Shown one piece after another: positions 1 through 64,000 of a stretch of 64,000 nucleotides of DNA (the first letter of the stretch is position 1; each line of letters opens with the position of its first letter). Origin of the DNA: Tieghemostelium lacteum (taxonomy: Eukaryota > Evosea > Eumycetozoa > Dictyosteliales > Raperosteliaceae). The notes beneath the pieces were generated by a model. It searched no databases and was not told the DNA's origin. It was given only the letters and a program-made list of their open reading frames with translations. The DNA is taken from NCBI GenBank assembly GCA_001606155.1, contig LODT01000021.1, positions 620,001 through 684,000 of the forward strand, read 5' to 3'. Made by a program: the position numbers and the translations under genes.

Positions 1-1473
1 ACATTGCAGTATATATTCAGACTTGTTTAATGTCAGTGCTCTCTCCAATGGATTTTCATTATAATCCAATATTGCATAGCTATCAGGTGAACATTTCTTC
101 AAATTCGAAGCATTTCTATACAATTGAAGATAGTCACTGACTAATCTATCTTTCAATACTTCAATAGTATCAGAACCTTTACATTGAAGTATCTTACTTG
201 ACTGATTGGGTAATATGAATAAAACTCTAAACGATGTCTTTAAAGCCTTCAATCTCAAAGATGTTGAGTTGAGTATTTGTGAACCACCATTACCATTTCC
301 ACTGTCACTCAATTTATCAACCAATAGCTTAGATCCTACTTTACTACCACCACTTGATACACCATTACTCTCTTGACTTGGTGTCATATTATGATCAACA
401 ATCTCTACCAAATCTCTAGATGTATTATGTGTAATAAAAGTCTTTAGAAATTGTCTGGAACCTATAGAAATAAGTTGATTTAGTTGTGTTGGTTTTGGAG
501 CTGGAACAGGATTGGGTGGTATAACCAAATAAGTTTGAATATTCTTTTCAAGACCAATCTCTTTTCTAGGTATAACTAATTCCAATCTGCCCCTTCTAGC
601 CCTATTCAAGGATTTCTTTTGTCTAACTGTTTTTTGAATTAAAGGTATATTACTATTAATACTACCATTCTTCAATTGACTGGTATTCGAACCATCAGTA
701 CCATTACTATTAGCACTAGACTGATCCTGTTGTGTATTACTAGCTACATTTGCTGAATTTGAAGTACTACCATTAGCAACAGTAGTAGTACCATTACTAG
801 TAGATATTGAAACTAAATTATTATTTTCATCCAAGTGTACAGAACCAATAGGCTTGTTCATTCTATCTAAAATCTCAGAGAGATTGTTAATTGGTTCATT
901 TGAGAGTATAATGACTTTCTCTCTCTGCTGTTTCTCAACTTCCTGTTTCTTTTTCTCATCAATCTTTTTCTTATTTATAATTCTCTCTTGAATTGATATC
1001 TGACCAATTCCACTAGGTTTAGTGTAACTAGCTGTATCAGGTGTTGTAAACTTTAAACTTCTTTCTCTAACTAACCCTTTTTGCTATAATTTCCATTATT
1101 AATAAATCTAATCTCACAATCAAGCACTATATCAACTAAAACTCACCTTTAAATCTAACAGAGAACCATCTTTAGTCTTTGTTATATCCTTTTTATGAAA
1201 TTCCATATTCTTTTTATGATAAATTTCTTTAATTTCTTTTTCCTCATTGACAACACGTTCGTTTTCTTCTAGTAGGTGGATGGCACCTTCTGGGAGGTGA
1301 TGATCTTGACTAGAATGTAAATTGGTACCATTTGTGCCATTAGTGTTGGTAGTAGTATTACAATGATGGTTATGTAGATGAGTGTTACTAGAATTGATTT
1401 GAATTTTAGTGTTATTCATTTCTATTTGTTCTGTTATCATCTCTTCTGATATTATCTCTTCATGATTTATCAT
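1..1473 (-). CDS. 5' part of a probable Ras-binding-domain protein (cut by window edge)
   Basis: Exon 1 is 1147-1473, beginning at ATG 1473. Its donor GTGAGT follows a whole codon, and exon 2 resumes at 1083 after an ATAG acceptor and stays open to base 1. About 470 residues are visible. The start is charged and Asn/His-rich, followed by a Lys/Glu/Gln helix-forming stretch and Ser/Asn/Thr-rich low complexity. A more ordered region ends the visible part: a strand FRVLFILPNQSSKILQ followed by a helix and SYAILDYNENPLERAL. That order resembles the ubiquitin-like Ras-binding domain of class I PI3-kinases. Dictyostelid PI3-kinases do have long low-complexity N-termini before this domain, but a Sin1/RIP3-type protein is also possible. 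The catalytic part, if any, lies beyond base 1. Its 5' end has been copied three times into the downstream array as relics. The gene model is firm; the family call is tentative. Confidence 0.6.
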
Positions 1474-1653
1474 TTAATATATATCTGTACAAAATAAATC
1501 CTTAAAGAAAATATCTATGTTTACTCCTGCTACTATTACAACCGATAACTTTTTAGTTAATTTATAAAAAAAGAATTTTTATTTTATTTTTTTTTTTAAA
1601 AATCTGGATTGTGATGGTGTGTGTCCAATTAATATTAATAGTTTATCCTTTCC

Positions 1654-4600
1654 TTAGTTTTTTTGTTCACCATCAATAGGTTGTATAGTGTCAGTTGATT
1701 CTCCTGGAGTTGTAGTTGTAGTTGTAATTGTAGGTGAAGGTGTAACAGCGTTTGAGGTGGATGTGAATTTACTTTTAATTTTATCAGTTATTCGACGAAT
1801 TGTTGCTGGATTCTTTTTGACTAGCAAAATGATAGCACCGGCAATAGCACCTAATACAACAACAGGTACAACAATACCAACTGCAATCTTCCAGTCATTA
1901 TTTTCTTTCTTTACAAAAGATGAGAAAGTCATTGCCAAAATGGATCCACCACTTGGGAATTGAATTGCAACATAACTTGAATACTCAGATGTATAATTGG
2001 AGAAACTATTATCACCAATGACTCTAGGTTTAATAAAAACTGGTAAAATATTGTTAGAACCATTTAAATTTAATGATCTGGTGGCAACGGACATCATCAG
2101 ATAAGAATCTCCATTTGAGAATAGAATGTTTTGGTCATGTGTTTCAATGGTTAATTTATCTTTTCCTTCATCTGTTTTAATCTCAAAGATTAAATTCATG
2201 GTGGTACCTTGGAAATTGGGGTTAGCATCCGAAGCAAACTTGATAGCAATTGAAGTTTTCATGAGTTGAAGTTGATCACCTAGGAAATTTAAAGTTGGTG
2301 GATATTCTGGAAAGTTATCAACAATTTCACCAGTGTATTCATACAGATTTAAATCTGTATATGGGTCACCCCACAAACTTTGTTTTATAACTATGGTATT
2401 AAACTTCTGTGTGAAGTTTTTAGAGTTGAATTGCATGTCTACACCATCTAGTTCAGGTACAAAGTATAGTTGTGCTGGAGATTGGGTTTCAATAAATTCA
2501 CCAACATGTGATAAAAGAACCTCAAATGATTTTCCCTTATCACCACCAAATGAAAGTACACCTAAATCATACTTTGGGGTATCAAGATGTTTTTTATCAA
2601 CTTTAATGGAACAATCATAAGATGCATATCCTTCATCACATTCACATTCCAGAAGATCATTACAACTTCCATGTTTCTCACAACCTGATGGACATGATCT
2701 ATCCATTGGTAGGAAATAGGCTATTTTCTCTGTTGCACTTTGACAACCTGCCATAGTAACGGTTACATGATAAAATAGCTCTGCATTAGTCATACCTTTT
2801 GGATTAAGTGTACAAACTAAAGTTTGATTTGAGAGGGCATACGCTTCACTACATGAGTAACCAGCAATATCAACAATATAATTGGTTCCGAAAAATTTGT
2901 CACCTAAGATTGTGACTTGACTTTGTCCATTCGAGATTATAGGTTTCACTAATGAATATAATGCTACAGCACCAGAGAAAGTATGTCCAAATTCGTATAA
3001 CAAACTTTCACCAGAGTAAACTCCTACTGTAAGTGGTTTGATTTCAGGTTCAACATCGATAACTAGGTAACCAATGCGTGCATCTCTATAATATTGATAG
3101 GGAACGTTCATTTGACCACCATTATGATACAATATTTTTACTTCTAATTTAGCAGTACCATAGGTATTATTAAATAGGTTTGTACCAAAAATTTGTCCGT
3201 AAATATTAAAATCACCTAATTTCATCCAACGAAGATCTTGATACCCAATTTCAAATGGGGTTATATTTTTAACATTAGATTTTGCACCAGACTTTGAAAC
3301 AAAATATAAGTCACCAATTGCCAAAAAAGAGAGAGGAACATCAAATCTAAGCGTATAACCCATATAATGATAGAATAACAATGGAAAACTAGGATCTATA
3401 GCACTACCTTGTTGTTTTAAACCCCAACAAAACTTACATTCGAATGTATAAGCCTCTTTAAAGAAATCACCAATATATTCAATACTACCAAATAATGGAG
3501 CTTCAGCAGTGAATGAAAAAGTAGATGGAACTGAATTTGCTAATTTTAGGAACAATTGAATCTCAGAGTCACTGAAAAGATCCAAATTTAATGCAATTGA
3601 TCTTCCATTATTAATGATTTGGTAACTTATCTGTCGAGTACCAACGTGAACAACATATTCATAATTTTCAAAGATTATACCATCAATTACACTAAATTGG
3701 TTTGAAGCATAAGAGAACTTGGTTAGAATTGGATCTGTTGAGATAATGTATTAATATCTTTGAATTTTCAATTTGGTAATTAAATTATAAAATAAAATAC
3801 ATACCTAATGTTGTAATGACATATTGGAAATTTCCATTAAATGTCAAACTAGTAGGAAACTGGGAATTCAGTTTCAAGGTTATTGATGATGAGTTCTTGG
3901 AAATGATTGTAACATTGGGTGATATTGAGGTTATTGGGAATGTATCAAGGTTCAGGTTGAAGTTAATTGTGTAGTTATCTTGAATTTGTTTTACACCACT
4001 AACCCAATTGTCAAATGGATAGATTAATTGTGGATCAGATTGAATAGTTCCATTTGGTCCATTAATAGATATAAAGATACTACCACCAATATTCAAATTA
4101 TCATATGAATATGTGAATGTATTAGTGTTATCCAAAATTCTTGAACTGTTATCTTTGAATGCTGTTCCTTGAATTTCAAATGGACCAAATAATTTAGTGG
4201 AAATTTGAATCTGACGTAATATTCTATTGATATTTAGATTGAATTTTAGAGGTGTTGATGGGATAGTGTACGATTTACTAGATGGAGTGCCTTCATGGTA
4301 CATTGTCAATTTTCCTTCAAAATAGTATCCTGAGAAATCCAAATCAGCGTAATTATTTGCAAAAAAAGTTGGAACAACATTCAGAGATCCAAATGTAAAT
4401 GTATATATATCCCAGTTTGTGAATGTTCCAATTATTTTCAATGTTCTATCTTCTCTATTAAAATCAAAACTAGTAATAATTGGTTCTTTTTAAAATTGAT
4501 TTTAGAGTTAGTTTATGTATAAAATCAAAGTAATCTAAAATTAATTAACATACCATACTTAAATTCTTTATAGAATTTCAAGATATCAATTGCGAAATAT

Positions 4601-7449
4601 TTACTGAATCCATATGTAGATATATTGAATTTTAAAGATTGATTATTGACAATTGTTGGTTTAAATTGTGGAAATTTAGTTCCACATGCTTTGGGTGAAT
4701 AAAAATTAATATAGTAATCATTGACATAAGAATCGAATATTGAAAAAGCTTCAGATGAACCGCATATGAATGTAATTGATACCTTATTTAATCTTCCAGG
4801 TGAAACTTCAGATGAGTATACCAATGTAATTTGTCCACCTTTAGAAATTGAATATTGTTGATTATTGGTGAAATAGGTGTGAGCAGTATTTGACTTACTA
4901 AAAAAAGACTGAACTTTACTACTACTGAAATTTTGTTTTAAATACCCACAAATATTAAACTCAAGATAAATCTATAGGATGCAAGATATTAGATAAATAT
5001 TCAATAAAATATATTGTTGGGGTTTTTTCAATACATACATTAGAGTAATATTTGATACTATAACTCTGACCATAGGCTAATTGTAATGGTGATAAATCAT
5101 AGTAATAGTTTTGGTCTGAAAAGAAAGAGCATTTTGAGGTGGTTCCACTGTTACTTGCTGTTACATTTTGGAAGTATAATGACATGTTTGATACAAGTTG
5201 AGAAATGTCAAAAGGAAAATTCAAAGTTACAATATCTTGATCTTGAGTAATTGTTGGTTCTAAAGTTAGGGGATATACTTGTAATGGATCACTATCAAAT
5301 TCAGTACTATTAGCATCTCCAATGAAAATAGTACCTCCTAAGTTATTCAGTTGGTCGAAGGAAATTACTAATGGTGGTGATGATTTATATGATGAATAGG
5401 TTATTGATGTATTTGTCAATGAACTTCCTTTTACTAGATAAGATCCAAATGTACTACATTTTAATGTAATTGTCTTTGATTTGTAGTCTTGTGAAATAGT
5501 GGCTATTGGTTTGATCCCAGTAATGTAATATTGTTGAAACCCAGTCTCACCAAAGTATACTTGGAAAATAGCATTTTGTGAATAAGAAGCTAAATTTAGA
5601 TCTTGACGATCAGAATTTATATTTGCTGATACTGCGAATTTTCCATATTTGAAGTTGTAATTAGTATATGGACCTTTCATACCTGTAATTGTAAGTACTC
5701 TTGTAGAGTTATTAAAATTCATGCTGCTAATCTCTGGTTCTATTGTTATAAAATCAAAAGAATGTTAATATCTTATCTCTAAGGTATCTATTAATAAAAA
5801 CTTACTGTAGAGAACTGGAATCTTGGTATTAAGTTTATTAATATAGATATAGGTGGGGTAGTAGTTGCTTAATTGAGAGAAAATAATGGTGTTGTTGAAT
5901 ACTTCTTGATAGACTAGTGCTTCGGTGTATTGTGAGTTTTTATATAACAGTAAATTTTCAATTGGGAATACTGAATCATTAAAATTCCATTGAATTGTCA
6001 TTACGTCAGCTGATGATGTTTGAGATAATATCAGTTTTTGTGGGTAAACAAGTTGGGGATTACTATCAAAATTCGAATTATCAAGAGAAATGAATATATC
6101 TCCACCGAGAGAATTCAACTGATCAAACTGATACACAACAGATGTTGATCCACCTTGACCATTTGTTAGAGTGGTGATTGAACTTGGTAACAATACACTT
6201 CCTTTAATTGTGAAATTTCCAATATAGTTTGTAGAAATCGTTATTTTTTTGTTGGTGTGATCTTGAATTACTTTTAAAATTGGTTTAGTTCCAGTGATGA
6301 AATAGCTCTTTGGTGTTGATAAATAGTATATCTTCAAATCTCCACTATCAGTGTAGAACTGTAATGACAGTGTAATATTATTAACTGAGAAATATGTTGG
6401 TGTCAATGTATAATCACCAAGAGTGAACTTGTATTGATCAATAGTTGTAAAAGTACCCAACAATGTTACTAATCTAGTTGAATTATTAAAACTAAATTTT
6501 GAAATCATTGGTTCTATAAAATTTAATGAATTTAATGTTAAAATATAATATCATATAAATTAAAATAAATAGTAGAGATAACACATACCAACTGGAGGAA
6601 TAGGGATGGTAAGATTTAGATTAGGTATTTCGATAGATGATGGATATCTATTTCTTACATAATTAAAAGTCATGATGTTATTGGTTGGAGTTTCGTAGAT
6701 TAAAGAGAAACTAGGACCAGGTAATTTAGTTGGACATGCATATTTAGTTTCAATGGTGGTGTAGTATTGGCATGTTGATTTTTCAACTAGTGATTTAATA
6801 GACAGATCAACTGTTGGATTACACAAGATATTGTAATATACCCCTCTTTGGCAAGATGTTGATGTAACGATATCAGAGTTGTAGAAAAGGGTAATGTTAT
6901 TGGAACTGTTTATAGTGTAGGTATTTCTAAATGATCTTCCAATAACAAATTTGGTTGATCCGTCAACTTGGATGGACTGAATTTCGGGGACAACTGGATT
7001 AACACCGTTTGTAACACTTGAAGATAATTTACCACACAAATTAAAATAGTAGAAATAATTCGAAGCATCCTGTTTGTGGGGTGAGGGGTAGAAAAAAGAA
7101 TTTCATAATTTTGATTAATTTGTGGTGTGGGATGTATTTTTTTAAATGAATTTAAACTTACAAAATTAACATAGGGAGCATTAGTGGTGTTAAGTAATTG
7201 TAGTGATGTTAAATCATAGTAATCATGATCAAATGAAACGAATTTACACTCTGAATTCCAACCAGTATTAGTGGTTATATCAGCAATGATATTTCCAAGT
7301 GGATTTTGTGTGAAATCAACACCAGAAAAAGTGATTGAAATTGTTTCAGCATTCTGTGTGATAACAGTGTTGATCGATTGTGACAGCACTGCACTGTTAT
7401 AATAAAACAGTGATAATAATATAAAAATACTTAAATTAGAAATATTCAT
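1654..7449 (-). CDS. ComC-like EGF/TIG type I membrane protein, array copy A
   Basis: Seven exons: 7162-7449, 6589-7069, 5806-6513, 5039-5739, 4554-4971, 3805-4485, 1654-3734. Intron phases are 0,1,1,0,1,1. The joined frame is intact and gives 1785 residues. The N-terminus is a signal peptide ending near AVLSQ. Exons 1-6 form a long ectodomain of beta-rich modules, many opening with E/K-P-x-I followed by an N-S-T-R-type strand, with many N-glycosylation sites. The last exon carries an IPT/TIG domain (about residues 1345-1425), a six-cysteine EGF-like domain (CPSGC...CECDEGYASYDC, about 1440), one membrane helix (AVGIVVPVVVLGAIAGAII, about 1710-1735) and a Thr/Ser/Pro-rich cytoplasmic tail. 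This layout matches the dictyostelid ComC-like/TIG-EGF surface proteins implicated in cell-cell communication; the ligand is unknown. It is first in the array in window order and lies tail-on behind the RBD gene. Confidence 0.88.
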
Positions 7450-7641
7450 GTATATTGAAATGTCTGATCAAAAAAAAAGGTTGCGAAGGTGAGTTTTTTA
7501 TTATAAAAAAAAAATCTGAACAAGAGTAACGAACATCGATTTTTTAGAACCTCCAAAATTATAAAAAAAATTACGATTCATATCAAGATTAATCTAGATT
7601 TGGAATGTGATGGTATTGTATTGGGACTATAAATTCATGAA

Positions 7642-7822
7642 TTTAAATAGTAATACCAGTGGCTTCTTGATATTTCTTTAATAATACCTTTTTGAACTCT
7701 TCTGATTTTCCCAAATGGAAGCTGCATGGGTATTGAATGGCGATTCGTTGTTTGGTTCACCTAAAAGCTCTGACTTTGAATCAAATTCACAAATTTAATA
7801 ATCAATACACCTTTTTATTATT
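7642..7822 (-). pseudogene. UBE2C relic between copies A and B
   Basis: This stretch matches the 3' end of the intact E2 gene at 27809-28216 (C-terminal EATGITI, the W-E-N-Q-E-E helix, the L-L-G-E-P-N stretch). It then jumps from the SLLGEP region straight to the E2 intron, so about 300 bases including the active-site cysteine are gone. It is a dead remnant carried along by tandem duplication of the ComC-like gene. It shares with the C-D relic the reading aaaagctctg, where the intact gene has aaaagactctg, so both descend from one already damaged copy. Confidence 0.85.
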
Positions 7823-8045
7823 AGTAGTATTACAATGATGGTTATGTAGATGAGTGTTACTAGAATTGATTTGAATTTTACTACTGTAAAAACTTTCTGT
7901 TATTATCTCTTCTGTTATCATCTTCTGATATTATCTTCATGATTTATCATTTAATATATATTTGTACAAAATAAATCCTTAAAGAAAATATCTAGGTTTA
8001 CTCTTGCTACTATTATAACCGATAACCTTTGGTATTTTTATTCTT
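7823..8045 (-). pseudogene. 5'-end relic of the RBD-domain gene, A-B gap
   Basis: This closely matches bases about 1348-1553, the start-codon-proximal part of exon 1 plus upstream sequence of the first gene. It begins abruptly inside coding sequence at tagtagtattacaatgatgg, fused to E2 intron sequence ending cacctttttatta. It cannot encode the protein because everything downstream is missing. It marks the left boundary of the duplicated unit, which therefore ran from inside the RBD gene through a ComC-like gene into the UBE2C intron. The C-D gap has the same junction. Confidence 0.85.
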
Positions 8046-8145
8046 TATAAAAAAGAATTTTTTTTTTATTTTTTTAAAATCTGAATTGCGATAGTGTTTC
8101 CAATTACATCATAATATTTAAAAATCTGAAGAATTTAGTTTATCC

Positions 8146-11100
8146 TTAGTTTTTTTGTTCACCATCAATAGGTTGTATAGTGTCAGTTGATTCTCCCGAA
8201 GTTGGGGTTGTGGTTGTAATTGTAGGTGAAGGTGTAACAATGTTTGAGGTGGGGGTGGATGTGAATTTACTTTTAATTTTATCAGTTATTCGACGAGTTG
8301 CTGGATTCTTTTTGACTAGGAAAATGATAGCACCGGCAATAGCACCCAATACAACAACAGGTACAACAATACCAACTGCAATCTTCCAGTCATTATTTTC
8401 TTTCTTTACAAAAGATGAGAAAGTCAGTGCCAAAACGGACCCACCACTTGGGAATTGAATTGCAACATAACTTGAATACTCAGATGTATAATTGGAGAAA
8501 CTATTATCACCAATGACTCTAGGTTTAATAAAAACTGGTAAAATATTGTTAGAACCATTTAAATCCATTGATCTGGTGGCAACAGACATCATCAGATAAG
8601 AATCTCCATTTGAGAATAGAATGTTTTGGTCATGTGTTTCAATGGTTAATTTATCTTTTCCATCATCTGTTGCAATCTCAAAGATTAAATTCATGGTGGT
8701 ACGTTGGAAATTACTTTGGATATTAGGGTTAGCATCCGAAGCAAACTTGATAGCAACTGAAGTTTTCATGAGTTGAAGTTGATCACCTAGGAAATTTAAA
8801 GTTGGTGGATATTCTGGAAAGTTATCAACAATTTCACCAGTGTATTCATACAGATTTAAATCTGAATATGGGTCACTCCACAAATCTTGTTTTATAAGAA
8901 CTATGGTATTAAACTTCTGTGTGAAGTTTTTGAGGTCGAATTTCATGTCTACACCATCTAGTTCAGGTACAAAGTAGAGTTGTGCTGGATATTGCATTTC
9001 AGTAAATTCACCAACATGTGATAAAAGAACTTCAAATGATTTGCCCTTATCACCACCAAATGAAAGTACACCTAAATCATACTCTGGGGTATCAAGATGT
9101 TTTTTATCAACTTTAATGGAACAATCATAAGATGCATATCCTTCATCACATTCACATTCCAGAAGATCATTACAACTTCCATGTTTCTCACAACCTGATG
9201 GACATGATCTATCCATTGGTAGGAAATAGGCTATTTTCTCTGTTGCACTTTGACAACCTGCCATAGTAACGGTTACATCATAAAATAACTCTGCATTAGT
9301 CATACCTTTTGGATTAAGTGTACAAACTAAAGTTTGATTTGAGAGTGCATTCGCCTCAATACATGGGTAACCAGCAATATCAACAACATAGTTGGTTCCG
9401 AAAAAGTTGTCACCTGAGATTGTGACTTGACTTTGTCCATTCGAGATTATAGGTTTCACTATTGAATTTAATGTTACAGCAGGAAAAGTGAATCCATATT
9501 CAAATATCAAACTTTCACCATAGTAAACTTGCAATGTAAGTGGTTTGATTTCAGGTTCAGCATAGATAACTAGGTAACCAATGAGACCATCTCTATTATA
9601 TTGATAGGGTACGTTCATTTGACCACCATCATTATACATAATTTTTACTTCTAATTTAGCAGGACCATGGGTATTATTAAGTAGGTTTGTACCAACAAAT
9701 TGACCGTAAATCATAAAATCAAGTGCAGTATAATCTTCAAAACGCATATCAAATGGGGTTATATTTATAACATTAGATTTTGCACCAGACTTCGAAACAA
9801 AATATAAGTCACCAATTGCCAGAAAAGGGATAGGAATATAAAATCTAAGAAAACTACCATAATAACTATTGAATACCAATGGAAAACTAGGGTCTATAGC
9901 ACTACCTTGTTGTTTTAAACCCCAACAAAACTTACATACGAAAAAAGCCTCATCTCTATATCCAAAATCAAAAATATTAAATAATGGAGCTTTAGCTGTG
10001 AATGAAAAAGTAGATGGAACTGAATTTGCTAATTTTAGGAACAATTGAATCTCAGAGTCACTGAAATTATCCAAATCTACTGAAATTGAGCTTCCATTTT
10101 TTATAATTTGGTAATTTATCTGTTGAGTACCAACCTGAATAATATATTCATAGTTTTCAAAGAATATACCTTCAATTACACTAAATTGATTTGAAGCATA
10201 AGTGAAATTGGTTACAATTGGATCTGTTGAGAAAATGTATTAATATCTTTGAATTTTCATTTTGGTAATTAAATTATAAAATAAAATACATACCTAATGT
10301 TGTAATGACATATTGGAAATTTCCATTAAATGTCAAACTAGTGGGGAACTGGGAATTCAGTTTCAAGGTTATTGATGATGAGTTCTTGGAAATGATTGTA
10401 ACATTGGGTGATATAGAGGTTATTGGGAATGTATCAAGGTTCATGTTGAAGTTAATTGTGTAGTTATCTTGAATTTGTTTTACACCACTAACCCAATCGT
10501 CAAAAGGATAGATTAATTGTGGATCAGATTGAATAGTTCCATTAGGTCCATTAATAGATATAAAGATACTTCCACCAATATTCAAATTATCATATGAATA
10601 TGTGAATGTATTATTGTTATCCAAAATTCTTGAACTGTTATCTTTGAATGCTGTTCCTTGAATTTCAAATGGACCAAATAATTTAGTGGAAATTTGAATC
10701 TGACGTAATATTCTATTGATATTTAGATTGAATCTTAGAGGTGTTGATGGAATGGTGTACGATTTACTGGATGGAGTGCCCTCATAGTACATTGTCACTT
10801 TACCTTCAAAATAGTATCCTGAGAAATTCAAATCAGCGTAATTACTTGTAAAAAAAGTTGGAACTACATTCCGAGGTCCTAATGTAAATGTATATTTATC
10901 TCTGTTTGTGAATGTTCCAAATATTTTCAATGTTCTATCTTCTCTATTAAAATCAAAACTAGTAATAATTGGTTCTTTTTACAATTGATTTTAGAGTTAG
11001 TTTAAGTATAAAATCAAAGTAATCTAAAATTAATTAACATACCATAATTAAATTCTTTATAGAATTTCAAAACATCAATTTCGAAATATTTACTGAATCC

Positions 11101-13967
11101 AAATGTAGATATATTGAATTTTACAGATTGATTATTGACAATTGTTGGTTTAAATTGTTCTAGTTTAGTTCTACATCCTTTGTATGAATAAAAATCAAAA
11201 TCGATATTATTGATATTATTATTGTTATTATAGGCATATGACATTCCTTCAGTATCATAAGATGATATACATTTGAATGTAATTGATACCTTATTTAATT
11301 TTCCAGGTGAAACCTCAGATGAGTATATCAATGTAATTAGTCCATCGCTAGAAATTGAATATTGTTGATTATCGGTGAAATAGGTGTGGGCAGTATTTGA
11401 GTTTCTGAAATAAGATTGAACTTTACTACTACTGAAATTTTGTTTTAAATACCCACAAATATTAAACTCAAGAAAATCCTATAGGATGAAAGAGATTAGA
11501 TAAATATTCAATAAAATATAAAATATTTTTGGGGTTTTTTCAATACATACATTAGAGTAATACATGTCTGCACTATACTTCTGGCCATATGCTAATTGTA
11601 ATCGTGATAAATCATAGTAATAGTATTGGTCTGAAATGAAAGTACATTTTGAAGTGTTTCCACTGTTACTTGCTAGTGAAATATTATGGTAGAATAATGA
11701 CATGCTTGATACAAGTTGAGAAATGTCAAAAGGAAAATTCAAAGTTACAATATCTTGATCTTGAGTAATTGTTGGTTCTAAAGTTAGGGGATATACTTGT
11801 AATGGATCACTATCAAATTCTGTACTATTAGCATCTCCAATGAAAATAGTACCTCCTGAGTTATTCAGTTGGTCGAAGGAAATTACTAATGGTGGTGATG
11901 ATGTATATGATGAATAGGTTATTGATGAGTTTGTCACTGAACTTCCTTTTACTAGATAAGATCCAAAATTACTACATTTTAATGTAATTGTCTTTGATTT
12001 ATAGTCTTGTGAAATAGTGGCTATTGGTTTGAAACCAGAAATGTAATATTGTTGAAACCCAGTCTCACCAAAGTATACTTGGAAAATAGCACTTTGTGAA
12101 TAAGAAGCTAAATTTAGATCTTGACGTTCAGAATATACATATACTTTTCCAGATACGGCTATTTTTCCAAATTTGAAGTTGTAATTAGTATATGGACCCT
12201 TCATACCTGTAATTGTAAGTACTCTTGTAGAGTTATTAAAATTCATGCTGCTAATCTCTGGTTCTATTGTTATAAAATCAAAAGAGTGTTAATATCTTAT
12301 CTTATCTTTAAGGTATCTATTAAATAAAAACTTACTGTAGAGAACCGGAAACATGGTATTGAGTAGCTTAATATAGATATAGGTGGGGTAGTAATTGCTT
12401 AATTGAGAGAAAAGAATGGTGTTATTGAATACTTCTTGATAGTTTAGTGCATCGGTGTATTGTAGATTTTTGTATAACAGTAAATTTTCAATTGGGAATA
12501 CTGAATTATTAAAATTCCATTGAATTGTCATTACGTCAGCTGATGATGTTTGAGATAATATCAATTTTTGTGGGTAAACAAGTTGGGGAGTACTATCAAA
12601 ATTCGAATTATCAAGAGAAATGAATATATCTCCACCGAGAGAATTCAACTGATCAAACTGATACTCAACAGATGTTGATCCACCTTGACCATTTGTTAGA
12701 GTGGTGATTGAACTTGGTAACAATACACTTCCTTTAATTGTGAAATTTCCAATGTAGTTTGTAGAAATCGTTATTTTTTTGTTGGTGTGATCTTGAATTA
12801 CTTTTAAAATTGGTTTAGTTCCAGTGATGAAATAGCTCTTTGATGTTGATAAATAGAATATCTTCAAATCTCCACTATCAGTGTAGAACTGTAATGACAG
12901 AGTAATATTATTAACTGAGAAATATGTTGGTGTCAATGTATAATCACCAAGAGTGAACTTGTATTGATCAATAGTTGTAAAAGTACCCAACAATGTTACT
13001 AATCTAGTTGAATTATCAAAACTAAATTTTGAAATCATTGGTTCTATAAAATTTAATGAATTTAATGTTAATATATAATATATTATAATTTAGAATTCTA
13101 TTGAGATATTACATACCAACTGGAGGAATAGGGATGGTAAGACTTAGATTAGGTATTTCGATAGATGATGGATATCTATTTCTTGCATAATTAAAAGTCA
13201 TGATGTTATTGGTTGGAGTTTCGTAGATTAAAGAGAAACTAGGACCAGGTAATTTAGTTGGACATGCATATTTAGTTTCAATGGTGGTATAGTATTGGCA
13301 TGTTGTTGTTTCAACTAGTGATTTAATAGATAGATCAATTGTTGGATTACACAAGATATTGTAATATGCCCCTCTTTGGCATGTTGTCGATGTAACGATA
13401 TCAGAGTTGTAGAAAAGTGTAATGTTATTGGAACTGTTTATATTGTATGTATTTCTAAATGATCTTCCAATAACAAATTTGGTTGAACCGAAAACTTGGA
13501 TGGACTGGATTTCAGTTACATCATATGGATAAACAGAGTTTGTAACACTTGAAGATAATTTGCCACACAAGTTAAAATAGTAGTAATTATTCGAAGCATC
13601 CTGTTTGTGGAGTGAGGGGTAAAAAAAAATTTTACAATCAGTGTGGTGTGAAGATTTTTTTAAATGAATTTAAACTTACAAAATTAACATAGGGAGCATT
13701 TGTGGTGTTAAGTAATTGTAGTGGTGTTAAATCATAGTAATCATGATCAACTGAAACGAATTTACACTCTGAATTCCACCCAGTATTAGTGGTTATATCA
13801 GCAATGATATTTCCAAGTGGATTTTGTGTGAAATCAACACCAGAAAAAGTGATTGAAATTGTTTCAGCATTCTGTGTGATAACAGTGTTGATCGATTGTG
13901 ACAGCACTGCACTGTTATAATAAAACAGTGATAATAATATAAAAATACTTATTTTAGAAATTTTCAT
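8146..13967 (-). CDS. ComC-like EGF/TIG type I membrane protein, array copy B
   Basis: Exons: 13680-13967, 13117-13600, 12336-13043, 11551-12263, 11043-11478, 10294-10974, 8146-10223, joining without a break into 1795 residues, the longest of the four. The start chosen (MKISKISIF) aligns with the other copies; an in-frame ATG lies six codons upstream at 13985. Exon 5 is 18 bases longer than in copy A and carries an Asn-rich insertion (YNNNNNINNIDFDFYS). Exon 4 is 12 bases longer, with YVYSE near its start. In the last exon B resembles D (LRFYIPIPFLA, RSMDLNGSN, EFTEMQYPAQ) more than its neighbours A and C, but its end (GEQKN) matches A. TIG, EGF-like, membrane helix and tail are all present. 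Confidence 0.88.
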
Positions 13968-14184
13968 GTATTGAATGTCGGTCAAAGAAAAGGTTGCGAA
14001 AGTGAGTTTTTAAATCGACATTTCGTTTTTTATTAGAAAAAAAAAAATCTGTACAAGAGTAACGTTTTGAATTTCGATTTTTTTTTTTTAACCAAAATTA
14101 TTAAAAAAAAAATACGATTCATATCAAGATTAATCTAGATTTGGAAAGTGATGGTATTGTATTGGGACTATAAATTAATGAATT

Positions 14185-14587
14185 TAAATAGTAATACCAG
14201 TGCCCTCTTGATATTTCTTTAATAATACCTTTTTGAACTCTTCTTGATTTTCCCAAATGGAAGCCGCATAGTTACAACGAATCGCCATTCAATTCAAAAG
14301 TTTCCATTCTGATCAACATTAGGATGAAAACATGAAGTTTCAAATTTGACAAAAGGTGGTTTGAATGGGTAATCAGTGGGGAATGTTAATTTTAATTTGA
14401 AATCTAAATTATCATAGACTGTTCCAGGAGCACCTTTAATAGTACCTATCCAATTAAATATGTTATCACCCTCGGGAAATGCTGAAACTCCTGGGCTTGC
14501 TGAAACCTTTAATCAAATCCATAAATTTATAACAATCAATACACCTTTTTATTATATAAATAACTGAATGAGAATCTGCCATCTTTA
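14185..14587 (-). pseudogene. UBE2C relic between copies B and C (includes exon 1 remnant)
   Basis: Both ends of the E2 gene are recognisable. The C-terminal codons lie near 14195, and the central HPNVDQNG stretch through [10 protein letters not shown] runs from about 14300 to 14515. The intron follows, then a stub of exon 1 ending at the former start codon (ctgccatctttat). Two internal deletions have removed the WENQEE-SLLGEP part and most of exon 1. The second runs between two copies of aactga, which suggests a microhomology-mediated loss. This relic retains more of the upstream side than the A-B and C-D ones, so it comes from a duplication with a different breakpoint. Confidence 0.85.
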
Positions 14588-14607
14588 TGAATATCAATAA
14601 TTATGAA

Positions 14608-14673
14608 ATCTTTAATCTCATTGTTTTTTAAATTTCCAGACTATTCCTGTAGAGTGATATCATTCTCTTCGTG
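14608..14673 (-). pseudogene. Inverted fragment of CAF1 exon 1
   Basis: Read on the minus strand this closely matches plus-strand bases about 28897-28960 of the CAF1 gene (from cacgaagagaatg to gattaaagat), with several base changes. In the native locus CAF1 reads rightwards on the plus strand, away from UBE2C. Here the fragment lies beyond the UBE2C start remnant but points the other way. It is a short inverted scrap left at the junction of the largest duplication and has no coding capacity. The match was found by eye. Confidence 0.75.
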
Positions 14674-14677
14674 TTAA

Positions 14678-14950
14678 ATGAATTTGAAGCGACAGTAGTG
14701 GTACCATTACTAGTAGATATTGAAACTAAATAATTTTCAGCCAAGTGTATATAACCAATAGGTTTATTCATTCTATCTATAATCTAGAATTGATTTGAAT
14801 TTTACTGCATTTCATTTCAATTTGTTGTTCTGTTATTATCTTCATAATGTATTTAATATATATCTGTACAAAATAAATCCTTAAAGAAAATATCTATGTT
14901 TACTCCTGCTACTATTACAACCGATAACTTTTTAGTGTTAATTGATAAAA
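14678..14950 (-). pseudogene. 5'-end relic of the RBD-domain gene, B-C gap
   Basis: Two blocks of the first gene are present. One is homologous to about 755-880 (around gtaccattactagtagatattgaaac) and the other to about 1390-1550 (aattgatttgaatttta onward through the start-codon region and upstream flank). The stretch between them, including the intron and much of exon 1, is deleted. The copied part reaches deeper into the RBD gene than in the A-B and C-D gaps, so this junction arose in a separate event. Confidence 0.8.
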
Positions 14951-15017
14951 AAGAACTTAATTTATTTTTTTCCAATTACATCATGATGTTTAAAAATCTG
15001 AAGAATTTAGTTTATCC

Positions 15018-18000
15018 TTAGTGTTTTTGTTCACCATCAATGGGTTGTATAGTGTCAGTTGATTCTCCTGAAGTTGGGGTTGTGGTTGTAATTGTAGGTG
15101 TAGGTGAAGATGTAACAGTGTTTGAGGTGGGGGTGGATGTGAATTTACTTTTAATTTTATCAGTTATTCGACGAGTTGCTGCTGGATTCTTTTTGACTAG
15201 CAAAATGATAGCACCGGCAATAGCACCTAATACAACAACAGGCACAACAATACCAACTGCAATCTTCCAGTCATTATTTTCTTTCTTTACAAAAGATGAA
15301 AAAGTCATTGCCAAAACGGATCCACCACTTGGGAATTGAATTGCAACATAACTTGAATACTCAGATGTATAATTGGAGAAACTATTATCACCAATGACTC
15401 TAGGTTTAATAAAAACTGGTAAAATATTGTTAGAACCATTTAAATTTAATGATCTGGTGGCAACAGACATCATCAGATAAGAATCTCCATTTGAGAATAG
15501 AATGTTTTGGTCATGTGTTTCAATGGTTAATTTATCTTTTCCTTCATCTGTTGCAATCTCAAAGATTAAATTCATGGTATTACCTTCGATATAAGGGTTA
15601 GCATCCGAAGCAAACTTGATAGCAACTGAAGTTTTCATGAGTTGAAGTCGATCACCTAGGAAATTTAAAGTTGGTGGATATTCTGGAAAGTTATCAACAA
15701 TTTCACCAGTGTATTCATACAGATTTAAATCTGTATATGGGTCACCCCACAAATTTTGTTTTAGAACTATGGTATTAAACTTCTGTGTGAAGTTTTTAGA
15801 GTTGAATTGCATGTCTACACTATCTAGTTCAGGTACAAAGTATAGTTGTACTGGATATTGCATTTCAATAAATTCACCAATATGTGATAAAAGAACCTCA
15901 AATGATTTTCCCTTATTACCACCAAATGAAAGTACACCTAAATCATACTCTGGGGTATCAAGATGTTTTTTATCAACTTTAATGGAACAATCATAAGATG
16001 CATATCCTTCATCACATTCACATTCCAGAAGATCATTACAACTTCCATGTTTCTCACAACCTGATGGACATGATCTATCCATTGGTAGGAAATAGGCTAT
16101 TTTCTCTGTTGCACTTTGACAACCTGCCATAGTAACGGTTACATGATAAAATAACTCTGCATTGGTCATACCTTTTGGATTAAGTGTACAAACTAAAGTT
16201 TGATTTGAGAGTGCATACGCTTCACTACATGAGTAACCAGCAATATCAACAACATAGTTGGTTCCGAAAAAGTTGTCACCTGAGATTGTGACTTGACTTT
16301 GTCCATTCGAGATTATAGGTTTCACTATTGAATTTAATGTTACAGCAGCGAATACGTATTCGCTAGTTTCATATAACAAACTTTCACCATAGTAAAGTCG
16401 TAATGTAAGTGGTTTGATTTCAGGTTCAACATCGATATCTAGATAACCAATGAGTCCATATCTATAATATTGATAGGGTACGTTCATTTGACCACCATCA
16501 CCATACATTATTTTTACTTCTAATTTAGCAGGCCCATAGCTATTATTAAATAGGAATGTGCCATAAATTTGACCGTAAATCTTAAAAACAGGTGCAGAAT
16601 AATATGAATAACCTATTCCATATGGGTTTATATTTATAACATTAGATTTTGCACCAGACTTTGAAACAAAATATAAGTCACCAATTGCCAAAAAAGAGAG
16701 AGGAACATCAAATCTAAGCGAAGAAAAATAACTATAGAATTTCAATGGAAAACTAGGATCTATAGCACTACCTTGTTGTTTTAAACCCCAACAAAACTTA
16801 CATTCGTATGTATAAAAGTCAGAACCAGGATAATCAATGGTTTTAAAAAATGGTGCTTCAGCTATGAATGAAATAGGAGATGGAACTGAATTTGCTAATT
16901 TTAGGAACACTTGAATCTCAGAGTCACTGAAAATATCCAAATCTAATGCAATTGATCTTCCATTATTTCTGATTTGGTATTTTATCTGTTGAGTACCAAC
17001 CTGAATAATATATTCATAGTTTTCAAAGAATATACCTTCAATTACACTAAATTGATTTGAAGCATAAGTGAAATTGGTTACAATTGGATCTGTTGAGAAA
17101 ATGTATTAATATCTTTGAATTTTCATTTTAATAATTAAATTATAAAATAAAATACATACCTAATGTTGTAATGACATATTTGAAATTTCCATTAAATGTC
17201 AAACTAGTGGGGAACTGGGAATTCAGTTTCAAGGTTATTGATGATGAGTTCTTGGAAATGATTGTAACATTGGGTGATATAGAGGTTATTGGGAATGTAT
17301 CAAGGTTCATGTTGAAGTTAATTGTGTAGTTATCTTGAATTTGTTTTACACCACTAACCCAATTGTCAAATGGATAGATTAATTGTGGATCAGATTGAAT
17401 AGTTCCATTTGGTCCATTAATAGATATAAAGATACTTCCACCAATATTCAAATTATCATAAGAATATGTGAATGTATTAGTGTTATCCAAAATTCTTGAA
17501 CTGTTATCTTTGAATGCTGTTCCTTGAATTTCAAATGGTCCAAATAATAATTTAGTGGAAATTTGAATCTGACGTAATATTCTATTGATATTTAGATTGA
17601 ATTTTAGAGGTGTTGATGGGATAGAGTACGATTTACTGGATGGAGTGCCTTCATAGTACATTGTCACTTTACCTTCAAAATAGTATCCTGAGAAATCCAA
17701 ATTAATGTAATTACTTGCAAAAAAAGTTGGAACAACATTCAGAGATCCAAATGTAAATGTATATTTATCACTGTTTGTGAATGTTCCAATTATTTTCAAT
17801 GTTCTATCTTCTCTATTAAAATCAAAACTAGTAATAATTGGTTCTTTTTAAAATTGATTATAGATTTAGTTAATATAAAATCAAAGTTTTTTAAAATTAA
17901 TTCACATACCATAATTAAATTCTTTATAGAATTTCAAAAAATCAATTGCAAAATATTTACTGAATCCAAATGTAGATATATTGAATTTTAAAGATTGATT

Positions 18001-20807
18001 ATTGACAATTGTTGGTTTAAATTTTTCTAGTTTAGTTCTACATCCTTTGGTTGAATAAAATTCAAAATAGATATTATTGCTGTTATTAGTGGCACCATAT
18101 ATTCTATCAGCTGCATAATATGCACATGTGAATGTAATTGATACCTTATTTAATTTACCAGGTGAAATTTCAGATGAGTATATCAATGTAATTAGTCCAT
18201 CGCTAGAAATTGAATATTGTTGATTATCGGTGAAATAGGTGTGAGCAGTATTTGAATTTCTGAAATAAGATTGAACTTTACTACTACTGAAATTTTGTTT
18301 TAAATACCCACAAATATTAAACTCAAGAAAATCCTATAGGATGAAAGAGATTAGATAAATACTCAATAAAATATAAAATATAATTGGGTTTTTTCAATAC
18401 ATACATCAGAGGCATAAATGTCTGCACTATACTTCTGGCCATATGCTAATTGAAATGGTGATAAATCATAGTAATAGTATTGGTCTGAAATGAAAGTACA
18501 TTTTGAAGTGTTTCCACTGTTACTTGCTAGTTGAATATTGTGTTTGTAAAATGACATGTTTGATGCAAGTTGAGAAATGTCATAAGGAAAATTCAAAGTT
18601 ACAATATCTTGATCTTGAGTAATTGTTGGTTCTAAAATGATGGGATATACTTGTAATGGATCACTATCAAATTCAGTACTATTAACATCTCCAATGAAAA
18701 TAGTACCTCCTGAGTTATTCAGTTGGTCGAAGGAAATTACTAATGGTGGTGATGATGGATATGATGAATAAATTATTGATGTGTTTGTCAATGAACTTCC
18801 TTTTACTAGATAAGATCCAAAAGTACTACATTTTAACGTAATTGTATTTGAAGTGTGGTCTTGAGAAATAGTGGCTTTTGGTTTGATCCCAGAAACGGAA
18901 TATTGTTGAAACAAAGTCTCACCAAAGTATACTTGGAAAATAGAACTTTGTGAATAAGAAGCTAAATCAATATCCAGGTTATCATTATTTACTTTTGCTG
19001 ATACTGCGAATTTTCCATATTTGAAGTTGTAATTAGTGTATGGACCCTTCATACCTGTTATTTTTAGTACTCTTGTATCTGTATATAAAGTGACGGTTTT
19101 AATCTCTGGTTCTGTTGTTATAAAATCATAAGAGTGTTAATATCTTTTCTCTAAGGTATCTATTAAATAACAACTTACTGTAGAGAACTGGAATCTTGGT
19201 ATTGAGTAGCTTAATATAGATATAGGTGGGATAGTAGTTGCTTAATTGAGAGAAAAGAATGATGTTTTTGAATACTTCTTGATAGTTTAGTGCTTCGGTG
19301 TATTGTGGATTTTTGTATAACAATAAATTTTCAATTGGGAATTCTGAATCATTAAAATTCCATTGAATTGTCATTACGTCAGCTGATGATGTTTGAGATA
19401 ATATCAGTTTTTGTGGGTAAACAAGTTGGGGAGTGCTATCAAAATTCGAACTATCAAGAGAAATGAATATATCTCCACCGAGAGAATTCAACTGATCAAA
19501 CTGATACTCAACAGATGTTGATCCACCTTGACCATTTGTTAGAGTGGTGATTGAACTTGGTAACAATACACTTCCTTTAATTGTGAAATTTCCAATATAG
19601 TTTGTAGAAATCGTTATTTTTTTGTTGGTGTGATCTTGAATTACTTTTAAAATTGGTTTAGTTCCAGTGATGAAATAGCTCTTTGGTGTTGATAAATAGA
19701 ATATCTTCAAATCTCCACTATGAGTGTACAATTGTAATGACAGTTTAATACTATTAACTGAGAAAAATGTTGGTGTCAATGTATAATCACCAAGAGTGAA
19801 CTTGTATTGATCAATAGTTGTAAAGGTACCCAACAATGTTACTAATCTAGTTGAATTATCAAAACTAAATTTTGAAATCATTGGTTCTATAAAATTTAAT
19901 GAATTTAATGTTAATATATAATATATTATAATTTAGAATACATAGTAGAGATAACACATACCAACTGGAGGAATAGGGATGGTAAGACTTAGATTCGGTA
20001 TTTCGATAGATGATGGATATCTATTTCTTGCATAATTAAAAGTCATGATGTTATTGGTTGGAGTTTCGTAGATTAAAGAGAAACTAGGACCAGGTAATTT
20101 AGTTGGGCATGCATATTTAGTTTCAATGGTGGTGTAGTATTGGCAATTTGATTGAACTAATGATTTAATTGACAGATCAATTGTTGGATTACACAAGATA
20201 TTGTAATATACTCCGCTTTGGCATGATGATAAAACGATATCAGAGTTGTAGAAAAGTGTAATGTTATTGGAACTGTTTATAGTGTAGGTATTTCTAAATG
20301 ATCTTCCAGTAACAAATTTGGCTGAACTGTAAACTTGGATGGACTGGATTTCAGGGACATCTGAATAAACACCGTTTGTAACACTTGAAGATAATTTACC
20401 ACACAAATTAAAATAGTAGTAATTATTCGAAGCATCCTGTTTGTGGGGGTAGAAATAAAGAATTTCATAATTTTGATTAGTGTGGTTTTGGATGATTTTT
20501 TAAATGAATTTAAACTTACAAAATTAAAATAGGGAGCATTTGTGGTGTTTAGTAATTGTAGTGGTGTTAAATCATAGTAATCATGATCAACTGAAACGAA
20601 TTTACACTCTGAATTCCACCCAGTATTAGTGGTTATATCAGCAATGATATTTCCAAGTGGATTTTGTGTGAAATCAACACCAGAAAAAGTGATTGAAATG
20701 GTTTCAGCATTCTGTGTGATAACAGTGTTGATCGATTGTGACAGCACTGCACTGTTATAATAAAACAGTGATAATAATATAAAAATACTTAAATTAGAAA
20801 TATTCAT
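15018..20807 (-). CDS. ComC-like EGF/TIG type I membrane protein, array copy C
   Basis: Exons: 20520-20807, 19962-20436, 19179-19886, 18405-19111, 17910-18333, 17160-17843, 15018-17089; intact frame, 1785 residues. The signal peptide and 5' flank are nearly identical to copy A. The core of the last exon also follows A (LRFDVPLSFLA, RSLNLNGSNN, NLWGDPYTDLN). The membrane-proximal tail (TSNTVTSSPTPTITTTTPTS, GEQKH end) is identical to that of copy D. Exon 4 opens differently from the other copies: KPEIKTVTLYTDTR replaces KPEISSMNFNNSTR. Exon 6 has one extra codon. The EGF-like and TIG domains are unchanged. The mosaic suggests sequence exchange with D at the 3' end. Confidence 0.88.
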
Positions 20808-20997
20808 GTATATTGAAATGTCTGATCAAAAAAAAAGGTTGCGAAGGTGAGTTTTTTATTATAAAAAAAAAAATCTGTACAAGAGTAACGAATATCGATT
20901 TTTTAGAACCTCCAAAATTATAAAAAAAATTACGATTCAGATCAAGATTAATCTAGATTTGGAATGGTATTGTATTGGGACTATAAATTCATGAATT

Positions 20998-21448
<451 letters not shown>

Positions 21449-21680
21449 TAGTAGTATTACAATGATGGTTATGTAGATGAGTGTTACTAGAATTGATTTG
21501 AATTTTACTACTGTAAAAACTTTCTGTTATTATCTTTTCTGATATCATCTTCTGATATTATCTTGATTTATCATTTAATATATATTTGTACAAAATAAAT
21601 CCTTAAAGAAAATATCTATGTTTACTCCTGCTACTATTATAACCGAAAAATTTTCAAGACCACCGATAACTTTTGTGTAT
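21449..21680 (-). pseudogene. 5'-end relic of the RBD-domain gene, C-D gap
   Basis: This matches bases about 1348-1553 of the first gene, starting at the same fusion point as the A-B relic (tttttattatta joined to gtagtattacaatgatgg). A short extra segment (aaaaattttcaagaccaccg, near 21647) is unique to this copy. It is non-coding debris marking the end of a duplicated unit. Confidence 0.83.
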
Positions 21681-21791
21681 TTTTATTCTTTAAAAAAGAA
21701 TTTTTTTTTTATTTTTTTTTTAAAATCTGGATGGTGATGGTGTTTACAATTAAATCATAATATTTAAAAATCTGAAGAATTTAGTTTATCC

Positions 21792-24700
21792 TTAGTGTTT
21801 TTGTTCACCATCAATGGGTTGTATAGTGTCAGTTGATTCTCCTGAAGTTGGGGTTGTGGTTGTAATTGTAGGTGTAGGTGAAGATGTAACAGTATTTGAG
21901 GTGGGGGTGGATGTGAATTTACTTTTAATTTTATCAGTTATTCGCCGAGTTGCTGCTGGATTCTTTTTGACTAGCAAAATGATAGCACCGGCAATAGCAC
22001 CTAATACAACAACAGGCACAACAATACCAACTGCAATCTTCCAGTCATTATTTTCTTTCTTTACAAAAGATGAGAAAGTCATTGCCAAAATGGACCCACC
22101 ACTTGGGAATTGAATTGCAACATAACTTGAATACTCAGATGTATAATTGGAGAAACTATTATCACCAATGATTCTAGGTTTAATAAAAACTGGTAAAATA
22201 TTAGAACCATTTAAATCCATTGATCTGGTGGCAACAGACATCATCAGATAAGAATCTCCATTTGAGAATAGAATGTTTTGGTCATGTGTTTCAATGGTTA
22301 ATTTATCTTTTCCATCATCTGTTGTAATCTCAAAGATTAAATTCATGGTATTACTTTGGATATTAGGGTTAGCATCCGAAGCAAACTTGATCGCAACTGA
22401 AGTTTTCATGAGTTGAAGTTGATCACCTAGGATATCTAAATTTGGTGGATATTCTGGAAAGTTATCAACAATTTCACCAGTGTATTCATACAGATTTAAA
22501 TCTGAATATGGGTCACCCCACAAATTTTGTTTTATAAGAACTATGGTATTAAACTTCTGTGTGAAGTTTTTGAGGTCGAATTGCATGTCTACACTATCTA
22601 GTTCAGGTACAAAGTAGAGTTGTGCTGGATATTGCATTTCAGTGAATTCACCAACATGTGACAAAAGAACCTCAAATGATTTTCCCTTATCACCACCAAA
22701 TGAAAGTACACCTAAATCATACTCTGGGGTATCAAGATGTTTTTTATCAACTTTAATGGAACAATCATAAGATGCATATCCTTCATCACATTCACATTCC
22801 AGAAGATCATTACAACTTCCATGTTTCTCACAACCTGATGGACATGATCTATCCCTTGGTAGGAAATAGGCTATTTTCTCTTGTGCACTTTGACAACCTG
22901 CCATAGTAACGGTTACATGATAAAATAACTCTGCATTAGTCATTCCTTTTGGATTAAGTGTACAAACTAAAGTTTGATTTGAGAGTGCATACGCTTCACT
23001 ACATGAGTAACCAGCAATATCAACAACATAGTTGGTTCCGAAAAAGTTGTCACCTGAGATTGTGACTTGACTTTGTCCATTCGAGATTATAGGTTTCACT
23101 AATGAATTTAAAGTTACAGCAGGAAAAGTGTATCCATATTCAAATAACAAACTTTCGCCATAGTAAACTCGTAATGTAAGTGGTTTGATTTCAGGTTCTA
23201 CATTGATATCTAAGTAACCAATGAGTCCATCTCTTTTATATTGATAGGGTACGTTCATTTGACCACCATCATTATACAATATTTTTACTTCTAATTTAGT
23301 AGGCCCATAGCTATTATTATGGGTATTATCAATTAGGAATGTACCAACAATTTGACCGTAAATCTTAAATTCAGGTACAGTATAATCTTGAAAACGCATG
23401 TCAAATGGGGTTATATTTATAACATTAGATTTTGCTCCAGATTTCGAAACAAAATATAATTCACCAATTGCCAGAAAAGGGATAGGAACATAAAATCTAA
23501 GAATACTGGAATAATAATAACTAGAGTTATAGAATACCAATGGATAACTAGGATCTATAGCACCACCTTGTTGTTTTAAACCCCAACAAAACTTACATTC
23601 GAAATAAACATCACCAGTATAACCAGGATCACCAAAAAATAATGGAGGTTCAGCTGTGAATGAAATAGGAGATGGAACTGAATTTGTTAAATTTAAGAAC
23701 ACTTGAATCTCAGAGTCACTGAAAATATCCAAATCTACTGAAATTGAGCTTCCATTATTAATGATTTGGTAACTTATCTGTTGAGTACCAACCTGTATAA
23801 TATATTCATAATTTTCAAAGAATATACCTTCAATTACACTAAATCGATATGAAGCATAAGTGAAATTGGTTACAATTGGATCTGTTGAGAAAATGTATTA
23901 ATATCTTTGAATTTTCATTTTGGTAATTAAATTATAAAATAAAATACATACTTAATGTTGAAACAACATAATTGAAATCTTCATTAAATGTCAAACTAGT
24001 GGGGAACTGGGAATTCAGTTTCAAGGTTATTGATGATGAGTTCTTGGAAATGATTGTAACATTGGGTGATATAGAGGTTATTGGGAATGTATCAAGGTTC
24101 ATGTTGAAGTTAATTGTATAGTTATCTTGAATTTGTTTTACACCACTAACCCAATTGTCAAATGGATAGATTAATTGTGGATCAGATTGAATAGTTCCAT
24201 TTGGTCCATTAATAGATATAAAGATACTTTCACCAATATTCAAATTATCATAAGAATATGTGAATGTATTAGTGTTATCCAAAATTCTTGAACTGTTATC
24301 TTTGAATGCTGTTCCTTGAATTTCAAATGGACCAAATAATTTAGTGGATATTTGAATCTGACGTGAAGTTCTATTGATATTTAGATTGAATTTTAGAGGT
24401 ATTGATGGGATTGTGTACGATTTACTGGATGGAGTGCCTTCATAGTACATTGTCACTTTACCTTCAAAATAGTATCCTGAGAAATTCAAATCAGCGTAAT
24501 TACTTGCAAAAAAAGTTGGAGCTACATTCAGAGATCCAAATGTAAATGTATATTTATCTCTGTCTGTGAATGTTCCAATTATTTTCAATGTTCTATCTTC
24601 TCTATTAAAATCAAAACTAGTAATAATTGGTTCTTTTTAAAATTGATTTTAGAGTTAGTTAATGCATAAAATCAAAGTAATCTAAAATTAATTCACATAC

Positions 24701-27610
24701 CGTAATTAAATTCTTTATAGAATTTCAAAACATCAATTTCGAAATATTTACTGAATCCAAATGTAGATATATTGAATTTTACAGATTGATTATTGAAAAT
24801 TGTTGGTTTAAATTGTTCTAGTTTAGTTCTACATCCTTTGTATGAATAAAAATCTAAATAGATATTATTGCTGCTATTCAAGGCATATGATAAAGATCCT
24901 TCATCATAAATTGCGCATCTGAATCTAATTGATGCCATATTTAATTTTCCAGGTGAAACCTCAGATGAGTATATCAATGTAATTAGTCCATCGCTAGAAA
25001 TTGAATATTGTTGATTATCGGTGAAATAGGTGTGAGCAGTATTTGAATTTCTGAAATAAGATTGAACTTTACTACTACTGAAATTTTGTTTTAAATACCC
25101 ACAAATATTAAACTCAAGAATATCCTATAAGATACAAGGGATTAGATAAAAACTCAATAAAATATAAAATATAATTGGTTTTTTTTAATACATACATCAG
25201 AGTAATACATGTCTGCACTATACTTCTGGCCATATGCTAATTGAAATTGTGATAAATCATAGTAATAGTATTGGTCTGAAATGAAAGTACATTTTGAAGT
25301 GTTTCCAGTGTTACTTGCTAGTGAAATATTATGGTAGAATAATGACATGCTTGATACAAGTTGAGAAATGTCAAAAGGAAAATTCAAAGTTACAATATCT
25401 TGATCTTGAGTAATTGTTGGTTCTAAAGTTAGGGGATATACTTGTAATGGATCACTATCAAATTCAGTACTATTAGCATCTCCAATGAAAATAGTACCTC
25501 CTGAGTTATTCAGTTGGTCGAAGGAAATTACTAATGGTGGTGATGATGTATATGATGAATAGGTTATTGATGTGTTTGTCAATGAACTTCCTTTTACTAG
25601 ATAAGATCCAAAATTACTACATTTTAATGTAATTGTCTTTGATTTGTAGTCTTGTGAAATAGTGGCTTTTGGTTTGAAACCAGAAACGGAATATTGTTGA
25701 AACCCAGTCTCACCAAAGTATACTTGGAAAATAGAACTTTGGGAATAAGAAGCTAAATTTAGATCTTGACGATCATAATATACATTTGCTGATACGGCTA
25801 TTTTTCCATATTTGAAGTTGTAATTAGTATATGGACCCTTCATACCTGTTATTGTAAGTACTCTTGTAGAGTTATTAAAATTCATGCTGCTAATCTCTGG
25901 TTCTATAATTATAAAATCAAAAGGGTGTTAATATCTTATGTTATCTTTAAGGTATCTATTAAATAAAAACTTACTGTAGAGAACTGGAATTTTGATATTG
26001 AGTAGCTTAATATAGATATAGGTGGGGTAGTAATTGCTTAATTGAGAGAAAAGAATGGTGTTGTTGAATACTTCTTGATAGTTTAGTGCATCGGTGTATT
26101 GTGGATTTTTGTATAACAGTAAATTTTCAATTGGGAATAATGCATCATTAAAATTCCATTGAATTGTCATTACGTCAGCTGATGATATTTGAGATAATAT
26201 CAGTTTTTGTGGGTAAACAAGTTGGGGAGTACTATCAAAATTTGAATTATCAAGAGAAATGAATATATCTCCACCGAGAGAATTCAACTGATCAAACTGA
26301 TACACAACAGATGTTGATCCACCTTGACCATTTGTTAGAGTGGTGATTGAACTTGGTAACAATACACTTCCTTTAATTGTGAAATTTCCAATATAGTTTG
26401 TAGAAATCGTTATTTTTTTGTTGGTGTGATCTTGAATTACTTTTAAAATTGGTTTAGTTCCAGTGATGAAATAGCTCTTTGGTGTTGATAAATAGAATAT
26501 CTTCAAATCTCCACTATCAGTGTAGAACTGTAATGACAGTGTAATATTATTAACTGAGAAATATGTTGGTGTCAATGTATAATCACCAAGAGTGAACTTG
26601 TATTGATCAATAGTTGTAAAGGTACCCAACAATGTTACTAATCTAGTTGAATTATCAAAACTAAATGTTGAAATCATTGGTTCTATAAAATTTAATGAAT
26701 TTAATGTTAATATATAAATATCATATAAATTAGAATACCAAGTAGAGATATTACATACCAACTGGAGGAATAGGGATGGTAAGATTTAGATTAGGTATTT
26801 CGATAGATGATGGATATCTATTTCTTGCATAATTAAAAGTCATGATGTTATTGGTTGGAGTTTCGTAGATTAAAGAGAAACTAGGACCAGGTAATTTAGT
26901 TGGGCATGCATATTTAGTTTCAATGGTGGTGTAGTATTGGCATGTTGATTTTTCAACTAGTGATTTAATAGACAGATCAACTGTTGGATTACACAAGATA
27001 TTGTAATATGTTACTCTGTGGCATGTTGATGTTTCAGAGTTGTAGAAAAGAGTAATGTTATTGGAACTGTTTATAGTGTAGGTATTTCTAAATGATCTTC
27101 CAGTAACATATTTGGTTGAACCGAAAACTTGGATGGACTGGATTTCAGGTACATCATATGGATAAACACCGTTTGTAACACTTGAAGATAATTTACCACA
27201 CAAATTAAAATAGTAGTAATTATTCGAAACATCCTGTTTGTGGGGTGAGGGGGTAAAAAAAAATTTCAAAATTTTGATTAGTGTGGTGTGAAGATTTTTT
27301 TCAATGAATTTAAACTTACAAAATTAACATAGGGAGCATTAGTGGTGTTTAGTAATTGTAGTGGTGTTAAATCATAGTAATCATGATCAACTGAGACGAA
27401 TTGACATTCTGAATTCCACCCAGTGTTACTGGTTATATCAGCAATGATATTTCCAAGTGGATTTTGTGTGAAATCAACGCCAGAAAAAGTGATTGAAATG
27501 GTTTCAGCATTCTGTGTAATAACAGTGTTGATCGATTGTGACAGCACTGCACTGTTATAATAAAATAGTGATAATAATATAAAAATACTTAAAATAGAAA
27601 ATCTATTCAT
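21792..27610 (-). CDS. ComC-like EGF/TIG type I membrane protein, array copy D
   Basis: Exons: 27320-27610, 26759-27233, 25975-26682, 25196-25902, 24701-25124, 23952-24632, 21792-23881; intact frame, 1791 residues. The start MNRFSILSIF is placed by alignment with the other copies; an upstream in-frame ATG exists at 27640. The last exon is the longest of the four, with an extra codon run around NTHNNSYGPTKLEV. Its core follows copy B (FYVPIPFLA, FDMRFQDYT, RSMDLNGSN), while its C-terminal tail is identical to C. The exon 6 donor is A|GTATGT rather than G|GTATGT, changing the junction residue to Asn. This is the copy next to the intact UBE2C gene, which suggests that its upstream flank is the ancestral one. 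Confidence 0.88.
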
Positions 27611-27808
27611 GTATATTTGAAAATAGAAATGTTTGATCAAAAAAAAAATATTGAAAAAGTGAGTTTTTATGAAGAAAAATTTTTGTTAACGTGGACCAAG
27701 AGTAACGTTTGAATATCGATTTTTTTTAGAACCTCCAAAATTATAAAAAAAATTAATCAAGACTAATCTAGATTTGGATTGTGATGGTATTGTATTGGGA
27801 CTGTAAAT

Positions 27809-28351
27809 TTAAATAGTAATACCAGTGGCCTCTTGATATTTCTTTAATAATACCTTTTTGAACTCTTCTTGATTTTCCCAAATGGAAGCTGCATAGGTAT
27901 TGAATGGCGATTCGTTGTTTGGTTCACCTAAAAGACTCTGTATGGAGATCAACAGGGTTCTGACATTATAGATTGGTGTCCATTTATCTTTGAGAATATC
28001 TAAACAAATGTTTCCATTCTGATCAACATTAGGATGAAAACATGAAGTTTCAAATTTAACAACAGGTGGTTTGAATGGGTAATCAGTGGGGAATGTTAAT
28101 TTTAATTTGAAATCTAAATTATCATAGACTGTTCCAGGTGCACCTTTAATAGTACCTATCCAATTAAATATGTTATCACCCTCGGGAAATGCTGAAACTC
28201 CTGGGCTTGCTGAAACCTTTAATCAAATCCATAAATTTAACAAATCAATACACCTTTTTATTATATAAATAACTGATCACAATCACAATCATACCATTAG
28301 GTTCATTAGTTCAGATTGTAGCCTCTTTGCAACTGAATGTGAATCTGCCAT
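27809..28351 (-). CDS. ube2c: UBE2C/UbcH10-type ubiquitin-conjugating enzyme E2
   Basis: Exon 1 is 28295-28351 ([19 protein letters not shown]), then a 78-base intron (GTATGA...AAAG) and exon 2 at 27809-28216; 154 residues. The E2 fold is complete, with the HPN motif, catalytic cysteine in NGNICLDIL, and the [13 protein letters not shown] helix. [10 protein letters not shown] and [10 protein letters not shown] align with human UBE2C (RLQQELMTLM, GISAFPESDN), including its short N-terminal extension. UBE2C is the E2 that primes ubiquitin chains for the anaphase-promoting complex, so a role in mitotic exit is expected. It is the only intact copy; three damaged copies lie between the ComC-like genes. 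CAF1 starts about 530 bases away on the other strand. Confidence 0.93.
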
Positions 28352-28884
28352 CTTTATTATATAATATACTTTGTGTTAATATTTAAAAAAAAACTTACAA
28401 GAAATTTTTTTTTTCAATTTATTATTTCTATTTTTTCAACAGTTAAAAAAAAGGAGGGAAATTTTATAAATATTTCTAAAATATATCAACTTCATTACTT
28501 TCAATCAAAATAACGTACTCTTATTATAACAACATTTCCTATAATGAATAAATTGAACCAGTTAATTGAAAATTTACCAAAATTATTTTATTAATTATGA
28601 TCAAATTCATTTAACTTTTAAAATCCTTTTAATTTCCAGAAATAATTTCTTTTGAAATAAAGATTATTTATATTTTGATCCAGACAATAATTATATGTAG
28701 ATTGAAGATCAACATAAAATTAATTTTTTATGTTGTTTTTTTTTTGTAAATTTTTTTCTAAACTGATATTAACATTTCAACACATCAATGAAATATTGGA
28801 TAATACAAGATAATATATAGATAAACTTGAATAAACCTTTGTATATAGATAAAAACATTTAATAATAATACGTATATATTTATA
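28352..28884. promoter_or_regulatory. Divergent intergenic region between UBE2C and CAF1
   Basis: 533 AT-rich bases separate two start codons pointing away from each other, so both promoters must lie here. Homopolymer A and T tracts are abundant, as is usual upstream of dictyostelid genes. No RNA gene, repeat or recognisable factor site was seen. Confidence 0.5.
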
Positions 28885-30300
28885 ATGAGTGGTCTTCACG
28901 AAGAGAATGGTATCACTATACAGGAACAGTCTGGAAATTTAAAAAACATTACGATTAAAGATGTTTGGAGTCACAATCTTGAAGAAGAGATGGCAAAGAT
29001 TAGAGAACTGGTCGATGATTATAATTATATAGCAATGGTATGAATTTAACATGTGTTTCGAGACTACATGTAAAATAATAGTAGGTTCTTTAAAGACTAA
29101 TATTAATGACTCATTTTACAAATAGGATACCGAATTTCCAGGAATAGTGACAAGACCTACTGGTAATTATAAAACACAGTCCGAATATCATTATCAAACA
29201 TTGCGAATGAATGTAGATCAATTGAAAATCATTCAATTGGGTTTGACATTTTCTGACTCAGAAGGTAATTTGGCAAAATCTACCTGTACTTGGCAATTTC
29301 ATTTTAAATTCAATCTAAAGTAAGTATTTTTGTGATTACATGTTATCATATGGGTTAGGTATACTAAATTTGATAAACACTATTTAGTGAAGATAAATAT
29401 GCTAAAGATTCAATTGATCTACTATCCAAGAGTGGAATTGAATTTAAAAAGAATGAAATGAATGGTATAGATGCATTGGATTTTGGTGAACTTTTAATGT
29501 CGTCAGGTATAGTGTTAAATGACAAAATCAAGTGGATTTCATTTCACAGTGGATATGATTTTGGTTATTTGTTAAAGGTTTTAACTTGTACTGATCTACC
29601 ACAAGATGAAATTGATTTCTTTCAGCTAGTAAAGACCTACTTTCCATGCATATACGATATAAAGTACCTAATGAAAAGTTGTAAAAATTTAAAAGGTGGT
29701 CTAAGTGAACTGGCTGAAGATTTAGATGTTTGTATTAATATTATCAATAGATATGTTAGTAATGAGTATATACTAATTTAGAGAGGGAATGTACAATAGA
29801 TAAAAAGAATAGGGCCACAGCATCAAGCAGGTAGTGACTCACTATTGACAGGTACAACATTTTTTAAATTGAGAAAAATGTTTTTTGAGGGACAAATTGA
29901 TGATTCCAAGTATTTAGGTATATTATATGGATTTACATCATATCTTCAAGATAGTAATGGTAATTTAATGGTACATCCTGTTCAACCACAACAACAACAG
30001 GCACCACCACCTCAACAACAACAACAATTACAACAACAAATACAACAACAGCAGCAAATGCAACATCAAATGCATATGCAAATGCAGTACCAACAACAAC
30101 AGCAACAACAACAACAACAACAACAGTATACAATGTATAATAACAATAACAATAACATTATTATAAACAACCAACAGAACAATTACAATAACATATATTA
30201 TCCTACTTCATCACCATCAAGTTATAACCGTGGATATCCATATTATCCAAATTCACCTATAAATACAAATTCTCCATCCAATTCCAACATTAACAAATAG
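28885..30300 (+). CDS. CAF1/CNOT7 mRNA deadenylase (CCR4-NOT subunit)
   Basis: Exons 28885-29037, 29126-29319, 29388-29727 and 29800-30300 give 395 residues. It is the DEDD-family 3'-5' poly(A) exonuclease of the CCR4-NOT complex. The catalytic residues are visible: D and E in DTEFPG (just after exon 1), D in [11 protein letters not shown], and H/D in [34 protein letters not shown] is near-identical to animal CNOT7. The third intron starts GTTTGT, which is weaker than the others. It was chosen because it restores ELAEDLD-IKRIGPQ with no extra residues relative to CNOT7. The C-terminal 120 residues are a Gln- and Asn-rich tail of the kind common in dictyostelids and are not needed for catalysis. 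A piece of exon 1 also exists as an inverted relic at 14608-14673. Confidence 0.95.
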
Positions 30301-30559
30301 TCACCCTCTTACTTATAATATTACAATAATAACCTACAACTAACACCATAAAAAATACACTATTCATTTTTTTAAATTTTCAGTTTCACACTTTATCATT
30401 TAAAGGCTCTAGAGAAAGAAAAACAATAACATACATACAATACCACTTAACATCCCCTCCAAAAACTTTACATAAAACAATAACAAAACTAAAATTGTAT
30501 TTATTTTTTTACTACTTTATAGGATTTATAAAGGTGTTCTTGTGGTTGTTCCTAATTTA

Positions 30560-31522
30560 TTATTTTGAAGGTTGTTGAGTATAGAGTGTAGAGGTAAATG
30601 AGTGACTGTAGAGTCTTAGTAGATTTCTTTCTAACATTGAAATGGTAACTTTTCCAATTGTGGGTACCAATATACACTTGCTTTGAATGTCTTCTTCAAC
30701 ATTTAGACAACCAGCAAAGTTTATAACAATAGTACCTTCTTTAACTAAATCTGAGTTTACTTTATAGTTTGGTGAAGGTACACCAAGTATCAGAATATCA
30801 CATTTCTGAATTGACTCCTCTTTAGGTACATCAGTCTCTGACATTTTAATTGTACCCTCTCTCTTACCTTTCTGAAAGAGAATAGTTCCATTGATGTCAA
30901 TAGAATGCACCAAAGCACCGTCATTAGCTAACATGGCACTTAGAGGTCTACCTACAATCTCTGAACGATTGACTACTGTAATTACCTTACCTTTCAAATG
31001 TTCACCTAGAGGCAGACTCTTATCATAGATACCCAAATTCTCTATAATTTTTACAATTGCCAATGGAGTACATGGTATTACACATTTCTTAGTTTGTTTA
31101 TCGTCGAGGTAACGAATGTTATGGTAGAGATTAAAACGATTTCTAGTTGACAAACCTTCAATATCTTTCTCTGGTGTCACAACATCTTGTAAATATCCAT
31201 CAAGCATACCACCAAATACTGGATAGTACACCATAATACCGTGAACACTGTCATCCTTGTTAGCTTCTAATATTAAATCTTCTAAATCTACACGTTCAAC
31301 TTTTCTCAATTCAAATTCAATACCATCTTTATTACATGCTAATTTTGTCCATTTACTGTAATCTAGTGCACCTTGATCATTGGTTGTAAGAAATGCAACA
31401 ATCTTTAACTTTAATGAGTCTTTTTCTATACATTGTTTAACCTCATTTCTATAAAACGTTGCAATAGGTGTAACATCAACTTTTCCCTTTTTTTGATGAA
31501 CTATATCTTTATATTCTTCCAT
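30560..31522 (-). CDS. NAD-dependent methylenetetrahydrofolate dehydrogenase (MTD1 type)
   Basis: Single exon, 320 residues, starting at ATG 31522 (the longer open frame upstream begins only with TTG). It oxidises 5,10-methylene-THF to methenyl-THF in one-carbon metabolism. The sequence follows yeast Mtd1 closely: the substrate segment DDSVHGIMVYYPVFGG, KDIEGLS, the CVIPCTPLAIVKI block, the nucleotide-binding NRSEIVGRPLSAMLANDGA, and C-terminal GKVTISMLERNLLRL. It is the monofunctional cytosolic type, without a formyl-THF synthetase domain. An ATATATACAG just upstream of the ATG could be the 3' end of a 5'-UTR intron. It converges with CAF1. Confidence 0.93.
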   Translation of the reverse strand: MEEYKDIVHQKKGKVDVTPIATFYRNEVKQCIEKDSLKLKIVAFLTTNDQGALDYSKWTKLACNKDGIEFELRKVERVDLEDLILEANKDDSVHGIMVYYPVFGGMLDGYLQDVVTPEKDIEGLSTRNRFNLYHNIRYLDDKQTKKCVIPCTPLAIVKIIENLGIYDKSLPLGEHLKGKVITVVNRSEIVGRPLSAMLANDGALVHSIDINGTILFQKGKREGTIKMSETDVPKEESIQKCDILILGVPSPNYKVNSDLVKEGTIVINFAGCLNVEEDIQSKCILVPTIGKVTISMLERNLLRLYSHSFTSTLYTQQPSK

Positions 31523-31852
31523 TGTTATCTGTATATATATGTTGCTGTTGTTCAAAAAACGAATAACTAATTTAAAAAAAAAAAAAAATTAAGATTAAAT
31601 TTCTATTTTGGGAATCTTTCAAAATTTCGGGATTTTTTTATTAATTGAATATTCCATTTAGGCCTCTTGGAATTTTGATTTAAAACCGAGGTGAAACTTA
31701 ATCATAAAGATAAAAGAGACATTATTGAATTAGAATGAATTAATAAATTAAAAAAATCATTCAAAAAAGAATTCCTTTTTATCTTTATTATATTAGTATT
31801 ACTAGTGTGTTTTGTTGAGGGTGGGAGTTTGGGATTAAGAGATAAAATATGA

Positions 31853-34528
31853 TTAATTTAGATAATCAGAACTATTATCAGATAAATAATATGATGGAGT
31901 TGTTGGTGAATCCAAATTCTCAGGTGAAGACGATGAGGTAGATGGTGGTGATGAATAAGGTTTTGGAGTGTTGTTGTTATTGTTGTTATTGTTGTTTTGA
32001 CTTGATGTAATTGAAGGTACGGTACTGTTAGCATTATCAATAGAGGTGGCGTTAGTTGAAGATGTTTGTAGTAGACAATGTTCACATTCAATGTAGACAA
32101 TAGGTCTTTGAAGTTTTTTCTTTCCTCCTCCTAAGAGATTGGTAGAGGAATTTGATTTGTAATCTGATATTGAGAATGGTCCAGATGAAGAATTTGGTGA
32201 ATCTACAACAGATGCAGATTCAACTTCTGGTGATAACGAAGCTGATCTTTTCAATTCAAAATATTCACTCTTTTGAAGAATTTTTACACCATCAGGTAGA
32301 CATGTGATACAGTAGGACAATGGACATCCTTTACATATAAAGAAACTGCCACCAGATTCGTTGGGTGTCTTTTTGCATTGGGAGCAAAAGTGTCTTATAC
32401 ATTTCCATGATCTAGGTGTACTTTGTAATCCTACACATGTTCTATGGAAAGATTTAGGACATGATCTACATTGAACAAAAGTGGTGTTACCTTTAGGATC
32501 CTCTTCTTTCTTACATGAGAAACATGATCTCTCACCATGAACCTTTTGCTTTTTAGTTGATCTGCTTTTCTTTTTTTCAGTTGATGTTGGTGGAGGTGGA
32601 GTTGAACTGCCACCATTATCCACTACCAATCCTCTGTTAGAATCACTATTGTTCATTAGCATACTCTTTGAATTGGATCTCCACAAATTCTCATCACTAA
32701 TGGTATTGGCCAATATGGATATAGATGTCAGTGCAATAGTGCTTGTAGTTGTAGATGTGCTTGTCAATTGACTATTTGGGGGTTTTGTCAAATTTATATT
32801 AGCACTCTTTTGTATTGGAGCTGTTGTCAATTTTTTATAGTTTGACATTTTTACAATACAAAATTTCATCATTTCAATGAGATCATTTTTGATGATTGCG
32901 TTACTACTACTATTATTGTTCTGTTGTTGTTGTTGTTGTGGAGTAGACTTATAAAGATAAACCCATTCTTCAACAGTACCAAACGAAATGAATTTATAAA
33001 TGGATTGTACTTGGTCTTGGTAGGTAACAGATTGGGTCTTGGTAAATACCATTTGTTTTACATCAAAGTATTGGTCAAATTCAATAACTGTGCTTTGGAA
33101 TGTCACTGGTGGCAGTGTTGCTAATTGATTAGTGTAGTTATGGAATGTTGTAACTAAAACATCAATATTACTACCATGTTGATTAGTCTTTTGATAAAAA
33201 CTTTGTATATCAAAATAGCAATTTAAGGATCTATTTTAAAAATGTTAGAATATAAATTTTCAAAATGTGTGGGTATTGACAGAACATACTTTAAATTACA
33301 AAACTCTTTTAGAATATTAACTACAGTATCAAAATAAGTCAAAATGATGACTTTTTTAAGTGGATTAGAGTGATTGTTAGAAGGTGTTGACAATAGTAGT
33401 TGATTGAAATTGTCAAATAGTCTCTCTAAGGTTATTAATTTTCCAGAATTTTGAATAAATTGTGGTAGTTGTGGAGTTGTATTTTCACTTGAGGTACCTG
33501 ATAATAATGATGGATGGTTACAACATCTCATCAATAATTGGTATAGCTCAGTTAAAACTACAGACTGATCAAGATCTTTACAATTCATCTTTGGTATATT
33601 CTCTTTAAGTAGTGCTCGGTAACTACTTTCTTGTAAATCTGAAAATTGAATAAATAATAAATGTTCTTTGTTACCATTATTATTATTGTTGTTATTGTTG
33701 TTGTTGTTGTTGTTACTAGGAATAGAGGAAGAAGAGAATGGTGATGGTGAAGATGGAATATGACTTGAATTTGGTGATAAAATTGGTGATGGTGATGGTA
33801 AAGATGGTGAAGAAAGAGATGGTGTAGTTACATTTGACTCAGGATCTCTTTGTGAATAGTGACCACTAAACTTTGAAATTGTAATTTTATCTCTGGGTTT
33901 TCCATTACCACTATTAGATGGTTGTGTAAATTTATCTTGTTCTTCAATTTCATCTTGGTCACCTTCATTGTCTTTATCATTATCTTCTTCTTCATTAGGT
34001 TGGTCATCATCACTACCATTGTTATTTTCATCATCAGAATCCTCACATTCAATATCATGATTATCATGTGGTCTCTTTTTTGAATCTTGATTTTGATGTT
34101 GATGTTGTGGTGGTTGATAAACCATTGGTGGAGTTGGTGATTGATAATAAATAGTTGTGGTGGGGGTTGTAGGTTGATAATATGATTCAGATGATATCAT
34201 TGTGCTCTGTCCTGGGTAGAAAAGTGGGTATGATGGTGGCGAAGGTATTGATGATGGAGTTGGACTTGGTGAAGTTACTGGAATGTATAAATAGGGGGTG
34301 GCGGAGACAGCACCTGTAACCATAGAAGTTTCGTTATAAATTATTCCAGTGGGTGTAGCTACAGGTTTAATACCATTACTTGCGTACATTGTAGTATATG
34401 GTGTTGTTGTTGCTTGTGGATAGGCATAATATAAATCCATTGGTGTACCATTATGATATACTATAGGAGGTGAATTATAATTTGCTTGCAACTGAACAAG
34501 TTGTTGTTGTTGTTGTTGTTGTAATTGT

Positions 34529-34564
<36 letters not shown>

Positions 34565-34869
34565 AATTGTTGATGATGATATTGCTGATGATGATTGTGA
34601 CTATCAGTGGAATTTAATTCATCTTCATTGTCAGATGAATGTGCAATATATCCAGATGGTGATATTAAACTTTCATCTTCAGATGATAATAATTTTTCGT
34701 TGTTGTTATTATTATTTTTAGATTTTGTATTTTTGTTGTTATTACGGTTATAATTATTATTTTTTTGAATTTTGAGATTATTATTACAAATGTTGTATGA
34801 TTGATTATTACTCATGAGTGTTGTAGACCCATTTTCAGAATTATAATTTAAATTGATTATATTTTCCAT
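31853..34869 (-). CDS. Chromatin-type protein: helicase-C/HDA2-3-like region plus PHD-like zinc fingers
   Basis: Exon 1 is 33290-34869 and exon 2 is 31853-33230, with a 59-base intron in phase 2; 985 residues. The first 390 residues are low complexity (Asn, Gln, Ser/Pro, acidic). Residues about 400-640 read like the second RecA lobe of SNF2 ATPases: LLMRCCNHPSLLSG, SGKLITLERLF, KKVIILTYFDTVVNIL, then VQSIYKFISFGTVEEW. Walker motifs of the first lobe are absent. This is the state seen in fungal HDA1-complex subunits 2/3. The C-terminal third has two Cys/His clusters (SCFSCKKEED, CRSCPKSFHRTCVGL, WKCIRHFCSQC) typical of PHD or atypical PHD fingers that read histone tails. Family assignment is by pattern only. 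Confidence 0.65.
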
Positions 34870-36434
34870 AATTGAATTATAAATATGGATTGAAACAAAA
34901 AATAAATATTAAAAGCATATATAGATATATATATATATATAAAATTTATAATAAATGTGTATGACACAAACACAATATAAAAAGAGTAAAGAATAAAATG
35001 AAAATATAAAATACTACACTACTGTTGTTACTACTACTTTTTTTTTGGATGGAAGGGATATATAAGTGTTCACCTACACTCTTTCAAGGTGATAGGTGAA
35101 TTTGTATACACAAAAAGGGGATATTTTAATTCCAAGCTCCCTCCTCCTTTTGATATGGTATTTGGAATGTTCTATCTATCTACCTACCTATTTCCCTCTT
35201 TTGATTTTCTTTTAATGGTTTCTTTAAATTGGATAGATGGGGATATGTAAAAAAAAGAGGTATTCTTGATTTTAACTATATGTAGGGAAAATACTGAATA
35301 TGTCTGGATCACCAACGACAATGCTAGATAGGTAGATAGATTTTATATTAATTGGATTTGGGGTTGGAATTATTATTTATATATAAAATGGATAAAAATG
35401 AAATATTAAATATATATTTGTATTGGTTTTTCAAATAAAATGTGTTTCTATAAAATTACAATGATATATTGATGTTGATGACTATACTAAAATAAATTTG
35501 AGTTTAAGAAATTAAAAAAAAATGAAAATGGATTATAATATTAATTATGAGATATATTAAATAAAATTAATAATAATAAACGAATGAAATAAATAGATAG
35601 ATCTATTGATGATGTGGATAAATTTGATTGATATACTAGTCGAATCTAGATATTAAATTATAATTGTTATAATATTGTTTTTTTTTTTTTTTTGATGTTG
35701 TGGTTGTTGTGTTTCAATGAACTTAATAAACAAAGATAATATTTGCTGTTGGGATAAATTAAATTATTATAAAGATGTTGATTGACGTATTATTATAATA
35801 AAGATATAGTAGTAGTGTGTAGAGTGCGGATGTTTTATGATTGGGAAAAAAAAAAAAAAAAAAAAAAAAATTAGTTTTTTTCATCACACTAGTGTTTGAT
35901 AAATATCTAAAATAAGGTCTTTTTTGAAAAATGCTCTTAAAATCTCTAATTATCTTTTCAAATTTAGTTTTGTTTATGAAATTTAAATAAACCCCCCATT
36001 TAACAGATGTTGAATTTGGCCTTTTTGAACATATATAGGAAAATTGTAGTTTTCAAATTAAATTAATTAAGAGTTGATGTGAAATTAACCCTTATCCCTC
36101 AACAATTAATATAAAAATCTCAAACAACAATGATTAAACGATAAACTATTGAAATTCTTGTTTAGTTTGTAAAGATGGAGGGTATACATCATAGTGGTGT
36201 GTGTAAAAAAAATTTTTTCAGAGCCCGCATCAGATATTTTTTTAAATGTGGTCCTTAATATAAATACCATTAACACAAAGTGGTGTCTCCTAAACAACAC
36301 TTTTATTAATAATTAAACATTCTCCTCTCAATCTAATTTCAGATGAACACCTGACAAAATGGGTTTTTCTCCTTCCACAGTCAATTACTATAAGTGTTTA
36401 TTATTAAAATAAAATGACATTGTTACCAACTACA
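34870..36434. other. Intergenic region, simple AT-rich sequence
   Basis: About 1.56 kb between the promoter side of the chromatin gene and the 3' end of the VAP gene. It contains a TA-dinucleotide run (34920-34943), TCTATCTACC-like short repeats (35175-35195), a T16 run (about 35678) and an A27 run (about 35846). A 64-residue minus-strand open frame at 36106-36300 looks random. No RNA gene or element was recognised. Confidence 0.55.
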
Positions 36435-37617
36435 TTATACCATTTTACCAAAAATAAATGATATTATGGCAATAATCAATGTAATTATAATACTTTGGTA
36501 ATTTAAAGAATTTTGGGAGGTTGTAGTGGTGGTAGTTGTAGCTGAAAGACGTTCTACAGTTTTTGATAATTGTAATTTTTCCTTCTCTAAATTCTCAATT
36601 GTCTATTTTTAGAAGAAGATGTTATTAGTATATTAATCCATCATTAATATATATGTATCTACCACTTACATTCTTAAGTTTTTTAATTAAATCTTCGTTA
36701 TTTGTATTGGTATTAGAAGTGTTATCAATGTAATCAATATTGTCGTTTGATACGGTAGTTGTAGTTCTTTTTTTAACAGTTGCTGATAATTCTGCATTAG
36801 ATTTCTTTTTATAATCTTGATCTTGATCTTCAGTTTTTTGTTGTTGTTGTTTATGTTCTTCTTTAACTTTTTTAGCATGTATAATACTGTCATCTGTATT
36901 TGAAATTGCATGATGATGGTGTTGTTGGTGATGGCTAGAGCTATCTGTATCATGCTGTTGTTGTTGTTGCTGCTGGTGTTGTTGTATTTGCTGAATAGTT
37001 GAAAATGTTGAAGAATAACCATCATCATTTCTGGTGGTGTTATTTAATTGTGCTTGTGTAGATTTAATAGTATCATTATTGGCGGTGGTGTTGGTAGTTG
37101 TTGGATTAGATACAGGTAATGATACTGTAGTAGAAGGTAGAGAAAATATAGCTTTTAATTTCTGTTTCATTATATTTTGTGGTGCATTAGACCACAGTTC
37201 TTTTGGATCAATATTCTTATCATCTACAACTATACTCAAAATCTGAAATTTATCTTCAGTTTTCATTGACACTGATGGCATGTCTTTACTGCAATTGAGT
37301 AGTACTAAAACCTCAACAGATTCACCAGCTGGAATGATACCAGTATTTGGTCTGACACAGTATCTAACTGGTGCTGTTGTCTTTACCTTGTATGCTAAAC
37401 TATGTTCCTTACTTGTATTTTGTAATATTAATTGATTGGAAATAACTCCTTGAAATGGTGCTTTGGTGTGTCAATTTATTAGTATTTTCTTTCTACAATG
37501 ATCATAAAGTATTGCTAAAAAGTACATACGATGATAAACCAATTCTTTTGGTTTTATTCTTAAATAGTTTGGTTTTCCATATTGTTGAGAGATAGCATTC
37601 TTATTAGGGTTTAACAT
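36435..37617 (-). CDS. VAP-type MSP-domain protein, ER tail-anchored
   Basis: Exons 37530-37617, 36670-37460 and 36435-36602 give 348 residues. The N-terminus is an MSP domain: LRIKPKELVYH, PPFQGVISNQLILQNTSKEH, AYKVKTTAPVRYCVRPNTGI, then PAGESVEVLVLL. The middle is a Thr/Asn/Gln-rich linker with a His-Gln repeat. The last exon supplies a short coiled coil (TIENLEKEKLQLSKTVERL) and a C-terminal membrane helix (IIITLIIAIISFIFG) ending two residues before the stop. That is the layout of VAP-A/VAP-B, which sit in the ER membrane and hold FFAT-motif partners at contact sites. The first acceptor (ACACCAAAG) is not T-rich but gives the expected MSP sequence. Confidence 0.9.
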
Positions 37618-37924
37618 TTAATTAATTAATGTGTGATGTTAAGTTAAAAAAAAAATAAAAAAAAAAAAAAAAATTAAATCTTTTTAAATAAATATTTTAT
37701 TTGATTTTTAAAGTTTACAATATAGTATTTTATTACATTGATAAACAAAAATTTATAAATGTGTGTTTAATTTCCTTTGTTCTTTTACCAACCCAAAAAA
37801 TTTTCTTAAAAAAGCAAATCACATAAACTTGATTTTTTTAAAATATAAAGTTTACTTGAAACAGCATGCTCAGCTAGAAATATCTTTTTTTTTTTTTTAA
37901 TCACAAAATTTTATTAGAAATAGA
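37618..37924. promoter_or_regulatory. Divergent intergenic region between VAP and protease-like genes
   Basis: 307 bases of A- and T-runs between two outward-pointing starts. It must contain both promoters. No specific motif was recognised. Confidence 0.4.
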
Positions 37925-38919
37925 ATGTTATACAGGAAACTAGTTTGTATTTTAGTATTGGTTTTACTATTATTAAATGGTTTTATCGAAGGTGTGCCTC
38001 CTAAAAAAGAAAAAGGAAATACAAAAGGTACAATTGTTCCGAAAAAGAGTGTCCAGAAAAAACCCTCCCAATCTCCACATAACGACCAGAAAATATCTCA
38101 ATTACCTTAACACTGAATCTGTTAAATAAATTGAATGGAAAAGAAATTGGTATCCCTTTGGAGGCTGAAACATGTATATTAACTCTTGATAAATATTATA
38201 GTGGTATTCCAGCAGTATTGGCACACGAATATGGACACTATATTCAAGGTGTATTATATGCAAACTCTAAAGCTAAATTTGAATGGTTACAGCCTATGGA
38301 TGAACATTATATATGTCCTATAAAACCATCAGGTGAACTGTTGGCATGGTCAGAAGGTTATGCTCATGTTTTTAGTCAAATTATGGGTGAGGAATTGGGA
38401 TTTGTAAAAGTAGGCGAAGGTGATTACATTAATTGGTTAATAATAGAGTCAGATCCAATTTATATTGATAGACTAATCAGTTGGGAGATTTATGGATGCC
38501 ATCTTTTGAATGTTAAAGAAGATGAAGGAAAAGTTGCCGCCATGTTGTATGATTTTCACGATCTTAGAGATGATGATTTAAAAAAAAATGAGGGAGATAT
38601 AAATAGGGTTTCAAAAGATTTACACGATATTTATGATAATTATGCTAAAGCTAATAATGAAGATCCAAGTAAACCAAAAGTAGAACCAATCAAAGTGGAT
38701 AAAGAAAAGTTTTTTGGAAATAGTGATGGTAATGACAAAAATCAAGGAAATCGAATCACCACTCATATGTTACTATTTGAAAATTTGATAAATGTTAAGG
38801 GTGATTCTCTTACTCAATATATCGATACACTCTATTCATCATCAGATTCTAAAACACAGGAATTTATGGATAAGATTATGTTATATCACTATGGTGACAG
38901 TCTTATCCCTAAAAAATAA
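37925..38919 (+). pseudogene. Secreted HExxH metalloprotease-like gene, reading frame broken
   Basis: An ATG at 37925 opens a clear signal peptide (LVCILVLVLLLLNGFIEG) and a Lys/Pro-rich stretch, then stops at 38110. A second frame, open from 38083, continues with about 275 residues to 38919. It contains the zinc motif AHEYGHYIQG and, 50-60 residues on, LAWSEGYAHVFSQ, whose Glu could be the third ligand of a gluzincin. The two frames do not join directly. A 41-base intron (GTGTCC...CCAG, 38049-38089) would fit in phase but is not T-rich and is shorter than nearly every other intron here. A frameshift, real or from assembly, is more likely. A decayed second copy follows at 39050-39755. No named family was recognised. 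Confidence 0.6.
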
Positions 38920-39052
38920 CTTATAAAAGATTGGTTTAGTATCAATTAAATTCTTTAAACAGATACAAAAAATATTTTCCTCGATTTTTAATATTATTTT
39001 TGAGAAATATTATTATCCTGTGAATATTTTCAATGATTAATCATAAATTAAT

Positions 39053-39755
39053 TTGTTAATTTACTTATATACAGTGAAATTATTGAATGTGATAAAAGAA
39101 GTGAAAAAATTGGTGGAAAATATAGATAAAGGTGATGTCTATATCTCTAGTTGCAAGGGTACCAAAACAACAAGAGAATTTAAATTTATTTTTGGTGTAA
39201 TTAAATCTTCTGAAAGTTTATGTAAAGTTAAATTAGGACCTATACGCCGATGGAAACTTGAATTTAAAAAATTGTCATTAGAAAATACCTAACCAATGTT
39301 GACATATCACAAAATTGGCTATTTTACCTCAGTTATTTACGTAATACAGGTATTCTAATAATGATAACTGCCAATATTTATGATATCGGGGTAACACTTG
39401 AAACTGATGATGGGGAAAATTATACCTACAGCTAGTATGGAAGCTTTACGTGATATACAGAATGTGTTTTACAAAAATTCAAAAGGTACATTTGAATCAA
39501 CCTACGAAAAGTCATGAGATATGTCCTCTAGAAAATCCATCAGAGGAGATGTTGGCATGGTCAGAAGGTTATGTTCATGTTTTTAGTCAAATTATGGTGA
39601 GGAGATGGTAGCTACATTTATAGGTTAAAAAAAGAGTCAGACCCAAGTTATACAGATAGACAAATCAGTTGGGAGTATTATGGATGCCATTTTTGAATGT
39701 TAAACAAGATGAAGGAAGAGTTGCCGCCATGTTGGTTTTTGAAGAGCCATAAAAT
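39053..39755 (+). pseudogene. Decayed second copy of the HExxH protease-like gene
   Basis: Bases about 39545-39735 closely match 38340-38545 of the gene before it (gttggcatggtcagaaggttatg, caaattatgg, cagttgggag-attatggatgccat, gttgccgccatgttg) with many frame-changing differences. The zinc-site region is not recognisable. Further upstream, 39053-39292 has a 79-codon open stretch (CKGTKTTREFKFIFG) with no match in the first copy. It may be the remnant of an N-terminal domain that the first copy has lost. Nothing here can be translated as a whole protein. Confidence 0.7.
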
Positions 39756-39823
39756 TGCAAATTAAAATACAATAGAATGATTCTCACTCACCACAACCAC
39801 GTTATAATAAATAGAAAGCTTAT

Positions 39824-40210
39824 TTATAAGAACTTCCGACCACTACCATGTAAATGGGTTAATTTAAACTCCCCATCTTTATGTTCTATATCCATTCTTA
39901 AAATATAATAACCACCCTTGTTACTAACCGATATTGAAAATTTGAATTTTGCCTTAATAGGTATTGTAAAGGATCCTGTTAGATAAGTTTCATAGTCATG
40001 TGTAATAAAATCTAAAGAATATACATCAATCTCTTGGCTATTATCGTTATCATCATTTACAGAAAAACGAATGCGTGATTTCAAGTCTCTAATTGAATCA
40101 CAAACCCCCACATCTAAAGATGCTTTTAACTCATTTTCTTTTATACTTATAATATCTAATCTATTTTTTAATACCTTCAATTTTAAATTAGAAGGTGTTG
40201 GTACTGTCAT
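39824..40210 (-). CDS. Orphan 128-residue protein
   Basis: Single exon with ATG at 40210. No family was recognised. The protein is soluble-looking, without a signal peptide or membrane helix, and alternates hydrophobic and charged residues in strand-like stretches (LKLKVLKNRLDIISI, KAKFKFSISVSNKGGYYILRMDI), suggesting a small beta-rich fold. It shares a 112-base divergent spacer with the ankyrin-like gene. Normal start context and codon use favour a real gene, but its small size leaves doubt. Confidence 0.55.
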   Translation of the reverse strand: MTVPTPSNLKLKVLKNRLDIISIKENELKASLDVGVCDSIRDLKSRIRFSVNDDNDNSQEIDVYSLDFITHDYETYLTGSFTIPIKAKFKFSISVSNKGGYYILRMDIEHKDGEFKLTHLHGSGRKFL

Positions 40211-40322
40211 TTAAATGAAAAAAAAAAATAAGAAACTTGTGGGTTTGTGTTGCAATACTACTTCTTTTTTTTATAATTTTTATTTATTTTCAACACAAAC
40301 ACAATTTGAAATTTCTCAAGAT

Positions 40323-42575
40323 ATGGATTATTATAATTACTATCATGTATTTCAGAATAAATTCTTGAGATCAAGGATATTATATTGGATAAGACACCAA
40401 TATGTTTATAATGAAAAAGGAGTCCCAATACCAATGCAACATAGAAAGAAATATGAAAATATACACTCAATCGGATGGATGGTTGAGAATAAACATTACA
40501 GTTTACTTACTCTGAAATTACAGAGAAATGAATATACAGTCATCACCAAAGAAATCATTGAAAATTTTATTACAAAACCTGGTATTTTTCCAAAGGAGAT
40601 ATTTCAACTTGTCTATCAACATAAATCAGAAGATTTTAGAGGTTTTAATTTATTGGAATTAGCTTCTGAATATGATAATATAAAGGCTTTGAAGATATTC
40701 CATCAAGATCAACTAAATAGTACAACTAAAATTGCAATGGATAATGCCATTCTTAATGGAAGTTTAAAATGTCTTAAATTTCTACACAAAAACAGAACTG
40801 AGGGATTTACAAAAGAGATTGCTCTGAGGAATGCTTTGAATTCCCATAATAGAAATTCAATTGTTTCTTATCTACTGAAACATAAAATGATTGATTTAAA
40901 CTCAATGAGATTTGACTCATTAGAGGATAGGGAAGATGGAGCATATATATTTCGTGAATTGGTTTCTTTGGATGCCAACCTATTGGATATCTACCTGGAA
41001 AACTCTATTGTCAACCCACACCTTTTAAAACATCTAATTGCATCAATAACATATAATGTTTTATATTATTTAAGAGATTACAATATGAAATCTTTTAGAA
41101 ACTCAGTTATGATACATAAATATATGTTATTTTATGATTCTTATAAAAATTCTGATCCGTTTACCATAAATCCATCAGAAAGGGACTCCAAATATCCTCT
41201 ACAATTTGTAGAGCAACTCCATCCACTCATTATTAGTCTAACTGCTGGGTGTTTAGTTGAAGACTGCTTCCTTGTATATTTAGCGGCACTTTTGGGATAT
41301 CCAGATTTATTTCCAAAGTTTATAGAAGTTTTTAATATCCCTTCTACCAACGCACTAATAAAAGGTCGTGGAATTGCTGGTATATGGTTTCAGACATCTC
41401 TTCATAAATCTAATTACCAGGCCTTGGATTTCCTAATTAAATTAGATAACCTCTCAACTAGTGGAGCCCAAAACAGTAATCTTATACCATCTATTGATAA
41501 TTCTGCTCCATTAAGTTCTATAAAAACTACCATCTCACTAGTCGTTAAAGAATTTAAATATCTCTCTAATGTTTTCCAAGACTATCTACTTTTAGATTTA
41601 GTTCTTCAGCATTACAGAGAGGATTATCAATTTCAAGTTTTAAAGGATCTAATCAATTTCTCAATGAAAGAAGATGGTCAAAATATAAAAAGAATTACTA
41701 TCCAAACCTCAAGATATAAAGGTCTCTATGGTGAAGATCCTGAATTAATGTCATTTCTTCACCAGAATATACAAATGGAAACATTGGTGGAACATAAAAC
41801 TCGTATGGATAGTTATGGTAATAAAAATGTAAATGCACCACCAAAGACCACATTACCAGTTTGTCCACCAAATAGACGAATATATTCACAACCTGACTAT
41901 ATTGATGATATACTCTCTGAAATCACTTTTAACCCAGAAGACTATCTTTTAATTTCTCACAAAATTTTTGATATTGTAAAAGAAATTGAAGATCAGGAAT
42001 TTACTAGGCAACTTTGTGAATATATTATCAACCAATCCCCTAAAATGAAGGATAGAACCTATAAAACATTGGTGGCTACAACTATTAAAGCCTCCCTGGG
42101 TAACCATCACATTCTAAAAATAGTTTTAGAACATTTAAAATTCACAAAGGAATGTGATGGTAATTTTCTCAACTATTGTGCACAAAATAATCTATTGGAG
42201 GAATTCAAACTACTAGAGCCCTATTATAAACCAATATGGGAGGGAACATTAGTTAATATTCTTAAAACACTTACCCAACAAGGACATTTGGTAATGTTCA
42301 AATATATTGTTGAAAAGTATAAAATACCAATAACCAATTATCATTGCATTTATGCTACATCAAATGATAGAGTTTCATTTCTTAAATATTTCTATAGTAT
42401 ATCTTCGTTGACAGAACCCAGATACCTCTACAGATATTGTAAAAATAGTCTAAACTGTTATGTGTATCTACAAGAAATTGCAATTATTGAAATGATGAAA
42501 AAGAAAAGGAAACCAAAAAAACAATTACACAATATTATAACCAAAAAAAAAAGAAAACCAATAAGATTATACTAA
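40323..42575 (+). CDS. Ankyrin-like repeat protein, dictyostelid family
   Basis: 750 residues, single exon, starting at ATG 40323 (MDYYNYYHVFQNKFLRSRIL). The open frame extends 36 codons further upstream, but that part looks like AT-rich leader. The opening VFQNKFLRSRILYWI followed by a helix is the usual head of a large dictyostelid family with degenerate ankyrin repeats. Repeat-like helix pairs are visible, for example FNLLELASEYDNIKALKIFHQ, AMDNAILNGSLKCLKFLHK and LVNILKTLTQQGHLVMFKYIVEKY. The C-terminus is very basic (KKKRKPKKQ, KKKRKP) and could act as a nuclear signal. Function unknown; probably protein-protein binding. Confidence 0.8.
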   Translation: MDYYNYYHVFQNKFLRSRILYWIRHQYVYNEKGVPIPMQHRKKYENIHSIGWMVENKHYSLLTLKLQRNEYTVITKEIIENFITKPGIFPKEIFQLVYQHKSEDFRGFNLLELASEYDNIKALKIFHQDQLNSTTKIAMDNAILNGSLKCLKFLHKNRTEGFTKEIALRNALNSHNRNSIVSYLLKHKMIDLNSMRFDSLEDREDGAYIFRELVSLDANLLDIYLENSIVNPHLLKHLIASITYNVLYYLRDYNMKSFRNSVMIHKYMLFYDSYKNSDPFTINPSERDSKYPLQFVEQLHPLIISLTAGCLVEDCFLVYLAALLGYPDLFPKFIEVFNIPSTNALIKGRGIAGIWFQTSLHKSNYQALDFLIKLDNLSTSGAQNSNLIPSIDNSAPLSSIKTTISLVVKEFKYLSNVFQDYLLLDLVLQHYREDYQFQVLKDLINFSMKEDGQNIKRITIQTSRYKGLYGEDPELMSFLHQNIQMETLVEHKTRMDSYGNKNVNAPPKTTLPVCPPNRRIYSQPDYIDDILSEITFNPEDYLLISHKIFDIVKEIEDQEFTRQLCEYIINQSPKMKDRTYKTLVATTIKASLGNHHILKIVLEHLKFTKECDGNFLNYCAQNNLLEEFKLLEPYYKPIWEGTLVNILKTLTQQGHLVMFKYIVEKYKIPITNYHCIYATSNDRVSFLKYFYSISSLTEPRYLYRYCKNSLNCYVYLQEIAIIEMMKKKRKPKKQLHNIITKKKRKPIRLY

Positions 42576-42695
42576 AATTAATAATTAGTACTAATACTTT
42601 AGATTGTTATAAGGAGTAGTTTTTTAATTAAAAAACTTGGAAAAAAATGTGGAGGGTTATATTTGGCCAAATATAGCTCTGTTGTTTCTCTAATG

Positions 42696-43128
42696 CTATA
42701 TATTATTTGAACCACCAAATTCATTATCCTTATGAGTGTCCAAAAGTGTGATATCACCAAGTGAACTTGTAATTAAATTTGCAGACTGATCAATTATTGG
42801 GGCTTCTAAAACACCAATATTTGAAGAGTTGCTAGTTGTAGGGGTGCTGTTGGTTAACAATTGAGGTGATGAGGATCCGGTGGGTAACGTAGTTGTTGGA
42901 AACAAGAGTTTATAGTATTAAAATGATTTTTCACCACATTTATGGGATGGGTACATATATATAAAGTTAAACTGGATAGGATGGTATAGGAAAAGGTGAA
43001 TTGGACGGTTCATTCGATATAGAATTGGGATAGTAGGAAAATGGTTTCTCTTTTAAATCCACAGGTAAAGTTTCACTGAGGTTGTATTCTTGAAATTTAT
43101 CTAGATCCTTCAAAATCAAAACAATATT
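42696..43128 (-). other. Coding-like fragments, possibly 3' exons of the neighbouring LRR gene
   Basis: Two coding-like stretches lie beyond the LRR gene's stop. The first, 42967-43128, is 53 codons plus a stop (KDLDKFQEYNLSETLPVDLK ... IPSYPV), preceded by a TTATTATTAG acceptor. The second, 42696-42905, has no ATG and is Ser/Thr/Pro-rich (TTLPTGSSSPQLLTNSTPTT). If the LRR frame were spliced at TAT|GTTTAA (about 43173) to 43128 the phase fits (0 to 0), but the intron would be only about 45 bases with a poor donor. They could equally be remnants of a lost gene. Confidence 0.35.
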
Positions 43129-43165
43129 CTAATAATAATAAATTTTAAATGATTATTTTTAATCT

Positions 43166-44329
43166 TTAAACATAGTGACTAAAGAATCTAGGTCGAAAAT
43201 CTACAATATCTACACCATTTGTTAATAAATACATTTGATCATTGTGTGGTAGAGTATTATTGCATTTAATTCTATTAAGATATTTTAAATAAAAAACATC
43301 ATTTTTGTGAACAACACAATTTCTGATGTCCAATTGTTGAAGGTTGGTAAATAAATGAAATAGTGGTGTATTGTTTGGGAAATTACTTCCACCTACAATA
43401 AGATTTTGTACATTGGATAAATGAGTGTATCCTACTACAGTTAATGGTAAATAATAGACATTTACTGTGTGACAATTGGATAGATATTGCATGGATTCAT
43501 CATGAATATTTACACAGTTTGATAATGAGATTTTGGTGATATTTTGCAGATTTTTAATACCTTGGTCAGTAACTCTACTATTGTCATCAATATTAAGAGT
43601 TTTGAGATGTTTGAAATAGGACATTGATTCATCTGAAATGTCAAAATTTCGAATAGACAAATGTTTTAAACTTGATTGATCATATAAATTTTCATAGAGG
43701 TTTTTTATACAATCATCACCGTGTTTAGAGTATTGAGTAGATATTAGTTTTCTTACACTTTTGAAAAATTTAAAATGATAACTCTTTAAGCTTGAACATT
43801 GGATATTGTGAGCAACATTTAAATGTTCACCAATATTAGAACGATCCACTAGTACCTTAATGGTAGATATTCCAATTAGATCTTTAAAATAACAATTATC
43901 CAATGTATTACTTAAAAATAGTTTTTTTAAAGTTTTCTTATTGATATTCTTGAATCCTGAACCATTGATACCAGCACAATTTACAAGTTCCAAATGTTCT
44001 TTACAAATCTTTTCATCAAAGTTTAAACTTTGAGAATATTTATATCTAAACTCTAAAATATCAATATCATCAAGATAAAAATAATCTCTATCTTGAATTA
44101 GAAAAGAACCATCAAATATCAACTTATGACATCCTTTGAGATATTTCAAAGCAATTCCATGTACCATTCTACTATACAAATGTATTGTCATGAGCTTTAA
44201 TGATTTCTGTATCAATGTTTTAACTGTATTTGAGGTAATCATTAATCTAAATAATTCATTTACCCCTCTTAACCTATTCAGTATCATTAATCTAATAGAA
44301 GCAACATTAAAGAATACTAAAAATTCCAT
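43166..44329 (-). CDS. Leucine-rich-repeat protein, F-box/LRR style
   Basis: 387 residues, ATG at 44329. The N-terminal 60 residues are helical. The rest is a run of irregular leucine-rich repeats: SLKHLSIRNFDISDESMSYF, LKTLNIDDNSRVTDQGIKNL, ITKISLSNCVNIHDESMQYL, LIVGGSNFPNNTPLF. The SDES/TDQG pattern is that of SCF adaptor LRRs (cysteine-containing subtype), but no clear F-box is visible. Partners are unknown. The true 3' end may extend into the fragments at 42967-43128. Confidence 0.75.
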   Translation of the reverse strand: MEFLVFFNVASIRLMILNRLRGVNELFRLMITSNTVKTLIQKSLKLMTIHLYSRMVHGIALKYLKGCHKLIFDGSFLIQDRDYFYLDDIDILEFRYKYSQSLNFDEKICKEHLELVNCAGINGSGFKNINKKTLKKLFLSNTLDNCYFKDLIGISTIKVLVDRSNIGEHLNVAHNIQCSSLKSYHFKFFKSVRKLISTQYSKHGDDCIKNLYENLYDQSSLKHLSIRNFDISDESMSYFKHLKTLNIDDNSRVTDQGIKNLQNITKISLSNCVNIHDESMQYLSNCHTVNVYYLPLTVVGYTHLSNVQNLIVGGSNFPNNTPLFHLFTNLQQLDIRNCVVHKNDVFYLKYLNRIKCNNTLPHNDQMYLLTNGVDIVDFRPRFFSHYV

Positions 44330-44420
44330 ATCCTATTCACACCAAAATAAAATTTCATAAAATAAATTTATTAATTTAAACACCACAGAGTGGGTAGAAG
44401 TGTGAGTGTTTAATTAAATT

Positions 44421-47012
44421 TTAGGAAGTATAATTTCTATCATTGTAGAATTCTGATAATTGCTTACTAAGATTTTGAGTTATAACCCTTTTATCATTAT
44501 ATGTAATTGTAGTGAATAAATGACTTTCTTTTTGTGATTTCCTTTCAATTTCATTGTAAGCATTCACCAATTGATGTGGTGTTGAATAGAAATCAATGAT
44601 GGCTTTAGCCTTGTGAGGTCTCATTAATTGTCCACTGAAGCATAATAGTTGTTTGGCAAATATATCTGAAACCTTTTCATCATATTGCATAATCTTTTCA
44701 AAATCAGCATATCTCTGATGAGAGAGATACTTGAATGGATCTTGATTGAGTCTTTTGTCCATTTCAACTAGATATCTAGCAGTTGCAGCTGCAGTATCTG
44801 TAAAATGAACATTAAATCGATCTTGAACGTATATTTCTTGAATGTAACTTTCCAAAATTTCCTGATCCATAACCTCAGAATCTGATCTATCACGTTGAAT
44901 GAGATAGATGATATTAGTCAACTGAGATTTTTTTAATCTAAATTTCTGCTCCTTGTATCTACCATCAGATATAGATGCCTTAAGATCAGGTACAGTTTTT
45001 CTCTCAATAATGACATCCATCATCAACTCAAATACCGATTGATGCACATCATCAATATAATGCACCTTTGCAACCCACGCAAAGTCACCAATTGGCAATT
45101 GCCTTTGTTCCATCTTGACATTGGTGAGTTTAGATGCCAATAACAACATTGAATTGTTCTTCTCTTTAATCTCTCTATTGTCAACCAACAATACAATTTC
45201 ATTGACTATTACTTTATCTCTAGAATAAAGTGTATCTTTAATATCTTTTAATCCAATAATCGAGTGTTTTAACATTATATCTGTAGTTTCCTTATCGCTA
45301 TCACTCCATTGCTCCATAGATTCTAAATCCATCAAATCTCTATTTCCATCTTTTCTCCAAGAACTATTACTATACCCAGTAGTATCAATATCCATATCAC
45401 TTATACTTCTATGCATTAAAGAATCATTAACTAATGCAGTATTAAATAATGTAGAACCTTCATCATTACCATTATCACTATCATCTGCATCATAACTTGT
45501 TCTTCCTATAAGTTTCCTTTCAACTAAAGAAAACCCCTTTTGAGTCAAACTATACTGATGAGGTTTACCCTCTTTTCTAACCAACCCTTCATCTATTAGT
45601 TTCTTAATATTCTTCCATTGTGGACATGTCTTTGACTCCGCCTCAAACTCGCTATCACAAAATGTATTTGCTTCATAACAAAGTTCATTCTTTTCCATGA
45701 ATCCTTTAGAAACAGGTTTCTTCGACTCCTTCTCCAAAGCCATCAAAATTGCATATGCACCCCTCCTATACAAAGGCACATATTCCTCCGGTGTCAGTTT
45801 CCTCTTTGCCCGTGGTTTTGCAACTCTTCCTCTCTTCTCCATTGGAGGTGACGAAGGAGGTGTCCCCTCCAAAGGTGGAGGATATATAATATCAATTCTA
45901 CCTTGATCTTTAGTGGTGTTTTGGTCATTTGATAGAAACTGGTATAGAACAATAACTGTTACAAGTCTATGTTTACACCAGGCAATAGATGACTTGAACG
46001 GACAATCACATGTACTTTTTTCAATATACCCATTTCTATATGGTATAGATACGTTATAAAATAAATTAGGATTTACAGAACTCTCACATTTTGATTCTAT
46101 ACAGTTATTGATACATTCAATGGTTTTGATTTTGTTACTATGGAGATAGTCGAGGTATTTGTTAAAATCGCTACCTTTTGATTCAATGAATGCTTGTGGT
46201 ATAATAGGCCAACTACCAGACAATAATGAAATGTGTAATTCTAAATTACTTTTATCTGAACCTGTAGAACCACTATTATTTGAATTACTATTTTGAAATG
46301 CCTCTGGATTGGATTCCATGTATTCTAATTTTCATTGAATATGAGTTAGTTTTATTTGAAACATAGTGGTGTACCATGAAATCATATCCTATTCTTAACC
46401 TACTTAAATATTCTATATACAAATTAACTTTTTCCATTATCTTTTTTTTATGTCCAGTTGGACATACACCTGCTATCTCCAATAAACCTGTATCTATATG
46501 TTTTATATCCTCAAAATTATCAATTCCTTCTTTCTTTAAACCTTCATGATATCTATCTAAATCAAAACTCTTTAACCACATTTCAACACTATCAAAAACC
46601 TTATCTGAAATATTTAATATTAGACTACAATTATCAACAAAATGTTACTTTTAATAAAGTACTCACATTCTCTAATTTGAATAGGTATTTGATTTTGACT
46701 ACTGCTATTCATTTGATTATTATTATTATTATTTACATTATCACTGTTATTGTGGGCTGCATTAGACTGATTTAAAATACCTCTATCATGATCTTGAATA
46801 ATTTTAAGTATTTCTTTTTTAATTTCTGGACCTACACCTTTAAGTGACTGAATATTTTCAGGTCTTCTAAGATCACCAGTATAGACTTTAATGCTTTCGA
46901 TTGCTGCTCTGTAGTATGAAAAATGACCTAAACTCCTTCTGTCCTTATCTTTTCTTTCCAACTCATCAATGATAAATTTGAATTCATGCGGTCCTTTAGG
47001 TTTATTAAACAT
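44421..47012 (-). CDS. mus81: MUS81 structure-selective endonuclease with SAM-like and SWIM insertions
   Basis: Exons 46667-47012, 46404-46604 and 44421-46324 join in frame to 816 residues. Exon 1 has the N-terminal helix-hairpin-helix (FSYYRAAIESIKVYTG ... SLKGVGPEIKKEILKII). Exon 2 is a SAM-like helical bundle (MWLKSFDLDRYHEGLKKEGI). Exon 3 begins with a SWIM-type zinc site (CDCPF ... WCKH), then the MUS81 winged helix (YAILMALEKES ... YSLTQKGFSLVERKL), the ERCC4 nuclease (LLVDNREIKEK, ERKTVPDL, SDGRYKEQKFRL) and C-terminal HhH. With an EME partner it cuts branched DNA at stalled forks and recombination intermediates. The second intron uses GTAGGT, as NELF-B also does. ATG 47012 was chosen because it aligns with the usual MUS81 start; ATG 47096 would add 28 residues. 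Confidence 0.85.
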
Positions 47013-47130
47013 TTGATTTGAGGAGATATTTGATAATAGTCGATTCAGTTCATCGATAGTGTGGTGAAAATTGAAAAATAAAAATTTTAATTTCATTTTT
47101 AGATATCACCCCAAACATAGACAAACAAAT

Positions 47131-48081
47131 ATGAGTAACCTAGAAGAAGAAAATGAACATTTAAATATTGCATCTAAAGAATCATTAAAAGAAGAAATTG
47201 AATCTTTTGAAGGTCAAACTAAAAAGATTAAATATACACCCACAGAATCATACAATAACGAAACATTTGATTATACAGAAGAGAATAAAAAAGCATTACT
47301 AAAAGGACCTAAAAAAGTAAAGGATTCACATGATTTTGTGGATCCATTAGAGAAATTAACACCACAACAAAGAAAATTACATGAATTGAGACAAAAATTA
47401 GTATGTATAAGAAATGCATACTTTAAAGTTATCTTTGAATTTAGTATTAATATAAATGTAAATTTTAAAATTTAGAATAAAACTAAACAGGATATATTTA
47501 CAACAGTTGTAAATGAGCATAAAAAGATAACTCAAGGTGATAATCCATTAGATAGTATGGATGAAAAAAGAAAATTATATCAAGAGAAAATACAAAAAGA
47601 ACAAGAGGAGTTAAAGAGTAAAGGATTAGATCCAACTCAAGAGGCATTGAAAAACAGTACTATTGAGGAGATTGAAAAACAAGAGTCAATGAAAAAGAAA
47701 AAGAAGAATGGTAAAAAAGTGAACAAACAGATTCAGACAAAAGAAGAGGGTATATATAATAACTATAAAAAACGTGTTAGAGATTTAGAGAGTTTTCAAC
47801 AATCGGAACAATTTAAACCGGTGGTTTCTGATGTTTCTACAGAGGCTAACCAATATAATTATGGGGAGACTGTACATATTCCCTCACAGAATATTAGTGC
47901 AATGAAACAAGAACTTTTAAAGAAATCAATAATTATATCAAAGAAGAAGGGTATCAATCCAGACGAAGATGTTAATTATGTAAATGAAACCAACAGACTT
48001 TTCAACCAAAAACTATCTAAACATTATGACAAGTACACTGTAGAAATAAAACAAAACCTAGAAAGAGGTACTGCACTGTAG
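47131..48081 (+). CDS. syf2: SYF2 pre-mRNA splicing factor
   Basis: Exons 47131-47400 and 47476-48081, 291 residues. SYF2 is an NTC-associated helical protein of the active spliceosome. Diagnostic parts are QQRKLHELRQKL near residue 80, the lysine-rich centre (KKKKKNGKKVNKQ), YNNYKKRVRDLESFQ, and above all the C-terminus NYVNETNRLFNQKLSKHYDK followed by YTVEIKQNLERGTAL, which matches human SYF2 (KYTAEIKQNLERGTAV). The first 60 residues are acidic and variable. It is divergent from MUS81 with only 118 bases between the chosen starts, so the two probably share a promoter region. Confidence 0.92.
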
Positions 48082-48113
48082 TACAGCTTTTGAATATTCA
48101 AATATTATATTTA

Positions 48114-50384
48114 TTAAGATTCACTGGTTGTGACATTAGTACTATTTGAAGAAGGTGGTGACATGGAAACTGTAGTGTTGGTAGTTGAAGACGATGAGGA
48201 TGGTGATTGTGATGGTGATGTTGATGATACAGTAGTAGTAGTAGTAGGTGCTGAAGTTGATGGTGATGAACTAGAAGATGGCTGTTGATCAACATCCATT
48301 GCATTTACATTACTAGAAGGTGATTCTGAAGATAATGGTGTTTCTTGAGGTTGTGGTAATGATTGTTGCTGTGATTGAACCTGTTGTTGCTGTTGTTGTT
48401 GTTGTGATTTTGATTTTAAAAATTCAAATAATAACGGTACATTTTTTTCAGATAATCTAGCATTGGATTTATCGAGTAATATCTTTGACATGGTTACAAT
48501 TTCCTCATAAATCTTTTTATCTCTACTAGATAACAAGATAGAGGAGGTTGATGGTAGAGTATAAAGTTTAGTAACAAAATGCACTAAATCTCTTTGATTC
48601 ATTTTATGCATAAATTCCAAAAGATATCGTAGCAGTTGTTTGTGAACATATGGTGCCGATCTATATTTCAATAGAAATCCATCAATAACCACAGTATTCA
48701 TTCTCTGATCTTTAACATTAATCAATTGAGTGACAATTGATTGAATAAAATCATCACTAAAGTAATTGTAAATCTCTGCACTATAGTCTATATCTGGATT
48801 TGTCGCTTGATTATTACTATTTAAAGTTACATTAAGATACTTTTGAACTAGTCCACTTAGGAACTTGAGATATTTGTCTACTGAAAGTGTATCCTTTTCA
48901 CTAATTCTCTTTACAATATAAGTCAACATGACCATTCTAACTATATCATACTTTTGATAGAGTCCATCCAAAGCTGAATCAACTTCCAGTTCCTGAGCTG
49001 TTGGATGATGGTGATGTTGCTGTTGAGTTGTACCTCCGCCTGTAGTTCCTCCACTAGAAGATGACATTAAATTAGTAGATGATGTAGATTGACCCAAACT
49101 CTGGCCACCACCAGGTGGAGGAGGTACATTAGGATCCTGTACAGTTGCAGCAACATTCATAGAAGACAATCTCTGTTGATCACGAACCACATCATCTTGA
49201 ATCTGTGCCACCAAAATGGGGTAAAATTGTTGAAAAATTGGTTTTTTTGCATGTGGTATTTTATATTTTGACTGACGTATCATTTCAGTACTCTTAGTCG
49301 CCAGTGTCAATAAAAATGTCAGATACTTTATATTGTCATCGTCTTTAGGTGTTTGTTTACGCTTTACAACATCTCTCAACTGGTGAATGATATTAGTCAC
49401 CAGGGCATTACTAGCTAGAGGATTAGCAAACACCATAGAGATATCAACAAGTGTAGGACTGTTATTAGAAAGTGAATTAAAGTTCATTTGAATCTCTTTA
49501 ACTCTTCTTACATCCATGCTCTGGTCTTTTGTGCATGCGTCCATACACCAAGCAAAGTTGTGTGCAAGGTCAGTTTGATAAATCTCCTGAATATCATGGT
49601 CATGTGTAATCATGAGTATCTCTGATCTCAATGTACAAAGTGCCGGTGTATTAGTCTCTTGATACAACTTCTTTATATAATCCACCAATTGGTTATACAA
49701 TTGAGGTGATTTTCCTATAATTTGTAAGAGTTCTTGTAAGACTGTATTGGACTCTCTTCTCTTGCTTGGTAAATGTTCGCCAAGTCCTAAAAGTTCATTT
49801 AGATCCTGAAGTAAATGTGGATCCTCTAAATAGTGTGTAATCAAAGGTTCTATTCTCTGTCTAAATAAATCTTCATTAATCAACCAAATCTGTCTTTTCA
49901 CTTCAATAGGGCACTGTTCATATAAATCCAGTGTCTCTGCAAGTCTTAATAAGTAGACATGTGGTACATTTGGTGTCAAACGTTTCATAACTGTCATTGG
50001 TATTGCTTTAAGTTCATCAAACCCTATATAGGGAAATGTCTGTTCCAACAATACCTCTAATCTTTATATACACAAAATTAGGATTTGACCTTATACAAAG
50101 TAACTCCTTTAAAATACCTACTCTTTACTATTCATTTGAGATACCTTAGTCAATAAATTCTCTTTTAACAGAGAGAATAGATTAAAATATAAAGAACCTC
50201 TACTTATTTGATGTAGATCCAATAGTTTCAATACTGGTGTTACAGTAGGAAGATTAGATTTATCAATACCATTATTCTGTTGAAACTGATCTATATATTG
50301 TAATGGCAATGTTGTTTGACTTAAACCTGTAAGAATTTGCTCTCCACCTAAATGACCTATTAAAAAATGTTCATGATCTTCCAT
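48114..50384 (-). CDS. nelfb: NELF-B (COBRA1), negative elongation factor subunit
   Basis: Exon 1 is 50122-50384 and exon 2 is 48114-50061, spliced GA|GTAGGT...AAAG|A; 736 residues. NELF-B is the HEAT-repeat-like core subunit of NELF, which holds RNA polymerase II in promoter-proximal pausing. Matches to human NELF-B run through the protein: LDLHQISRGSLYFNLF, LEVLLEQTFPYI, IEVKRQIWLINEDLF, LYQETNTPALCTLRSEILM and HNFAWCMDACTKDQ. The last 130 residues are Gln- then Ser/Thr/Pro-rich and dictyostelid-specific. Its stop is 32 bases from that of convergent SYF2. No other NELF subunit lies in the window. Confidence 0.9.
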
Positions 50385-50388
50385 CTAT

Positions 50389-51260
50389 ATATAAATTTCC
50401 AAAATAATCAAAAACAATAAAAATTTAAAAAAATAACAGTTTTAATTTATTTGAAAATGAATTGATACTATTTGAACACTCACAAAACATGTTTATTATA
50501 AAATATAATATTCAATATCATATTTAATTAGAATGTATAAAACTTAAGTATATTAAATTTATGCAAACTAGTGATAATTAGGAATTTGTTTTTCAATTAT
50601 TAACAGATGGAGTATTTCAACTTTGCAAATAAATATTAGTTATATTAATAAAAATAAATAAATTATGTAAAATGATTGTAAAACATAATTGGTGAAGTTT
50701 TTTTTTGAAAGAGAATGTAAAAATTGATTTTTCTTTTTATTTTTTATAAAAACGATAAACTTAGGGTATGTGTTTTACCAAGAGAATGGATAATTTTTAA
50801 TGATGAGAAAAGGCCACTGAAGATGTCTCACAAACATCGCTTAAGAAGTGAGGATTAACCTATGCTGCAACTGATCAAAATTATCCATATCTTTTGTTTA
50901 ATTTAAATCTAGATTGTGATTATTAACATGTTTGATTTTTAATGATACAGATTATAAAATGAATACTAGTTATATTATACAACTAAAAATAAATCAGATT
51001 ACTTTTCACACTAATTCACTTGTGTTTTTAATTTTTTTTCAAAGTAGATTTCACACACATTTCCACTGTTTTTCACCCCCATCATCTCTCAAAATATTTT
51101 CTCGATTGAGGTGAATTAGGGGTGGATAAGATTTTTAATGAATGAGGATTTCTTTTTTTTTTGTTTTTTAATTTTCAACAATAACAAAACCAATTCAATA
51201 AATAATATTTAATTTATTTTTTTAAATTATTTATTTATTTGTTATTAATATTTAATAGAA
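50389..51260. other. Divergent intergenic region NELF-B / GNL1
   Basis: About 870 bases between two outward starts, very AT-rich, holding the snoRNA candidate at 50786-50888. The last 100 bases before the GNL1 ATG are almost pure A/T, typical of a dictyostelid 5' UTR. A 60-codon frame at 50932-51114 appears to be chance. Confidence 0.5.
50786..50888 (+). ncRNA. Probable C/D-box snoRNA
   Basis: Box C (ATGATGA, 50800-50806) and box D (CTGA, 50871-50874) are bracketed by a perfect 12-base terminal stem (50786-50797 with 50877-50888). An internal CTGA at 50817-50820 fits box D', and gtgagga (about 50848-50854) could be a weak C'. The candidate guide before D is attaacctatgctgcaa; before D' it is gaaaaggcca. 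The target rRNA sites cannot be named here. It stands alone in the gap upstream of GNL1, without an obvious CCCATAA-type upstream element, so its promoter is unclear. Confidence 0.6.
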
Positions 51261-53609
51261 ATGGGAAGATCCAAACCTTTTAGTGGTAAACAGAAGAAAG
51301 ATCAATTAAAAGCCAAAAAAGAGAGAAAGAGAGTTGAATCAGAGATATTGGAATTGGATAATGACATATCTTTACACGAAAAAAGACAACTAGCTAGAGA
51401 TATATTAAAGAGTAGTGATAAATCAAAGAAAGCTACTTCAAATAGTGGAACTATTAGAGATAAATTGAGTATCAACAGTGTTGAATCTGAAGAACTTCTG
51501 GATAGTAACCTTTTCTATTCAGATAGTAATCACAATTCAAGTGCTAGTGAAGAAGAAAACGATGATGAACACCCAATAGACAGCAGTAGTGGGGAAGATG
51601 AAGAATCTCAAGATGAGGACGATATTAAAGTTATAAAATTTAATAATCAAACCATTAGAAGCAGTAGTAACAATAACGACAAGAATAGTAAAATAAGAGA
51701 TATAGAGAAACATTTAAAAAATATGGATTTGAAAAAGAAATCACAAAATCAAAGAGGCCAAAGAAATAAATTAGTTACCATATTTGAAACAGAGAGTAGA
51801 GAAGAGGTTAGAGAGAGAAAGTTACAATCTACCAATCCATTAGACATTAGATTACGTTCTGAACCTTGGTTAATAAACCAAAGTTTTGATAATGGTTCTT
51901 TTATTGATATACCCAAGCGTTTGGATTGGACTTGGGATATGTCCAGTGACAAGCTAAAAGAACAAGAGAGAAAGATGTTTGTTCAATGGCTTGAAAACAT
52001 CTCTGAAAACTATGATAAATCCAGACTAAACTATTTTGAGCATAATCTAGAGGTTTGGAGACAACTATGGAGAGTCTCTGAGAGATCTGATGTTATTCTG
52101 TTGATTACAGATGCCAGATACCCACTATTTCATTTCCCACCAGCACTGTATTCTTATATTGTTAATGACCTGAAAAAACCAATGGTTTTAGTTCTTAATA
52201 AAATTGATTTGGTTGATAGGAGAATTGTTGACTCTTGGATTGATTACTTTAAATCACAGTATCCACATTTGTCAATCATCTCCTTTAGCTCATTTACAGC
52301 TCACCAAGATTCAACAGACCACAATTTGGATCTAACAAAAAAGAGAAAACTCAAAAGAGGTACAAAAAAATATGAATCCTCTAGAGGTAAGCAAGTCCTA
52401 ATCAAAGAAATTCTTTCACTAAACATTCCAAAAGCCAACAATCATGAAATCCAATCGGATATTCAACAATTCCTCCAATCAAATAACATTCATCTAAATC
52501 AAGATGACGACAATGAAAATGAAGAAGACGAAGACGAAGACGAAGACATTGAAGATGACGAAGACAATGAAGATGAACAAGACCACAAACAAGATGAAGA
52601 GGAAGCATTTAAAAATGATAATATGATTACCATTGGTATGGTTGGTCACCCAAATGTTGGTAAATCAAGTTTGATTAATGGTTTAATTGGTAGAAAGGTT
52701 GTATCTACTAGTAGAACTCCAGGTCACACTAAACACTTTCAAACTATATTATTGACTAGAACTATTCAATTATGTGATTGCCCTGGACTTGTTTTCCCAG
52801 CTTTAGACAGACCCAAACCATTACAGATTCTATGTGGAATATTCCCTATTGCACAGGTACGTGAGCCATATTCTGCAATTAGATATCTAGCTGAACGTGT
52901 ACCATTGGAGAAAGTGTATGGACTCCAAAACCCATATCCTAATGAACAATGGTCACCATTCTCCATCTGTGAGGCATTTGCAAAAAAGAGAGGGTACATT
53001 ATTGCAAAGAATGGTGCTGAAGATACTCACAGAGCTGGTTTGGAAATTCTAAAAGATTGTGTTGATGGAAATGTTGTTATATCATGGCCACCTCCTAATT
53101 TCACTCAACAAGATTACATTCAATTAGGTCTTGTAAAATTAAATAGTAGTGGTAGTGAACCTTTGGAAACACATGATGATATCACTAATGATGATACATC
53201 CACTTCTACAATTACCAAATCAAAGAAAAAGAAACATGTAAAAACTGTAAATTATGGTAAACCTATAGGTTATGAAGAATATCATCGTAAGAAATCTATG
53301 GAAGAACAACAACAAAATCATCATCAAGATTCTTCAACGACTGAAGAGGAGGATGGTGGTAATAATGAAGAAGAAATGCCATTAAAAGTCTATAAAAAGA
53401 ATAGACCATCACATTTCAGTAATAATAAGCAATCCAAATCCAACAAATCAACTGTACAGACAAGTACCAATAGTCAATCCAATAATAACCAAAATAATAT
53501 CAATCAAAGTGCTGGTAAAACTAAAAAACTATCAGCTAAAGCTCTAGATTACCAAGAAAAATTAGCAGAGAAACAAAACAAGGGTGGTAACAAAAGACAA
53601 ATCTTGTAA
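51261..53609 (+). CDS. gnl1: GNL1-type circularly permuted GTPase
   Basis: Single exon, 782 residues. The start MGRSKPFSGKQKKDQLKAKK is the basic N-terminus typical of GNL1/HSR1. GTPase motifs occur in permuted order: G4 VLNKIDLVD (about 312), then G1 GHPNVGKSS (about 460), G2 region RTPGHTKHFQT, and G3 DCPGL (about 505). This order defines the YlqF/LSG1/GNL family involved in ribosome biogenesis. Two acidic runs (about 90-115 and 415-450) and a Gln/Asn-rich, basic C-terminal tail are added. The protein is long for GNL1 because of these inserts. It probably acts in the nucleolus or cytoplasm on the large ribosomal subunit. Confidence 0.93.
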   Translation: MGRSKPFSGKQKKDQLKAKKERKRVESEILELDNDISLHEKRQLARDILKSSDKSKKATSNSGTIRDKLSINSVESEELLDSNLFYSDSNHNSSASEEENDDEHPIDSSSGEDEESQDEDDIKVIKFNNQTIRSSSNNNDKNSKIRDIEKHLKNMDLKKKSQNQRGQRNKLVTIFETESREEVRERKLQSTNPLDIRLRSEPWLINQSFDNGSFIDIPKRLDWTWDMSSDKLKEQERKMFVQWLENISENYDKSRLNYFEHNLEVWRQLWRVSERSDVILLITDARYPLFHFPPALYSYIVNDLKKPMVLVLNKIDLVDRRIVDSWIDYFKSQYPHLSIISFSSFTAHQDSTDHNLDLTKKRKLKRGTKKYESSRGKQVLIKEILSLNIPKANNHEIQSDIQQFLQSNNIHLNQDDDNENEEDEDEDEDIEDDEDNEDEQDHKQDEEEAFKNDNMITIGMVGHPNVGKSSLINGLIGRKVVSTSRTPGHTKHFQTILLTRTIQLCDCPGLVFPALDRPKPLQILCGIFPIAQVREPYSAIRYLAERVPLEKVYGLQNPYPNEQWSPFSICEAFAKKRGYIIAKNGAEDTHRAGLEILKDCVDGNVVISWPPPNFTQQDYIQLGLVKLNSSGSEPLETHDDITNDDTSTSTITKSKKKKHVKTVNYGKPIGYEEYHRKKSMEEQQQNHHQDSSTTEEEDGGNNEEEMPLKVYKKNRPSHFSNNKQSKSNKSTVQTSTNSQSNNNQNNINQSAGKTKKLSAKALDYQEKLAEKQNKGGNKRQIL

Positions 53610-53689
53610 ATATTCATTCACAACTAAAACTTTTCAAAAAAAAGCTTTTAAATATATACAATATGTGTATTTAATCTTTTAATTTCTTT

Positions 53690-53736
53690 TTAAAATTTTG
53701 AAGTATTCTGTTGATTCTGTTGTTGTTGTTGATTAC

Positions 53737-53773
<37 letters not shown>

Positions 53774-54205
53774 TAAATTATTAAAAGGATATTGTTGGAA
53801 ATTTACTTTTGGTTTTTGTTGTTGAGATTGTGTTTGGAATTGTTCTGGTTGTTGTTGTTGTGGTTGTTGTGGTTGTTGTGGTTGTTGTTGTTGTTGTTGA
53901 TCATTTCCTAATATCTTTGATTTATCCAAAGTTTGTGATTTTATAATATCAAGACCTTTATCAAAAAGAAATTCACCAGTATTCAAATAAATAATGGCTG
54001 CTGCTTTAGCATTATCATTTTTTATGAAATTTGCAACTCTATGCCTGTGTTTGTTGGTATAATTATATATGAATATTCAATACTTAATGATGAGATTAAA
54101 CTCAACTTACAATGAAAATCCGGTATAATGTTTTAAACCACCTAATCCTACAGTAATGACTGCAGCATCTGCTACAAATTGACAAACCATTGAGAATAAT
54201 ACCAT
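53690..54205 (-). CDS. Small protein with N-terminal hydrophobic segments and Q/N-rich tail
   Basis: Exon 1 is 54111-54205 and exon 2 is 53690-54044 (TT|GTAAGT ... CACAG|G); 149 residues. The first 35 residues are hydrophobic (MVLFSMVCQFVADAAVITVG, LGGLKHYTGFSL). A conserved-looking helix pair follows (HRVANFIKNDNAKAAAIIYL, FLFDKGLDIIKSQ). The last 70 residues are Gln, Pro and Asn repeats. It could be a small membrane-associated protein. No family was recognised. The splice signals are good and the frame is continuous, so the gene itself is likely real. Confidence 0.7.
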
Positions 54206-54852
54206 TCTTTATTTTCTTTCTTTATCTAACTTTGAAATTGCTTGTTCAAAAAATGTAAAAAAAATTGAAAAAAATTTCATTTTCATACCCCCAATATGTC
54301 ACAATTATGTTTTAATTATTTATCTCAGTGTGTGATAATTATTAGTTAGACAATCACTTGAAAATCTAAAAATAAGTTTAATCTACAAAACAATCAATAT
54401 TATAATCACTTTCCATTATTTCAATAACTTAAAAAGTTATTTAAATATTACTACAAATAAATTCATTTGAAATTTAATATTCAAGAAAGAGAAGTAATTT
54501 GTTTTTTGTAATTGGGGTTTGGTATTAAAAATAATATGAATTATCATAATCTTAAACTTCTTAAACTAAAAAGGTTTGAAGGAGAATTCATCTAAAAATA
54601 CCTTTCTGTGGCTTCAAAATTGGTGGAAAAAAACAATTAATGGAGTTCATTCTATGCGGTTAATCACAATACAATCGGTGTGATGGTTATGTTAAAGCGA
54701 TAATTTAAAAAATATCTGAACAAAAGCCAATTTAAAAAATAATGGCTTTTTTGTAATTTTTTTTTGAAAATCAACTTTGATTGTAACTTTTTTTTTTTTT
54801 TTTTATTTATTATTATTTTCATATTCATATTAACACTCATATAAACAAAAAG
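54206..54852. promoter_or_regulatory. Divergent intergenic region upstream of profilin
   Basis: About 650 AT-rich bases between outward starts. A T18 run sits just before the profilin leader (54787-54804), a common feature next to highly expressed dictyostelid genes. A 66-codon frame at 54664-54864 overlaps the profilin start and is judged spurious. No RNA gene was seen. Confidence 0.45.
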
Positions 54853-55324
54853 ATGTCTTGGCAAGCATATATCGATTCAAATTTAGTTGGTGCTGGTTTG
54901 GCTCAAGCTATGATTATTGATAACAAAGCTGGTGGTACATGGGCTACTTCTGCTGGTTTTGCTTTGAAACCAAATGAAGCAACTAAAATTGTCCAAAACT
55001 TTGCTGACCCATCTAAATTCACTGCTGAAGGTACCGTTCTTGGTGGAAAGAAATATATGACATTGAAAGCTGATAACAGATCTGTCTACGCTAAATTGGG
55101 TGCTGGTGGTGCTGTCCTCGTTAAAACCGGTCAAGCTATCCTCATTGGTCTCTATGATGATAAATTACAACCAGGTGCTGCTTCCCAAATTGTTGAAAAA
55201 TTAGGAGATTATCTTGTTGTTAGTATCATTCAATTTCTATTTTTAATTTCATATATATTTAGTTACTAACTTCAAAAAACAAATTTTTTTTTTAATTTTC
55301 AAAATATAGGAAAATAACTATTAA
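54853..55324 (+). CDS. Profilin
   Basis: Exon 1 is 54853-55218 and exon 2 only 15 bases (55310-55324, ENNY-stop); 126 residues, the usual length for a dictyostelid profilin. Profilin binds actin monomers, phosphoinositides and proline-rich formins and VASP. The N-terminal signature MSWQAYIDSNLVGAGLAQA, central GGKKYMTLKADNRSVYAKLG and C-terminal LQPGAASQIVEKLGDYLV are diagnostic. Codon use is strongly biased (GGT, GCT, AAA, with some C-ending codons such as GTC and CTC), unlike most neighbours and consistent with high expression. The donor GTTAGT is slightly weak but gives the expected C-terminal helix. Confidence 0.96.
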
Positions 55325-55658
55325 ACATTTTGTAAAGAAACTTTAGTTATTGTTAATTAAAGATTTTTTAAACATGTAAATTATAAAATAAATATAGTAT
55401 AGATATAGTTTTAACAAAGAACTTCCAACAAAACCACAGAACATTCTAGATAAATTTTTAAATAATATTCAGTAAAATTGAGCAGTGAATTATAGTGAGA
55501 CAGTTCTTTATGTGTTTTATATGGTATAAAATATTTTAAGTGAGAGTGTGGGGGATTTATGACAAAGGACCACAGAAAGAATCGCAAAATTTTTATTTTT
55601 TTTTTTTATAAATTTATTGTGGTGTCATACCGTGTCAGACTAGGTCATTAAATTTAAA
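55325..55658. other. Profilin 3' flank and promoter of the Skp1-like gene
   Basis: 334 bases with A/T runs. An AATAAA-like signal (ataaaataaatata, about 55384) lies about 60 bases after the profilin stop, and a T-run precedes the next start. Nothing else is seen. Confidence 0.4.
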
Positions 55659-57151
55659 ATGAAATCTACTCCACAATTACTACAGAATAACAAACACAAC
55701 AGTGATGAAATTCTAGCCAACTCCTCATCAGACGAAGAAGAGGAGATTATAAATGACAATCGCAATAAAAAAGTAGTTAAATTAATTAGTAACGAGGGAA
55801 ATGAATTCACTCTTGAAGATTCAGTAGTGGACATGTGCAAAACCGTTAAATCTATAAGTTCAGGAAAAAAAGGATTTAGAAATGGGTTGGGTGGATGGTT
55901 TAATGTCGAAGATAACAAATATGTGCTACATAAAAAAGAAGGACGCATCGTAGCTACCATCCATTCCAACGACGATTTTGAAACAATTTTATGTTTTCCA
56001 GAGATTAGATCTGCAATACTTCTAACTGTTCTGGAGTACTGTCGATTTCATTCCACAACACCATCATTCCACAAAGCAATGGAATATGATCAAACTTTAA
56101 TATCTTTAAAACAAAATAATCTATGTGAATTGGCGTCTGTAAGTTTAGATTTCAAAATAGAATCTATTTGTATTTGCATTTGCATTTGAAGACCATTGAA
56201 ATGTTAACAATTTAATATTTATAGGCATCATATTATTTAGATGTTAAATCATTGGTATGTTTGACATCAAAAGAGATTGCAGCACAGATTTCACAAAAGA
56301 GTTCAGATGAGATTAAAGAGACATTTTCTCATTTACAATTGGCTGGATATAGTCAATTTTTTCCACCAACTTTAAAAAGAAAACCATATACTCCTGAGAA
56401 AAAGAAAGATAATAATAGTAATACCAATAATAATAGTAATAATAATAATAACAATAATAACCAAACTGATGATAATAGAACTTTAGATGAACTTTTAGAA
56501 TTTTTAGGAGAGGATTCCTCTTCAAAGAGGTCTAATACCAAGAGGAACCAAAAAAATAAAAATCAAAATAATGTACAGAATCAAAATAATAGTCAAAAGA
56601 AAAAGAATAAGAAGAAACAAACCAAAGTCAATAACAATAGTAGTAACAAAAACACTGAAATTTCACAATCAAAACAACAAACTATAGAACTTAAAAAACA
56701 AGAGGAAGAAAAAGAAGAACAAAAACAATTTGAGGAAGAAGAGGAAGAAGAAAAGATTTTAGATGAAATAATAATACGAACACAACAAGATTCTGTAGAG
56801 GAAGAAGATGAGGCAGATGAAGTGAATTCCTATAGTAAGAATTCATCATCACGAGATATAAATTGTAGTAGCAGTAGTGGTAGTAATAATATAAATACCA
56901 GTTTTTCAAGTGGTGCAAGTTTTAACGATGAGGATAACGAATATGAAATTGATCAAGAATATTTAGAAGAATTAAATTGCGATAATGATAACGATGATGA
57001 TAACTTTGATGAAATTAATCCTGATTTACAAGACGAAATTGACAAGGAAGTTGAAGATTTTAAAACTAGATTAGATCTATTTAGTAAACAATCAAAACCA
57101 AAATTAACCTTACCACCAGATACATTAGCTGCACTTCTTGATGTATGTTAA
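55659..57151 (+). CDS. Skp1-like protein with long acidic low-complexity tail
   Basis: Exon 1 is 55659-56138 and exon 2 is 56225-57151; 468 residues. The first 200 residues follow the Skp1 pattern: a BTB/POZ-like core with VVKLISNEGNEFTLED, then ILLTVLEYCRFHSTTP, LCELASASYYLDVKSLVCLT and SSDEIKETFSHLQL. These are equivalent to Skp1 VIEYCTYH, LILAANYLDIKGLLDVT and EEIRKTFN. Skp1 proper is about 160 residues. Here an insert precedes EIRSAIL, and a further 250 residues of Asn, Lys, Glu/Asp runs follow. A role as a divergent SCF or elongin-C-type adaptor is inferred. The stop follows GAT|GTATGTTAAC, which resembles a splice donor, but no plausible further exon fits before the convergent RRP41 gene. 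Confidence 0.78.
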
Positions 57152-57268
57152 CTAGAAATATTATTTTTAAATAATAAAATCACATTTGACATACCCTTCC
57201 CCCACATTCCCACTGATGTATACTTTTTTGTTTTTACAAATATATATTTCATTTATTAAAATAATTAT

Positions 57269-58084
57269 TTAAGATTGTTGCAACTGTTGTTGATTTGACA
57301 TTAATTCAGTTGAATACCTCTTTACTTGATCTGAAAGAATTGTAAATATTTTCTGACACCCTTTTACACCTAAATCCAAAACGGATTCAAAGAGATCTTG
57401 TTGTACTTTAGAATCCATATTCAAAGAGATTACACCACCCAATTGAGGATTAATTGAAAGTAGTAAATCAGGACCACCAGATCTCTCCTCTATGTTATTT
57501 AGATCCAGTACAGGTATACCATCAATACAACTTGTATTACAAGCACACACAAAATCTTTCATAGAAATACCAGCATCTATCAAAGCCAGTGTGCATGCAT
57601 TAATAGATGCACTCTTAAGTCCACCATCCGATTGCAAAACCTGTACAAAAATATCAATTTGTGAACGTGGATATAACTGTACATGTACAGTTGACTCAAA
57701 AGCCTGTTTAATTAGATTCTGAATCTCAGTTGCTTGTCTATCTGTTCCTTTCTGTCGTTGTTTACGTTCTGTTGTTGAGAAGGAAGACATTGAGAATTCA
57801 CATTTTACAACTGCTCTATCATAGAGTGATTTTGAATTTACACTTTCTCTAGGACCGTATACAGTCACTAGTATCTTTGTATTACCTTGTTCATAATATG
57901 CTGAACCATCAGCTCTATTTGATACTCCCATTTTTATATTTAATCTTCTAATTTCATTTGACCTTCTACCATCTACTCTTAATCCATCTGGTGATATATA
58001 TGATAGTTTACTCTACATTTTTAAATCAATCATTAGTTTTTCCCCTTCTTTCATTTACAATTCATTTTTTCCAATTTTTACCAT
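57269..58084 (-). CDS. exosc4: RRP41/EXOSC4 exosome core subunit
   Basis: Exon 1 consists only of the ATG (58082-58084), followed by GTAAAA and a 69-base intron. Exon 2 is 57269-58012. The product, 248 residues, begins MSKLSYISPDGLRVDGRR, the same length to RVDGRR as human EXOSC4 (MAGLELLSDQGYRVDGRR). RNase PH fold landmarks are ADGSAYYEQGNTKILVTVYG, LYPRSQIDIFVQVLQSDGG, SMKDFVCACNTSCIDG and LDLNNIEERSGGPDL. It is one of the six ring subunits of the nuclear and cytoplasmic RNA exosome and is expected to be catalytically inert in eukaryotes. The ATG-only exon was inferred because no in-frame ATG exists upstream of the RVDGRR region in exon 2. Confidence 0.9.
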
Positions 58085-58224
58085 TTTAATTTTGAGTTGT
58101 GTTTCTGTTTATCGTTTTTATGCAAAATGAATTAAGAGTTATAGAAATTTTTCAGATATTAATTTTTCATTTTATTCATTGTATTCATTATCTTCAAAAG
58201 TGATCTTTTGATCATTTTTTTGAA

Positions 58225-61205
58225 ATGTTTAACATTAATATATGCCTCAAATCCAAAAATCTTTTGATATTAAATCAAAATGTTAGAAAATACAACAGTT
58301 CATCATTATTGTCATCCTCATCATCATTAGGTCAGAAAAGAACTTATACAACATTTACATTTCAACCATCAAATGTCACTATTAATAGTACCCCAAAACA
58401 AAAATTGGTATCAACCTCATCGATTTTTGATCAATATAGAGTCAATAATAATAGTAGTTTAAGTCAGAATGACATAAGAGCCAATTTGATATTCAACCAA
58501 TTGTGTGAAAGTTATACAAAGAAATATCATATTTATAGGTATCCTGATAATACAGCTGTTAATGAAGCAACTACTATAGTTTCAGGTTTAGTATCAAAAG
58601 TACATGATACAGAGCTTCAATCTGAAATATCATATAAATCCAAAAGAATGTTGATATATCTACAATACATGCTTGGCGACTACCCTAAAGCCATCGAACT
58701 CATTAATTCACTCAATAATGAAAACGATCCACTACTGAGTTTATTATATTTTAAGACATTGGCTATGGATGGTAAAAGTGATAATACATCACTTGATCAA
58801 CTAATTAAATCGCTGGAAATAGACCCAGTAAGCATATACATACTCTCTTATTATCTAATTTATTCATTTTATACTATATATTAATAATTAATGTTTTTTT
58901 TATTTTCAATTTTCAAATAAAGTATTTGGTATTAAATGAAACAACCGATGGTTTAATTAGATTAAGTAGTGAAATACCACCTGAATATGCAGAGAAATTC
59001 AAGAATACATTAAACTCTATCAACCCAGATTCTATTTATAATAATACAGTTTCTATGGAAAAATATCAATTTTTAAAATCAGTGGTATTGTTGGTCTATG
59101 AGAAAGATAGACCTGATGTGCTGGACCAGGCTAGAAATTTAGAAAACCAATTCTATAAACTCAAACCAACATTATCTGCATTGGAAATTTGTCAATGTCT
59201 CTATTCAATGTTGAATGCATTTGAAAAAGTAAATTATGCCATTGGTCTAAAGATGGCTATTAATGAAATACTTCTACTGAGAAACCCATCTCAGAACATA
59301 GTATTACAGACCAAACAATTAAATTCAATGATACTTCATAGAGATCATCTTGATATAGCTGTAAAAAAGGAATTTTTGGCTGATCATAGACACCAAAGTC
59401 AGTTTATCCCAATTATTGAAAGTGCACTAGAAGGGAACTATGAAAAGGCTCTGTACCAATTAAATAAGGTACCATTAGACGTAATGTTTAATGAAATGGA
59501 TAAAAGTATGATGCATGAGTTGGATATTTTGGTATATTTACCTTACACTGAATTAAGTGTGAAATTAAAGGGTATGATATTTAGTGTTGCTGATGATCCT
59601 AAATACTTTAGTATATTACATCAAATACATTCATGTAATGACTCTGATCAATTGTACAATATTTTCAAGGATAACTATGAAGATTTGTACCACTTCATTG
59701 ACTTTTACATGAATGAAAGTTCCTTTCCAAAGCATTTTAAAACTTTCCTTCTATTTCAACTAGTTTTGACTAGAATGGAGCCTAAAGAAACCAAAAGAAA
59801 AATGCTCAAAGAGAGATTGCAACCACTGTTTTATCTCATATCACAATTCCAACTAACGATGGGTGATGTATTTAAATCAAAATCTATAAAGGATGTAAAT
59901 ATGAATCATTTAGAGATATTGTTATCGTCTGTGCAAAACAGTAGAGCTAAATACAAGTTATTGGGTGAAATGGCTTTTAACCACCCAGAGACAAGAATAA
60001 ACTCTGTGTCATATTTTGAAAGGATGATTGAGTTGCCATTATCCCAGGATTTTCCATATAGGCCCGAACATTTCTATATGGTAGCTCAAAAGACAATGTT
60101 AGATCTACAACACACTAAGGCAATTGAAATTGTAAAGAAGTCATTCGAGATATTCCCAAATAATCACATGCTGAGATATACTTTGGCATGTTATATCTTT
60201 ATTGCCAATACTGCTAGTTTCCCAGTTGTAACCAATATATATCAAATTGAAGAGGCTTTGGAGGCCGTTACTGATCCAAATTTTAGTTTCTTAGTAACTT
60301 TTCTTAAAAGTATATTACAGTTCTCTAAAGGTGACACAGAGGGTGCTCTATCACTAATGGAAGAAACAAAGAGAGTGGCAACTGAAGAATCAGCTACAAA
60401 TCCAAATGCACAAAAAACAGTTTTTGAAAAGATTGCCTATATGCAATCATATTATCATTATAGACTTGGTGATTACTCAAAGACTTTGGAGTGTCTAAAC
60501 AGTTACCAGACTGATGATGTAGATATCCAACTTCGTAAACATGAAATACAGTTAATTCTCGGTACTACTCCACTTCCAAAGTTACTAGAAGACATTGACA
60601 ACATAATCACAATTTTAAACAGCAATAATAATATATTAACAAACAATGATTTGTTATCCAATCTACAAATTGGATACATGAGAAAAACAAGTGAACTCAA
60701 AGCAGATGCCATGTTCCAAAAGGGTATGGTACTAAAGAAACTGCATCGAAATGATGAAGCCTATCCACTACTTTTACAAGCTTCTCAAACACTTTTAAAA
60801 GGGCTCCATGGAAAAATTGAAAAAATCAGTTATTTCTATAATGCAGCTTTATCAGGGTCACAATACTTTCTCAAAGAGTTTCCACACATGAAAATTACTC
60901 TAAAACAGGGGATGCAAGTAGACAAAGAATTTCTAATGGACTCAGATGATAGTATCACAATTACTGCTAAAAAAACAGAGTATATGGCATACTTGTTGGC
61001 AATCTCTAATATAGAAGGCACTAATGAGTTTTCAAAAAATGTAATGGGAAACACTTTAAGAGACTTTGAATTGGTATTGAGAGCCAATCAGTCATTTAAG
61101 GTTGAAAATATCTATGACCAGACATCAACCAATGAAACTATAATCAATAATATCAAACTTTTAATTTCAAAATTTTCCAATCTATTTTTAAAACTTTTAA
61201 AATAA
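58225..61205 (+). CDS. TPR-type helical repeat protein, probably mitochondrial
   Basis: Exon 1 is 58225-58827 and exon 2 is 58923-61205; 961 residues. The start (MFNINICLKSKNLLILNQNV, then RKYNSSS) is basic, without acidic residues and Ser-rich, as in a mitochondrial targeting peptide. The rest is almost all helical with scattered TPR-like pairs: LIYLQYMLGDYPKAIELINSL, YYHYRLGDYSKTLECLNSY, ADAMFQKGMVLKKLHRNDEAY. The specific role is unknown. Its start is about 140 bases from the divergent RRP41 ATG. The DNA is less repetitive than most neighbours, and no poly-Q or poly-N tracts interrupt it apart from short Ser and Asn runs. Confidence 0.8.
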
Positions 61206-61314
61206 ATATTTAATCTTCATACCTAACATAGACTCAATCCATTCTCTTTTTCTTTTTCCTAATTGTAGTTTGCAAGAGAAGAGAGGTCTATGTCATGTAT
61301 TTATTTATAGAACT

Positions 61315-61841
61315 CTATTTTCTCAACATATTTGAAACAAAACCTTTATATTCAATTACACCATCACCTGCACCAACAGCTTGTCTTAACATTTCTTCTA
61401 CTTGATCTTCATTTAAACGTTCACCTAAATTTGTAAGAATATGTCTGAGATCAGAGGCACCAATTAAACCTTTACCATCTTTATCAAATACTTGAAATGC
61501 CTCAATCATTTCTTTTTCATCAAAATCATCAACTACCTTACGTCCTAAATAATTATATAAGCCATCTAATGTCATTGCTCCCGCAGCTATAATATATACA
61601 TATATATTATATATTAATATCTAAAATCTTCAACTATCTATATATATATATTTAAAAGTGAAACATTACATCCATAATCTCTAATAATATCATTGAGTTC
61701 AACACTATTTGGGTTTTGTCCCAACCATCTTAATACATTTCCCAATTCATTAAGTTCTAATCTACCATCTTTATTTCCATCGTATAGAGTAAAGGCTTCT
61801 TTGAACTCTGCTTGTGCTTCTTCATTTAATTTACTTGCCAT
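61315..61841 (-). CDS. EF-hand protein, calmodulin/myosin light chain type
   Basis: Exon 1 is 61670-61841 and exon 2 is 61315-61586 (T|GTAATG ... TATAG|CT); 147 residues with four EF-hand positions. EF1 is canonical ([12 protein letters not shown]). EF2 is degenerate (DYGCSAG region). EF3 ([12 protein letters not shown]) has Asp instead of Glu at position 12, and EF4 ([12 protein letters not shown]) lacks standard ligands. One good calcium site with overall calmodulin length, plus [17 protein letters not shown], points to a myosin essential or regulatory light chain or calmodulin-like light chain rather than calmodulin itself. Which myosin it serves cannot be told. Confidence 0.85.
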
Positions 61842-62138
61842 CTTTAGATTTGGGGTGTAATATATTGAAATATGATTAATTTACAAAATTTTAATTAAAA
61901 GTACACTTTAAATAAATAAATAGTAGTTGTAGATTGATTTATCTATATAGATGAAAATTCAATTTGAACAAAAAAATATCTGAAAAAAAAATAGGGCAGT
62001 TTTATCAAAAATTTTATTTGATTTTTGACAAATGGGTCTGACAATATTATTTGAAATTTAATATATACATGTAAATAATATTTTTTTAAAATCTATAGAT
62101 TTTTTAAAACTACAAATAGTGAGGTTGGAAGAAATAAT

Positions 62139-62507
62139 TTAGACTTCACAATTGTTATTTAGAGTCAGGTTATACTTTTTGTATAAATCTTCTAAACAAT
62201 TGAGTGATGCTGTAATATTTTTTTGGCGTAGACATGACAATTGTATGTTATTTTCAATTATTGAAAACTCAACTAGTATCATCAATGCATTAATTTCATT
62301 GTCATCACTATTCTTAAAATATTGAATAAATGATGCATTTCTTGGACTTAATAGTACTGTTGTCAATTTCGTATCTGGATCATAACTTTCTTTTACCACT
62401 TTAAAGTTTTTAGTAGATTGGAATACTTCAGTAGTATTTACTATATTAGAAGGTGCTACATTTACAGCATTATCATCTTTTTTTCCCTCTGATTGTGTAT
62501 TTCCCAT
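62139..62507 (-). CDS. Orphan 122-residue protein, possibly N-myristoylated
   Basis: Single exon. It starts MGNTQSEGKK: glycine at position 2, Ser at 6 and following lysines fit an N-myristoylation signal, so membrane attachment is possible. The remainder has strand-like segments (FKVVKESYDPDTKLTTVLLS) and a C-terminal helix (ITASLNCLEDLYKKYNLTL). No family was recognised. The start is about 100 bases from the 3' end of the WWE gene on the same strand. Confidence 0.6.
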   Translation of the reverse strand: MGNTQSEGKKDDNAVNVAPSNIVNTTEVFQSTKNFKVVKESYDPDTKLTTVLLSPRNASFIQYFKNSDDNEINALMILVEFSIIENNIQLSCLRQKNITASLNCLEDLYKKYNLTLNNNCEV

Positions 62508-62609
62508 CTTTTAACCTATTTATCCAAACTCTAAAATCTGTAGAAATAAAATTAAAAATAAAAAAAATCAAAAAAAAGGGAAGGTTTGTTTTTGATTACA
62601 AGTTTAATT

Positions 62610-63969
62610 CTATTGAATTTTAATGGATAAACCAAAGGTACCATTATTATTGTCAGTTGTAACGATATCAAAAGGTGCGTTGATTTCAGGACCATTTTTA
62701 GGTTCAGTATGAGTGTGTACTTTGATGATGGTACCTTCAACAGTACCTTTAAAAACAGAAACTAAATCCTCAAAAGATGGCCAAGTTAGAGTGCCTTCCA
62801 CTTCTTTATCTTGTCTCTTGGTTACAGATAAAAAGAATTTTTCATGTTGTGTACATATACCTTTCCATTGAGAATCAGGTTTCATCACCGAGACACTAGG
62901 TGATTTTGACAATTTCAATCTGAATTTACTGTCATTTACAGTACCTGATATAGTATCACCATAGATAAACGATGTATAATCTGAAGGTACTTCAACTTCA
63001 TCTTGTCCTTTGACAATCTCGTATTCTTGAAAATTAAAAGAGTGATCAGCACCCACTGTACCCTTGTATTTAGTAACACTGCTATTCAGTGTCACCCACT
63101 GAATACATCCATGATATTGATTGTCTTTAAAGGATTCAACTGTCATATTAAATACATAAGGTTCACCATTCTCATCGGTGCATACACCAGCCCACTCTGT
63201 ACCGACTACAAAGTAACTCGAATCTTTTGGACTTAGTTGTCCAATGGATTTTGGTGGCGATGTAGTGGTAACAGTTGCCACAGGGGTTGCAACAGGTACT
63301 GGTACAGGTTGCTTATCGACTAAATACGATTTATCATCCAACAATTTCAATGCATATACAGATGAATTTATAAAATTTGCTTGTACAGGTGTGACTTTTA
63401 ATGCAATTGCTGAATCAATAGCATCATTAAACTTCTTCCAATCATCTTTCATATCACTTGGTTTGAATACTAAATAATCAATTTTCTTTGTCATTGATGT
63501 CTTTACAGTACCTCCATTCGAATTTATCAAATCTTTCAATTCCTGTGTTTTAGTTTTTGGTTTCTCTGAATAAAAACAAAATTGCATGTCTTTAAAGATT
63601 AAAGCTTGTGTTGATTTCTTTGTTCTCTTTACAGCTCTTCTTTTCATTGGGTCATCATATCTTCTTTGTATACCTATTAAATCTGGATCTGTTAAACTTG
63701 TAAAGTTTTTTATAATCTGTATATATATATAAAAACACATTTAAGATATATTAGTCACCTAGATTATTCACTGTATAAACTTTAAAATATATATGTACCT
63801 CATTACGTGTTAAATTGATATCAATATATCTATCTTTATCTACTGGAATAGATTTAGTTGATCCTGCTTGAAATGCTGATTCAAATTGTGCTACTAATGG
63901 ATCACTATAAGGTATCCAATTAGTATCGTCTAACCAATACCAACAATGAGTAGTTGTATGAGAGCTCAT
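62610..63969 (-). CDS. WWE-BRCT protein with two C-terminal beta-rich repeats
   Basis: Exon 1 is 63799-63969 and exon 2 is 62610-63716; 425 residues. The N-terminus is a WWE domain (CWYWLDDTNWIPYSDPLVAQ ... RYIDINLTRNE, TDPDLIGIQRRYDDP), a fold that binds poly- or iso-ADP-ribose in PARPs and ubiquitin ligases. A BRCT-like domain follows (ALIFKDMQFCFYSEKP, ELKDLINSNGGTVKTSMTKK, IDYLVFKP). The last 220 residues hold two related units that both begin with a W-x-G-V/I-C-T strand (TEWAGVCTDENG and SQWKGICTQHEK) and contain a YKGTVG/FKGTVE turn. No PARP catalytic domain is present. It looks like an ADP-ribose-dependent adaptor, perhaps in DNA repair. Confidence 0.78.
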
Positions 63970-64000
63970 AATAAGACAACAAGAAAAAATTGAAGTGAAT

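Follow-up and report, generated by a model that had tools for sequence, protein, structure and literature searches.

Within the window, i.e. the whole stretch of 64,000 nucleotides analysed here, positions 1654-27610 of the minus strand are occupied by four genes arranged head to tail, designated A to D, with products of 1785-1795 residues; every window feature located below lies on the same strand. Gene A (1654-7449) is composed of exons 7449-7162, 7069-6589, 6513-5806, 5739-5039, 4971-4554, 4485-3805 and 3734-1654, and encodes 1785 residues, while gene B (8146-13967), with exons 13967-13680, 13600-13117, 13043-12336, 12263-11551, 11478-11043, 10974-10294 and 10223-8146, encodes 1795. Seven exons are also found in gene C (15018-20807; 1785 residues) and gene D (21792-27610; 1791 residues). 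As proposed in the first-pass annotation, the four gene models agree in length and structure, sharing intron phases 0,1,1,0,1,1, GT-AG introns of 66-92 bases and a single terminal stop; the proteins are 86.7-91.2% identical in pairwise comparisons. The same annotation had described the frames as clean and no copy as dead, and this is borne out by the indels between copies: all 27 of those located in exons are multiples of three, as opposed to 1 of 13 in introns. This contrast indicates that the intact pattern of the array is not due to chance, and that the genes look functional.

An intact gene for a UBE2C-like ubiquitin-conjugating enzyme, with one intron (27809-28351), lies upstream of gene D at a distance of about 200 bases. 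Decayed UBE2C-like copies are found upstream of gene C (20880-21448, 92% identical to the intact locus) and of gene B (14054-14599, in pieces 85-97% identical), and a remnant upstream of gene A (7518-7821, in pieces 88-90% identical). Neither these neighbours, nor the N-terminal domain with its degenerate copy and the second array described below, had been mentioned in the first-pass annotation.

The tip of the proteins, encoded by exons 1-2, is an MRH (mannose-6-phosphate-receptor-homology, P-type lectin) domain. In gene A this first domain, MRH1, corresponds to residues 23-256 (6590-7383, interrupted by the intron at 7161-7070). MRH homology was taken to mean sequence homology across the MRH domain of about 150 residues, and such homology was found when profiles were compared with PDB. 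A profile built from first domains only (6 of 9) listed 12 sequences, 8 of which are CI-MPR, with a best E of 4e-12; one built from 8 of 13 domain copies (6 first and 2 second) gave CI-MPR for 8 of the 11 sequences listed, its best whole-chain E of 3.3e-22 being summed across several receptor domains and its best single domain reaching about 1e-8. A single first domain, used as a query against PDB, retrieved CI-MPR at E 0.31 only. As a check of specificity, profiles of the repeats or of exon 7 did not match CI-MPR in PDB. The Pfam CIMR family matches MRH1 of gene A with 25.4 bits, the cut-off being 22.5, and 6 of the 8 MRH copies scanned at E up to 10. The CIMR search of the genome listed one place and missed the window's own intron-split domains, and the number of MRH genes is not inferable from it. 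The MRH fold rests on sequence profiles, because both structure predictions, run on four-row alignments, were useless (mean pLDDT 31 for exon 2 and 28 for exon 7).

The Gln, Arg, Glu and Tyr residues taken as sugar-binding were located by transferring the CI-MPR numbering to the PDB-profile alignment. They correspond to Q127, R171, E192 and Y198 of gene A. Among the nine first domains, Gln and Tyr are always present, Arg and Glu in 8 each, and all four residues are kept in 8; the spacing from Glu to Cys is variable. The exception is gene C, where the aligned Arg is replaced by Ser and Glu by Gln. Among the titles and abstract openings listed from open-licence literature, none described a dictyostelid MRH joined to TIG or EGF.

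A second, degenerate MRH domain is encoded by the tail of exon 4 and by exon 5 (4554-5251 in gene A, with the intron at 5038-4972 inside). Its relation to the first domains is supported by a profile comparison with a probability of 97%, as against at most 1.3% for 20 shuffled controls; a single second domain found no match in PDB. The aligned Arg and the C-x-Y motif are absent from all four second domains. The domain is placed within a stretch of three repeats (3805-6513 in gene A), whose unit of about 160-235 residues recurs in exon 3, in the first part of exon 4 and in exon 6. Exon 3 has no Pfam match, and the repeats have no credible relative in PDB. By eye, the repeat unit looks TIG-like.

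Exon 7 begins with a replacement hot spot (3022-3732 in gene A, to residue 1330), followed by a TIG-like stretch from about residue 1340 and an EGF-like segment at residues 1439-1467 (together 2611-2994). The TIG and EGF-like parts reported by the first-pass annotation are sustained to different extents. TIG exceeds the Pfam cut-off of 20.9 bits in genes B, C and D (23.8, 23.2 and 22.7 bits) and was not found by the Pfam scan in gene A, nor in gene E of the second array; the EGF-like segment has six cysteines and several weak EGF matches, which fall below the Pfam cut-offs in every protein scanned. Similarly, the proposed type I topology holds for the membrane segment, present in all four proteins (19-residue windows over the hydropathy cut start between residues 1702 and 1724), whereas an N-terminal hydrophobic stretch, as expected for the proposed signal peptide, exceeds the same cut only in D. 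In gene A, 53 residues of tail come after the transmembrane segment (1816-1890, residues 1708-1732).

The cytoplasmic sorting signal of mannose-6-phosphate sorting receptors is Tyr- or di-Leu-based. This classical signal was looked for in the tails of A-D, which contain no Tyr and no Leu-Leu. The finding bears on the idea that the genes encode a receptor sorting lysosomal enzymes, namely a mannose-6-phosphate receptor of the kind apparently missing from D. discoideum, at least according to one account (PMC6023087). The MRH domain with its aligned residues and the single-pass topology would suit such a function; given the tails, and a diversification in two arrays that would not be expected of it, we regard it as highly improbable.

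The label "ComC-like", given to the proteins by the first-pass annotation, is not supported. A Pfam scan with a limit of E 10 did not detect ComC_SSD (PF22933), the domain named after ComC, in the exon-7 proteins of A-D or in gene E of the second array. Profile comparison of the region following the EGF-like segment with ten genomic ComC_SSD sequences stayed at the level of the controls (hhalign probability 0.4%, 20 column-shuffled controls reaching up to 0.67%; a weak test with a shallow profile). ComC_SSD matches number at least 150 elsewhere in the genome, and none falls in the window among the matches listed. One ComC_SSD protein, on contig C4 (97449-98693), gave a long weak match with E 1.5e-5 and 24% identity. 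When this ComC_SSD stretch of 1,400 bases was searched with the post-EGF region alone, nothing was found below E 0.19; a query extending from TIG to the membrane was collinear with it from EGF through the post-EGF region, with 20% identity over 296 columns and E 0.035, calculated for that stretch alone. Membership of the ComC family is not supported, and a very remote sequence relation to ComC_SSD proteins is neither shown nor excluded.

The second array, located on contig C4, includes four full-length genes of four exons (E, F, G and I), one short gene (H) and a broken one. The full-length products, of 1162-1171 residues, have one MRH domain and one repeat; their exons are equivalent to exons 1, 2, 6 and 7 of the window array, with matching phases, and exon 7 is 41-42% identical to that of gene A. 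The hot spot of exon 7 has its homologue here. Gene H retains only the MRH domain, the EGF-like part, the juxtamembrane region and the membrane helix. The simpler C4 layout is probably ancestral.

Selection was evaluated in both arrays by codon models with F3x4 frequencies (paired values refer to the two arrays). M2a was preferred over M1a with 2dlnL of 91.3 and 49.6, values that fell to 16.0 and 17.4 when five codons around every gap were masked; six null simulations per array gave at most 5.74 and 3.18. NG86 estimates of omega exceeded 1 in some windows along the genes and were discounted, because codon use is AT-rich; the F3x4 codon model was relied on instead. Variable columns coincide between the arrays in 72 cases, with 40.7 expected, a value reached by none of 1076 circular shifts. 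These data agree with the first-pass description of a clustered, diversifying set, and add that diversification of the tandem duplicates is uneven along the genes. A large share of the selection signal adjoins indels, and exchange between copies, indicated by a neighbouring-site test (p 0.010 and 0.006), can inflate selection tests.

The pattern might also arise if the copies were recent duplicates that drift with constraint relaxed, and the hot spots were regions tolerant of change. In line with this, omega stays under 1 in all regions once gaps are masked, and gap columns are clustered in the hot spots. Against it, the preference for M2a survives masking in both arrays, beyond all twelve null simulations, and, where the residue is unchanged, synonymous variation is scattered along the genes without significant clustering (p 0.16 and 0.98, from 114 and 76 variable columns, which limits power). 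Drift is, in our estimate, an unlikely account. With synonymous variation unclustered, the idea that the hot spots merely represent older, less converted sequence is not supported.

Our preferred reading, to which we give slightly less than an even chance, is that A-D are paralogous type I surface receptors tipped by an MRH domain and carrying a diversifying domain, which probably recognise cells or prey. From the outside in, the predicted protein would consist of the MRH domain, a repeat of unknown fold, a second repeat with the degenerate MRH, a third repeat, the fast-evolving region at the start of exon 7, TIG, a single EGF-like module, a juxtamembrane region that has no name, the membrane helix and a short tail rich in Ser and Thr. 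In A, B and D, which keep the four aligned residues, the conserved tip may bind mannose-type N-glycans, perhaps the methyl-phosphomannose displayed by dictyostelids, and the variable region would give each copy its own partner; together, the two could serve to recognise other amoebae, or prey, on contact.

The same receptors could employ the MRH domain for binding proteins or as a structural element, with no sugar involved, and recognise proteins by the variable region, as in TgrB1-TgrC1. Only 4 of the 15 MRH domains of CI-MPR are described as carbohydrate-recognition domains (PMC7481795), aligned residues are lost in the second copies and in the first domain of gene C, and the main hot spot is outside MRH1. 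In the gap-masked codon model, however, omega is lower in MRH1 than in any other extracellular region of either array (0.29 and 0.42), and the four residues persist in all first domains but one, despite the divergence of exon 7 between the arrays. A role without sugar is in our estimate less likely than not. A further alternative is that the receptors serve phagocytosis of bacteria or adhesion to them, and that the variety of prey or pathogens, rather than kin recognition, has driven the copies apart. A lectin-like surface architecture with diversifying copies would suit prey as well as self recognition, and of the 76 IPT/TIG proteins counted in what is likely the same species (PMC4931340) not all need serve allorecognition; TgrB1 and TgrC1, TIG proteins with a described role, are reported to act between amoebae (PMC5055082). 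This alternative seems to us rather improbable.

If the preferred reading is true, the surface-receptor repertoire of dictyostelids gains a carbohydrate-reading member, a testable partner for the methyl-phosphomannose made by amoebae, and a candidate recognition locus in a probable group 3 species, outside the group of D. discoideum (group 4). The two arrays, which share a hot spot, and a short form devoid of that region also offer a natural set for dissecting the functions of the parts. Dictyostelium N-glycans are described as carrying methylphosphate on terminal mannose, and mannose-6-phosphate is said to have been found only in amoebae and vertebrates (PMC11795075). A bolder proposal, which we consider improbable, is that both arrays encode surface lectins reading the methyl-phosphomannose coat of other cells, independently of TgrB1/C1; dictyostelids, whose glycoproteins are so coated and of which D. 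discoideum at least is said to have no MPRs, would use diversified MRH-tipped receptors for this.

Compared with known systems, A-D resemble CI-MPR in the MRH profile, the cysteine pattern, the four aligned residues and the single membrane pass. They differ in having one good and one degenerate MRH domain instead of 15, in the repeats, variable region, TIG and EGF-like parts that follow, in their tandem diversified copies and, with respect to mannose-6-phosphate sorting receptors, in tails devoid of a recognisable sorting signal. ComC and the ComC_SSD proteins share with them the order of TIG, EGF-like part, juxtamembrane region and membrane helix, ComC_SSD itself being undetected in A-D; comC is listed as confined to group 4 dictyostelids (PMC4931340). 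Genes E, F, G, I and H belong to the same family, of which the full-length E, F, G and I differ from A-D by their four exons, single MRH domain and single repeat. The Tgr proteins, TgrB1 and TgrC1, are likewise TIG-bearing surface proteins encoded in fast-evolving, duplicating clusters. Unlike them, A-D carry an MRH tip, and whereas tgrB1 and tgrC1 are described as paired diverging genes with a common promoter (PMC12324515), A-D are genes of one kind, placed head to tail on one strand.

Genes A to D lie head-to-tail, all on the minus strand, between window positions 1654 and 27610 (A, 7449-1654; D, 27610-21792), and were modelled from a four-unit alignment, with splice sites copied across units. 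Each gene has seven exons, phases 0,1,1,0,1,1, GT-AG introns and a single terminal stop; the proteins measure 1785, 1795, 1785 and 1791 residues for A, B, C and D, with pairwise identities of 86.7-91.2%. The coordinates, lengths and phases proposed by the first-pass annotation agree with these models, and its claim of intact reading frames is borne out by the indels found on comparing the four copies, which are multiples of three in 27 of 27 cases within exons vs 1 of 13 within introns.

The 23.33 Mb genome (43 contigs) was searched with exon 7 of gene A. Just these four copies were found on their contig, C18, plus a second set on contig C4, which includes four full-length genes (E, F, G and I; four exons, 1162-1171 aa), one broken copy (about 803310-804693) and the short paralogue H (699663-701504; gene model with two exons, 593 aa). 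In H, exon 2 joins the EGF-like part directly, so that only the N-terminal domain, the EGF-like part, the juxtamembrane region and the membrane helix are present. The C4 exons correspond, with identical phases, to window-gene exons 1, 2, 6 and 7. Extra copies of the exon-6 repeat are found inside exons 3 and 4 of the window genes, and the terminal piece of their exon 4 is exon-1-like. A tblastn search of C4 with exon 5 gave no match at E 0.01. The resemblance of exon 5 to exon 2 was seen in alignment and, by profile comparison of the two domain parts, had a probability of 53% (no more than 2.6% in 20 shuffled controls); the whole second domain compared with the first reached 97% (no more than 1.3% in 20 shuffled controls). 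The exon-6-like copies, together with the exon-1/2-like end of exon 4 and exon 5, make up an internal repeat absent from the C4 genes, which we infer to have been gained by the window genes rather than lost in C4.

By profile homology, the N-terminal domain of the family is a predicted mannose-6-phosphate-receptor-homology (MRH, P-type lectin) domain. A profile of eight of the 13 domain copies (six first and two second domains) was compared with PDB: 11 sequences were listed, eight of them the mannose-6-phosphate receptor CI-MPR, with a best whole-chain E of 3.3e-22, which is a sum over several receptor domains, and about 1e-8 for the best single domain. With first domains only (six of nine copies), the best CI-MPR E was 4e-12; CI-MPR accounted for 8 of the 12 sequences listed, the remaining four being antibody chains (E >0.5). 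The repeat profiles and the exon 7 profile, used as specificity control, gave no CI-MPR match. The Pfam MRH family, CIMR, exceeded its cut-off in gene A, and six of eight members matched at E up to 10. As single queries against PDB, a C4 first domain matched CI-MPR weakly (E 0.31), and the second domain of gene A had no match. Structure predictions for exons 2 and 7 gave no usable model.

The sugar-binding residues of CI-MPR domain 3 (Gln348, Arg391, Glu416 and Tyr421) were placed on the eight-copy profile alignment. Among the nine first domains, the aligned Gln and Tyr are found in all and Arg and Glu in eight each, Ser and Gln replacing Arg and Glu in copy C; the spacing from Glu to the next Cys is variable. 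The four second domains retain Gln alone.

A genome search with CIMR, which overlooked the intron-split MRH domains of the window itself, gave one match over cut-off, on contig C2, in one of two small, apparently secreted MRH-like ORFs that lie side by side (1099-1890 and 2370-3056 of the stretch L057). By eye, a small, apparently secreted ORF on contig C40 (2552-3295 of L058) is also MRH-like, as are two repeats at the end of a 1500-residue ORF of MACPF/perforin-type look on contig C31 (140-4642 of L059).

The TIG, EGF-like and membrane layout of the first-pass annotation stands in part: a hydrophobic helix lies close to the C-terminus in all four window genes, exon 7 of three copies, B, C and D, has a TIG match above the Pfam cut-off (gene A and C4 gene E do not), and the EGF-like segment is under cut-off in all proteins scanned. 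The ComC-like label could not be upheld. The region following the EGF-like segment has no Pfam match, and neither Pfam nor profile comparison demonstrated a resemblance to ComC_SSD, the domain named after ComC; a faint collinear match of one ComC_SSD protein to the family remains and may reflect a remote relation. Genome-wide, ComC_SSD and TIG give at least 150 matches each, the former in tandem clusters, e.g. on contigs C21, C24, C29, C31 and C34.

Just upstream of gene D there is an intact UBE2C-like E2 gene (27809-28351); C and B each have a decayed copy upstream (20880-21448 and 14054-14599), and A has a decayed remnant (7518-7821). By this arrangement, the duplicated unit was probably a UBE2C-like gene plus a receptor gene, D standing beside the surviving enzyme gene. 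Farther on (30560-63740), the neighbours are ordinary genes by Pfam: a folate dehydrogenase/cyclohydrolase, a MUS81-like nuclease, COBRA1/NELF-B, a GTPase and a BRCT protein, plus a PHD-finger protein (just under cut-off) and a TPR-like protein (under cut-off).

Both arrays have a whole-gene omega of 0.61. In each, a site model that includes a positively selected class was favoured (2dlnL 91.3 in the window, 49.6 in C4), much of the signal adjoining indels; after masking five codons either side of each gap, the values were 16.0 and 17.4, the maxima of null simulations on region-specific trees, just six per array, being 5.74 and 3.18. Masked omega ranges by region between 0.26 and 0.71 in the window array and between 0.42 and 0.97 in C4, nowhere exceeding 1, and is lowest among extracellular regions in the first MRH domain (0.29 and 0.42). 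In the unmasked fits, the window array has 16 high-probability sites, six in the second MRH domain and ten at the start of exon 7. C4 has 11, of which seven fall at the start of exon 7, two in the first MRH domain, one in the repeat and one in the TIG region. Columns variable in both arrays number 72 among 1116 shared columns, vs 40.7 expected, a count reached by 0 of 1076 circular shifts. The hot-spot regions have long trees as well, but no clustering of synonymous variation at unchanged residues was found in either array. Adjacent informative sites share groupings beyond chance (p 0.010 and 0.006), making some exchange between copies likely. Overall, diversifying selection on the copies is probable but not proven.

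With a conserved MRH tip and its retained residues, a variable region and a single membrane pass, the proteins look like contact receptors, in which the tip would read a mannose-type glycan and the variable region would meet a variable partner. Methylphosphate is described on terminal mannose of Dictyostelium N-glycans (PMC11795075), and mannose-6-phosphate receptors are given as apparently absent from D. discoideum (PMC6023087). Kin recognition is the role ascribed to TgrB1/C1 (PMC5055082). The tgr genes are reported to duplicate fast, and for tgrB1/C1 the same source gives dN/dS below 1, a strong selection signature not being found (PMC12324515); the modest statistics obtained here thus neither establish nor refute a role in recognition.
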